A DNA stretch of 64,000 bases from Pseudisothecium myosuroides (lineage: Eukaryota > Streptophyta > Bryopsida > Hypnales > Lembophyllaceae), in the NCBI GenBank assembly GCA_951799445.1, contig OX637297.1, positions 12,586,001 through 12,650,000 of the forward strand, read 5' to 3'. Under the pieces are notes generated by a model. It worked only from the letters and a program-made list of their open reading frames with translations. It searched no databases and had not been told where the DNA came from. The position numbers were made by a program, and so were the translations under genes. Shown in pieces: positions 1 to 64,000 of this stretch (positions within the stretch are counted from its first letter, which is position 1; every line of letters starts with the position of its first letter).

Positions 1-402
1 AGGTTCCATGTCTAAGCGACAATTTGCAATTCATGAAGGCTACTCGACAAGCTTTAGAAATCGCCAAAATTTGCACAATTTCTAACGTCCCAAACACACC
101 AAATCAGAGCCGACAGACTACAGGAGCAGATCTAGATCTAAAGCAAAGCAGTAAGAATGACAAAGTTTAGAAAAATCACCTGGCTGCTTGCGCTCCTCGA
201 CGTGGTTGCAAGGACGTCCGTGGATTATGCCGCAACAGGCGCCGAGCGTCCTTTGTCTTCTTTGCAACAGGGAATGAGAACTCAGTGGCAGCACCACGGT
301 CAAAACATAGCGCTTTGGTAGACTACAATCGCTTCCTCTCCAATGACATTTAGTAGTTCAATTATGAAGCAGACTACAAATCGGTGGTTGTTTTGCTCCT
401 AG

Positions 403-603
403 ATTGGCATCCTCAGCCAAGAAATTGAAAAATGGAAACCCTTCTATCTACTTGCTAAAGCGTTTGAAAGTTACGACCTGGAGTTATTAGAAGCGGGGCT
501 GAACTTGGGCATGATGCAGACAATATTTTGGGATACTGCAAACCCCAACACCCTCAATGAAAAGCGACTACACGCCTACACCAAGCCAATGCAAGAGAAC
601 TAA
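403..603 (+). pseudogene. 66-codon open fragment, unrecognised
   Basis: A short open frame follows a TAG at 400-402 and ends at a TAA at 601-603. It has no start codon at its beginning. The translation is not low-complexity: it contains EKWKPFYLLAKAFESYD and, further on, MMQTIFWDTANP. This looks like a fragment of a real protein, perhaps an exon or a decayed transposon gene. I do not recognise the family, and nothing upstream in the first 400 bases joins to it clearly. Confidence 0.25.
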
Positions 604-766
604 AAAAAAACCTCGGTACACAAGAGCGCTCGCACGGAGGAACAAGCCGAGCACATCGAGCACGACGAACAAGCGGAAGCCCGGGAAACCAAACCCCAAA
701 AACCTTAGCCACAAAAGATAAGGCCCCTACTGAAATCCGACCCCAGTTATACCCGGAACCAGTCAT

Positions 767-906
767 CCTACCCGACTTGAGTCCTCCTACCCGACCTAGT
801 CCACCTACCTGACCCAGTCCCCCTACCCGATCTAGTCCTCCTACCCGACCTAGTCCACCTACCCGACCCAGTCCCCCTACCCGACCCAGTCCTCCTACCC
901 AACCCA
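767..906. repeat. 18-bp minisatellite (CCTACCCGACCTAGTCC-type)
   Basis: About eight head-to-tail units of roughly 18 bp, each a variant of CCTACCCGACCYAGTCCH. The period is a multiple of three, so the opposite strand reads as repeated Gly-Arg-Val-Gly-Gly-Leu. That explains a 149-codon open frame on the minus strand, which I do not regard as a gene. Confidence 0.85.
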
Positions 907-1289
907 GGCCGTGAAAATTGAATTTTAAAGAGGTTAAAATATTTATTTTCTTAATTTTCCTTGAAAGACAATAAGAAATGACATCTAACCCAAGTTGTTT
1001 CATATTATTTGGAGGTTTGTGGAATTAGGTAAGAAATTTTGAAGTTGAAATGCCATACGGCTCTAAAAGCGACCACCTCCTAGAATGTACAGTTTTTGTA
1101 CATTTTGGTACATTAAAGAAAGCAAAATTTACCTTTGTGTCATGTTCAGTTCAAAATGCCCAATCATAGTGCAAGCCTCCTACCTTAGTGGACAACAAAC
1201 ATACACTTTAAACATTCAACGCCAAACTGGTGATGAAAAAGAAATCATGCTTTTCGGTACTTTGTGACATCATCTACTTTTAAAAAATT

Positions 1290-2073
1290 CATACCTCAAA
1301 ACAGGCTGTTTGTTTTGTTTTATTTTGTTTGCTTGTTTGTCACGTTGAAATCTCTCAGACCGTGCATCCCCTGGGGGCATGCTTTGTTTCGTCGGAAAGC
1401 CCTCGGCCAAGAGGGATGTACGGGCTTTGTTTCGTGGCGTTTGTACTCACGGTGCAAAAGTTATTGAATTTCAAAATATTTATGGATCAAAAAATTACTA
1501 AATTATGCTAAACTAAAAAAAACTTGAACTGTGTGTCAAATTATGATGTTCTTGGTAGCACTGGAAAGCTCTCGGTGAGGATGGCTTGGTTTTGTGGCGT
1601 TTGGATCTTCGATGGAAAAATTATTGAATTTCAAAGTTCTTTTTGAATTAAAAAATTAAAAAATTACTTTTTGGGTGTGGCAACAACATAGGGCACACTT
1701 TGCTTTGTGGAGTTTGGACCTATGGTGGTAAAATTATGGATTTTTGAGTTATTTTTGGTTTTAAATATAGCTTTTACTTTTGTTTTGATTGTGCCAGCGG
1801 CATAAGTCCATACCTTAAGTTTGGCTGTTTGTTTTGATTGTTTTGTTTTGTTTGTTTGTTTGTTACATTGAGATCTTCCCAACCATGTGTTCCCTAAGGG
1901 CGTGCTTGGTATTGTCAAAAAGTCCTTGGCTAGGAGGGGTGCATGGGCTTTGTTTTGTGGCATTTGGACCTGCAATGTGAAAGTTATTGAATTTTGAAGT
2001 ATTTATTGAATCAAAAAAATAAAAACATACTTTTACTTTTATTTTTTGGATTGTGGCAATGGCTCAGGGCACG

Positions 2074-2075
<2 letters not shown>
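1290..2075 (+). repeat. Left arm of a large inverted repeat, built from related units
   Basis: The arm contains at least three diverged units with the core 'agggntgcatgggctttgtttcgtggcrtttgnac', followed by a T/AT-rich stretch and 'gtggcaatggctcagggcacgcta'. The same sequence lies in opposite orientation at 7,800-8,822. The inner borders of the two arms match (TGTGGCAA...CAGGGC). The pair could be the ends of a foldback-type element of about 7.5 kb or two independent insertions of a dispersed repeat. No coding potential is seen. Confidence 0.7.

Positions 2076-2104
<29 letters not shown>
2076..2104. repeat. (AT)n microsatellite
   Basis: Uninterrupted AT dinucleotide run at the inner border of the left inverted arm. 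Confidence 0.9.
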
Positions 2105-2111
<7 letters not shown>

Positions 2112-4894
2112 AATGTGAATGATTTTGATCATTGTATTCAAGATGTTGTGCAATGGTGCTCGTTTAAAATCTTCATTTTATAGTGTTTAGGGCTTGTAGA
2201 AATAAGCCTCAGATGCACTACAATTGTAAGAAAAATTGACTATAGAAATCATTTAAAAAAATTGTAGAGTACATTTTGAAAAGACATGAACTGGTTTGAA
2301 TTATGTATAATATGTTCTTCATCTTCATATTTTTTTGGTGAGAAATTTGTCATGTGACAAGAAGATAGGAAGACTTGAAATCATTTTTACATTAAAAAAA
2401 ATTCAAAACAATTTAGAACTTTGTTTTTTATACAAAGTATTTTTAACTGCATAGAAAGATTTGATTTAAAAGATTTTGGGACAAAACCCAGACATGCTAC
2501 ATTATACTATGTTCTCAACATTTTTGAAGTTTAAATTCAAAAAGAGATGTTGAACGTGAATATTATAGAATTATTTGAATAATTCTATTAAAGTATTTTT
2601 AATAATTCTATTGAAAAAAATGGTTAATGTAGTGCTTGATCTAATTACCGGTACCTAAATGTGATGTATACATCACATTTTCCAAATTATGTTTCATTGT
2701 CATCTTCAATTTTTTCTTTGAAGTTGCATTTTATAATAATATTCTCAATTTTGCAATTTTGGACATTTCTTTGGTCCCATATTTGACTATATATTAATAT
2801 TTCTAACAAATAGAGAAAAAAAAAATGATTTTGGATGTTTGCAAAGAATGGCATACTCCAATATTAAGCTCAAAAGAAATCGTCAAAATTTTACACAAGG
2901 TAATTTTTATAAGCGTTGATCATTGCCCTCCATAATTAACCTTCCTAGAAGCTTTAATGTAGATGATGAAATGGCCTTGAAGAGAATGATTGCTATTTAG
3001 AGATTTTGAGGTAGTACCCAACAATGACGGGTTTAATTGAATGATTTTATTCTAAAAGCAATAAATATTATATTTAGAGGTCATAATGGACATATTGTGG
3101 CGTAATAAAGTGTACATATTCGTAAAAAAATTTATAGTTTATAAATGGACATTTCATATTTCATGTTAACACAAAAATGCGGTTGTAAGTAATTCATGCT
3201 TTAAATTCTAGTATCCTTTATGTTATTGTTGCAACTAATATTGACACTTTCATGTAATGCAAAATAATCATGAACTTAACCAAACGTTGAATTGACAATC
3301 AACATTGCGCATTGTAACATTGTAAACATTTATTCTGGTTAATTGTGTAATGATTGCCAAAATGCAACTAAATTAGGTGTTCCATTGTATTCCACTAAAA
3401 TGATTCAGATTTTGTGACACTTTTCCTTTATAGGCTTTACAAATTTTCTTAATGTTTGACATCCTTCAATCCTACAGTACACAAGTAAAAGTATGTGTGG
3501 TAGAAATTTAAAAAACTTCTCCCACATGTTTAGCAAGATCTTTGCATTTAAAGTAAAGAACACCAATTGTTTTGGCACCTTCCGTGATTTGATTTTGTTA
3601 CTTTGAATCTATTTAACTAAAATACCACAGCCCTATAGGTATTGAATAAAAAAATTGTGTTGAAGACGTCAATTGAGGGTCACTCTATATTTTTGTTTTA
3701 AAAGCACACTTCATTTTAATTCTTCAAGAAATTGAAATGTTGAAGCAAATACTCCATATGAAATACCACAATGAAGGAAAAAATGAACTCTTCAGTACTT
3801 GTAAGATGGAATTCAAATACACTAGTTGCAACAATGACATTGTTTTAGCTAGCAACCCCACCCACGTGCAACTTCTTTTCTTACAAAAATGTAAAAGTGG
3901 AGTTCAATAAAGAGCCATGAGTTATTTTTTGAAGAAGATGATGAGATTGCTTGATATATAAAAAACTCCATAACTTTTTCATCACTAGTCCAAAATTAAT
4001 GGAATGAATCAAGTTCTTTAATACATACAATAGTACAGAGTATTTTTGATGAGAAAAGTAAACTTCTCAATTTATAATTTTAGTTTTTGTGATTTTTTTG
4101 GGCGACCAAAAAATTGATCGATTCTCTTAGCGAGGCATACCTTCAGGTAGAAAGCACTCATTGTAATAAAAAGGCTATAAGATCCCAGCACATTAATAGG
4201 AGACAATTTTGGCATAACCACTGCTTTTTTTAAAGAATCTTTTTTCTAATTGTTGAATATGCCTTAAAACATGAAATTTTTTGGTAGTGCTTTGTTTTTT
4301 ACTTATGGCTATTCGACATAATACAAAAGGAAATAATGATGTTAAGTTTCTAAGTTTGAATAAATTAAACAGAAATGTAGTTGTAAGCACTCATTCAGTC
4401 ATCCATATTAATGGTTCTTCAATTCATCCAATTGAGGACTATTTCAGATGAATAAGCAGCAATTTTTGTTAGAATATTCCAATAAGAACCTACATGAGCA
4501 CCTCAATAACGTCCAATACTAGCTCCTATTACTGTGGTTTGAACCTATATATCTACCTCAATCATATATATTTAGAACAGGAAAAAATCAAATGCAAACT
4601 TTTCATGGCCTCTTGTAAATATTTATAGACATTTGTTGGCACTAATGATTGCTGGGTAGGTCCTCATTTTCAAAAAGTTTAAGAATGTCTACTTCATGTT
4701 TTATTGTTATGAATGTGTTTATTACTTTCCAGAAATTGAAAACATTGACCAACACTGTCTATCTCTTTGAAGTCTTCTATTCAAACAATTAGTATGTATA
4801 AAATTTTAGAAAGTAATTTTAATTTTCCGATGTTGGACCTACTGCAATGCTTGCTACATTATTCAAATATTAAAAATCTATAAGAAATTGGAAA
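2105..4894. other. AT-rich interval without recognisable genes
   Basis: Very AT-rich sequence between the inverted arms. Open frames are short and look like chance. The stretch around 3,900-4,110 resembles part of the TTAA MITE interior at 62,090-62,260 (shared 'cataacttt.tcat' and 'aatgaatcaa' blocks), so decayed MITE sequence is likely. No RNA gene or domain was recognised. Confidence 0.5.
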
Positions 4895-6000
4895 TGAAAC
4901 AAATATCCTAAACTACCTAAAGTGTCATAAGAATTGGAAGGTAAGGAAAATATAACTACCTTTAGTCCAAAAAAATGGGAAGGGGAAGAAATCATAAACT
5001 ACCTTAACCCCTAAATGACGGACCTATAACCACTGATTTCAGGCCTTAGTGCCTATTACTCAATTTGTTGCCATTTTGCAACTAGATATGTATGAAAAAA
5101 AATTTAATTTAATTTTAAGAGGTGATATTACATGTCTTCTTTACTTCACAAAAAATTTAGATTTTTTTGTGGAAAATTGATTTTTTTGAGAATTTTTGAA
5201 GAAAAAGTGAAGAAAAATCACATCAAATATAAAATTATTTCAAAAAATCTGAAATTTTCACCATGTGTGTATATTATAATGAAAAACATCATGGTCTAAA
5301 CCCAATTTCCGTCTCATTCTATAATTAGAAAATAATAGACATTGAAAATACACCCAAAGTTCAAATTGCAATAAAATATTCAATATTAGGAATTTTTTCA
5401 AAATTCAAATTGGAGAAGAAACTAGAGTCGATGACCTTCATTTTGTTAGTTGGGCTCATATTCAAAAAATATCATTTTTGTGGAGAAATTTCAGATTTAG
5501 AGCAAGGAACAACAACTTTCCAAAATACACTAAAATAGCATACTTTGTGATCCGTTTTTTTTAATAACTTCACATTTATGTGAAGGTGGACACTTGCATG
5601 ACTAAAAATTCAACTATTCACTCTTTGTAATCCACCATGGAGGGTGAACAAAAAAGAAATGGATGAAAAAAAGTTTCCAAGCAATGTTCAAATGACTGCA
5701 CAGTCATCCAAAAGCCACAAAATGGCTGTCCCGGCGTTACAGGGTTAATCACCAAAAAAATGGGAAGGGACAAAAATCAAAAACTACGTTTAGCCCCCCA
5801 AAATGGAAAGGACCAGAAAAAATAAACTACCTTTAGCCCAAAAAAATGGGATGGAAAAGAAAATATAAACTACCTTGAGTCCAAAGAAATAAGAAGAGAA
5901 AGAAATTGTAGACTACGTTAAGACCCCAAAAAATGGAAAGGAAAAATAACCATAAACCACTTTAACTCCAAAAAAATTGGAAGGGAAGAGCTCTCCAAAA
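4895..6000. repeat. ~46-bp degenerate tandem repeat split by a MITE
   Basis: Units of the type 'ccaaaaaaatgggaaggg-aaaaat-aaactacctttag' repeat at 4,895-5,007 and resume at 5,749-6,000. The array is interrupted precisely at a TTAA by the element at 5,008-5,744. Confidence 0.75.
5008..5744. mobile_element. TTAA-flanked MITE, piggyBac-type
   Basis: The insert begins CCCCTAAATGACG and ends CGGCGTTACAGGG. It is flanked by TTAA on both sides (5,004-5,007 and 5,745-5,748) and interrupts a short tandem repeat. A TTAA target duplication and CCC-starting ends are hallmarks of piggyBac-superfamily elements. There is no transposase, so it would be mobilised in trans. A second element with the same kind of ends lies at 61,538. 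Confidence 0.65.
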
Positions 6001-7799
6001 GTCATACCAAAATAGCTTGCAAACCAAATAAATTAGAAGGTGAAAAGAACTCTTTAGGCAATATCGGCCAAGAAAAATGGGAAAAATAATAAATGATAAA
6101 CTTACGTAACCTAAATAAATGGGGAGGTAGAAAATTGTAAAGGAGTAGGAACTTCAAACTGGCTGCAACAAAATTCCGATGGTTTTTCATTCACTACTTG
6201 GCTAGCACTTCCTAAATTTGTAACCGGCCAGTTCAAACAACATCAATAGAAGAACCTTGGAATTTGCACTCAGAGTTAGAAAATTTAAACTGATACTGTA
6301 AGCAGGCTTAAAAAATTAAAAGCCACAGACACAAATCATGTACTGTCCAGTATAATATGTGAATACTACAGTATGCAGCACAATATGCACTACAGTATGT
6401 GAATACTACAATATGCACAGGAATCCCCAAACCAGTTCAGTTGCACCCAAAATCCTAACCGCCCTAAAGTTGGCACGTCGCTAAGGAACAGATACTACTT
6501 GGCAAAATCGCCCATCCAAATTTGACCAGTACCAATATTTCTTCTTCCCCTGAACAGATCAGTAGTCCTACAGTTGAACATAGTAACAATAAATTTCTAG
6601 CATCTATATCTTGTATCCTACATTCGATACAATTTTTTAAATATGTGGTAGTACTTACCTATATATCTTACTTATAATTGGAGTGCATATGATTTAGTGC
6701 ACCATATATTAGCTCTAAGTTATTACTAAATTATAGATGTCGTGAATTAATTTTGGAGATTGCATTTATTGGGAAAGTGGTTAAGGATAATTTTTTTAGC
6801 ACATTATACTAGTTGAACTCTAATAACTTAATATACTCTTTCAACATACGAAATTATAAAAAATATGAATGAATTTTCAATTGTTCTAAATTATTGAATT
6901 ACTTAGTTTGAATTTATAGACTTCTCAACCTTGATATAATTTTTAATACTACAAAATTGTAGTCTTCATATTTTTCTCTTATGACCAATTAAATTAATGT
7001 TATATTTTTGTGCTAAAAATATCCTATTAAAAAATTAGAATCATGATTAGTAATGTACGTATTGGATAGATTGAATACAAAATAATCCCCAAAAAATTAC
7101 ATTGTTTTTGTAAATTCCAATGTATTAAAAAAATCCACCTCGAGTCATATTTTTATTTTTAGCTTTTATCTAATCTTACAATTTGGAAATAATTAAATAT
7201 TAAATAAAGATGTGCCACCCTTTATCTTCACTTACAATATTAGTCTCATTACATTGGAAAGGCATAGATATAAATATATACTTAAAATAGTTACTTTAAT
7301 GTATTGAGAAGTAGAAATCAGTACCACTAACTTTGTGCGCTCTACTTTAACTAAAGAAATTGATCGACTCTCTTTCAAAATACAAGCATGTCATTTCTAT
7401 ATGGTTTGAGACTTATTACAAAGTAATATTCTAACATCAGAAAGGATAAAATAAAGAGCATTCATTGTAAAATTTGATGAATCTCTTGTTGTGTGTGGTA
7501 AGTTTTCATTTACAATATAAAATGTTTTTTTATGCATGATTTTTGGCTAGTTAGTTGACTAGTTTCACTAAAAAAAATCTTTAATTTACTTAATTCAAAA
7601 TGATCAAATCACTATTACTTCTTAAAACTAATATTGAATTTCACCTAAGTATGTATCACTTACTCTTGATATTTATTCCAGTCAATAAATATCACTTTAG
7701 TGTGATCCAAGTATCACATGAGTATTGAGGAAGTAGTTTGCTTCTTTTCTAGAATAATTCCTATAAAATCGCTCTGAGTGCCCTTCTTTAGTTTTAACT
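6001..7799. other. AT-rich interval without recognisable genes
   Basis: AT-rich sequence with only short chance open frames. Around 6,350-6,420 a few short repeats of 'gaatactacagtatgca' occur. No gene, RNA or clear mobile-element terminus is visible. Confidence 0.5.
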
Positions 7800-8822
7800 A
7801 GTGTAGCCCTGTGTCGTTGCCACAGCCTAAACAAAAGGAAAAATCATTTTTAAAACCAAAAATAACTCAATAAGCTAGAATTTTTCTACTGTACCTTAAA
7901 ATGCCACGAAACAAAGCTTTAGCACCCCTCCTTGTCAAGGGCTTTCCAATAGTACAAAGAATGTGACAAATTGACACACGGTTCAATAGATACATAATTT
8001 AGCATAATTTAGTAGTTTTTAAGATCCCAAAATAACTAAAAAATACACAACTTTTCCACCATAGGTTCAAACACCACAAAAGAAAGTCCTTGCACCCCTC
8101 CTCGTCGAGAGCTTTCAGACGGTACCATGAACGCGACCAAAATCAAAGTAAAAGTATTTTCCTAATTTTTTGACCCAAAGTAAAAGTCACTTTTAAAACC
8201 AAAGAAAAATAAAAAATCTATAACTTCTCCACCGTAGGTCCAAACACCAGAAAACAAAGTTTCAGCAACCCTCCTTGCCCAGGGCTTTCCAGCAGTACCA
8301 ACAACGTAACAAATTGACACACACTTCACTAGATACATAATTTAGTATAATTTAGTAGTTTTTAAGAATCCAAAAGAACTCATAAATCCATAACTTCCCC
8401 ACCGTGAGTCCAAACCCCACAAAACAAAGCCGGTGCACCCCTCCTCGCCGAGGGCTTTCTGACAGTATGAAGCAAACCATTGGGGGACGCACGGTCTAGG
8501 AGATCTCAACGTGACATACAAGCAAAACAAACAAACAAACAAACAAATTTAAAGTATGGATAGATACTACTCTGCCTTGTGTTGTTGCTACATTCAAAGT
8601 AAAAGCAAAACTAATTTTCTAATTTTGTGTTTTATATAAACTTTGAATTTCAATATTTTTCACACCGTATGTGCAAATGCCACAAAACAAAGCCCATGCA
8701 CCCCTCGTCATAGAGTGCTTTCAAATGGTACCATAAACGGAATCGATGGAAACAAGATCCTTGAGATTTCACTATAGCAAATAAACAAACCTAACCTAAA
8801 CAAAACAAAACCAGTAGCCTCT
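7800..8822 (-). repeat. Right arm of the large inverted repeat
   Basis: Four to five diverged units carry 'caaacnccacaaaacaaagcc-ntgcacccctcctcg-cgagggctttc', the reverse complement of the units at 1,290-2,075. The inner end ('gccctgtgtcgttgccacagcc') matches the inner end of the left arm. The arm is slightly longer than the left one. Confidence 0.7.
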
Positions 8823-11092
8823 CTTATGGTATGGATAGAGCATTATTGCTCTAAAGTTTGCTGGCAATTCGAATTGTCATCACTTTAGGAAGAAGAATAT
8901 ATGGCAAACAAATCCATATGAAGATAATTTCATCAATTTCCATTGATAATTTGCTCCAAATGTAATACCCAATGTAAGATTATCGGAACCTTCATTTGAG
9001 CACTGGATCCAATTTCATTGGATGCGTTTTAAATAGCCGAATGGAATGAGGTTGGGTGGGATGAGCTATGCAAAGGGTAGGCCACTAGGCCTTGGCCATG
9101 TTAGGTGCATAATGTGTGGATTATCCGATCCTGCTAAAAGTATGTTCACGTGGATCTGACTCCTGAACTTCGTATTCCTGAAATTCTCTGACGAGGACTG
9201 TTTTCATAAATGCAATTAGGTGAACGTGACCTTTTCACACTCTGTCGCCTACCTGCAAGCTTAGAGACGATGGAATAAAGTGATGGCAACATGAATGCCT
9301 TCAAAGTAGTAAATGGATTTAGATTTTGCAGGTGGAGAAGGATCTGTCATTCTTCCGTTGTAAGCGCTCTAGATTCAAGGAGAACCGTTTCGACTTTGGA
9401 AACGCACTTCCCTTCCAAAATTTCCTGCCTCAGTGACTATTGTTGCGTCCATTCCAAATTTTTTGACGAAGTTTGTTTGTCTGCTCCTGTGAGGTCTCTT
9501 TGCTCTTGCGCCTGAGGTGTGCGAATATTGTTGCTTATGAGTGTTTGCGATTCAACTTTTCAAGACTAGAGGGCAAGTGGACGAGTCGTGGCAAGTAGGC
9601 AACTTTTTCAAGTCGTGCTGTGGCGCTCACTACAAGGTTCATATCGTGTTCAGGTTGCGGTCGAAGGAGTCAGACAATTTCCATGGAGGTATGACGTATC
9701 CCTTTGTTTTGAATTTGATCCTCCTTGTGCCATGCAATATGCTTTTCTTTTCTTGTTTGTGCGGACTCCACAGAAATATCGGCCTGCATCATTCATCCTA
9801 TCAATGGTTGTGATTTTGGTTTGTAATTCGTAATCATGATGTAACTCTGTTAGTTTTCTTCAATTCAGTGCAAGTGTATGTTCAGTTGAGCAAAAATTGG
9901 GTAGCAATTGCATTAGGAAAAGCTTTGTCCAATTCTTGGATTTCTCGTTTAGAATTTTTTTTTTCTTCGATGATTTCCAATTGATGCGGCTTTAGGATTT
10001 AGGCGTTTGCTTTGTTATTGTAGTATAGTAGTGCCATCTGAGATAGCAGAGGTAATACTAGTGGTACAGATTCTGCTCACATACATTTGAGAATGTTTTG
10101 TGGAGACGACATTGGTGAAATGAAGTCCTTCAACTTGTAGTTTAGTATGTAGAAGGTGAATTTCACTGTGCTAATCGCTGTTGTAGTAATGACAGAGTTT
10201 AGTGAATAAGAGAATCCTAAACCTTAAAAAGTAGGATCGAAAGTAGAATTGCTTTGCATGCGCTGCGTTGTTCAATTGAATCCCATTCGTCTTTCGGTTT
10301 TCTGAATTGCAGTCTAGAATGTGTGAGGCAATTCACCGCAGATGTAGCTTGAGTAGCGGAAATTGTGCAATCGTAAGGGACAATTCTGTCTTCAGTCATA
10401 TTTCTTGCAACAGGTTGGTCTCAGTTGTTGTCACTTGTACTTGTTCGAATGTCTTTGTATAAAAGAGATTTCAAGCGATTGACCAATTTTTTCGAACTTC
10501 TGTGTTCATTGCTCTATTATGAACTCTGAAGATTATACGGAGGAGTTCTGGGAGGCATGCGTCTACATTGAAATTGATGTTTTCAATTGTCTTATTGATT
10601 GATAATTGCAAGCAAAATTGCACCCCATTATGATTCTTGTTATTAGTCTTGTTGTTTGTATTGGGTTTTGTTAGTAAGTGACAGCAGGTTGTAGCAACTC
10701 TCACTGTGTAGAGTACACTTTGCAAGTGGTGTACTTGTAATTCTTCAATTGAAAGGAATTTGCTATGAATGATATGAATTCACAGTCAAGCTGAGTGTAC
10801 CGCTTTTTATTCTGATTGGAAAACAGGATTAGAAGACGTTCTGAAAGTCTATAAATTTGGATTTCATATTGCGAATGATGTTCACAGATATATATATTTC
10901 ACAATATGAATGTGTTACGATCCCGCCTTCTTGCTTTCTAGTAGAATAAGAGATGACAACAATCTTCTTCAGGCATGAATTTCTACGAATAGACTATTCC
11001 TAACAATTTGAGGTGATCAAGTTTCAATGCTGTTAAAATCAATGAGTCCAGTTCTGGTTTCTGTATGTCATAAGGATAATTATAGAATTTGG
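8823..11092. other. Upstream region of copy A element, no firm gene
   Basis: Less AT-rich than the preceding 6 kb. It has short open frames around 9,291-9,833 and possible splice donors (for example CCGTTGTAAGC near 9,358), so a 5' non-coding exon of the downstream DUF7869-type gene could lie here. Nothing supports a specific model. A TIR resembling that of the nested transposon was not found. Confidence 0.35.
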
Positions 11093-12660
11093 TTAAGGTG
11101 AATGTCAATGAAATAGTTTGATTCACCTCCAGTCAAGGTGAATATCATTTTATCAAAGTTATGAATTCATCAGTGCCGTTCAAGGTGAATATCTTTGACA
11201 CATTGTTTCCAATTCACCTGCAGTCGAGGTGAATATCATTTGAACATAGTTATGAATTCATCACCGTTCAAGGTGAATATCTTTGACACATTGTTTCCAA
11301 TTCACCTCCACTCGAGGTGAATATCACTTGAACATAGTTATGAATTCATCACCGTTCAAGGTGAATATCTTTGACACATTGTTTCCAATTCACCTCCAGT
11401 CGAGGTGAATATCATTTGAACTTAGTTATGAATCATCACCATTCATGGTGAATATCTATGATACTTTGTTTCCAATTCACCTCTAGTCGAGGTGAATATC
11501 ATTTGAACTTAGTTATGAATCATCACCGTTCATGGGAAATATCTATGATACTTTGTTTCCAATTCACCTCCAGTCAAGGTGAATACCACGTGAATGTAGG
11601 ATTTTTATTCCCTACCCAAACCCTAAATATCATATACACATTGTATTTAATTTACCTTTATTGAGTATGAATATTACTTTTATATGTTTGCAAGTATACG
11701 TCCAGTATAGTTCATTATCACTTGTAGATATTAGTCAGACTACCTACATTTGAGGGGAATATATCTTAGAAAGTTTATAACTCTCGTCTAGTCCACATGA
11801 ACATCAATAGAAGAGTTAGTCAATTTATCTCCATTCGAGGTGAATATCAATTGGATAGTTTGTCAGTTCCCCTCCATCTGAGGTGAATATCAGGTGGATA
11901 GTTTATCAGTTCACCTCCACTCGAGGTGAAAATCAGATGGATAGTTTGTCAGTTCACCTCCATTTGAGGTGAATATCAACTGGACAGTTTTTCAATTCAC
12001 CTTAAGTCAAGGTGAAAAGCACTTCTAAAATGTACTCAGGCTGCTACCGTTTGTGTAGAATTCATCCTTTGTATGGTTTGTAATTGCCCTCCAAATTGCC
12101 CTGCAAATTACTTGGGAATAGCTTTTTCCAGTGAACTAAACTATATAAGGGTCTGAAACTATGATGACCTAACAATCAATGAGGCAGAGTAGATTTACTT
12201 AAATTCAATCTGGGTATATAAGAAAAGGTCATTTCATCAATCACCTCCACTCGAGGTGAATATCAATTATAGATCTTGATCAACTTACTTGTATTTGCAG
12301 ATTCTACATCTTGTATAGGGCTTGTAATTCACCTCCAAAGAAGGTGAATGTTACTTGAAGACTGTTTTCATTTATTTATTGGTTGAGGTGAAAATGAATA
12401 GGTCATTTTCTTAAATCACCTACATTCCACTTGAATATCACACCCTAATGAAGGTCAGTTCTCCAATATTAGAGTTGAAACTTTTTTCTAGAAGTTCTTG
12501 ATTTACCTTCATTCGAGGTGAATATGACTTGAATATTATTTTCAATTAATTTTGCTTGAAGTGAAATCGACTTGATCAAATTATTTAATTTTGTTAGACT
12601 GCTGGTAGGATAGCACTTTTAGGAAGTATCTATTTCACCTTTACTCACCTTCATTGTAAG
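11093..12660. repeat. Array of TTCACCT-N7-AGGTGAA palindromes
   Basis: At least fifteen copies of an inverted motif with consensus TTCACCTCCANTCGAGGTGA, usually followed by ATATC, plus many single half-sites (TTCAAGGTGAATATC). Between 11,095 and 11,600 they form an ~87-bp tandem array with one palindrome and one half-site per unit. The array ends about 150 bp before the start codon of the copy A gene. By position it corresponds to the ATCGTGGGATCCCACGAT palindromes around the other two DUF7869-type genes, so it may be the recognition repeat of this element family. Confidence 0.8.
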
Positions 12661-12807
12661 TGAGTTATTGTGACTACTAGTCTTTCTTACGACTTATGGA
12701 GTATATGTTTGACTTGTTTCAAAAAGAAAACTCTATGCCAGTACAACACCTATATTTGTTTTTGTCAAATAGGCTATTGAGATCGTCTTTCATATGATGA
12801 ACAGATC

Positions 12808-14367
12808 ATGGACCCAGCAAGTGCTATCGAAGCAGAGGATTACTATTCAGATGACAATGTTCAAATTCAGCCAGAGGAGGAATTGGACATTCCCGAATGC
12901 GAAGGTATTCCACAAAGTCTTTGGAGCACAAAGTTAGTAACACTTTTCAATGAGGGTGGTCTTGCAGTAGCTAAAGGGATTTGTCACAGTGTAAGCTCCG
13001 AGCTTGTGGTTGGTGCTATAGGTGCACTTGGCGATTCTTATGTTGCCGTCCAGATCTCGAAGACCTTGGATGTCGATCATGTTCCAGATGAATGGAGGTT
13101 TTCCGTACGTGCGTGGCCGATTGAGAACGTGTTCTATAATGGTGCAAGTCTTCGGAATCACGAGCTCCGTTACAATTACAATTGTCGTCAGGCAGCTCTT
13201 TTGGCTCCTCCATCAATACGGAGCACACGTTATACGAGTACAGTGAGGAACCCACCAAGAGAGACATGTGTGAAGGCCAAAGCTCTTCTCACTCAAGACT
13301 CTATAAATAGTGTTTCAAGCAACACTTGTTGTGTCAACAATTGCGTTCAACCGTTTTCTAGAGACAAGATTAGAGCTTTTCGAGAGCATATGTATCGTGA
13401 CACATCGTATAAATTTCGATATCACATGAAGCTTGATGTTTATAGACAAGTTCATCGTGATACGCAAGGAAAGAGGATGGTCACCGTGGAGGGTATAGAT
13501 GTTTGTATGTCTGCTTGGAGGCATATTGCTGGAGTATCAGAAGCAACTTTTCATCGTTTCCAAGGATATGCGGACCATAGTTTCAATGCCCAGCCCCACG
13601 GAAATACTGGTCTGTGGAAGCCTCGAAAGCATACCAAGCAAGCCACTGCCACTTTGAGGTGCATTCTAGAGAAGAACGCTGATCACATGCCTCACCGTAC
13701 TTGGACGCTAAAGTCGGGCGAGAAGGTAGTCTCCATGATTCTTCCGGCTACTTGGAAATGGAAGGAAGCCATTCCTGAAATTAACTCTGTGAACATAGTC
13801 TTTGGATTGAAGGAAGTATCTACATCCAATTTGAGCAAGATTAGGAAGGTGAACTTCTCAGAGTTCGACGCCAAGAAACCTGGAGACAATTTTGCACGTT
13901 GTTCCACATGTGATAGATACCATTCACTTAGGAGAAGTGCACCTGCTGGGTCTCAATCAGCTTTAACATGGGCCAAGAAGTTAGATTTGCATTTGGTTGT
14001 TTCTAGGGCGCACAAGGAGTTGTATTATGCAAATCGTTACAGGTCAAGTTCCTACCCACATGAGTGCTTGACGATCATGCATGATAAAATGGATCATGCA
14101 AAGACCGCTTCCCCCGTTTTCTCCCACAAACATAAGGCTATTGATGGTCTAATCAAGTTGCCTGTATCCGTAACCGGTATGATAGCCCACAGTCATGGTG
14201 ATGTCCGTTATGTCCATTATGGCTTGGACATCTTCTCTCATGATTCCAACTACACAGTCGGCTCCTTTGCTAAGTTGTTGCAAGATTTGGAATTGCCCCC
14301 AAAGTATTCTTCCAGGGAATTGTTTGTTGGCTCCAGGTCAGCTCCTCTTTTCGATGCAGTTCTATAA
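12808..14367 (+). CDS. Longest intact part of copy A, 519 codons
   Basis: N-terminal two thirds of the DUF7869-type protein. ATG 12,808 lies just downstream of the palindrome array and the protein begins MDPASAIEAEDYYSDD, an acidic start like many nuclear proteins. The frame includes the Cys-rich segment, the HGN loop, the CSTCD pair and the first putative catalytic Asp (HDKMD, near residue 430). It ends at a TAA inside what should be continuous coding sequence, because the same frame continues to QMDN and GHTH motifs 80-250 bases downstream. If expressed as is, the product would lack most of the putative catalytic core. Confidence 0.7.
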   Translation: MDPASAIEAEDYYSDDNVQIQPEEELDIPECEGIPQSLWSTKLVTLFNEGGLAVAKGICHSVSSELVVGAIGALGDSYVAVQISKTLDVDHVPDEWRFSVRAWPIENVFYNGASLRNHELRYNYNCRQAALLAPPSIRSTRYTSTVRNPPRETCVKAKALLTQDSINSVSSNTCCVNNCVQPFSRDKIRAFREHMYRDTSYKFRYHMKLDVYRQVHRDTQGKRMVTVEGIDVCMSAWRHIAGVSEATFHRFQGYADHSFNAQPHGNTGLWKPRKHTKQATATLRCILEKNADHMPHRTWTLKSGEKVVSMILPATWKWKEAIPEINSVNIVFGLKEVSTSNLSKIRKVNFSEFDAKKPGDNFARCSTCDRYHSLRRSAPAGSQSALTWAKKLDLHLVVSRAHKELYYANRYRSSSYPHECLTIMHDKMDHAKTASPVFSHKHKAIDGLIKLPVSVTGMIAHSHGDVRYVHYGLDIFSHDSNYTVGSFAKLLQDLELPPKYSSRELFVGSRSAPLFDAVL

Positions 14368-14709
14368 GGAGATCACATTTGCAAAACATCTCTTCGACCA
14401 ACTCCAGAGATCCCAATTTTAGGGCTGTCACTCCCTCCGATTTTGAATGTTCAAATGGACAATGCTACTAGTGACAATAAGAATAGATTTGTGTTTTGCT
14501 TCTGGTCCCTTCTTGTTGCCAATTTTTTTTTCTGGGAAGTGTATGTGAATTTCATGCTCGTCGGACATACTCACGATGACATCGATGCATTGTTTGGGAG
14601 GTGGAGCATGTTGCTGAAGAAGGAAAACTTTCCCACCATTCCTTCACTGATGAAGTCCTTTATGGACGTAGAATTGGTTCCTACAATTCCCCATCTTGTA
14701 GAAGAAGTG

Positions 14710-15788
14710 GGGTGATTGCATGAAAGACTGGTCGATTTTGTTCCACGTTGGCAAAATTGGGGTTGTCTTCTACAATAACTTTTGAACTATGAATCCAATG
14801 CCAAAAACAAAAAAGTTATTTCTAGATATCTTAATTGCAATTGTAACCCTTATTTTTCAAAAAAATTAAAAAATCATTTAATATTTAAAGTTCAATTTCT
14901 CTAATTTGTCACACTTTCAAGTTTAGAGGTTTTGAATACTATTGAGCGGTTTAAATTAATGATTTTTAGTTGAAATTTCTATGGTACATTTCTACACTAG
15001 GCAAACACATTCCTACCAAAGGGCATCTAAAAATACATTATTTTATGTCCTCCACGTTCGTGGAAAGAGGCCTCCCTTGCGCGCGCAGTTGTGAACAATA
15101 AAAATGGTTTTGACCTCATTTTTTTTGTTGAAACTCATCACTAGGAAGTCCTCCCAAATGGCCAATTTTTAGTTTTTTTAAAAATTGTTTTTTCTATTTA
15201 TTACAAATTAAAACGTCAAAGTATGTATTTTTTTGCCACGATTCTATGTTCGAGAATATGTCCCAAAAAATACATACTTTGACGTTTTAATTTGTAATAA
15301 ATAGAAAAAACAATTTTTAAAAAAACTAAAAATTGGCCATTTGGGAGGACTTCCTAGTGATGAGTTTCAACAAAAAAAATGAGGTCAAAACCATTTTTAT
15401 TGTTCACAACTGCGCGCGCAAGGGAGGCCTCTTTCCACGAACGTGGAGGACATAAAATAATGTATTTTTAGATGCCCTTTGGTAGGAATGTGTTTGCCTA
15501 GTGTAGAAATGTACCATAGAAATTTCAACTAAAAATCATTAATTTAAACCGCTCAATAGTATTCAAAACCTCTAAACTTGAAAGTATGACAAATTAGAGA
15601 AATTGAACTTTAAATATTAAATGATTTTTTAATTTTTTTGAAAAATAAGGGTTACAATTGCAATTAAGATATCTAGAAATAACTTTTTTGTTTTTGGCAT
15701 TGGATTCATAGTTCAAAAGTTATTGTAGAAGACAACCCCAATTTTGCCAACGTGGAACAAAATCGACCAGTCTTTCATGCAATCACCC
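14710..15788. mobile_element. 1,079-bp near-perfect foldback element
   Basis: Two arms of about 524 bp (14,710-15,233 and 15,265-15,788) are almost perfect reverse complements; I noticed one mismatch near the 'ttgtcac/ttgtcat' position. The loop is about 31 bp. The ends are GGGTGATTGCATG and CATGCAATCACCC. It is flanked by AGTG on both sides (14,706-14,709 and 15,789-15,792), and one AGTG reconstitutes an open coding frame, so it is a clean insertion with a 4-bp duplication. It encodes nothing. A transcript through it would form a long hairpin. Confidence 0.9.
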
Positions 15789-16718
15789 AGTGCCTGATTT
15801 TAAAGCTTTCATTCAGGGGTTCATCATGGAGGGAGACAAGTCACTTGTTGGGCACACCAAGGCTCAACAATTCAAGTTCTACCTGGAGTCAAATGACTGT
15901 CCAGTCATGAAGTACAAGCTTCTGTACACGGATGTAGATTGGCTGCCTAAAGAAGGTAGAGGCATTAAATTATGGCAAGAAGACTCTGAAGGTCGGAGTT
16001 TGTGGCCGCGTGGAGAGCCGGTCCCCAATTTCTCACGCCCCATGAGAGGTGTTGATGACATATTCAAGGGTTTAACGGGATTCATCAATTATTGGAAGAA
16101 ATTGTCCAACGAAGACCAAACTGGAGAGTACAGAAGACGGTATGAGCACTTAATATACTATTGGCGAGTAGTGAAAGCAGTGTTGCATGAACCAATTGAA
16201 CCTCCATCTTCTTTGAAAGATGGCTTTTAGCCATCCACTTATATTGTACCGACGATCAAAGATCAGTTTGAAGATAATGGTGAGATTTGGGAAGAGTTTG
16301 CAGAGGATGACATCTATGTTGGGCAATTACGCGATCGCCCACAACAATCCTTTCGGGTAATGCGTGATGTCTATGCAGGATACTTTCTTGCTATTCGTCC
16401 CGCGAATGGCGATGCAAGGCCCGTTTGGATTGCAAGAGCCTTGCTTGATCCTAATAGCAACCCCGAAGAACCGAATTTTGTGCTCATTTAGTATTTCAAG
16501 CCCACATTAAGAAACCAAAACATTCAAGAATTCTACACTGGTTGGGATTCTACAGGAGGATTACGGTGGAAGGTTGATGAAGCTCTCCGTCCTATTTGGG
16601 AGCATACAGATTCCTTGATGACTGCATGGAAGTCACAGATCAAGAAGGACACGACTCAGTGTAAGCTGAAGATCCCGGCCGCTCAAATTGAAGTGATTCA
16701 CGACAGTCTAGCTGCCTT

Positions 16719-16916
16719 CACTACAAGAGAAAGGGGTGTTTTAAGTAGTGTCCTAGACATCACGCCTTTTAATTAACGTCTTTTAAGTAAGTTTTTAAGT
16801 AAAATTTTACTGAAAAGACAATCTTTTCAGTAAAATTTTACTTAAAAACTTACTTAAAAGACGTTACCTAAAAGACGTGATGTTTAGGACACTACTTAAA
16901 ACATCCCTTTTTCTTG
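16719..16916. mobile_element. Foldback MITE with CACTA-like left end
   Basis: A hairpin of about 90-bp arms is centred on 'gaaaagacaatcttttc' near 16,820. The left side starts CACTACAAGAGAAAGGGG, the classic plant CACTA (En/Spm) terminus. The right side ends CCCTTTTTCTTG and then diverges (AATTCC in place of TAGTG), so the last bases look decayed. It truncates the end of the copy A coding region. Confidence 0.6.
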
Positions 16917-17739
16917 AATTCCACTTGAGCATAATTATTACTCTACTCAGTTCATTCTATAGTAATACTTTGCTTTTATATTGTGTAGGTAATACTTCTA
17001 TTTTTCTTATAGAATTTTGTATTGTGCGTCATACAAGGAACATAATATATTTATGTGTTAAGTGTTTTTATACTATAGATTTGCTATACATAAGCAATAG
17101 AAATTCTATGTCGCGTGGTATACAATAAATAGTATAAGTTTGTATGTTTTGATTTAATTTTATGGATTTCCATTGGAATCACGGTTCCAAGTGTATTAAT
17201 TGCTTTTATGAAGCAATTGCATTTATATTTGATATAAATATATTTTAATATTGCATTCTACCTTTACATGTCTCTATGATTGACTTTAATTTCTTTCTAA
17301 TTTAACTATTGGAAAATGCATTTCCATATTTGAAAGAATTGGAAAAAAATGGTAATGGGTATTACCACTTTTTATTTTGTTAACGTTTTAAACACTTGTC
17401 ACATTTTGGGATATGGGCTTCTATGTTGTTACAACTTTCTTGCTTGCAAAGTTCACTAAGCAGCACCAAATCATGTATATTTCATAGGTACTCATTGTGA
17501 GTTCCCAGTTTGTCACTTGGGACTCGTAGAATTATTTTTTTGGAAATTTGCAATTTAAAGTTGATAAAAGTATAGAAAAACCCATAAAAAGAGTGTAGAA
17601 TTGAAATAGGGTTGTGTCATATCCATTATAGTATTTGGTCTAGATTTGTGTTTTTTACTTAGAATCCCCCAAACCTTGCCTAAAAATAGTATAAAAATAA
17701 CAAAAAGGTTGGATTTGGAGGATTCGAGTCATACAGCTC
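16917..17739. other. AT-rich interval, nothing recognised
   Basis: AT-rich sequence following the MITE. One 83-codon open frame (16,877-17,128) begins inside the MITE arm and reads as a hydrophobic, AT-driven translation; I do not treat it as a gene. A right terminus of the copy A element must lie here or beyond but was not identified. Confidence 0.4.
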
Positions 17740-18785
17740 CAAAAGGGCTAAATCCCACCATGAATGTGGCGATTCATGGCTAGGTCGGTCCAAGGGATCC
17801 ACAGCGAGGCCACTAGGTCGGGTCTTAGAGTTAGATTTAGAATTCCCCATTAGATCGACGAATTCCCAAAATCCCGATTATTAGCATGCAGGAGCCACTC
17901 ACGCAAGACCGGGCCCGTGGAGGAATCTACAGCCCAGGGATGGTGTTTTAGGGTGAATCCCATGCTAGGAGTCCAACGGCAAAATCAGTTCGCCAAGATT
18001 CCTCCACCTGCAGAAGATTCCCGCACCATCGCTAATTCAAGGAGATGGCCAGTTTTAAATCTCCATTGACCAATCGTGCCAGGTACGGAAACACACCCGC
18101 ACGTCTTTCATGCGACTCCCTGAGAGGTCACGTGAAAAATCCCGGCATCTTCCGACTTGCAGAAGAACCTTTTCTGGGTGGTCAACCCTCCTAACTTCCA
18201 ACGGGAATTTCATGGAAATTACCCAGGTTACAATAAAATCTCACTAAAAATTAGACTAGCTTGTTTTATGTTAATAATGTGCTCCGTGAAGTTTCATGAC
18301 ATTCCAATAGCGGCAAGTACCCAAACCGGCGAGATTCCTCGGGAATTAACCACGTGGCGGGGTCCCCGCCACGTTGACCGGCATCCCGGGCCCATACGAT
18401 GGCGAAACGAAGTCAACCAAAAGTCCTTCCCGACTCTCTCGCACCTACCGGAGACCCTAGGCTATTCACATTTCTCAAAATAGGAGACCCCCAAGATCTA
18501 GGATTTTACCACGATTTGGTTTTTAAACTAAATTAGCCTACGATGGGTTTTTGGCCTCGATACGGGGGGTGGAGGGATCTAGGACTAAACACGGCGATCT
18601 GGATCCAACGGCGCAATCCGTTTGGCGATTGGAGCTAATCTCCAAAAGTTAGGATGTTGGTCCAGCATAGATGGTAGAAGTAGAAATTTAGGATGTAAGA
18701 TGAAAATCTTTGAGGATGAGGATGAAAATCCCCGTTGATAAGGTTACCTTAGAGCTTTAGAGAGAAGGGTGAGCCCTTTAGAAAC
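17740..18785. other. Upstream region of a promoter, possibly retroelement-derived
   Basis: GC-richer than its surroundings, with an abrupt change near 17,740. No protein family is recognised; a 108-codon open frame at 18,157-18,483 has no recognisable motif. The block leads into a strong TATA element, so it may be the U3-like part of an old LTR or a gene promoter. No matching second LTR was found in the window. Confidence 0.3.
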
Positions 18786-18795
18786 CTATATAAGG
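18786..18795 (+). promoter_or_regulatory. TATA box (CTATATAAGG)
   Basis: CTATATAAGG followed by GGCCCC and a pyrimidine-rich stretch (TTTCTCTCTCTAAAACACCCCC), as in plant core promoters. Transcription would start near 18,815-18,830, upstream of the repeated leader and the exon at 20,646. Confidence 0.55.
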
Positions 18796-19194
18796 GCCCC
18801 ATTTCTCTCTCTAAAACACCCCCTCACTTTTGTTTGGGTCCGTGGGTCCAATTTGCTTTGGATATTTTGGCGTCTGAAGCCAAAAACCTCTACGGTGTTT
18901 TTGGAGCACTTTTTGCTCCATTGTTGCTAGATTTCAAGCTTTGAAGGTCCTTAGGGGGTCCTTCTATCTTGCCTTGTGTACTTCTCATACGTTGTTGTAC
19001 CTTTATTACGAGTTAAGAGTCCTCGTTTCTCTCTTGTAGTTCCTTTGTGATCTAACTTGTGAGTTTAGGAGTCTTTTGGTGTCTTGTCCTAATCCTAAAG
19101 TCACCTCCAATCGTACCTTGGTGATGCCGCTTTGGGGGCCTTTAGCTTGTGAAGTTGTGTGTCTTTACGTGTCCTAACCGTGTTGTTTTTCCTC

Positions 19195-19760
19195 ACTTGT
19201 GTATTCTCATCCTCTTCTAATCTTCCTCTTGTTGTGTGGACCCCCCCCCGAGACGGCGGAGCTTTGGCTTTGTCACGTGTGTTTCTCAAGTCTGTCTTTT
19301 CTACCTTCTTCTAATATTCCCCTTGTTGCGTGGACCCCCCCCTCGGGACGGCGAAGCTTTGGCTTTGTCACGTGTGTTCCTTAAGTTTGTCTTTTCTACC
19401 TTCTTCTAATATTCCCCTTGTTGTGTGAACCCCCCCCCCCACAGCGGCGAAGCTTTGAACTAGTGACCACGTCAAGTCCTATAGTGTGTGTTAAAATAGT
19501 CTTAGACGGCGGAGCTTTGAACCCATGGAGTGTTACAAGTCCTAAAGTTGGTGTTAAAACCAATTTTACGGCGGAGCCTTGAACCTCCATAGCCTTAGAT
19601 TCCAAAGTCTAGTTTCCAAGACCTTCTTGGAAAAGTCCAGAGTTTAGCTTCCAAGATTGGTCACGAGTTTCTAGGAAGAGAGTGACCATCCCATAACACT
19701 TAGCTTAGGTGACCGTTCTAAAAATTTGGAGCCTAACTCCCTGGACGGCGAAGCTTCGAT
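19195..19760 (+). repeat. Tandem leader repeat with ACGGCGRAGCTTTG motif
   Basis: Three units of about 86-100 bp contain 'ttctaccttcttctaatattccccttgttgtgtgga', a C-run and 'gacggcggagctttggctttgtcacgtg'. Shorter derivatives of the ACGGCGRAGCTTTG core follow at about 19,441, 19,504, 19,568 and 19,743. The array lies between the TATA box and the first candidate exon, so it would be in the transcribed leader. Confidence 0.65.
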
Positions 19761-19857
19761 CTTGGCCCTATCCCCCTACTAAAAATCCAATTTAAGTTTG
19801 CGTTAGTGGGTTCCCTTAGGGGAACCCGGTTGTGTGGATTTTTTGGGAAGGGCAGCT

Positions 19858-20035
19858 AGTACCCCGGACCAGCATACAGCCAGCCATACCGGACCGACAT
19901 ACTAGACCAGCCGACAGCCAGCCATACAGCCAGCATACATCGAGCAGTCAGCTTGACTGAGCTGAACATCAGCATTGGGCTAGTCTGTTTGACTGAACTG
20001 AACATCAGCCATCGGGCTAGTCAGCTTGGCTAACT
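19858..20035 (+). repeat. Short tandem repeats (CAGCCAGCCATAC; GAACATCAGC)
   Basis: Repeated 'gccagccatac' blocks are followed by two copies of 'ctgaacatcagc-ttgggctagtc'. They sit downstream of the leader repeat. No function is evident. Confidence 0.5.
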
Positions 20036-20645
20036 GAACTAAATTTCTGGATTTCCAGAACTAAACGGGACGATGTCCTGCGGGGCCCCAACCACCCTTT
20101 TTTTTTTTTTTGATCTTTTAAAGTCTGAAATTTTGGAATCCAGTTGGGGAGAGGAAAAAACTCAACTTGGAACTTCAAAAACACAAGAGAAAGGGGGGGA
20201 GAAATAGAAGCTGCCACTCCACGCGCCACCTGCACAAAAACATCCAATCCTACCTGCATCACCACTCACACTTGCACACAATGGAAGGAAATTAGGGAGA
20301 AGGATGTGTTATAGGAGTGGAAAGGAGAGAGACGATGAATAGTGCCTAGCTAGGAGATTAGGTAGGAAATCTAGAAGAACTCCTTGCAACCGTTGGGAGG
20401 AGGATTAGGATGACACAAAGCAAGGTTGCGTAAGAGGGTAGGAAGAACATTTAAACCCTTCTTGTAGTTTGAAACCATAGTGTAAGACTCATAAAAGCTT
20501 AGGTGGAATAGTGCTAGTGTAGAAGAGAGGGGAAGAAAGAAAGAAAGGAGGAAGGAAAAGAGGGAGTTTAGATCATCAAAAATTGTAATATTTTCTCAAT
20601 AAGCGGTGAGCTCGGAAAAAATTCAAAACAAAGTCAAAGACTACC

Positions 20646-20708
20646 ATGGAGTGTGAGGATGTACACGTGGACGTGGACGAAGTTATTTCCAACACCAGTA
20701 GTGAAGAG
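20646..20708 (+). CDS. Candidate first coding exon, 21 codons
   Basis: An ATG at 20,646 opens a 21-codon acidic frame (MECEDVHVDVDEVISNTSSE plus E) that ends exactly at a consensus splice donor, GAAGAG|GTGAGT, in phase 0. It lies downstream of the TATA box and repeated leader. The following 1.1 kb is low-complexity, intron-like sequence, and no second exon was recognised before the SINE-like sequence and the outer transposon. It may be the remaining start of a gene or retroelement cut off by later insertions. Confidence 0.35.
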
Positions 20709-20819
20709 GTGAGTTTTTGATTTAATCTTTGATGTTTCTCCCTAATTAGCATTTATTTTCCTAATCAGCCCTTAGAGCGTGATTAGCACCCAAGATTAGT
20801 GCAAATTAGAAGTTTAGAT

Positions 20820-21830
20820 TCAAAAAGTTATAGATTAGTGATAGAGGTTTCCAAAAACATCTTATAATTAAGATTTGACCGTAAATTGACCGCGTTAGGC
20901 TAAGTTAAGCGGTAGGGGGTAGAACGGAGGAATTTTAATTAAATTTGATCCATAAGGAACAATGGACGGAAATTAGGATTAGATTAGAAGGAGAATTTAG
21001 GATTAAAATTAAAGATCAAATAATGGTTTAAAAACCTAGAGTTAAATTAAGATTTTAATTAGGGAAGTTAAAATTCAAAAGTCGAAATTTGGAGTTAACT
21101 TTGGGAGGTAAAAAGTAGAGTAGGAAATAGAAGTCAAAAGTAGAATCCACTTAGGAAGTAGATTGTTGAGTTAGAAATAGAGTTAAAATTAGAGGTCAAA
21201 ACCCTAGAGTTAAAAGTTGGAATTAAATTTAGGAGGGTAACATTTAGAGTTAATCTAGGATTAAAACGATAGGATTAAATTTGGAAGTAGGAGTCAAAAG
21301 TCAGAAGTCAAAAGTTTAGATTGAATTTAAATGTTAAATTTTAAAGTCAATAGGGGAGTAAAAGGTTAGAGTGAAAAGCTAAAATTAGAAGTTAAAACTT
21401 AGAGGTAGAAATAAAATTTTAGAGTTAGTTGGAAGTAGAAAAATCTAGAGTCAAAGTGAGAATGTAGAGTTAAATTCGGAGGTTAAGATTGGGGATTAAT
21501 TTTAGAAGTAAAAATTTAGAGTTAAAAGTCAAAGACCTAGAGTTAAATTAGGAGTAAAAATCTACAGTAAAAAGGTGAAAAGTTAGAGTTAACTTTAGAG
21601 GGTAAATCCTAAAGTAGTTTAGAAATGAGAATATAGAATTAAAAGTGAAACTTAGAATTACCCTAGAAGGTTAAAACTTGGAAGTTAGGAGTTGAAGTTG
21701 ATTTAGAAGTAAAAACCTAGAGTCAAAAGTCAAAACATAGAATAGAAGTCGGTAGTTAATACCTAGAACCAAGCTGAAAAAGTAAAATCTAGAGTTACAT
21801 TAAGAAGTTGGAACTTTAGGAGTAGCTTTT
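20820..21830. repeat. 1-kb low-complexity tract (AGAGTTAAAA-type)
   Basis: About 1 kb of degenerate repeats of 'tagagttaaaattagaagtcaaaa' on the + strand: strongly purine-biased and C-poor, with no open frame. It follows the candidate splice donor at 20,709 and may be intronic. Confidence 0.7.
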
Positions 21831-21974
21831 AAAAGTAGAACTTCTAAGTGGAGTCTTGGAAATCCAAGATAGTCTTAAGGGTTCATGGAAGGAACATAGG
21901 GGTTCCCCTTTTTATGTAGTTAGGGACGTTAGAAATGACGCCAACTACCCAATCGACCCTCGACATAGGATAGA

Positions 21975-22300
21975 TAGTTAAGGAGTCAGGATTTCACCAT
22001 CACTCTGAACATCGCAATTAACTTGTGAGTTACTACATGCATTACTAATTATTTGCTGCCATCCAGGACCCTTAGGAAACGTTAGCAAAAAAGATCCATT
22101 GCTTGGAAGGCACAGTGGACCGCGCTCACAACACCCCCATATATTAAAAAAGTGGATAAAGGCATAGAACCTGGTCGGTGTTCGCTCTATTACCAAGGGT
22201 GGGTAATCTAGCGCCCACACTCATCCAAACTCAACGAGAATCGAACTTAGACCGCTTGAATGAGATAAACATTCCCGTACAACCAACTTTGGACCTCATG
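21975..22300 (-). mobile_element. tRNA-derived SINE-like sequence
   Basis: On the minus strand a tRNA-like head at about 22,237-22,300 reads GGTCCAAAGTTGG (A-box-like), a 5-bp anticodon stem GAATG/CATTC around a 7-nt loop TTTATCT, and GTTCGATTCTC (B-box). A unique body of about 260 bp continues toward lower coordinates. The order tRNA head plus unrelated body is that of a Pol III-transcribed SINE. The acceptor stem is not convincing, so a functional tRNA gene is unlikely. The 3' tail was not clearly located. Confidence 0.45.
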
Positions 22301-22551
22301 ACTTGGTGTTCAATAGATGGCATGATCTTCACATATAGAAATTGAAACACGATTATTACATAGAATTGTATATATTTAAAGAGCTACTAAGTACAGTAAA
22401 CTCTCATTTTAATGGAAATGATACTTTACAACTAATAGCTTAGTATTTATCATCCTAAATTTGCTAAACTCAAAATTCAATTTTTGGACGTCTATATGGA
22501 TACTGGTATTTTGAGAGGGGCCGATTCTCTCAAAATATTGAATATGGTGTT
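22301..22551. other. Junction sequence truncating the outer transposon
   Basis: Unique AT-rich sequence with a small inverted repeat (TTTTGAGAG...CTCTCAAAA near 22,510-22,535). Homology to the inner copy's exon 5 begins abruptly at about 22,552. Exons 6-7 and the left TIR of the outer element are therefore missing from the window. Confidence 0.5.
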
Positions 22552-22956
22552 TTGAAGGAAGAAGTCTTCGGGCCCTGCCATGTAGTTGACAACGTGCCAG
22601 TCCCACAACCTAGCTTTGACTTCCATCCTTTGTTTTGCTAGGTGAGACACAATCATGTGGAACCCTTTGGCATCTGTGAGGAGAACGGCGGCAGAGCGGG
22701 CTACGACTGTCTGCTCCTGCGAGTCAAAGTACTTGAGAGCGTCAAATAGTCTCTTCAATTTCCGCTCTTCAAGAATTTTGGCGCGACACCCATAGGATGT
22801 TGCCTCGAACATGAACCAGATGTACAAGTGCGGCTCCTTCTTTCCCCTCCTTGCTTTGACGTCCGCTGCCGCTAAGGTAGCGCTGATTTCCCAGCTGCTT
22901 TCGTCCATGGTTTTACAGAGATAGTGCTTTGAAAAACCTTGTTCATTTGCCTACAC

Positions 22957-23628
22957 CGATTCATCCTCCGCCGACATCTTGAAATACGACTCCCACATAT
23001 GGATCACCGACTGCGGGAGGTCAGTTGGGTCGCACGACTTGTTCAGGTTTCTTGTTTGGTCCTGCAACCACTTTTTTCCAGCAGGGGTTTCCATTGCCTT
23101 GTTCACCCACATATCTACTTCCTCGTGATGAATGTCCTTTGCCATCGCAAACTGGACCTACAAAAAATCCGGGTAAGGCTCGTACTCCACCCTCCTCGCA
23201 AGCAGCAAGTGACCCTTATAATGAGACAAGAGTTTGTTCTTCATCGCCTTGACCAGCCAAATTTTGGCACCCGCATTAGCAAGAGAGACAATACGTCTTC
23301 CACCTTTCTGAGATTTCGACTTTGCGGTGGAGCTCTTCATGCTGACGAGTTGGGCTTCTACTTGATCCTTAAGAAAATTGATGTCCTCTGGTCTAAGTCT
23401 ATAAAGGGGCTTGAAGTTGTTTGCCGCCAACAGTTTGCAATCCGTATTCCCGGTTACATCAACTAGGCCCGCCGCGTCAGGAAGTAGACCTTTCATGAAT
23501 TTCTCCTCTATCTTGATCCATCTCTGAACATCAACATCGTTCTCTATGAAGAGTAAAGGGATTCTCAATTCGGCGATGTCTTTTGCCTTTGCTCCCGCAA
23601 ATATTGTTGCCACGGACGGGTGAAACGC
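22957..23628 (-). pseudogene. Exon 4 of outer GGQH gene
   Basis: 672 nt, the same length as exon 4 of the inner copy. It begins after the acceptor TTGTTGGGCAG with AFHPSVATIFAGAKAKDIAEL and ends EDESV before TAG, where the inner copy has TAA. A nonsense codon (TGG to TAG) interrupts it after YEPYPDFL. No catalytic motif recognised; it is part of the same protein as the GGQH exon. Confidence 0.65.
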
Positions 23629-23699
23629 CTGCCCAACAAAGGAGTCACAGTCAGTACGCGTAGCATAGACTGACCACGTGAACTTAAAAAGACCAATAT

Positions 23700-24020
23700 A
23701 CAATCATGCGATCCCACGATCTTTTAGTTACCACAACAAAACGCAATCCTGTGATATCACGATGAGCCACTATCTCCTACATCCACAATTTGAAAACATC
23801 ATGTACAGAATCCCCGACACAAGTAACTAAACTAACGCCCTCTGGTATTTCATTGTTTTTGTGAACGTCGTGGGGTATTACGATCGCCGCATTCTAACGT
23901 AGAACTATCCCGTATCGCAAAGCTAGGACTTCGTCGTGGGATTCCATGATGACAAGGTTCTAACGTATTTAAGGTCTGAGGTGTAGTGCAAGACCATCGG
24001 GCGATCCCATGATGGCCAGA
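23700..24020. repeat. ATCGTGGGATCCCACGAT-type palindromes, outer intron 3
   Basis: Five diverged copies between exons 3 and 4 at about 23,707 (GCGATCCCACGATC), 23,748 (TGTGATATCACGAT), 23,868, 23,935 and 23,998 (ATCGGGCGATCCCATGAT). Positions correspond to those in the inner copy's intron 3 at 30,488-30,800. Confidence 0.8.
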
Positions 24021-24079
24021 TCGGGCACCCTTGGATGACCTACAAACAAGAAATATGTCTACACTAACGGCATTCTTAC

Positions 24080-25544
24080 ATTGTACTCTAGCAAGTGTGG
24101 TCTGCTCAATAATGCTGGCTGTGGACCTCCCATACTTCGCCACTTGATTCTTGCGTTCAGCAGTTGCTTAGTGAAGTTCTGCTCCTTCTGTTCACCTACA
24201 ACATTCTGGTTCAACACCCGCAAGAAGTGCAGTAGGTCTCTGTGGTTATCTTTGGACGTCCACACAGATAAAATATTAAAGGTAGAGGCAAGCTTCTTGT
24301 CCGCCTCGGCAATCACACTAAGCCTAATCAGGTCTTTAAATGCCTGGACAGTGTGCTGGCCACCTATTATATAGTAGTGCGTCTTGGGGGTTTTGAAGAT
24401 CTCTTTCTTCGGCGCTTGCTTTTTGTAGTACGTCACTACCTTCGCTGGGCCATAGGGGCCCGCTTTAAGAGGAAGCACTGTTATGACTCTGTTCTCTGAG
24501 TCATAGTCAGGTGTGATTCATGCCTTCCTCGTGAGCGCATCAAGCCGGTCTGCTTGAATTCCCTTGTACACGAGCAGTGCTTGTGGTGCCTAGTGTAGAT
24601 AGTCATAGTGCACGCGGATGAGCTCTCCTTTGCTATCACAGATGGGTTTCCTGCCCCATTTGTACAGGCCACCAAGGGAGTTCTCATACAAGGTCCTCAT
24701 TGCATTCATCTCGTTTGGTGTCATCTTCTTCACGTTAGCCTCCCCTAGAGCCACAGCCCTATGCAGCAGAAGCGGGGTCTCCGATTTTCTTTTCTTTTTG
24801 GATGTCCCTACTGCGACATCATCTTTGTCCCCGGAAGCTCCAACTGCAAACTTCCTCTTCTTGGTCTTCTTTTTGGGGAACAGCGTGGAAGCAACCACTT
24901 GCACGGCTTTGGGGCGAGCATTTGTATCTCATAAGTCATCCATGATTATGTCCTACTAGTTCTTCAGCTCTTTAGGCTTCCACCGAGGCTTAGACGTGTC
25001 TTTGCACATCAAAAGTGCCCTTGCAATCAAAGACTGGCACAGACTGAGGCTGAACTTCGTGTAGTCAAGGATCAGCCCATACGTTATGATCTCCTCGGAA
25101 AGGGGAACCTTCTCCTCTACAACTAGGAGCGTTGTATCATTGTCAAGTCCCTTCAATTCAAGTACCCTGAGCTTGGCAGTAGGGTGCCCCATTGTCCCAT
25201 TCATCAGTGTAGGAAGAATGATGGCAGAGCCGTCACTCTCTGCTTTCTAGGCGATACCCCAATGTGTAATCTGCATGTCGCATCAGAAAAGGCTACTGGT
25301 GGATGTGGACTTGTGTTACCAAAGAAGTAATGCAGCAGTCACTACAAGGGAGCAGTGACAATTTGAACATTTCTTTGTCAATTTCCTGTCAATTCGAACA
25401 TTTTTTTGACATAATTCTGTCATTTCGGACATTTTAGTCAATTAGGACGTGTCAATTCGGACACTGTTTTCTTGTAGTGAGTCAATGAAGGTACCAAGCT
25501 TCCTTGGTGTCAGTTCCTCTAGCCTGTCGGCAACTTGCATTTCA
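24080..25544 (-). pseudogene. Exon 3 of outer GGQH gene, MITE-interrupted
   Basis: Homologous to the 441-codon exon 3 of the inner element. Readable parts include 'NGTMGHPTAKLRVLELKGLD', a basic Lys-rich stretch, 'LGGLYKWGRKPICDSKGELI' and YYIIGGQHTVQAF. It is broken by frame-disrupting changes, by a TAG and by the 140-bp CACTA MITE plus AGT duplication. Acceptor CTGCAG|TGAAATG and donor AAT|GTAAGA are conserved. Confidence 0.7.
25340..25479. mobile_element. 140-bp CACTA MITE
   Basis: Begins CACTACAAGGGAGCAGTG and ends CACTGTTTTCTTGTAGTG, flanked by the 3-bp duplication AGT (25,337-25,339 and 25,480-25,482). The homologous exon of the inner element at about 32,133-32,137 (gcagtcgatgaagg) is the empty site. 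The interior has repeated GTCAATTYGGACA motifs. CACTA ends plus a 3-bp duplication identify an En/Spm-type non-autonomous element. Confidence 0.92.
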
Positions 25545-25589
25545 CTGCAACATGGTAGAAAGAAATGTTAGTTTCAACATCGTCCAAAA

Positions 25590-26330
25590 GAGCAGATGGT
25601 CCCGTGATATTATTTCCATTTCGAATTTAAATTTCATCCATAGTTGTGGGATCCCACGATGGCTATTATTTCCAACTTGATAGAGAAGGAAAGGTTTCGT
25701 AATCATTTTGATGATCAAGTGTTATTTACTACCATTGTTGTGGGATATCACGATTGGTTACATTCACGGACATTAGTGAGCAGGAGATTACTGCTTTTCA
25801 ATTCACTTACTCAAGGCATCCTGGGATATGACAATGGCGCTAATTTACACACAAGAGAGATTGAAATATCTTCAAACTACATTTGTCATGATCATTAAAA
25901 TTACTGTCTCCATCGTGGGATCCCACGATTGATTGTTGACATGAACAGTCTTTAGTTGACGCGTCTACATCTCTATTTTCTACCCACTCTAGAATTTTCC
26001 ATCTTGATTTCCCACGATGGGTCAATACTCGTATGCTCTAAGTGGTCTACTCATTGTTAAGTCTGGATCAGGTGCGGTCTTCACTATCCTCCATCGATGG
26101 ATCCCACGATGGATTACTAATCCGCTGCCTGGGCTGTGCCTAATATGTGGTCTGGGTATAGTTTGCGTCTCCACATTTGCACATTGGGGGATCCCACAAT
26201 GGGCCACAAACCCTAAAAATCAAGTGTCGGCGCAGTGGTTGGCGGCTAGGGTTTTAAATCAGGGGATCCTACGATGCTCGAATCTATATAGGGATTGCCC
26301 CGTCGAGGGATCTCATGATGCACGGTTTTA
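25590..26330. repeat. ATCGTGGGATCCCACGAT-type palindromes, outer intron 2
   Basis: About nine copies between exons 3 and 2, including a perfect one at 25,912-25,929 and near-perfect ones at 25,644-25,660, 25,738, 26,007, 26,093, 26,186, 26,262 and 26,306. Same order as in the inner copy's intron 2 (32,300-32,960). Confidence 0.85.
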
Positions 26331-26578
26331 GGGTCACTATCCGCGGTAAGAGGGTCACGTACTTATTATTGTGTGTTCTTCTCGGCATCTCTCCTACCGT
26401 AATTCTTAGCCATGTTCGTAACAGAACTATGACAAAGTCTCTACTACCCTTGTTTTTAGCAAAGTACGTACGAATTACAATTGCAAGCAACTATATCCTA
26501 ATTATTAGCAATGTTTATAACCCAGACAATCCAAGCAAGAAACACAAAGTAATGAGAATATGGTTCAAAGTAACTTAC

Positions 26579-26705
26579 GGGCCTTCCAAACTAGGAGGTT
26601 TGGTGTACACTGGGATGGACCTATTGCCATCGTAGCTTCCACTTGCACGGGTCCGGCCTTGTTTTCAGCTACTAGAAAAATGCCCTCCCGCTCTTTGAAA
26701 GACTG
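26579..26705 (-). pseudogene. Exon 2 of outer GGQH gene
   Basis: Flanked by acceptor TTTCACGCAG and donor CCC|GTAAGTTAC. Encodes QSFKEREGIFLVAENKAGPV and continues; compare QSFEERKGIFVVAENKVRPV in the inner copy. It is 127 nt against 128 nt in the inner copy, which breaks the frame into exon 3. Confidence 0.65.
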
Positions 26706-26796
26706 CTGCGTGAAATTCAAATGTAGAAGAAATTATAACTTCAATCATTCACTAAGAATCATAAACTCCTAACTTGTTTCTTCATGACTAGCCAAG

Positions 26797-26820
26797 ATGC
26801 CATATTCAACTACTTTTGGA
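26797..26820 (+). repeat. Left TIR of inner transposon
   Basis: Starts ATGCCATATTCAACTAC immediately after CCAAG. Reverse complement of the right ends at 53,063-53,086 and 62,790-62,813, apart from a few substitutions. Confidence 0.9.
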
Positions 26821-26857
26821 ATTTACGGGGAATTCTGGACTTTGTGAAGGTCCTATC

Positions 26858-27100
26858 CATCGGGAGATCTTCCCGATGGTATGTACAATGAGTCCGTAAT
26901 GCCGTTCAAAGGAGATTTAAATCGCTTTGGGATGCTAAGTGGTCTGGAGATTTCCCGATGCAAGAAAATATACTCCTTCGGGATAGAGTGTTCGAACAAA
27001 TCAATGAATTTGAGATGATGTCAACTCCGACATTTGCTATAAGCGGTACATTTGTATCCGGGGTTGCATTAATATGCGACATCACAGATCGGGAGAGCTC
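26858..27100. repeat. Subterminal palindromes, CATCGGGAGATCTTCCCGATG type
   Basis: Near the left TIR a palindrome variant CATCGGGAGATCTTCCCGATG occurs at about 26,859, followed by half-sites TTTCCCGATG (26,950) and ATCGGGAGAGCTC (about 27,088). The core is GGGAGATCTCCC rather than the internal GTGGGATCCCAC. The same variant recurs near the right end (52,390-52,790). Confidence 0.65.
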
Positions 27101-27276
27101 AGAAGATACTTCCCAAAGTATCACATAACACAAAAGAATGGATGAAGCAACATAATGCAATTACAGACATTTGGTAAGGTGTAATCACAGTCAGATAGAA
27201 AAGGTGGATTCGCCACTTATATAATCATTTGGATGCAACAAACAGGTGATAAATAACCTAGCTAGTCCACTTCCAA

Positions 27277-27759
27277 CTACATGTTTTTTGGGGCCCAAGA
27301 CCAATCAAAAGGCGGTGCTATAATGTGCGGACGATCTAACTCTACAGGATCTACATCATCCCGCACATGCAACGCCGGTTGAAGCAAGTGTGGACGTTCC
27401 CAATCAAGAGGATCTAGGACAAGCATTACAATACTGTTTTTCAAGAGTATCCTGCGCGTCCGAGGAATGTTCAAGACAGTCTTCAGTATTGTACGACGAT
27501 GGGGATACACCTGGTTCTTCCGTGGATTGTCAAACCCGGCAAAAAATAGAAACCTTGACAGAATTTCCGGCGGTAGAATATGTCGAAGAAGAGCGGCCAG
27601 TGTTGAAGGTTGCATTGCGGACCACAAACCACAGTGAGTTTCTTGAACGAAATGTCAGTGAAGACCACGGAAGCCGGGCCGAATTTCGATATTCTGTGGG
27701 AGATCCGCCACACCACCCTTCACGCAGAGATCCCCTGTTAGTACTAAGAGCGTCGCCTT
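27277..27759 (-). pseudogene. Exon 7 (last) of inner GGQH gene
   Basis: Follows acceptor GGTCTTTGCAG. One frame reads KATLLVLTGDLCVKGGVADL, a TGA, and then 116 open codons containing LLRHILPPEILSRFLFF and DWERPHLLQPALHVRDDVDP before stopping at 27,277. No family recognised. It lies about 480 bp from the left TIR, so the gene ends near the element end. Confidence 0.45.
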
Positions 27760-27965
27760 CTGCAAAGACCAAGTAAGCCTCAGCACGGAGACATGTACAT
27801 ACAGAAAACGACGTCAATTGATCGTGAGATCCCCCGACCAATATGCAATACAACAGAACCGCTAATTGAAAATACGCATGGGTAGTTATTTGAAGAACAG
27901 CAACTGAATGTCTTATTTGCTGCATAGTGCAAGGAAATTAGCAATTTGGTGTTAAGGATACTTAC

Positions 27966-28954
27966 GCAATTTGGGGTTAATAGGACTGATGCTGGTCGGT
28001 GAGTGTCCCCCAGGGTTAATAAGACGAGGTCCGGTAGCTGTCTATCAGCTCCTGAAGCACGAGATGCCTGTGCATCCTCCTGTTGCGGCTGAGTCGACTT
28101 GTCAGACTTTGACGGTAACGGTCCCAAGGCACAAGTCAGAAGCGTGTCTGCCGCGACTAATGCTTCGGGATTGGGACTCCCAGTCGGCTTCGCTGGCAAC
28201 TGTTTGCGCTGCACCAACAACTTACTTGGAGTCCACTTCGAGGTCTCCCCCTTCCGATTTTTGCTTGCTGTCTTCCGTGCTCGCTTGGCCGCCTTTGTGC
28301 TCCCGGTAACTTCTGCAGTGTCAGGTTCCTTGACCGGCTTCTTACACGGCTTCCTCTTGGATATCCTTGGGTCCGTTAATTGGATCCCTGAATTCACTTC
28401 GCCTGACGACCCGCTCGATATTGGAATTACAATTTCTTCAGCTCGTAACGGCTCTGGAATACTCTCATGCTACTCTGTCAGCTCTTCCAGCTCCGCCTGT
28501 GCCGAATGAACTTCGGGAACTTCGTCAGCATCCTCCGCTGTACTTGGCGGATCAATCAGCTGCTCTCGCCGGGGGGAGGGAGTCGGAGATTTTGCCTGCG
28601 AGAAAGGCAATATCCCACCACATCTGAGCTTAGTTTGCCCTCCCAGATTTGCATGCGAGAGATATACGCTGCCCAACGTCCGGAGATATCACGATGGTTC
28701 AGCAAATAATGCACACTAACCTTAGTGTGCTCAACCGACCTTGTTCCTAAACCCGGTCTGTGTTGGGTGATGTCTTCAACTACAGCAGCTTCATCATCAC
28801 TTTCAACTTCCTCGTCCTCGTGTTCGACCTCCGGAAGAGGAACGGGTGCCGCCTGTGCATGTTTGTTGTCCCAAATCTGCTTGGCGAAGACCTGACTTAA
28901 CGTCTTAGCTTCCGCTGAATCTACAACTTCCAGCACTTTACCACCTTCCGAATA
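27966..28954 (-). pseudogene. Exon 6 of inner gene: acidic then Lys/Ser-rich
   Basis: Starts after GTATTTCAG with YSEGGKVLEVVDSAEAKTLS, then an acidic run (EHEDEEVESDDEAAVVEDI). After a frameshift near 28,600 and a TAG at 28,470-28,472 comes a basic segment with KAAKRARKTASKNRKGE. It ends at donor TGC|GTAAGTATCC (27,965). The composition suggests a disordered nuclear or DNA-binding tail. No outer counterpart survives. Confidence 0.55.
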
Positions 28955-29054
28955 CTGAAATACAACAACCGGAAATTAGTGACATTCAAATCCTCGAAAT
29001 CAAAATTGTGATTATCAGAAGAACAAAAGAAAAGACAATCGTTGTAGTGCATAC

Positions 29055-29711
29055 CAAGCCCAGATATGTGAACTCCGGACCCTCGTTGACATTCACAAAG
29101 ACATAGTCGGTGCAAGCTAGTCCTTCAAATAGAATCAACGCACTGCTGATCTTCAGATACGGCATCTGCTGCCGACGCCAGTAAGGGTAGTCGTTCGGCA
29201 TATCTTCTGCCTTGTACACCTGAGTGAGGCGGTCCAATCCCGGGAAGAAGCTTTTGAAGCAAGTCCGCCGCTCGTGCTCTTCGCTGTGCCCAAAAATGAA
29301 GACAACAAAGATATTGTACCCGTCTCCGGCCGGAGCTTGAGGGAAGAAGTCTTCGGGCCCTGCCATGTAGTTCACAACGTGCCAGTCCCACAACCTAGCT
29401 TTGACTTCCATCCTTCGTTTCTCTATGTGAGCCACAATCATGTGGAACCCTTCAGCATCTGTGAGGAGAACGGCGGCAGAGCGGGCTACGACTGTCTGGT
29501 CCTACGGATCATAGTACTCCAGAGCGTCAAAGAGTCTCTTCAACTTCCGCTCTTCAAGAATTTTGGCGCGACACCCGCAGGACGTTGACTCAAACATGAA
29601 CCAGATGTACAAGTGCTGCTTCTTCTTTCCCCTCCATGCTATGATGTCCCCTGCCGCCAAGGTGGCGCTGATGTCCCAGCTGTTTTCGTCCATGGTTTTA
29701 CAGAGATAGTG
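29055..29711 (-). pseudogene. Exon 5 of inner gene (MDENSW... segment)
   Basis: Contains MDENSWDISATLAAGDI, CRAKILEERKLKRLFDALEY, KARLWDWHVVNYMAGPEDFF and NEGPEFTYLGL before donor TTG|GTATGC. A TAG at 29,502-29,504 replaces a CAG seen in the outer copy, a C-to-T change. The ATG at 29,693 is also a plausible independent start: both copies have a stop codon shortly upstream (TAA here, TAG in the outer copy). The family is unrecognised. Confidence 0.6.
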
Positions 29712-29741
29712 CTCTGAAAAACCACGTGCATTTGCTTACAC

Positions 29742-30413
29742 CGATTCCTCCTCCACTGTCAGCTTGAAATACGACTCCCACATATGGATCACCGACTGTG
29801 GAAGGTCAGCTGGGTCGAACGTCCTGTTGAGATTTCTCGTCCGGTCTTGCAACCACTTCTTTCTAGTAGGGGTTTCCATTGCCTTGTTCACCGATATATC
29901 CACATCCTCGTGCTGAATGTTCCTTTCCGTCGCAAACTCGACCCACAAAGAGTCCGGGTAAGGCTCGTACTCCACCATCCTCACGGGCAGCAGTTGACCC
30001 TTTTAATGAGACAAGAGTTCATTCTTCATCGCCTTGACCAACCAAATTTTGGCGCCGACGTCAACAAGAGAGATTATGCATTTTCCACCTCTCTGCGATT
30101 TCGACTTTGCGACGGAGGTCTTCATGCTGACAACTTGGGCTTCGACTTTATCCGCAAGGAAATTGATGTCCTCCGGTCTAAGTCCGTAAAGGGGCTTGAA
30201 GTCGTTTGCCGCCAACGGTTTGCGATCCGTACTCCCGGATACATCGACCAACCCCGCCGCGTCGGGAAGGAGACCTTCCATGAATTTCTCCTCTATCTTG
30301 ATCCATCTCTGAACATCAGCGTCGTTTTCCAGGAAGAGTAGAGGGATTCTCAGTTCGGCGATGTCTTTTGCCTTTGCTCCCACAAATATTGTTGCCACCG
30401 ACGGCTGAAATGC
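29742..30413 (-). pseudogene. Exon 4 of inner GGQH gene
   Basis: 672 nt in phase 0 with both neighbours. Reads AFQPSVATIFVGAKAKDIAE, IKIEEKFMEGLLPDAAGLVD, LYGLRPEDINFLADKVEAQ, a TAA at 30,003-30,005 where the outer copy has Tyr, then WVEFATERNIQHEDVDISV and LPQSVIHMWESYFKL. Predominantly helical in appearance. No known catalytic motif seen. Confidence 0.6.
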
Positions 30414-30479
30414 CTGCCCAACAAAGGAGTAACAGTCAGTACGCGATTCGTAGACAGACCACGTGAACACAAGAAGTCC

Positions 30480-30810
30480 AATAAACAATCGTGCGATCCC
30501 ACGATCAGTCAGTTACCACAAGGAAGTCGTTTAGGCAACAGGCAGTCGTGAGATATCACGATGAGCTACTATCTTCTACATGCACAATTTGAAAACACCA
30601 CGCACTGAACCCCCAGCACAAAAAACTAAACTAGCGACATTTGGTATTTCATAACTTAACGTCGTGGGATATCACGATCTCCTCATTCTAACGTAGAACT
30701 ACCCCGTATCTCAAAGCCAGGACTTAGGCGCGGGATCCCACGATGACAAGGTTCTAACGTAATGAAGGTCTGAGGTGTAGTGCAGGACCATCGGGAGATC
30801 CCACGATGTT
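30480..30810. repeat. ATCGTGGGATCCCACGAT-type palindromes, inner intron 3
   Basis: Five copies at about 30,488, 30,548, 30,660 (GTCGTGGGATATCACGATC), 30,728 and 30,789. All fall within the 460-bp intron between exons 4 and 3 and none in the exons. Confidence 0.85.
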
Positions 30811-30873
30811 TAGGTAGAGGACACTCTGATGACCTAAAAACATTAAGTTTTCCTACTCCGGCGTCATTCTTAC

Positions 30874-32197
30874 AATGTACTCTTGCGAGTGTGCTCTGCC
30901 CAATAGTACTGGCTGTGGACTGCCCATACTCCGCCACTTGATTCTTGCGTTCAGCAGTTGCTTCGTGAAGTTCTGCTCCTTCTGTTTGCCAACGACATCC
31001 TGGTTCAGCGCTCGCGAGAAGTGCACTAGGTCTCCGTGGTGATCTTTGTCCGTCCACACAGGTAAAATATTAAAGGTGGAGGCTTGCTTCTTGTCCTTCT
31101 CGGGAATCACACCAAGCCTAATCAGGTCCTTGAATGCCTGGACACTGTGTTGGCCCCCTATTATGTAGTAGTGCGTCTTGGGGTTTTCAAAGATCTCCTT
31201 CTTCGGCGCTTGCTTCTCATAGTGTGACACTACCTGCGTCGGGCCGTAGGGTCCCGCTTTAAGAGGAAGCATTGTTATGACTCTGTTCTCCGAGTCATAA
31301 TCAGGTGTGATTTGTGCCTTTCTCGTCAGCGCATCAAGCCGCTCTACCTGAATTCCCCTGTACACAAGTAGTGCTACAGGTGCCTGGTGCAGATAGTCAT
31401 AGTGCACGCGGATGAGCTCTCCTTTGCTGTCACAGATTGGTTTCCTGCCCCATTTGTACAGGCCACCGAAAGAGTTCTCGTACAGGGTCCTCATCGCATT
31501 CATCTCTTCCGGTGTCATCTTCTTCATGTCTGCCTCCCCTAGAGCAACAGCCCTGTGAAGCGGAAGTGGGGTATCCGATTTTTTCTTCTTTCCGGATGTC
31601 CCTGCTGCGGCATCATCTTTGTCCCCGGGAGCTCCAACTGTAGACTTCCTCTTCCTGGTCTTCTTTTTGGGGGACGGCGTGGGAGCAACCACTGTCACGG
31701 CTTCCGGCCGAGCGTTTACATCTCGTAAGTCTTCCATGATTATGTCCCACTGGTTCTTGAGTTCCTTAGGCTTCCACCGAGGCTTAGAGGTGTCTTTGCA
31801 CATCAGATGTGACCTTGCAGTCACAGACTCGCACAGAGTGAGGCTGAACTTTGCATAGTCAAGGATCAACCCAAACGTTATGATCTCCCCGGAAAGAGGA
31901 ACCTTCTCCTCTACAACTAGGAGCGCTGTGTCGTCGTCAAGCCCCTTCATTTCAAGTACCCTCAGTCCGGCAGTTGGGTGCCCCATTGTCCCATTCACCA
32001 GCGTGGGAAGAATAGTGGCAGAGCCGTCACTCTCTGCTTTCCAGGCGATTCCCCAATGTGTAATCTGCTCGTCGCATCGGAAAAAGGCTTGTGGTGGATG
32101 TGGACCTGTGTACTCCAAAGACGTAATGTAGCAGTCGATGAAGGTACCAAGCTTCCTGGGTGTCAGTTCTTCTGGACTTTCAACGACTTGCATTTCA
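30874..32197 (-). CDS. Exon 3 of inner gene, 441 open codons, GGQH motif
   Basis: The longest intact piece of the gene. It begins after acceptor CTGCAG|TGAAATG (EMQVVESPEELTPRKLGTF) and stays open to donor ATT|GTAAGA. Order of recognisable parts: 'FIDCYITSLEYTG'; a domain with 'LVVEEKVPLSGEIITFGLILD'; a Lys-rich linker with two basic clusters (SPKKKTRKRK, SGKKKKSD) that could be nuclear localisation signals; 'LYKWGRKPICDSKGELIRVH'; and YYIIGGQHSVQAFKDL near residue 365. GGQH followed by an Ala two or three residues later recalls the ParB/Srx or DGQHR fold, but this is weak motif evidence. A partner role in transposition is inference from its conserved presence beside the DUF7869 gene. Confidence 0.7.
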
Positions 32198-32289
32198 CTG
32201 CAGCATGGTAGAAAGAGATGTTAGTTTCCACATTGTCCGATAGAGCAGAATGATGGTGGTGCAATATTATTCCCGTTCTAACTTTAATT

Positions 32290-32965
32290 TTTATCCTTAG
32301 TCGTGGGACCCCACGACGGATGTTATGAAAGAGAAGGAATGGTTTCGTGATCATTTTGATGATCTAGTTTCACAAATTACCGTTGTCGTGGGATATCACG
32401 ATCGGTTACATTCACGGATAGTAGTGGGCAGGAGGTTACTGCATCTCAACTCACTAACTGAAGGCGTCCCGGCATATGACGATGGCACCAAATAACATAG
32501 AATGGATATTGGAATATCTTAGAAGGTGATCGGTGATGATCTGTGAAACTACTGTCTGTCGTGGGATCCCACGATTGATTGTTCACATAATCAGCGCTAT
32601 TTGTTAACGCGCCTGCATCTCAATTTCTCTACCCACGCTAGACTTTCTCGTCGTGATTTCCCACGACGGTTTAGTACTTGAATGCTCTATGTAGGTGGTC
32701 TTCTAATTGTTAAGTCTGGGTCAAGCGCGGTCTTTACTATCCTCCATCGGGGGATCCCACGATTGGTTACTAATCCGCTGCCTGGTCTGTGCCTAATATG
32801 TGGTCTGGGTTTAGATTGCGTCTCCACATCTTATCATCGGGGGATCCCACAAACCCTAAAACTCGTGTGGCCGCGCAGTGGTGGGCGGCTAGGGTTTCAA
32901 GTCAGGGATCCTACGATGCTCGAATCTACACAGGGATTGCCCTGTCATGGGATCCCACGATGCAC
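32290..32965. repeat. ATCGTGGGATCCCACGAT-type palindromes, inner intron 2
   Basis: About eight copies at 32,300, 32,384, 32,558, 32,655, 32,745, 32,838, 32,905 and 32,945, in the same order as in the outer copy. All lie inside the 1,022-bp intron 2. Confidence 0.85.
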
Positions 32966-33219
32966 GGTTTTAGGGTCACTATCCCCGGTAACAGGGTCAC
33001 GTATTCAATACCGTGTGTTCTTCTCGGCATATATACTACCGTATTTCTCGGCCATGTTTATAACAGCGACTATGACAGAGGCTCTATTACCCTCATTCTC
33101 AACGGAGTGCGTACAATATAATTGCAAACAACCATACCCTAATTATTAGCAATGTTTGTAACCTAGACATTGCAAGCAAGAAACGGAAAGTAATGAGAAT
33201 ATAGTTCAAAGTAACTTAC

Positions 33220-33347
33220 GGGTCCTTCCAAACTGGGAGGTTTATTGTATGTTGGGATGGACCTACTGCCATCGTAGCTTCCGCTTGCACGGGTCTGACC
33301 TTGTTTTCAGCTACTACAAAAATGCCCTTCCGCTCTTCGAAAGACTG
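33220..33347 (-). CDS. Exon 2 of inner GGQH gene, 128 nt
   Basis: Acceptor TTTCATGCAG|CAG and donor CCC|GTAAGT. Encodes QSFEERKGIFVVAENKVRPV through to VWKDP. It enters in phase 0 from exon 1 (LIQQ|QSFEER) and leaves in phase 2; exon 3 supplies the missing base to give KDPEMQVVES. Confidence 0.65.
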
Positions 33348-33433
33348 CTGCATGAAATTCAAATGCAGTAGAAATTGTAACTTCAATCATCCACTGAGAA
33401 TCACAAACTCCTAACTTGTTTCTTCATGACTAG

Positions 33434-33451
33434 CCAAGTGAATTTAATTGA
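33434..33451 (+). other. Empty target site of the inner transposon
   Basis: Reads CCAAGTGAATTTAATTGA inside intron 1 of the inner element. It is collinear with the outer element's intron after removing 26,797-53,086 and one CAAG, proving where that insertion occurred. Confidence 0.9.
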
Positions 33452-33551
33452 AGAGAAGGTAAACTTAAATCTAAAGTGACGGACTAAATAGCCTATTGCA
33501 CAGAAAACAAGTGTGTTTGATCATAGTCATAAAATCTCTGCACAAACCATG

Positions 33552-36500
33552 TGTCATACGCGCAATCTAGGCGTAAGTATCCTTAACACCAAAAAGATGA
33601 TAAGATAACACGAAATATTGTCCGAGGAGATTCTAGTATGTTTCAGCAAGCTAAGGAGTGTCCGGGTCTTAATCAAAACAACAAAACCCAAGCAGCACCT
33701 CTTTCTTTTCCTATTTCTGACACAATGGTCTTCCGGATCCCAATCCGGATCTATCTCTTTCCGGTTTCCGGTTTGATCCGGATTCCGGGTCTCACTTCTT
33801 AACTTCGACTGGTTTTCTACTCCCCTGTTTTACCCTCAGGGTGTCCGCATTTGATCTTTAGAGGGGTAGGGACGCACCACTCATAGACATCTATTTCTCT
33901 GCACAAAACTTCACACAAAACAATCCTAACCGAGTTTTTATTGTAGGATAGAGAAAGTAATAATCCTCACAATTTCCCGGGTAGCTTGCCCGGAAAACAG
34001 GTCACTCAGAATTGCATCCTTCTGCTTCTACTACAACGACAGATCAAGACAGCCAGAACTAAAAGAGATTCGTGCATCTATCTACCAGACTGATCCTATG
34101 GTTGGCAGACCTTCCGGTGAGTGGGGATTTTCCGCTGGCGGTCGCTTATCTCCGCTCGGAACCCTCTCTGGATTCCGAACTCGCATCCGCACCACTCCTT
34201 AGAACCGGATCACCGTTACAGCAATTTAAAGGTACCACGCTCAAGTCCTTACTCACAAGTCTAGTAAAGTTTCCTCACAAACTTACTCACTCAAATCAGG
34301 TCCAACTAATTTTCAACCCGGATTCCCCCTCACCCGCCCTCTCTCACACTTTTGACACTCCATAAACAACTCAAGAAAACGCACACATAGCCAGAAATCC
34401 GAATGTCCACTTAGTGGCTCAGATTAGAGAAAAAGGAATATGAACATAAACTAATGCACATAAAATGGGCAAGGATGGAATGAGAGGGCAACAAGCTGCC
34501 CTCTACTTAAAAACCCAAACAAAAAGCCAAAAAGGGCACACCTGAAATTCAGGTGACCAATCAGTAACTAACCGCATTATCCGGAAAGTTCAACTACTCC
34601 TAAGAATCCGAAACCGGGCCCCACGCACGGAAAATCCGCTCCAGATTCAAAATCCTAACTACTGCAAACATACTAACTAACTACTTTCCTCGCTTTGATT
34701 TCTTCGCGCTGCTACTCGGCCCTGCAGGTGGTTTCCTGCTTGTTTTCAGTGGAGTGGACTTCGTTGCAGCCCGGGTCGGAATCTTCCGCTGGATCGGCGG
34801 CGGGTCGTCATCCGAAGCCGTCTCATCCCCGGAAGTGAATTCCCCCTTCTCGGACTCCTGGATCATCTCCACTCTGGTCTCTCTCTCGGGTGAATCGTCC
34901 AGCTGAATTGGTGTTGTATTCTTCTTGGGCGATGCCTTCTGCATATGAGGGAAGTCGACCGGATTGGTCCGAGCCGGGTTTGACAAGGCCCCCATCCGGT
35001 GGATTAAATCGCTCCGGACGGATGTTCCGGATGTCGGAACGGTACTCCCTGCTACTACCGGAATCGACTGGATACTCCTCGTATGGCCCAACTTAGTAGC
35101 CTTCATCTGGATCCGTGTCTGACTAGAAGTCGATTTTGGGGATGGCCGTAGAATGATCTCCGGCCCCGGCTTCTGGGGCGTCTTCAACAAGTCGACGTTG
35201 GGCAGCTCCGGAAAGTGGGTGAAGTCCAAGGGCTTGTTTGGGTCGAGGTGCCCCAACAGTTGCGCCATCTCCTTCAAAATTCCTTCCATCCAGGCCTGGA
35301 AGTCCACCAAGATAGTTACCACCTTGGACCCAGATAAGCGGCCTGTGCCACTCAGCTGATTGCTGAAGAATCGAGATTTGATCACAGCTTCCGAGGGCTG
35401 CTCCACCAACGCGGTCAAATTGTGGACGAGTTGGAGAACTTCCGACTCCTTCTGCCGTGCGGCTGCGGCATTCGTCTCCACCCAACTCACCCGACCTAAC
35501 AGGTCATCCCTTTCTTTCTCCACGCTCTTGATCCGCTCGTCCTTCTCACAAAGCAGATCCGGGTTTGGTAGTCGCCGGATCTCCTTTATAATATCTTCCG
35601 GCTCCACCTTCAGCTTCGCAGCAATCCCTAGGATCATATCTGACATCCCGAAATGCATGTGCTTAGCCTCCTCCATCCACTGTGTTCCGACGTCGAAGAA
35701 GTCCGACTGCATTTCCGATCCCGGGGGCTGACTCGGCTCTCCTTTTTCCGGGGTCGACTGTTCCACCCTCGAGTTCGGATTGGTCAACTTCCTTCTCTTC
35801 TCCCTTTTGTCGACCAGGTCCTGCTGCTGCGGTTCTTCTTCCTCGTCTTTGTCTTCATCTTCTTCCTCCTCCTCTCCCTCGATTGGAGTATCCGGTGGAA
35901 TTTTGTGCGTGAGACCATACTTAACTATTTCTAATCCGGTGTTGTAAATCACCACCTCTTCACCAGTCAGCACCTCCTGATGGTGGAATAGGTGAAACAG
36001 ATACGGACTGAGAAGACTCGGCTTCCCCTTCCCTACGTGCGACACCAGTTTCTTCACTATACCTACTAGGACTTTCCCCCAGTGGACTACCTTATCTTCT
36101 AAAGCCCTAAAGATAGTGTTGGCCACCGTAACCGTAACTCGGGTGGGCTTTTCCGGATACAGGATCGGAATTAAAAATTCTAGCATCCGTTTCTGCCTAG
36201 CGTCCTTACAGTCACTCACGGGGTATCCGTCCTTAGTGGTAACCGGATTACGGAACTTTCCTATGCTGTACTTTTCTACCCGAGAATCTAGCCCGGATCC
36301 GTTCTTCTCAAACCCGTATACGTCAACCCATACATCCGCCGTCCATGCTCCGGGTTGGCCATTCACAGTCAACTCAAATTGATTTGGGACCCCTGAGTTC
36401 AGTTGCTCTAGCATCTCCGGGTCCTTCACATTCCATGGCCGGTGGATCAAACCTACGCACCCCATCCGGGTCAGATCTGTCTCTAATTCTTTCCGAAAAG

Positions 36501-37053
36501 TCGGATCGGTGGGAATGGCCGGCCTAACTATCCGAGCTGTGACGGAAGGCCGACGCGCTACCGGGTTGCTAGACTCCGCCATAGTTCACCGACACCGACT
36601 ACTAAATCCGATGCAATCGGCACCGACCTCACCCGTCTCTCCCTGTCGCGATCTCTAACTCACCACTCTTTCACTCAGCTAAGTGCGCAAGACAATCAGC
36701 AAAGTGAAGAATGAGGAAGATTAGGTCTGGCGACGGTTTAAGTACTAGTCGAGCTGCCGACCGTTCCCCTTAGCGAACGGAAAGAGGTCCGTTCCCGTAA
36801 CGGTTCCCTAGCCGCGTAGGTCGGATACCTATTCCGTAGCTTGTTTTGATCCGACCTAACTCGGATTTAAGATCCGTTCCTTCTCCCGGGAGAACCCGTT
36901 TTAATAGATCTGGAACCTCGGAATCTAACTATCCAGAATTTATCTGTATCCGGATCTAGTTTCCTACTTCCTACCAAAATTTTGAAATTTTTGATTAACT
37001 CCTACCCTATTTCTAAGCTACATCTCTCCCTTATGAGTTTCCGTGCTCCCACA
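33552..37053 (-). mobile_element. 3,502-bp LTR-like element A (probable solo LTR)
   Basis: Read on the minus strand it begins TGTGGGAGCACGG (37,053) and ends GCGCGTATGACA (33,552), the TGT...ACA form of LTRs. It is flanked by CCATG at 33,547-33,551 and 37,054-37,058. The outer element at about 53,200 (gcacaaatcatgttccta) is the empty site. A second copy of almost equal length lies at 47,204-50,708. No internal direct repeat was found, so the whole unit behaves like one long LTR left by recombination. It lies in intron 1 of the GGQH gene, in the same orientation as that gene. An AATAAA on its sense strand at 33,937-33,942 would be the poly(A) signal. Confidence 0.8.
34681..36582 (-). CDS. 633-codon protein encoded inside LTR-like element A
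   Basis: An uninterrupted frame starts about 470 bp from the element's 5' end and stops (TAG) about 1.1 kb from its 3' end. Order: an N-terminal ~230-residue domain with 'MGCVGLIHRPWNVKDPEMLE' and LIPILYPEKPTRVTVTVANT; an acidic run (EGEEEEEDEDKDEEEE, near residue 240); 'FGMSDMILGIAAKLKVEPED'; a likely coiled coil (CEKDERIKSVEKERDDLLGR); a helical region; and a disordered Pro/Ser/Thr-rich tail ending KKSKRGK. No Gag zinc knuckle, protease, reverse transcriptase or integrase motif is visible. The copy at 47.7-49.6 kb is broken, so this one is the better representative. Function unknown; the acidic and basic tracts suggest a nuclear protein. Confidence 0.75.
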   Translation of the reverse strand: MAESSNPVARRPSVTARIVRPAIPTDPTFRKELETDLTRMGCVGLIHRPWNVKDPEMLEQLNSGVPNQFELTVNGQPGAWTADVWVDVYGFEKNGSGLDSRVEKYSIGKFRNPVTTKDGYPVSDCKDARQKRMLEFLIPILYPEKPTRVTVTVANTIFRALEDKVVHWGKVLVGIVKKLVSHVGKGKPSLLSPYLFHLFHHQEVLTGEEVVIYNTGLEIVKYGLTHKIPPDTPIEGEEEEEDEDKDEEEEPQQQDLVDKREKRRKLTNPNSRVEQSTPEKGEPSQPPGSEMQSDFFDVGTQWMEEAKHMHFGMSDMILGIAAKLKVEPEDIIKEIRRLPNPDLLCEKDERIKSVEKERDDLLGRVSWVETNAAAARQKESEVLQLVHNLTALVEQPSEAVIKSRFFSNQLSGTGRLSGSKVVTILVDFQAWMEGILKEMAQLLGHLDPNKPLDFTHFPELPNVDLLKTPQKPGPEIILRPSPKSTSSQTRIQMKATKLGHTRSIQSIPVVAGSTVPTSGTSVRSDLIHRMGALSNPARTNPVDFPHMQKASPKKNTTPIQLDDSPERETRVEMIQESEKGEFTSGDETASDDDPPPIQRKIPTRAATKSTPLKTSRKPPAGPSSSAKKSKRGK

Positions 37054-37531
37054 CCATGTTCCTAATATCATTCACAAACGAGTATTGTCTAACTAAATAA
37101 ATATACAATAAACTCTTCGCTCCATTCTTCTTTTGGAGCAACATTCCCATTCCTTACTTCACTTTGCTTCAATTCAAACACTCACAGCAATCCATACACA
37201 TTGAACTCTAGTTCGTGAACTACATCAAGGTTACTTAGCATTTTAGGGTCTACAGTAAATATGAACCGAGAACTACGATGTGTGAGGAGAGCCTACAGCT
37301 GCAAGGAAGGCGAGTGCTAAACATTCATTGTATCCATGTACTAGAATGATGCAATCTACAAGCTTGAATGGGATCATCAATTCTTTCCAAGCCTAGAAGC
37401 TGAAATCCAGAGCAAACGCGTAGCTCCATGCAATCAGAAATCCACAACAAAGAAGTAAATCAACCTCATAGATGGAGTCAGAACTACAAAATCAAAATGC
37501 TGCTTTGGAGGCTTTACTACGACAAACTAAC

Positions 37532-37921
37532 CTGTTGGATGAGCCGGGTGAAATCCAACACCCTGTCCTTCTCACACACTGGATCCGGAAGCTTGCGCAC
37601 CGCCTCCGCCAGGAAATGCTCCGCACACTCCACCATGAGATAGTAGTGTTGTTCTCCGCGCACGTCCACACAGACTCCGCCAGCAAAATTTGAATACGCT
37701 CCTTGGATGTCCCCCGACGCACTCAGCTCCGCGCACAAAAGTTGAACCAAGCAGAGAACCTCCGAACAACCAAACTCACTCGAAATGCAAACCTTCAGAC
37801 ACTGACCCAAACTCACGGACTGCAACAACTGAGAATGAATGCGCAAGGAAGGCGGAGAAGCGCACGACTGAGCAAAACGGAGAACGGAGAAGCACACGAC
37901 GTCAAGAGAAAAACACTGCAA
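37532..37921 (-). CDS. Exon 1 of inner GGQH gene
   Basis: A minus-strand open frame beginning MQCFSLDVVCFSVLRFAQS. It continues through AELSASGDIQGAYSNFAGGV and KLPDPVCEKDRVLDFTRLIQ and ends at donor CAG|GTTAGT. Phase 0 matches exon 2. A related segment exists in the outer copy at 53.64-53.92 kb. The exact start codon is uncertain; similarity to the outer copy is clear only from about AELSAS onward. Confidence 0.55.
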
Positions 37922-38017
37922 GAAAACATCATGAGGAGGACCCTAACCAAGAGGAGAAGAAACCGTCTGCTGACGTGGCGCTGTCAGGTGCAAGACGGCG
38001 GAGGTCATGATTGCCCA

Positions 38018-38050
38018 CCCTCCTCATGATTACTGACATCATGAGGAGGG
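38018..38050. promoter_or_regulatory. 12-bp-stem palindrome upstream of divergent GGQH gene (inner)
   Basis: CCCTCCTCATGA, a 9-nt loop, then TCATGAGGAGGG. The same stem lies at the same place in the outer element (54,160-54,192), about 100 bp upstream of exon 1. It may be an operator in the divergent promoter region or a remnant of an insertion. Function is not shown. Confidence 0.5.
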
Positions 38051-38332
38051 CTTGACTAGAAGTCTTAAGCTAAATAATCACTCATTATACAAAATGCTGA
38101 AATTAGGTCGCACACTTGCACCTCACTAATTTCATGACATTCGATAATTACTACATACATTTTTTCTATTTCTCTATAAGAATGCACAATTCGTTATTTA
38201 AGTATTGTTGCTATTGGAACTCTCAAAACTCCATGTCTACAAATAAAAATAATTGTAGAAACGTTTATTTACTTTGATGGCTTGTAAAGTAACTTTGTTG
38301 AAATAAGGCAACCTAGTTTTACTATTTTAAAT

Positions 38333-39520
38333 GTTGGTATGGGGAAAAAATGTACAAGTTGTAAATACTCCGCTCATGAAGTGAAGAATCATGAGCGGAA
38401 AAAGTCCATGCTACGTTTTTCCAAACTTACCACATAACCTAAAAAAATCCCCTTGGTCTTGCGGTTCAAAGACTTTTCATTCCATAAATCATGCATGATG
38501 TTGTACGAGTTAATTTTAACAAAAAAAAATGTAGTTTTACTATTTTAAATACTCTGCCCATGCAAACATTAGTTACAAATCATGAGCGGTTTAATTTCAT
38601 GGATTGCTACATTGATTTCTAGGTTTAACCTTTGGTTTCGATGATTATTATTTTTTTACAAGCCGCTAAATATGCCTTTAACATAATGAACTTTGATTTC
38701 TAGTTTGCACTTGTGTCATTTTTCTAGAAAATGATTAGTCCAAATTATTTAATTAAATAGAAATGACTGTAACGATTACATAAGTACAGGGAACATTGTT
38801 GATGATTGTCCTATATAATTCTTTCTCATTCATCTCCTAGGCAATCATTTTCATGTATACAATCAACATGATTGGCAAATGTGTAATGAAGAAATAATAT
38901 CTAAATTATCTTATTGTCTTCTATATTAATTGTCTTGCAATGATCATTGAATAGATGTGGACAAGAGCATGATTGCCCACGGTTTTAGGGGCATACCAGG
39001 TGTTAATCTATTTAATTTACTTGTGTTTTGGAGCATATCTGGAGTCAGTTCTCCAAACTAAGTACGTGACCAAGCCCAGCCGCCCATGATCTTGGAATTT
39101 ACTTGCAAAAAATGGAAATTAAAAAAAAAATGTCAAACAAAGGACGTTCAGAAATGATCTTCAATTTATGAAAAAAAAATTAATATTAAGTTACAACTTC
39201 AATTTTTTGTTTTTAAATCGACATGTAATATGTATCGCAATTTTGGAAAACGTACCATGGACTTTTCTTGCTCATGACTTCATGAGCGGAAGATTAAGAA
39301 CTTATACATTCTTTTTTTGACACCGACATGGACTGTTTTATGTATGATTTATGGAATGAGAGTTCTTTGAATGAACCGCAAGCGGAGGAGGACCTTTTTA
39401 GGTTACGTGGTAAGTTCGGAAAAACGTAGCATGGACTTCTCCCGCTCATGCCTCTTCACTTCTTGAGCGGAGTATTTTGAACTTGTACCTTTTTTTCCAT
39501 ATCGACATGCACTGTCTTAT
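38333..39520. repeat. Inverted repeat pair (~190-bp arms)
   Basis: The left arm at 38,333-38,520 (GGTATGGGGAAAAAATGTAC, ACTCCGCTCATGAAGTGAAG) recurs inverted at about 39,350-39,520, with a third partial inverted copy at 39,270-39,350. Only the left arm and adjacent ~370 bp are shared with the outer element (55,077-55,640). It could be a TIR element with a nested or rearranged copy. Confidence 0.55.
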
Positions 39521-39530
39521 GCATGAAATT

Positions 39531-41545
39531 GCCAGACATTTTTAAAATGAAGCCATTCCATGGCAGGGCCCATTTCATTCCCAATTTTTTTTACTTCACG
39601 TGAATTAGAATTTTGCAATGGGCAAGAAGTGAATAATTATAGTAGTGGAATCTAAATCCTAAGAGCAATTCCAACTTCCACGATAGAATTTTATGCATGC
39701 ATGTATGAACCATCCATGACATTTTTAAAATGAAGCCATTCCATGGCAGGGCCCATATTTAGTTTTATTCCCCATTTTTTTTAATTCACGTTAAGATGGA
39801 TTTTCCAACGGGCAAGAAGTAAAAAATAGTGGTAGAATCTAAAATCTGAGAGCAATTCCAACTTCTACGATAGAATTTTATGCATGCATGTATGAACCAT
39901 CCATGACATTTTTAAAATGAAGCCATTTCATGGTAGGGCCCAATATTTTTATTCCCCATTTTTTTAATTCACGTGAATTAGAATTTTGCAATGGGCAAGA
40001 AGTGAATATAGTGGTGGAATCTAAATCCTGAGAGCAATTCCAACTTCTACGATAGAATTTTATGCATGCATGTATAAACCATCCATGACATTTTTAAAAT
40101 GAAGCCATTTCATGGCAGGGCCCAATATTTTTATTCCCCATTTTTTTTAATTCACGTTAAGATGGATTTTCCAACGGGCAAGAAGTAAAAATAGCGGTGG
40201 AATCTAAATCTTGAGAGCAATTCCAACTTCCACGATAGAATTTTATGCATGCATGTATAAACCATCCATGACATTTATAAAATGAAGCCATTTCATGGCA
40301 GGGCCCAATATTTTCATTCCCCATTTTTTTTAATTCACGTTAAGATGGATTTTCCAACGGGCAAGAAGTAAAAAATAGCGGTGGAATCTAAATCCTAAGA
40401 GCAATTACAACTTCCACCATAGAATTTTATGCATGCATGTATGAACCATCCATGACATTTTTTAAATGAAGCCATTCCATGGCAGGGCCCATTTCATTCC
40501 CAATTTTTTTTACTTCACGTGAATTAGAATTTTGCAATGGGCAATAAGTGAATAATTATAGTGGTGGAATCTAAATCATAAGAGCAATTCCAACTTCCAC
40601 AATAGAATTTTATGCATGCATGTATGAAAGTCCATGACATTTTTAAAATGAAGCCATTCCATGGCAGGGCCCGTTTCATTCCCAATTTTTTTTACTTCAC
40701 GTGAATTAGAATTTTGCAATGGGCAAGAAGTGAATATAGTGGTGGAATCTAAATCCTAAGAGCAATTACAACTTCCACCATAGAATTTTATGCATGCATG
40801 TATGAACCATCCATGACGTTTTTTAAATGAAGCCATTCCATGACAGGGCCCGTTTCATTCCCAATTTTTTTTACTTCACGTGAATTAGGATTTTGCAATG
40901 GGCAACAAGTGAATAATTATAGTGGTGGAATCTAAATCCTGAGAGCAATTCCAACTTCCACAATACAATTTTATGCATGCATGTATGAAAGTCCATGACA
41001 TTTTTTAAATGAAGCCATTCCATGGCAGGGCCCGTTTCATTCCCAATTTTTTTTACTTCACGTGAATTAGAATTTTGCAATGGGCAAGAAGTGAATATAG
41101 TGGTGGAATCTAAATCCTAAGAGCAATTACAACTTCCACCATAGAATTTTATGCATGCATGTATGAACCATCCATGACGTTTTTAAAATGAAGCCATTCC
41201 ATGGCAGGGCCTGACTGTTTCATTCCCAATTTTTTTTACTTCAGGTGAATTAGAATTTTGCAATGGGCAAGAAGTGAATATAGTGGTGGAATCTAAATCC
41301 TGAGAGCAATTCCAACTTCCACAATAGAATTTTATGCATGCACATGTGAAATTCCATGACATTTTTAAAATGAAGCCATAGTTCAATGGCAGGGCCCATT
41401 TCATTCCCAATTTTTTTATTTTCATGTGAATTAGAATTTTTCAACGGGAAAGACTAGAAAATAGTGGTGGAATCTAAGGCTGGAGCAATTACATTTTTCT
41501 AAATCAAATTTTATGCATTCATATATGAAATTTCATGACTTTTTA
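39531..41545. repeat. 182-bp satellite array, ~11 units
   Basis: Head-to-tail units of about 182 bp contain 'gagcaattccaacttcca', 'ttttatgcatgcatgtatga', 'aatgaagccattccatggca' and 'gtgaattagaattttgcaat'. Adjacent units are very similar except the last, which is degraded. Open frames here are products of the repeat. The array sits between the two divergent genes of the inner transposon and is absent from the outer copy. Confidence 0.92.
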
Positions 41546-41909
41546 AATATTATTTAAGCCGTTTCAAGCCATCACGCATTTCATTCTCGATTTTTTTTTT
41601 CACATCGGTGAAGATTGTTCAAATAACAACAACAAATTACAATATTATGTACATCGTTGTCAAATAATGATGTAGATGTATACCACGTTCGATCATTTCA
41701 AAAATCCAGATGAAGATTGCATGACCTACAATATTCTCATGAATGACATGATTCCAGGTTTAAGCATTCATCACCCGTCAAAGTGCATTAACAAATTTGA
41801 AAGCATTTAACTCATTAAATCATTCAGACTGAGATTTAAAATACAAAATAAATAAATGGTTCAGTTTGTTCTTTGTTCCATCATGATTGCACATCCAAAG
41901 TCCTTCACA

Positions 41910-42062
41910 AGGGGCTTTTTTGCGTTTCCCTCTCTCACTTTCCCCTATGTAAACAACAATCTTATGACTTTTCCTTGTGTCAATGGATTGTGACACAAGG
42001 AGAAGTCATGGATTGCCGTTTACGCAGGGAAAAATGAGAGAGGGAAACGCAAAAAAGCCCCT
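41910..42062. mobile_element. 153-bp hairpin MITE
   Basis: Arms AGGGGCTTTTTTGCGTTTCC and GGAAACGCAAAAAAGCCCCT fold back over about 70 bp each, with a short loop near 'tcaatggattg'. No coding capacity. No clear target duplication could be read. Confidence 0.7.
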
Positions 42063-42359
42063 GGTGCTTTATTTAAAAATTTGTAGATGAAATAAAAATT
42101 GTGTTAATCATTGTTTAATCCGTAAAGTCCCATATTAAACCATAGGATGTTGTACTACATAACAAGAATTATATATGAAATCAATCTGTTAACTGACATT
42201 TTTAATTAGCAATATTGAGTTAGATTGAATTTTAAGTTTATATGTTCCTAGTCTGAGATGACGTAAACTTAATTGAGGAAAAAATTGGAAACAAGTAATC
42301 AGCGTCATTTTCATTTTTCATAATTCCCTAAATCTTAAAAGCCGTAAACCATGAACTGC

Positions 42360-42545
42360 AGACCCTGAAAACATTAATGTAAAGCGCTGCCACTGTATAC
42401 CCTAAACCCTATTAAACCCTGAAACCCTGAACCCTGAAACCAAGAACCATGACTTTGAAACCGTGAACACTACACTACAACATGTACCCTAAACCCTATG
42501 ACCGTGGATGGTAGACCCTATGACTGTGGACCCTAGACTCTAAGA
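42360..42545. repeat. Degenerate telomere-like CCCTAAA tract
   Basis: Variants of ACCCTAAACCCT and CCTGAAACCCTGAACC spread over about 185 bp, decaying into 'gaccctatgac'. They resemble the plant-type TTTAGGG telomere repeat but are internal and imperfect. Confidence 0.55.
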
Positions 42546-43880
42546 TTGCATTCATTGGAATAGAAAATAACAAATATGAACATTCGAGAGTTCAAAATTT
42601 TTGTTGATTCTTTTTGTAAGTGAGGTGTTCCACATGTTTCAGGTGCTCAAGTTTTTGGGTTCACGAGATTTTGTACAGTTCATTTCTGTAGGATACGTAT
42701 AATCAGGTCGTGTAGGGGAAGAATTCCGAGTATTGATCGGGGAAGCGTGTGACATTCTGTGAAGTGAAAGTCTTTAGAGTTTGATCCGCTTTGGTCAAAG
42801 CATCATTGACTCCTAGAAAATGGTGCAACGATACCATCCTTGAATGCGGCGAATTTCAAAATGTCAGTGAAGAATCGGAATTTCAATGAAGCCTGGATTT
42901 GCGAAGTTCCAGTCAGAAAGTCAAAAGCCCCACGCCCTCCCTCCTTGTAGTCGGAGATGCACGAAATTCGAGAATGCAATCAACTTCCGAAGTGAAGGAC
43001 CGCACGTACCCCCCAACCGTTGTTGATTGTGGCACGGCATTCAAGAACGCATCCAACATTCGAAATCAAGAATCGCTTGGTGATTTCAAAATTCGCGGCG
43101 GGAATTCAGAGCTAAAGAATTCGAACCAGCCACCTGGTTCATAACCCGAAAAGAACCTGGAGCTTGCTCTTTTCGATTGCACACGTGAACAGGCGGAGCA
43201 GGCTGCGGAGTGGCGAGCGGGTGTCTGCCGGCGTTGGCGACAGAGTGGGCATGGAGGCGCACGAAGTTTTGACCGAGCCAGTTGCTGCAAGGTAAGAATG
43301 CATCCCTTGCAAGTGTTATGCGATTCCGAATGTTGAGGATTCTGTAGTCGAATTGACGCCACTGCACTCTGTCACAAACTGAGGATGTCGTAGATTGAGA
43401 GTGAAACAAAATCTGACTGCAATAATTTTCTTCGCGCATTGGTCTCATTTTGCGAAAAACTCACGTGCTTAAGGGATCACCATGCTGTGGTGACATCGAG
43501 GTTCCTTTTGAATCGCGGGATGGCACTGCCTTGAGGGCAAGTTGATATGAGAACCTTGTACGTGGATGACAACCGGTCAGAACGTCTTCACAAAGTAGTG
43601 AAATTAGGTTGCGTTAGGAATTAGGCGGACTTACATGAGGAAAACCCAGCCATCAAATTCAACTACTTCTAAGAACGTTTCCTATTGTACCCATGGAGGT
43701 TCAGGAGTCTGAATTACAGCAAAATCCACTTTAAAAGTAGAGAATTTTTGTACAGTAACTGAGAATAGTTATAGAGTATCGAATGACATGAAACCAGTGA
43801 CAGGAAACCTAATTTCACGATCTTCTGTAGATACGTCGGTCTACGACACTAGAATTCGTGTATATATCCAACATACGTAA
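42546..43880 (+). other. Presumed promoter/5' region of inner DUF7869 gene
   Basis: GC content rises from about 42,600. A consensus donor TGCAAG|GTAAGAATG occurs at about 43,291, so a 5' untranslated exon joined to the coding exon near 44,700 is possible. No open frame here resembles a known protein. Sequence shared with the outer element begins only at about 43,730. Confidence 0.35.
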
Positions 43881-44585
43881 GCATCGTGGGATCCCACGAT
43901 CTCCGCTTATTAAGCGTGGGCGAGACCTCTCAGTCTTTGAGTATAGAGATATCGCGGTCTGGTAGTCAAGGGATCTCCTATAATTTCATCGTGGGATCCC
44001 ACGATCAATTGAACCTAAGCTGTGGCCTTCTTGGTGTACGTCTAGGTGCCTTACTTTTCGATGACCGTCATACTCCTCGTCAATCTTGTATAATCATCGT
44101 GGGATCTCACGATCACATTTTCGATTCGCACCAGGTTCTCCATCTCGGTGGGGTTTCCTAAACACTCTTTCGGAATTTACAGGATACCGAACTTGTGGGA
44201 TCCCACGATTGATTGATAATATGTCGGGGACTCATCAGAGTGATTCAGTTTGACCCACTACTTCATTTGTATTTCTGTAGCGGTCTATGTGATCCCTTAG
44301 GAGGATCTTGGAATACCGCGATCTTTGGTTTAAGTGATTAAGCGCCAAGAGTGTCGTGGGATCCCACGATGTACTGAACGTTCTTTGGTTAATGTCTTCT
44401 AAACTTCTGCGACGTTTTCCTGGATGCCTTGGCTTCTTCCCAGTGGTTCTGGGACGGCCTTTGTGGGATCGCACTATCGCGTCTAGGCTTTCGAACTTCT
44501 TGTTGACAGTAACTAGATTCACTTGTTCATGTTGCGTTGCCGTGTGATCGTGAGTTCCCATGACTGTACAAACGTTGATGCTTCT
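43880..44585. repeat. ATCGTGGGATCCCACGAT palindromes 5' of inner DUF7869 gene
   Basis: Perfect or near-perfect copies at about 43,884, 43,989, 44,096, 44,193 and 44,353, plus variants at 44,462 and 44,550. Collinear with the outer copy at 56,357-57,040. They precede the start codon at 44,725. Confidence 0.88.
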
Positions 44586-45024
44586 GTCCTTCACGTCGTG
44601 AGGTTACAATGCCATGAATGCAGCGCTCTTCTGTAGACATGCCTAACTCCTTGAATGTATGATGTATAGGTTTTACAGATCGTTTTAATCTCGTCCAAGG
44701 GATTCGACAGAATTCACTCTGACAATGGATTTATTCTGTGAGTCTGCTGCTGACGCGATAGTTCCGTATGTGGACGGAACAAATATAGAGGGTGAATCAC
44801 AGGATTCCACCGGTGGATGTGAAGCGTTTGTGAATGGTGATTGGGTTAAGCTGTTTGTGCCTGGATTCGGTGAAGTTGGATCAGGGATTGTTAAAGAGGT
44901 TCGTCTCCAAGGCTAGTGGCTGGGTGTGCCCATACCTGTTGAGCCTTGGATTTACATTCTGGTGCGACCTCATTCTATCAAATTAGAATTCCAGGATTTG
45001 AAATGCTTTCCCTGTTAGAGGGGT

Positions 45025-45939
45025 ATGAACACATTAGAGGATGTTCAAGAGAATGTAGTGTTGTGGAGAGCCGCCGACGTTGTTAGAGCGTCGGGGGATC
45101 CCCTGATGGATCCATGCCCGTATATTCATCAAGGAGCTTGGTTTGGACTTGATGTGCATCAGAAGGACGGAGGCGGACTCCTTGTTTCCTCGGGTCGTAT
45201 CATTTGTTGGAGGCTGGAGGATCATTTCCAAGAGGAGACACTTGGTGAAGGTTTCATAGGTGTGACAGTCCTCGATGTTTTTGTGGGTGACACCGAAGCC
45301 ATAATGTCTCACGACAGGTGGCCAATTTCGGAGTGTTGGTTTCCCAACGGTCGTTCATTGAAGGAGACAGTGGATCATTTTGCCGCCATTCCCGATATCG
45401 ACGACCCTCTCGCTTACCTCGGAGGTAGAATGAAAGCACCATACCGGTTTATAGTTCGCAAACCCAATCTGGAACTGAAGGAATCGCAGTACTCCTGCAA
45501 AACGGCAGACGAGGAGATTCGGAAAGTCAGCTTGGAGAAGTGCTGCAGACGTCTGTGTTGTCAGCATTATAACCAGGAGTTCACGCTGTTAGTAAGGCAG
45601 AAGTACTACTTGAAGTCGTTTGACGAGCGCCGTGAATATGGGATTGGAGTGGGAGGACAACTACACGAAAGGTACGGGGAGCAGAAGCGGAAATACGTCA
45701 CACTAGAGGGAGTTGATGTTTGTGGCAAGGCGTGGTACATAATTCACGGCATCCCGAAGTCCACTTACCATAGTTACATTGAGATGTACAACGACGGCGT
45801 CGTATCAGGGACGCACGGAAACACAGGGGTTAAGCGCCCGCGGGCTCGGACTGTTCAGGTCGCTGGGACTATGAAAGCCATTATTGACGAGAATGCTGAT
45901 CAAATGCCCCACCAAATGCGCGGCATCGGGAACGGGTGA
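45025..45939 (+). CDS. Longest open part of inner DUF7869 gene, 304 codons
   Basis: Covers the middle N-terminal region from MNTLEDVQENVVLWRAADVV through the Cys-rich segment and the helical GVDVC segment to the HGN loop and 'NADQMPHQMRGIGNG'. The frame really continues upstream: the TAG at 45,016 corresponds to CAG in the outer copy. Downstream the TGA at 45,937 corresponds to CAA. About 90% alike by eye to the outer copy's 344-codon frame at 57,495. Confidence 0.7.
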   Translation: MNTLEDVQENVVLWRAADVVRASGDPLMDPCPYIHQGAWFGLDVHQKDGGGLLVSSGRIICWRLEDHFQEETLGEGFIGVTVLDVFVGDTEAIMSHDRWPISECWFPNGRSLKETVDHFAAIPDIDDPLAYLGGRMKAPYRFIVRKPNLELKESQYSCKTADEEIRKVSLEKCCRRLCCQHYNQEFTLLVRQKYYLKSFDERREYGIGVGGQLHERYGEQKRKYVTLEGVDVCGKAWYIIHGIPKSTYHSYIEMYNDGVVSGTHGNTGVKRPRARTVQVAGTMKAIIDENADQMPHQMRGIGNG

Positions 45940-46005
45940 ACGGACACTCTAAAATTCCTTCCTCCTAGAAGAAATTGGAAACGAGTCCGAGCAGACGCCA
46001 ACGAG

Positions 46006-46170
46006 GTAGTGCCCCTTATCTCCTATCACTGCTTTATTGATCGTGAGATCTCCCAACGAGATCAATGATCATGAGATATCACAATCACTGTTCTAGTGCA
46101 TTGCTTGTCATTTGCATTCCTTCCCCTTTGCTCGTACCGATGCTTAAGCGTACCAATTCTGGATGTGCAG
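46006..46170 (+). other. Intron of inner DUF7869 gene, with palindromes
   Basis: Bounded by AACGAG|GTAGTG and GGATGTGCAG|TTAAAT, phase 0, joining coding segments that align with an uninterrupted frame in copy A. It contains ATCGTGAGATCTCCCAACGA and a nearby ATGAGATATCAC, relatives of the element palindrome. In the outer copy most of the preceding exon tail and the intron start are deleted. Confidence 0.65.
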
Positions 46171-47203
46171 TTAAATGCCGACTACAGTCTGCTGCCCGTG
46201 AGCCAATCGACTATTAGTAGACTCAAGTGGGAGCACTTCAACAACGTCTCCATTAAGCCTGTCGGAAGTTTGTTTGCAAAATGTACTACGTGCGACGACC
46301 TACAGCAGTTTATTCTCAAGTCTCCGAAAGGAAGCCCCGAGTACGTGGAGTTCGTGAAGCAACGGACTCATCATCTGAATCACCAAGCTTCTTGCTGTTG
46401 TTTGTATGCGTCTTGGCGTAAGGAATCCAAACGAGATCCTTGAAGAATTTTATGTATAATTCACGACCAGATGGATACATCTAAGACGGCTCTACCTAGA
46501 CTCCGGGTGACAACAAAGGCCATGGCCGGTTTGGAGCAGCTTTCGATGAGCGTTACTGGAATGGTAGCTCATGGCCATGGTGACGGTGCTTACGCCCATT
46601 ATGCTCCATCTTGCTGGCCGGCGGACTCCAACTTCACCATTTCGTCTTTGGCGAGGTTGTTGTGCCGGTTGGAAGGTCCACCTATTCGAGAGGCAGGCGA
46701 CCTCTTTCCATATCCGCCGGCTAACTCATTGTTCGAGGCACTGCTTAGAGGAAAGTCTAGATGTATGGACAGCCTAACCCTCACCGAACCTAGAGCTCGG
46801 GTCGGAAGTACCCCTCTTTTATAAAATTTATATCTTCAGCTTGACAACTCTACCAAGGATAACAAGAACAAATATCTGATGGCATTCTTATCCTTTCTCA
46901 CTGCACAAGGTGTCTTCAAGGAAATTCAGGTTGGGTTTCTACTAGTCGGACACACTCACGAGGACATCGATGCATATTTCAGCCACCTTTCCAAGGCCCT
47001 GAAGACCAAGAACACTTTTGTCGTCGCTGACCTCATGAAAGCCTTCATGCAGTTCCAAGAATTGTCATTTATGCCGGAGTTCATACAGGAGGTGGGGGAT
47101 TTCAAGTCATTCGTGGAGGGTTACCAATGCGATCGCGGGGAAAAATTAATTGGATTCGGGGAGATGCACCTGTTCAAGTTCTACGTGGACACTGATGGGG
47201 TCC

Positions 47204-50200
47204 TGTGGGAGTACGGAAACTCATAAGGGAGAGGTATAGCATAGAAATAGGTTAGGAGTTAGGCAAAAATTTCAAAATTTTGGTAGAAAGAAGGAAATTA
47301 GATTCGGATACAGATAGATTCCGGATAGTTAGATTCCGAGATTTCAGATCTTGTAAACCGGGTTTTTCCGAGAGCAGGAACGGATCTTGAATCCGAGTTA
47401 GGCCGGATCGGAACGAGCTACGGAATAGGTATCCGACCTACGCCGCTAGGGAACCGTTACGGGAACGGACCTCTTTCCGTTCGCCAAGGGGAACGGTCGA
47501 CAGCTCGACTAGTACTTAAACCCTCGCCAGACCTAATCTTCCTCATTCTTCACTTTGCTGATTGTCTTGCGCACTTAGCTGAGAGAAAGAGTGGTGAGTT
47601 AGAGATCGCGACAGGGAGAGACGGGTGAGGTCGGTGCCGATTGCACCGGATTTAGTAGTCGGTGTTGGTAAACTATGGCGGAGTCCAGCAAACCGGTAGC
47701 GCGCCGACCTTCTGTCACAGCTTGGATAGTTAGACCGGCCATACCCGCCGACCCAACGCACCGGAAGGAGTAAGAGACAGATCTGACCCGGATGGGGTGC
47801 GTAGGTTTGATCCACCGACCGTGGAATCTTAAGAACGCGGAGATGCTGGAGCAGCTGATCTCAGGAGTCCCAAATCAGTTCGAGTTGACTGTGAGAGGCC
47901 AACCTGGAGCATGGACGGCGGATGTATGGGCTGACGTATACGGGTTTGGGAAGGACGGATTCGGATTAGATTCTCGGGTAGAGACGTACGGGATTGGGAA
48001 GTTCCGCAATCCGGTTACCACTAAGGACGGATACCCAGTGAGTGAATTTAAGGACGCTAGGCAGAAACGGGTGTTGGAATTTTTGATTCCAATCATGTAT
48101 CCGGAAAAGCCCACCCGAGTTACGGTTACGGTGGCCAACACTATCTTTGGGGCTTTAGAAGATAAGGTAGTTCACTGGGGGAAAGTCCTAGCCGGGATAG
48201 TAAAGAAGCTCGTGTCACACGTAGGGAAGGGGAAGCCGAGTCTTCTCAGTCCGTACCTGTTTCACCTGTATCACCATCAGGAGGTGCTGACGAGTGAAGA
48301 GATGGTGATTTACAACACCGGATTAGAAATAGTGAAGTATGGCCTCACGCACGAAATTCCACCGGATACTCCAATTGAGGGAGAGGAGGAGGAAGAAGAA
48401 GAAGACGAGGACGAGGAAGAAGAACCACAGCAGCAAGACCTGGTCGACAAGCGGGAGAAGAGAAGGAAGTCGACCAATCCGAACTTGAGGGTGGAACAGT
48501 TGACCCCGGAAAAGGGAGAGCCGAGTCAACCCCCGGAACTGGAACCGCAGTCGGACTTCTTCGACGCCGGAACGTAGTGGATGGAGGAGGCCAAGCACAT
48601 GTATTTCGGGATGTCCGACATGATCCTAGGGATTGCTGCAGAGCTGAAGGTGGAGCCGGAAGATATCATAAATCAGATCCGGAAACTACCGAGCCCGGAT
48701 CTGATTCGTGAGAAGGACGAGCGGATCAAGAGCTTGGAGAAGGAAAGGGATGACCTGTTAGGTCGGGTGAACTGGGCGGAGACGGATGCCGCAGTTGCAC
48801 GGCAGAAGGAGGCGGAAGCTCTCCAACTCGTCCACAATTTGACCACGTTGGTGGAGCAACCCGCGGAAGCTGTGGTCAAATCCCGACTCTTCACCAATCA
48901 GCTGAGTGGCATAGGCCACTTATCCAGGTCCAAGGTGGTAACTATTTTGGTGGACTTCCAGGCCCGGATGGAAGGGATTTTGAAGGAGATGGTGCAACTG
49001 TTGGGGCACCTCGACCTGAACAAGCCCTTGGACTTCACCCACTTTCCGGAGCTGCCCAACGTCGACTTGTTGAAGACGCCCCAGAAGCCGGGGTCAGGGA
49101 TCGGTTTACCGGCATCCCCATGACCTACTCCAGGTCAGGCACGGATCCAGACGAAGACCACTAAGTTTGGCCAGACGAGGAGTGTCCAGTCGATTTCGGT
49201 AGAAGCAGGGAGTTCTGTTCCGGCATCCGGGACATCCGTCCGGAGCGATTTAATCCACCGGATGGGGGCCTTGTCGAATCCGGCTCGGACCAATCCGGTC
49301 GACTTTACTCATATGCAGAAGGCATCGCCCAAGAGGAATACAACACCGATTCAGCTGGATGATTCGCCAGAGAAAGAGACCAGAGTGGAGATGATCCAAG
49401 AGTCCGAGAAGGGGGAATTCACTTCCGGTGATGAGACGGATTCGGATGACGACCCGCCGCCGATCCAGCGGAAGATTCCGACCCGGGCTGCAACGAAGTC
49501 CACTCCACCGAAAGGGAGCAGGAAACCACCTGTAGGGCCAAGTAGCAGCGCGAAGAAATCAAAGCGGGGAAAGTAATTAGTATGTTTGCAGTTTTAGGAT
49601 TTTTAAACTGGAGCGGGTTTTCCGTGCGTGGGGCCCAGTTCCGGATTCTTAGGAGTAGTTGACTTTGAACTTTCCGGATATTACGGTTGATTACTGATTG
49701 GTCACTTGGATTTTCAGGTGTTCTTTTTTTGGCTTTTTGTTTGGGTTTTAAGTGAAAGGGCAGCGTGTTGCCCTTTCATTCCAGCCTTGCCCATTTTGTG
49801 TGCATTAGTTTATATTCATATTCTCTTTTCTCTAATCTGAGCCACTAAGTGGACATTCGGATTTCTGGCTATGTGTGCGTCTTCTTGAGTCGTTTATGAA
49901 TGGTGAAAGTGTGAGAGAGGGCGGATGAGGGGAAATCCGGGTTGAGAATTAGTCGGACCTGTTTTGAGCGAGTAAGTTTGTGAAGAAACTTTACTAGACT
50001 TGTGAGTAAGGACTTGCGCGTGGTACCTTTAAATTGCCGTAACGGTGATCCGGTTCTAAGGAGTGGTGCGGATGCAAGTCCGGAATCCAGGGAGGGTTCT
50101 GAGCGGAGATAAGCGACCGCCAACGGAAAATCCCCACTCACCGAAAGGTCTGCCAACCATAGGATCAGTCTGGTAGATAGATGCACAAATCTCTTTTAGT

Positions 50201-50708
50201 TCCGGCTGTCTTGATCTGTCGTTGTAGTAGAAGCGGAAGGATGCAATCCTGAGTGACCTGTTTTTCGGGCAAGCTACCCGGGGAATCGTGAGGATGAATA
50301 CTTTCTCTATTCTACAATAAAAACTTGGTTAGGATTGTTTTGTGTGAAGTTTTGTGCAAAGAGATAGATGTCTATGAGTGGTGTGTTCCTACCCCTCTAA
50401 AAGATCAAATGCGGACACCCTGAGGGTAAAACAGGGGAATAGAAAACCAGTTGAAGTTGAGAAGTGAAACCCGGAATCCGGATCAACTCGGAAACCGGAA
50501 AGGGGTAGATCCGGATTGGGATCCGGAAGACCATTGTATAAGAAATAGGAAAAGAAAGAGGTGTTGCTTGGGGTTTTGTTGTTTGGATTACAATCCGGAA
50601 ACTCCTTAGCTTGCTGAAACATACTAGAATCTCCTGGGACGATATTTCGTGTTATCTTACCATCATTTTGGTATTAAGGATACTTACGCCTAGATTGCGC
50701 GTACGACG
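47204..50708 (+). mobile_element. 3,505-bp LTR-like element B (probable solo LTR)
   Basis: Begins TGTGGGAGTACGG and ends GCGCGTACGACG (ACA diverged to ACG). It is flanked by GGTCC (47,199-47,203) and AGTCC (50,709-50,713), a 5-bp duplication with one change. The outer gene at about 59,508-59,522 (gatggggtccccgtcgtg) is the empty site. Almost the same length as element A and in opposite orientation in the window. It disrupts the DUF7869 coding region. No repeated terminal sequence within the unit was found, so it is interpreted as a single long LTR. Confidence 0.8.
47675..49576 (+). pseudogene. LTR-encoded 633-codon-type protein, broken copy
   Basis: Homologue of the intact frame at 34,681-36,582. 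ATG at 47,675 is followed by TAA at 47,771 (TTA in the other copy), TAG at 48,575 (CAG in the other copy) and TGA near 49,122. The remaining frames keep MGCVGLIHRPWNLKNAEMLE, the acidic run, FGMSDMILGIAAELKVEPED, the coiled coil and the KKSKRGK end. The similarity over the whole length shows that this coding region is a standard part of the element. Confidence 0.75.
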
Positions 50709-51639
50709 AGTCCCCGTCATGAACTTCAAAAGGTCAGCAGTTGATTCGAACTGGTTGCCGTCAAAGAAACCTTCTGAACGCATTTGGAAGACAGACAGCA
50801 ATGGTCGGCCCATGCTCCCTCACGGCTGTCCAAAGCCTGTTCCATTTAAGCCCATGTGGGGCAGCGAGGTTCCGATACCGAATGGAAATCAAGAGAAGGC
50901 AAGGGAAGCAGCGCGGAAAGCTACCTTGAACAAGAGTTTCATACTGGTAGGACTCGAGAAATACATTCAGTACTGGCAATACGGTATTTCTATATGCGAG
51001 GGATTTGCAACTGCGTTTGGTCCATACGTTTATTACTAGAAGTGTGTTCTCAATGAGCTGAAGGAACCACTACCCGAGTGTCCTCCAGAGTTGGTGGAAG
51101 GCTTCTGGCCACAACACGATTGGAGGGTGGCGCATAATGGAGTCCCTCGCCCAGGATCGACGGTGAATCTCATGGACGTGATTTCGGAGGAAGAAGAGGA
51201 GCCGGAGCCTTACTGCGGCCCTGCATATGAAGCGCCAAGGAAAAGCTTTAATCCATGGCTAGACATACGACCAGGCTGTTGGGTACTTCTCAGACCGGAA
51301 GTCCCGGAATCATGTGCTGTTTGGCAGGGAAGAGCATTGTCTACTGTATGCAGAGTGGAAGGAGATGTGAATAACGGGAAGTTCTTGCTTCAGTACTGGC
51401 GACCCGATAACTCCGAAACGAGACTGGAATTGATTTATTGGAATTATTGGTACGGTAAATGGGTCGTTGAAAAAAGTCCCCCTACCTGGGTGAACGCGGG
51501 TGCTGCAGTGTATGCGAATTGGTCCAGGAGAGTGGATCAAAAATCACGGACAATTCCTCAGAAGAGTAGGGAGGCTGCCTTAGTGAATTTGAATCGGGCA
51601 AACGTGGTAGACCCATGATTGAGTGCCTAGTCCGGGGTC

Positions 51640-52800
51640 GCTACTGCCATCGTGGGAACTCCCGACGCACTGTGTCGGTCGTCGCGGCAATCGTGAGATG
51701 TCACGATGCATTCTGCGGGGCGCGACTGCCATCGTGATATCGCACGATGCATTCTACATCGAGGAAGCGCAGCCGCAAGTGAGGGTTTCGAAGTACAGTC
51801 CATTGAGTCAGTATGACTGTTCTTCGATTAATTTTTCAGAGCTGCTTTTTGTGACATGTATATGTAAAATAAATCTTTATAAATATATTAATATGTTTAT
51901 GATTTCTATTCTTTGCGTGCGGCACGGGGGCAATGACTTGATAGCAGAAGCGCGGGGTGTCTTTCTTCCTCTCGTCTCCTGAAATGGAAGTGGTTTATGT
52001 TTGCGTCTGGAACAGAATACATTGCTCGGGTCATACATGCACTCAAATGAGTCTGAATAATGCATTTCTTTTCTCACAGTTAATCACTGTTGGAATTCTG
52101 GTCTTCTAGGTTTTGCATCTTCACAATTATATAGCGGACAACCAAGTACAAATCTATTTTTTGCAGTGAAAGAACCTTGATGTTCTTTACACAAACTCAA
52201 ACTAATGTCATTATTTCGGATGGAATATTATGTTTACTTAGCCGTTATTCATCTTCAGATGTATGTTGAACGTCTGAGCACCTGTGACTCAGTGGTCTAC
52301 AGTTCTTCAAATGTCACTGTGAGTAAATTACTGTGATATGCCCCTATCACTTCGTCATATCCTGACTACCTTAGCTCCACTATGTTAGTAGTCCGTCGAG
52401 GGATCTCCCGGTGAATCCTAGAACCGGACTCCTTATTCCCAAGAGCAATTGCTCATTTGGTAATTGTCAACTGATGTTTGAATTTCAAATCCACTTATGT
52501 GTACTTCCTTTGAACTCTCGGGATACCATATATCTTTGAAAGAATCGCCCCCCTCGTGCCTTATTGTGAATCATTCTTGATGAACTCGGATATCACTTGC
52601 ACTTTAGTACAGGAATCAAATTGTACCCCACTTCGACACCAAGATTGTCAGTGAAGCCAACTCATATTCTACACCCCCGTCAGGGGATCTCCCGATAGAA
52701 TTATGTGAAGATCAGCGCCCACTGAGGGATTAATATGGGATGGGAGCCATGTTTGCAACGAGTGGTGGTCATCGGGGGATCTCTCGATAGGTTCTGAGAC
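51640..52800. repeat. Palindromes in the 3' region of inner DUF7869 gene
   Basis: Copies just after the stop at 51,650 (ATCGTGGGAACTCCCGACG), 51,689 (ATCGTGAGATGTCACGAT) and 51,729. Toward the TIR come the GGGATCTCCC variants at about 52,396, 52,678 and 52,771. Confidence 0.8.
51868..51873 (+). promoter_or_regulatory. AATAAA poly(A) signal
   Basis: AATAAA about 250 nt after the DUF7869 stop codon, in a T/A-rich context, conserved in the outer copy at 60,675-60,680. Confidence 0.5.
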
Positions 52801-53062
52801 TTTAGTTGTGCTGTAAATTGGATGCCTAAACTACGGAAACCCGGTCCACAGATCTCCCAATACAATCATGTGAACTCTACCACGGATCCGCTATGTTACA
52901 ACTACACGATTTCTTTCATTTCCAAGCACATGAAGCACTCCCCGACATACTTGTGGTAGCTGAATTGGATGCATGCAAAGCGTTCCTATTTCAGGAGATC
53001 TCCAGATCCATAGGAAAACATCAGGGGATTTCACCGCCTCTTTACTTCTGGACGATTGAAAA

Positions 53063-53086
53063 TCCAAAAGTAGTTACATATGGCAT
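53063..53086 (-). repeat. Right TIR of inner transposon
   Basis: Ends ...GTAGTTACATATGGCAT immediately before CAAGTGAACTTAATTG. Inverted relative to 26,797-26,820. Confidence 0.9.
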
Positions 53087-53643
53087 CAAGTGAACTTAAT
53101 TGAAGAGAAGGTAAACTTAATTCTAAAGTGACGGCCTAGCCTATCGCACAGAAAACAAGCGTGTCTGATCATAGTTGTAAAAATCCTGCACAAATCATGT
53201 TCCTAATATCATTCACAAAAGAGTACTAACTATACAATGAACTCTTTGCTCCATCCCTCTTTGGAAGCAACATTCCCGTTCCTTACTTCACTTGCTTCAA
53301 TTCAACCACTCACATCAATCAAAATAGTACTCTTCATGATCAAACAACTTCAAGCATTTTAGGCTCTACTTTTAGACGTCATGAATTAAGAACTACAATG
53401 TGTAAAGAGAGCCTACAACTGTAAGGAGGGCGAGTGCTAAACAGTCATTGTACATAGTATTAGATTTATTTGACAAGCTTGAAGGGGATGAATTCTTTCC
53501 AAGCCTAGAAGCTGAACTCCAGAGCAAACGCGCACCTCCATGCGATCACAGTTCTACAACAAAGAAGTAAAATAATGAACCTCACCAACAGAGAACTACA
53601 AAATTAAAATGTAGGTTTTGAGGTTGGACTACAATGAACTAAC

Positions 53644-53920
53644 CTGTTGGATGAGCTAGGTGAAGTCCAGCAGGGTGTCTTTTTTCTCGTGCACCGGTCC
53701 GGACGCTTGCGCACTGCCTTTGCCAGGATATGCTTCGCGCACTACCGCACTCCACCACGAAAATTGATTGTTGTTCTCTGCGCACATATACATTCCACCA
53801 GCAAAATTTGAATACGCTCCTTCAATGTCCCTCGACGCACTCAGCTCCGCAAACAAAAGTTCAACGCTCCGCCAACAACATATGAACCAACAAGAGAAGC
53901 TCCTGACAACCCAACTCACT
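53644..53920 (-). pseudogene. Exon 1 relic of outer GGQH gene
   Basis: Matches exon 1 of the inner copy (AELSASRDIEGAYSNFAGG) and keeps the donor CAG|GTTAGT. The CGG before LIQQ is TAG here, and frameshifts occur. It is separated from exon 2 (26,579) by the inner transposon. Confidence 0.6.
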
Positions 53921-54159
53921 CCAAATGCAAAGCTTTAGACAACCAAACTCACCAATTGTAGCAACTTGAATGAAGGCACAAGCAAAGAAAGCGGAGAAGC
54001 GCACGACTGAGCAAAACGGAGAAGCACACGATGTCGGGAGAAAAGGGATGCAACCAGACATCGTGGGGAGGAAAGGAAACTCGGAGGAGAGGAAACCGTT
54101 GGGGGAGTCTGCTGACGTGGCGCTGTCAGGTGCAAGGCGGCGAACCTAATGACTGGCAA

Positions 54160-54192
54160 CCCTCCTCATGATTATTGACATCATGAGGAGGG
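54160..54192. promoter_or_regulatory. 12-bp-stem palindrome upstream of GGQH gene (outer)
   Basis: CCCTCCTCATGA...TCATGAGGAGGG with a 9-nt loop, identical stem to 38,018-38,050. Confidence 0.5.
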
Positions 54193-54466
54193 CTTGACTA
54201 GAAGTCTCAAGGTGAACCCTCACTCATTACACAAAATGATGAAATTAGGTCGCACACTTGCGCCTCACTAATTTCTTAACATTCAATAATTACTACATAA
54301 ATTTTTTTGTTCCTCTACAAGAATGCACTACTCTCTATTTAAATATTGTTGCTATTGAAACTCTTGAAACTCCATGTCTACAAATAAAAATAATTGTAGA
54401 AACGTTTATTCACTTCGATGGCTTATAAAGTAACTTTGTTGAAATAAGGCAACCTAGTTTCACTAT

Positions 54467-55076
54467 TTTGTCTACCTTCAATTAATTAGCACACTTACCA
54501 GAGGTAAATTCCTACTTTGCATCTATAGTTACTTCCAAGTCTTCAATTCCTTTGTTAGTTATACACTTCAAATATCAAGACTTGAAATCAAGAAAAAAAT
54601 GCAAAACAAAGACAGAATTAAATAATGACAAAAAAAATTAAATGTTTTCCTAAGTGAAATCAAAATAATCGAATATAATTCTAAAAATGATTCAATTCTG
54701 ACATTAAACCTTCAATCATAAGGTCATACTATACTAGGGGCTTAGCAATGTTAGGTAAAAAAATTACTAAAGTTTCATTGAAGCCCTACTTTCCATGCGA
54801 AAACAAAAAAAACAAAAACAAAAATTTAATTAATAGAGCCCCTAAATTAGAATTCTTGAATTCAGGCACTACAAAAACACCTTGTTATACAACTGTCACT
54901 CTTACTAGGAGTGACTACAGAAACGGTTTTAAATAAATTTCAATTGACAACCTGGACTACAAGAAGCTTAATTATTTTTGTCATGACAAATGAAGAAACT
55001 AAACAATTTTTCACACATCGTCGATCCACAAACAGTGCTATTAATAAATAAAATGAAACATACATAAATAGTACAT
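54467..55076. other. Segment present only in the outer copy
   Basis: About 610 bp of AT-rich sequence interrupts homology between the outer (54,466/55,077) and inner (38,325/38,333) copies. It is an insertion here or a deletion in the inner copy. No termini or coding potential were recognised. Confidence 0.5.
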
Positions 55077-55639
55077 GTCGGTATGGAAAAAAAATGTACA
55101 AGTTGTAAATTCTCAACTTATGAAGTGAAGAGTCCTCAGCAGGAAAAGTCTATGCTACGTTTTCCCAAACTTACCACATAACCTAAAAAAGTCTCCTCGG
55201 TCCTGCGGTTCAAAGACCTCCCATTCCATAAATCATGCATAATGTTGTACGAGTTAATTTGAACAAAAAAATGTAGAAGAAAGTTTTAAATATTTTGCCC
55301 ATGCAAACATTAGTTACGAATTATGAGCGGTTTAATTTTATGGATTGCTACATTGATTTCTAGGTTTAACTTTGTTTTTGATGATTACTTTTTCTTTACA
55401 ATCCACCAAATATACCTTTAACATAATGAACTTTGATTTCTAGTTTGCACTTGTGTCATTTTTCTTGAAAATGATTAGTTCAGATTATTTAATTAAATAG
55501 AAATGACTATAACGATTACATAAGTACAGGGGACATTGTTGATGTCCTATATAATTCTTTCTCATTCATCTCCTAGGCAATCATTTTGATGTATACAATC
55601 AACATGATTGGCAACTGTGTGATGAAGAAATAATATCTA

Positions 55640-56190
55640 AATTTTTTTTCTCACAACTACACATGTTGGTAGAATTGGCATATTTTTTTTTGTGTGAATC
55701 TTTTGAATTTGAAATTTGGCACACATGTTATTAATATAGAGATGATTTCATCATAAAAATTTCATGGTAAACAAATTTTTTTTCAACCCTTGGGATAGTG
55801 TCAAAGTTGGTAGTAGTGAAATTGTTTCACAAATACACATGTTGGGAGATTTTGAATATCTATTTTTGTGGAAGGCTTTTGGACTTGAAATTTTTCACAT
55901 ATGTAACCAACATATAGATGGTCCTATGCCAAAAATTTCATAGAAAAAGAAAAAAAATCTCAGTCCTTGGAAGGGTGTCAAAGTTGGCGATAGTGAAATT
56001 TTTTTCACAGCTACACATGTTGGGAGATTTTGAATATATTTTTTTGTGTAAATCATTTGGCCTTGAAATTTGTCACACATATAATTAGTTTGAAGATGAA
56101 GTTGTGGTAAAAATTTCATGATCAAAGACCCATTTTTGAGCCCTCGAGAGGCTGTCAAAGTTGGAAGATCTGAAATTCCCTTCCCTGCGA
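55640..56190. repeat. ~178-bp tandem repeat, three units
   Basis: Units share 'acacatgttggnagattttgaatat', 'ggncttgaaatttntcacacatat' and 'aaaaatttcatg', and end 'gtgtcaaagttgg'. The repeated 'acacatgttgg' falls at about 55,660, 55,841 and 56,016. The array begins exactly where homology to the inner copy ends. Confidence 0.75.
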
Positions 56191-56354
56191 TTTCAAAAAT
56201 TCGTAAATGAAGTAGAACTTACTGTACAATAACTGAGAATATTTAGAGAGTGTCAAATGTCAAGAAACTAGTGACGGGAAACCTAATTTCACTATTTTCT
56301 GTAGATACATTGGTCTACGTTAGTAGAATACGTGTATATATCCAACGTACATAA

Positions 56355-57045
56355 TCATCGTGAGATCCCACGATCTCAGTGTTTAAAGCGTGGCAAGACC
56401 TCGAAATCTTTGAGTATAGAGATTTCGCGGTCTGAAAGTTGGGGGATCTCCTATCATTTTGCCGTGGCATCCCATGATCGATTGAACCTTGGCTATGGCC
56501 TTTCTTGTGTACTTCAATGCGCCTTTCTTTTCGATGACCATCATACTCTCTCGTCAATCCTGTATAAGCATCGTGGGATCTCACGATCATTTTTTGGGTG
56601 ACGCCAGTTTCTCCTAGTCAGGGGATTTCACGAACACTACATCAGAAATTACACGATGCTGTTCTCGTGGGATCCCACGATTGATTAATAATATGTTGAG
56701 GACTCATCAGAGTGATTCAATTTGACCCACTACTTCATTTGTATTTCTGTAGCGGTTTAGGTGATTCCTTAGGAGGATCTTGGGATACCGCGATCTTTGA
56801 TTTAAATGATTCAGCGCCATGAGTGTCGTGGGATCCCGCAATTTACTGAATGTTCGTTGGATTAATGTCTTGTAAACTTCTGCGTTGTCTTCCTGGATGC
56901 ATTGGCTTCTTCCCAGTGGTTCTCAAACGGCCCTCGTGAGATCGCACTATCGCGTCTAGGCTTTTGAACTTCTTGTTGACAATAACTAGATTCACTTGTT
57001 CATGTTGCGTTGCCGTGTGATCATGAGAATCCACGACTGTACATG
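56355..57045. repeat. ATCGTGGGATCCCACGAT palindromes 5' of outer DUF7869 gene
   Basis: Copies at about 56,357, 56,460, 56,568, 56,665 and 56,825, with variants at 56,937 and 57,017, collinear with those of the inner copy. Confidence 0.85.
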
Positions 57046-57195
57046 TTGATGCTTTTGTCCTTCATGTCATGAGGTTTCAAGGCCATGAATGTAGCGCTCT
57101 TCTATAGACACGCCTAACTCCTTGAATCTATGATGTATAGGTTTGCCAGATTGTTTTCATCTCGTCCAAGAGATTTGACAGAATTCACTCTAACA

Positions 57196-60100
57196 ATGGA
57201 TTCATTCTGTGAGTCTGCTGCTGACGCGATAGTTATATATGTGGACGGAATGCATGTAGACAGTGAATCACAGGATTCCACCGATCGATGTGAACCATTT
57301 GTGAATGTTGATTGGGTTAAGCTGTTTGTGCATGCATTTGGTGAAGTTGAGCAGGGATTGTTAAAGAGGTTCGTCCCCAGGGCCAGTGGCTGGGTATGCC
57401 CATACCTGTTGAGCCTTGGATTTACATTTTGGTGCAACCTCATTCTATCAAATTAGAATTCTAGGATTTAAAATGCTTTCCCTGTCAGAGGGGTATGAAC
57501 ACATTAGAGGATGTTCAAGAGAATGTAGTGTTGTGGAGAGCCACCGACGTTGTTAGAGCGTCGAGGGATCCCCCGATGGATCCATGTCCGCATATTCATC
57601 AAGGAGCTTGGTTTGGACTTGATGTGCATCAGAAGGACGGAGGCGGACTCCTTGTTTCCTCGGGTCGTATCATTTATTGGAGGCCGGAAGATCATTTCCA
57701 AGATGAAACATTTGGTGAAGGTTTCGTAGGTGTGATAGTCTTTAATGTTTTTGTGGATGACAATGAAGCCATAATGTTTCACGACAGATGGCCAATTTTG
57801 GAGTGCTGGTTTCCCAACGGTCGTTCGTTGAAGGAGACAGTGGATCATTTTGTCGCCATCCCCGATATCAACAACCCTCTTGCTTACCTTGGAGGTAGAA
57901 TGAAAGCACCATACCGCTTTGTAGTTCGCAAACCCAATCTAGAATTGAAGGAATCGCAGTACTCCCACAAAATGGCAGACGAGGAGATTCAGAAAGTCAG
58001 CTCGGAGAAGTGCTGCAGACGTCTGTGTTGTCAGCATTATAACCAGGAGTTCACGATGTTAGTAAGGCAGAAATACTACTTGAAGTTGTTTGACGAGCGC
58101 GGTGAATATGGGATTGGAGTGGGAGGACAACTTCACGAAAGGTACGGGGAGCAGAAGCGGAAATACGTCACGCTACAGGGAGTTGATGTTTGTGGCAAGG
58201 CGTGGTATATAATTCACGGCATCCCGAAGTCCACTCACCACAGTTACATTGAGATGTACAACGACGGCGTCATATCAGGGACGCACGGAAACAAAGAAAT
58301 TAAGTGCCCGCGGACTCGGACTGTTCAAGTCGCTGGGACTATGAAAGCCATTATTGACGAGAATGCTGATCAAATGCCCCACCAAATGCACGCCATCGGG
58401 AACGGGCAAACGGACACTGTGAAATTTCTTCCTTCCCCTTCGCTTGTACCGATGCTTAAGCGTACCAATTCTGGATGTGCAGTTGAATGCCAACTATGGT
58501 TTGCCGCCCGTGAGCCAGTCAATTATTAATAGACTCAAGCGGGAGCACTTCAACAACATCTCCATTAAGCCTATTGGAAGTTCGTTTGCAAAATGTACTA
58601 CGTGCGACGATCTACAGCAGTTTATTCTGAAGTCTCCAAAAGGAAGCCCCGAGTACGTGGAGTTCGTGAAGTAGCGGACTCATCATCTCAATCACCAAGC
58701 TTCTTGCTGTCGTTTGTATGCGTCTTGGCGTGAAGAATCCAAACAAGATCCTCGAAGAATTTTATGTATAATTCACGACAAGATGGATACATCCAAGACG
58801 GCTCTACCCAGACTGCGGGTGAGAAGGAAGGCCACGGCCGGTTTGGGGCAGCTTTCGATGAGCGTAACTGGAATGGTAGCTCATGGCCATGGTGACGGTG
58901 CTTACGCCCATTATGCTCCATCCTGCTGGTCGGCGGACTCCAACTTCACCATTTCGTCTTTGGCAAGGTAATTGCGCCAGTTGAAGGGTCCACCTATTTG
59001 AGAGGCAGGCGACCTCTTTCCATATCCACCAGCTAACTCATTGTTCGAGGCATTGCTTAGAGGAAAGTCTACATGTATGGACAGCCTAACCCTCACCAAA
59101 CCTGGAGCTCGCGTCGAAAGTACCCCCCTTTCCGAAAATTTATATCTCAGCTTAACAACTCTATTAAGGATAACAAGAACAAATACCTTATGGCGTTCTT
59201 ATCCTTGCTCACTGCACGAGGTGTCTTCAAGGAAATTCAGGTTGGGTTTCTACTAGTCGGACACACTCACGAGGACATCGATGCATATTTCAGCCACTTT
59301 TCCAAGGCCTTGAAGACCAAGAACACTTTTGTTGTCATTGACCTCATGAAAGCCTTCATGCAGTCCCAAGAACTATCATTTATGTTGGAGTTCATATAGG
59401 AGGTGGGGGATTTCAAGTTGTTCGTGGAGGGTTACCAATGCGATCGCGGGGAAAAATTAATTGGATTGGGAGAGATGCACTTGTTCAAGTTCTACGTGGA
59501 CATTGATGGGGTCCCCGTCGTGAACTTCAAAAGGTCAACAGTTGATTCAAACTAGTTGCCGTCCAAGAAACCTTTTGAACACCTTTGAAAGACAGACGGC
59601 AATGGTCGGCCCATGCTCCCTCACAGTTGTCCAAAGCCTGTTCCGTTTAAGCCCATGTGGGGCAGCAAGGTTCTAGTACTGAATGGAAATCAAGAGAAGG
59701 CAAGGGAAGCGGCGCGGAAAGCTACCTTGAACAAGGGTTTCATACTGGTAGGACTCGAGAAATACATTCAGTACTGGCAATACGGTATTTTTAAATGCGA
59801 GGGATTTGCAACTGCGTTTGGTCCATACGTAGATTACTGGAAGTGTATTCTCGATGAGCTGAAGGAACCACTAGGTACTCGAGTGTCCTCCGGAGTTGGT
59901 GGAAGGCTTCTGGCCACAACACGATTGGAGGGTGGCACATAATGGAGTCCCTCGCCCATGATCGACGGTCAATCCCATGGATGTGATTCTGGAAGAAGAA
60001 GAGAAGCCGGAACCTTACTGCGGCCCTGCAAATGAAGCGCAAAGGGAAAGCTTTAATCCATGGCTAGACATACGACCAGGCTGTTGGGTACTTCTCAGAC

Positions 60101-60423
60101 CGGAAGTCCCGGAATCATATGCTATTTGGCAGGGAAGAGCATTGTCTACTGTATGCAGATTAGAAGGAGATGTGAATAACGGGAAGATCTTGCTTCAGTA
60201 TTGGCAACCCGATAACTCCGAAACGAGTCTGGAATTGATTTATTGGAATTGCTGGTACGGTAAATGGGTTGTTGAAAATAGTCCCCCTACCTGGGTGGAC
60301 GCGGGTGTTGCAGTGTATGCGAATTGGTCCAAGATAGTGGATTAAAAATCACGAACAATTCCTCAGAAGAGTAGGGAGGCTGCCTTAGTGAATTTGAATC
60401 GGGCAAACGTGGTGGACCCATGA
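57196..60423 (+). pseudogene. DUF7869-type transposase-like gene of outer transposon
   Basis: Aligns with the inner copy from MDSFCESAADAIV to NLNRANVV-DP. The longest frame (57,495-58,529) covers the Cys-rich and GVDVC segments. Damage: a frameshift near 57,350, a TAG before 57,470, a deletion between ATTCCTTCC-type repeats near 58,430 that removes the exon tail and intron start, a TAG at 58,672, a TAA near 58,970 and further lesions. The QLDNS motif now reads with Asn in place of the Asp and is also out of frame. IIHDKMDTSKTALP and LVGHTHEDIDAYFS are still readable. There is no LTR insertion; the target of element B is intact at about 59,510. Confidence 0.8.
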
Positions 60424-60449
60424 TTGAGTGTCTAGTCCGAGGTCGCTAC

Positions 60450-61505
60450 TGCCATCATGGGAACTCCCGACGCACTGTGTCGGTCATCGCGGCAATCGTG
60501 AGATGTCACGATGCATTCTGCGGGTCGCTACTGCCATCGTGATATCACACGACGCATTCTACATCCAGTAAGCGCAGTCGCAAGTCAGGTTTTTGAAGTA
60601 CAGTCCGCTGAGTTAGTATGATTGTTCTTCGATTAATTTTTTAGAGCTGCTTTTTGTGACATGTATATATGTAAAATAAATCTTTATGAATATATAAATA
60701 TGTTTATGATTTCTATTTTTTGCGTGCGGCACAGGGACAATGACTTGATAGCAAAAGCGCAAGATGTCTTTCCTCTCATCTCCTGAAATGGAAGTGGTTT
60801 ATGTTTGTATCCAAAACAGAATACATTGCTCGGGTCATACATGCATTCAAATGAGTCTGAATAATGCATTTCTTTTTTCTCACAGTTAGTCACTCTTAGA
60901 ATTCTAGTCTTCTGGGTTTTGCATCTTCACAATTATATAGCGGACAACCAAGTACGGATCTATTTTTTGCAATGAAAGAACCTTGATGTTCTTTACACAA
61001 ACTGAAACTAATGTCATTATTTCGGATGGAATATTATGTTTACTTAGCCGTTATTCATCTTCAGATGTATGTTGAACGTCTGAGCACCTGTGACTCAGTG
61101 GTCTACAGTTCTTCAAATGTCACTGTGAGTAAGTTACTGTGATATGCCCCTATCACTTCGTCATATCCTGACTACCTTAGCTCCACTATGTTAGTAGTCC
61201 GTCAAGGGATCTCCCGGTGAATCCTAGAACCGGACTTCTTATTCCCAAGAGCAATTGCTCATTTGGTAATTGTCAACTGATGTTTGACTTTCAAATCCAC
61301 TTGTGTGTACTTCCTTTGAACTCTCGGGATACCATATATCTTTGAAAGAATCGCCCCCCTCGTGCCTTATTGTGAATCATTCTTGATGAACTCGGATATC
61401 ACTTGCACTTTAGTACAGGAATCAAATTGTACCACTTTGACACCAAGATTGTCAGTGAAGGTGACTCATATTCTACACCCCCGTCAGGGGATCTCCCGAT
61501 AGAAT
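60450..61505. repeat. Palindromes in the 3' region of outer DUF7869 gene
   Basis: Copies at about 60,454, 60,497 (ATCGTGAGATGTCACGAT) and 60,534, and the GGGATCTCCC variants at 61,205 and 61,482, collinear with 51,640-52,700. Confidence 0.8.
60675..60680 (+). promoter_or_regulatory. AATAAA poly(A) signal (outer)
   Basis: Conserved counterpart of the signal at 51,868, about 250 nt after the stop. Confidence 0.45.
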
Positions 61506-61537
61506 TATGTAAAGATTAGCGCTCAGTGAGGGATTAA

Positions 61538-62470
61538 CCCCTAAAGGCCCAAGGCCTTTTTTCTGCCAAAAAACACTGAAAACTGCCATTTCTATAGCAA
61601 AGAGTAAAAAAAATTGGAAAATGTTTTTTTTGCACATCTAACCGTAGGATCTTACACCTAACTAGTATGAGAATGTATGGAAAAAATTTTAGAGTTTTCG
61701 ACCACACAGATTGCAAGATATTTGCGTTTAAAGTGGGAAAAACAAGTTTTTCAGCACATTGCGGGACTGGATTTTTTGACTTTGAACATTTTTAACTTAA
61801 AATTTTTACACTACAAAGTTTTGAGCTTTTAATCTTTGTAGTGGAGAATTGAGTTGAGAGTCTAGGGAAAAAAAATATATTCAAAAAAACTTAATTATCA
61901 TTCCTAAAAAAATTGTTAAGTAGAAGTAGGTACGAGATAGAAGGAAAATTTAAAATATTAATATATTTTAGATGGAATTAAAATACAATAATCCCAATAG
62001 TGAGATTGTTCTAGCAAATAAACTAAACAATGAGATTTTTTTTTTTTTTGAAAAATTGCAAAAATAGCATTCAGAAATGAATCCTACAGTTATTTTTTTC
62101 AAGAAGATGCTCTAACTACCCGAAAAACAAGAATGTCCATAACTTTCTCATAACAAATCCAAATGAAATGAATCAAAGCTTTCTAGATAGGCAAAAATAT
62201 AATCTATGAGAAAAAAAATACTAAAATTAAAAAAATCAAATGTTTGCCATTTTTTTTTTGCTGCCCGAGCTGCCCGCCGTCCCCTGTTTTGAGCTTATTT
62301 GGTCATAACTTTTGTTCCCGGGCACCGATTGTGAAAAAAATTATATTCCCACAAAGCTTATCAGCTTTTCTACCTCCAAAAAAAGTTCCAAAATCTGGAC
62401 AAAATTTCAGCTCGTAGGTACCTGCCCAAAATCCCATTTGTCCCCCGAAGGGACAATGGGCTTTTAGGGG
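61538..62470. mobile_element. 933-bp TTAA MITE, piggyBac-type
   Basis: Begins CCCCTAAAGGCCCAAGGC and ends GGGCTTTTAGGGG, flanked by TTAA at 61,534-61,537 and 62,471-62,474. The inner transposon has the empty site gagggaTTAAtatggg at 52,730-52,733. The interior is AT-rich and non-coding, with part resembling the 3.9-4.1 kb region. TTAA specificity is diagnostic of piggyBac-superfamily transposases, supplied in trans. Confidence 0.88.
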
Positions 62471-62789
62471 TTAATATGGGATGGGAGCCATGTTTGCAAT
62501 AAGTGGTTGTCTCGATAGGTTCTGAGACTTCAGTTGTGTTGTGAATTTGATGCCTGAACTATGGAAACTCGGTCCATAGATCTCCCAATACAATTATGTG
62601 AACTCTAGCACGGTGAGCTATGTTACAACTACACGATTTCTTTCATTTTCAAGCACATGAAGTAATCCCCAACATACTTGTGGTTGTTGAATTGGATGCA
62701 TGCAAAGCGTTCCTATTTCGAGAGATCTCCAGACCCATAAGAAAACATCGGGGGATTTCACCGCCTCTTTACTTTTGGACTATTGAAAG

Positions 62790-62813
62790 TCCAGAAATAG
62801 TTAAATATGGCAT
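62790..62813 (-). repeat. Right TIR of outer transposon
   Basis: Ends ...ATAGTTAAATATGGCAT, matching both TIRs of the inner element. The flanking sequence changes to unrelated AT-rich DNA (ATTTGACC) immediately after. Confidence 0.85.
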
Positions 62814-64000
62814 ATTTGACCTAATCCTTTGTTGTAGTTTGAAAGACAAACATCACAAAAGTCATGAAATACGTACAAATATGTACTTGGAGGAAAATAC
62901 AAAATTTGTAAACATTAATAAAATGATCTTCAATTCCTAAGCACACAAAATTCGTGCCTATTTCATTTTATGTTGGAAGAGAATCCAAAAAAAATGAACT
63001 TGTCCTTCATTGTACTTTTTAGGTCTAAAATTACACAAATCATGAAATATATGTGATGAGGTAGGACAAAAAAAAGTCTAAGAAGTTCTAAATAACAAGA
63101 GCATCCGAAATTCATAAGTACACAAAATTGAGATTTTTTTTTCAATGTTGGAAGAAACAAAACATAAAAAGAACTCAGCAAACAATATACTTTGAAGTTC
63201 TAAAATCACATAAGTAAAAAAGTAAATACACAAAGATAGGAGGAATTCCATAACTTCTTAGTAGGGTTGTCTTCCCTGACATCACGACATTGCAACAACA
63301 AGACATCACACGACGTCTTGTAGAGCCCTCAAGAATCAAGATGTCTAATACCTGAAACGTCTAGTTGGCTTTAAAATAAATCATTAGAAATTTACGATTT
63401 TGACATATTAAAGTTTCATTTCAATGAAGTGTCTCAATTTCATGAATACATATTACAATCTAATTTTAGATTCATAGTTATAGTAAGATTTCAAATTTTT
63501 TCAGCTGCTAAAGATGAAATTACATGATGAAGTTGGATGCTTGTCCGACACTTTGTCCTATACGACATGCAACGTCAGACGTCCAACACAACACCTAAAC
63601 CCAAAAACATGTCAAACAAGACAACCTTGTTCTTGGGTTAACTTTACATTTTTTAAATTACATAGTAGCTTCACTCCCTTTTTTTTTAAAGGTTTTAAGG
63701 TATACAAAAAAAAGGTCAAATTGAAAACGCTTCTAAATTCTTTGTTACAAGACTAAGTGGAACTGCTACATTTTTTTTTCTTTGCACAACGTACAAATTC
63801 TATGACTTCCTAGGTTTACATCATTTGATGAACAACGTAGCCTTCATCCATTATTTTTTTAAATGCTTTAGATAATAAATCTTTAATATGGATGTCATTA
63901 TTGTCTCATTAAATTTGTAATGCAACTTCGTTCCTCACAAAACGCCAATTATGTTTTATAGTAATAGTTGCTTTAGCAATAACAACAACATTTATTCAGA
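62814..64000. other. AT-rich flank outside the transposons
   Basis: AT-rich sequence with a loosely repeated motif between about 62,830 and 63,190 ('cataagtacacaaaattgagat', 'atgttggaagaa'). No gene or RNA recognised; short open frames look random. Confidence 0.5.

Follow-up and report, generated by a model that had tools for sequence, protein, structure and literature searches.

The Sola superfamily of DNA transposons, reportedly described by Bao et al. in 2009, Zisupton (KDZ), which has an 8-bp target site duplication (TSD), and Lanisha, which was described from a moss, are among the groups against which large plant elements can be compared. In the available part of one account, Sola elements encode DDD transposases, have a 4-bp TSD and terminal inverted repeats (TIRs) of 11-1124 bp, and are present in Physcomitrella; most are 2-9 kb in size, and some are over 15 kb (PMC10741241). 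The same partial text gives PIF/Harbinger a 3-bp TSD (TAA or TTA) and two genes, the second of which encodes a Myb-like protein (PMC10741241). The CMCT clade includes EnSpm, Chapaev, Transib, Plavaka, ESTA and Lanisha and is characterized, in the accessible portion of its description, by a C(2)C and H(3-4)H motif between the second D and the last E, by which Lanisha was placed there, by a TSD of 2 to 5 bp, and by termini that are mostly 5'-CA..TG-3' (PMC12730594).

The window, i.e. the whole stretch of 64,000 nucleotides that was analysed, contains a large transposon that sits within an older member of its own family. The inner transposon extends from TIR to TIR over positions 26797-53086 (26,290 bp including later insertions). 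Its TIRs are 24 bp long and agree at 22 of 24 positions: the left one (26797-26820, plus strand) reads ATGCCATATTCAACTACTTTTGGA from 26797, and the right one (53063-53086, minus strand) reads ATGCCATATGTAACTACTTTTGGA in reverse, ending at 53086, so that the termini are ATGCC...GGCAT. The insertion is flanked by an exact duplication of CAAG at 26793-26796 and 53087-53090, a length of 4 bp that derives from one observation of one insertion. The equivalent CAAG of the empty site is found inside the inner copy itself, at 33435-33438. The surrounding sequence, GACTAGCCAAGTGAAT (33428-33443), is identical to the expected empty site except for one substitution, C to T, at the base after GAA. When 200 bases from either flank are joined and aligned with this site, 339 of 379 aligned columns are identical; 43 further columns contain gaps, none of which falls at the junction. 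A control scan around the element, with a threshold of 17 matching positions out of 24, returned 31 terminus pairs, and a 4-bp duplication accompanies only one of them, the 26797/53086 pair. Seven pairs have at least 19 matches; five of these are shifts of this pair by one to four bases and one lies elsewhere.

These data confirm a self-nested insertion with exact ends and a 4-bp duplication, as claimed in the preliminary description; its join at 33,434 is the base preceding the CAAG of a real empty site. That an assembly error or chance has produced this arrangement has a vanishingly small likelihood. Collapsed repeats can be misjoined, and a perfect inverted repeat with arms of 524 bp is present elsewhere in the window, but the exact duplication, the TIRs and the gap-free empty site speak against such an origin, and the 11% divergence of the flanks from the inner copy (40/379) means that they are not a copied piece. 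The nesting defines, to the base, the ends of a large element that would otherwise be hard to delimit. Other copies can thus be searched for by their termini, ATGCCATATNNAACTACTTTTGGA.

The outer sequence is an older copy of the same transposon family, which was hit by the inner copy. Joined across the insertion, its two parts (22552-26796 and 53087-62813) align collinearly with 29337-53086 of the inner element at 78-94% identity per block, barring the inner segment 38908-43734, for which the outer copy has no collinear counterpart block. The left part, containing gene 2, matches inner 29337-33438 at 82-86% identity, while the right part, containing the transposase, consists of blocks with 78-94% identity and ends at its own right TIR. 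Its last block (62466-62813) corresponds to inner 52725-53086, and both stop at the right terminus, which confirms this end for a second time; the outer right TIR, ending at 62813, differs from the inner left TIR at three positions. The outer left end was not found in the window, and inner 26797-29336 has no match elsewhere in the window by self-comparison.

The size of 26 kb given previously for a two-gene transposon holds for the genes but not for the length, which comprises an element of about 19.1 kb plus later insertions. Two of these represent the same 3.5-kb unit: insertion A (33553-37053, minus strand) has TGT..ACA-like ends and a CCATG duplication, as identified by eye, and insertion B (47204-50709, plus strand) lies inside the transposase gene, with TGT..ACA-like ends and a 5-bp duplication, GGTCC/AGTCC, that contains one mismatch (also by eye). 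They are in opposite orientation and 91% identical to each other. A third insertion of 158 bp including its duplication (approximate limits 45964-46116) is located in the inner transposase gene. All three are absent from the outer copy; together they add 3507, 3510 and 158 bp including duplications, leaving a core element of 19,115 bp. About 2 kb of this core is a tandem array of some 11 copies of a unit of approximately 183 bp (39519-41612). The outer copy carries a 176-bp array at 55645-56121, which does not match the inner 183-bp array in self-comparison. A 634-amino-acid frame is intact in one of the 3.5-kb insertions and split in the other; it matches no Pfam family above the cut-off, and self-comparison of the unit revealed no long terminal repeats. 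The unit could be a solo LTR that carries a gene, or else an element in its own right. Both copies of the large transposon are dead. The inner transposase gene is broken by two later insertions and four in-frame stops, and gene 2 contains three in-frame stops in exon B of each copy, none in exon A of the inner copy and seven in exon A of the outer copy.

Gene 1 encodes a DUF7869-type transposase on the plus strand. Its first part (45025-47203) is interrupted by the 158-bp insertion and stops, and its last part (50710-51618) continues beyond insertion B; the corresponding outer pseudogene occupies 57495-60420 on the plus strand, its end being approximate. Of 7204 candidates, 205 were related at E<=0.001 to a query from a third copy in the window (12781-14364), and the species-named ones among the 120 listed belong to Physcomitrium patens and Ceratodon purpureus, both mosses. 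Judged by these protein relatives, the transposon's host is probably a moss. DUF7869 (PF25273) is matched by 48 of the 57 members selected for an alignment of the transposase family (A4). Counted over non-gap rows of A4, four aspartates are nearly invariant: D430 (55/57), D552 (42/43), D592 (41/42) and D594 (42/42), with 40 residues between D552 and D592. Three of them would be the catalytic residues of a DDD transposase, judging from this conservation. The structure model of the transposase has a pLDDT of 59, and no transposase was present among the 50 rows shown for each fold search. The model of P0018, a relative to which the inner transposase is only 25-33% identical, contains a strand (514-520, ending at the second D), a helix (529-540), a strand (546-552) and a helix (559-574, holding the last D), an order that would be compatible with an RNase H fold, although local confidence in the model is low there.

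An uninterrupted relative is located on contig L001 (547-3435) as a single frame of 963 codons, with its first Met at codon 17. L001 is filed under a cyanobacterial metagenome bin although its transposase frame is of the moss type, which is probably due to contamination. The third DUF7869 copy in the window (12781-16731) belongs to another subfamily and is 29-46% identical to the inner transposase in the two longest matches. Its ends were not found, and within 1-22551 no recognisable gene 2 accompanies it, so that the two-gene layout has been seen in a single family.

The preliminary description held that no described superfamily fits an element of this kind, a claim at odds with the features published for Sola. 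On description, the element resembles Sola in its 4-bp TSD, in its 24-bp TIR, which is within the range of 11-1124 bp, in its core size of 19.1 kb and in its probable occurrence in a moss; the near-invariant aspartates of the transposase would agree as well if three of them are catalytic. By these described features, the element is a candidate member of the Sola superfamily. A second gene with a predicted ParB fold is the feature unlike Sola, being absent from the available portion of the Sola account (PMC10741241). A superfamily of the DUF7869 type that is distinct from Sola and from all others described is unlikely: no paper on DUF7869 was found in the collection searched, the ATGCC..GGCAT termini fit no group in the parts of the descriptions compared and the inner transposase is only 25-33% identical to P0018, but the readable Sola features agree. 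Membership in the CMCT clade, with EnSpm, Chapaev, Lanisha and kin, is very improbable. The 4-bp TSD would fit the 2 to 5 bp stated in the available part of the clade's description (PMC12730594), but the termini are not CA..TG, and the C(2)C and H(3-4)H motif is absent between the presumed second D and the last acidic residue, D552 to D592 spanning 40 residues. In the four long proteins checked (4/4), the sole CxxC lies upstream of the presumptive first conserved D.

Two further groups were compared. PIF/Harbinger elements also have two genes, one of which encodes the transposase, but the available text assigns them a 3-bp TSD of TAA or TTA and a Myb-like protein, in contrast to the 4-bp CAAG and the predicted ParB/sulfiredoxin fold found here. 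Zisupton (KDZ) differs in TSD length, 8 bp as opposed to 4 bp.

The surprising part of the element is its gene with a predicted ParB fold. Gene 2 is oriented divergently to the transposase gene, on the minus strand, and occupies the same place in both copies. Exon A (30874-32197), an open frame in the inner copy, contains the predicted fold domain and is bordered by a CAG acceptor and a GTAAGA donor that are kept in both copies. Exon B (29060-30413, lower limit approximate) starts by the conserved acceptor TTTGTTGGGCAG. The 31 relatives of gene 2 form a diverse family in which an IIGGQH-V motif is nearly invariant. Residues ~247-402 of exon A are predicted to adopt a ParB/sulfiredoxin fold like that of the ParB N-terminal domain; structural alignments with ParB, Noc, KorB and sulfiredoxin give 10-18% identity. 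A plain Foldseek search with gene 2 yielded no match at E<=0.001, and ParB was absent from the 50 rows shown. Unlike the bacterial ParB of chromosome partitioning, gene 2 resides in a eukaryotic transposon. Exon A begins ~1.24 kb downstream of the insertion site, whereas the transposase start is 11.6 kb away from it. The site had been assigned to intron 1, and it is indeed upstream of the conserved CAG acceptor of the first recognisable exon; a look for exon 1 in one stretch found none. Since a conserved acceptor points to a further exon upstream, a location of the site in intron 1 of gene 2 is possible.

Selection was assessed by dN/dS between the inner and outer copies, leaving out stops and gap codons. 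For gene 2, the true frame gives 0.35 (exon A) and 0.46 (exon B), compared with 0.71-0.94 and 0.88-0.99 in the other frames. The three transposase parts give 0.44, 0.30 and 0.51 in the true frame and, in the same order, 0.54-0.70, 0.48-0.95 and 0.56-0.71 in the other frames, while two non-coding controls give 0.65-0.80 in the left half and 0.47-0.59 in the right half. Based on these frame and control comparisons, coding constraint between the copies stands out in gene 2 and in the middle transposase part. It is not convincing for the parts with 0.44 and 0.51, which are no lower, or slightly lower, than the right-half control and have a wrong frame close by (0.54 and 0.56).

The two halves also differ in divergence. 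Over 22552-62813, divergence between the copies is 2- to 4-fold higher in the left half, with gene 2, than in the right half, with the transposase: dS is 0.34-0.44 for gene 2 versus 0.11-0.17 for the transposase, and the non-coding controls diverge by ~0.15-0.23 on the left versus 0.04-0.09 on the right. This difference indicates that the copies are mosaics, whose left and right halves seem to have different histories, perhaps through recombination or conversion between subfamilies.

The greater divergence of the left half and the lack of a gene 2 beside the third transposase copy would suit a gene 2 that has no working role and is either carried along as a passenger or left over from another element. 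This is somewhat unlikely, considering the low true-frame dN/dS of both exons relative to the other frames, the same place of gene 2 in both copies and the diversity of its relatives; furthermore, a longest contig of 635,247 is listed, by eye, for both P0140, a relative of gene 2, and P0045, a relative of the transposase.

Overall, the locus is moderately well explained by a cut-and-paste, Sola-like transposon of about 19 kb, probably from a moss, that inserted into an older family copy and would encode a DDD transposase of the DUF7869 type and a ParB-fold helper. The transposase would excise the element at its ATGCC...GGCAT ends and insert it with a 4-bp stagger, of which the footprint is observed. 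Gene 2 would supply an accessory ParB/sulfiredoxin-fold protein whose most likely role is to help handle the distant element ends by binding DNA or in the manner of a clamp. The nested copy connects a DUF7869 transposase with TIRs and with a duplication of 4 bp. Should gene 2 work in the element, a ParB-fold protein would serve a eukaryotic transposon, and such a helper raises the question of how transposases pair very distant ends. A further-reaching proposal, which is quite improbable, is a giant plant transposon lineage that depends on a prokaryote-derived ParB-fold clamp or nuclease to pair or protect ends ~20 kb apart, either as a new group within Sola or as a superfamily of its own. The ParB-fold protein of such a lineage would be nucleotide-switched.

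Two smaller features of the window were also noted. The apparently non-coding stretch 38328-38907 is 90% identical to 55072-55643 of the outer copy, compared with 78% for its left neighbour, and part of it is also present in inverted form at 39340-39508. The third transposase copy is interrupted by the perfect inverted repeat at 14710-15788, which consists of 524-nt arms with 31 nt between them and, by eye, has a possible 4-bp AGTG duplication; it is either a foldback element of recent origin or an artefact of the assembly.
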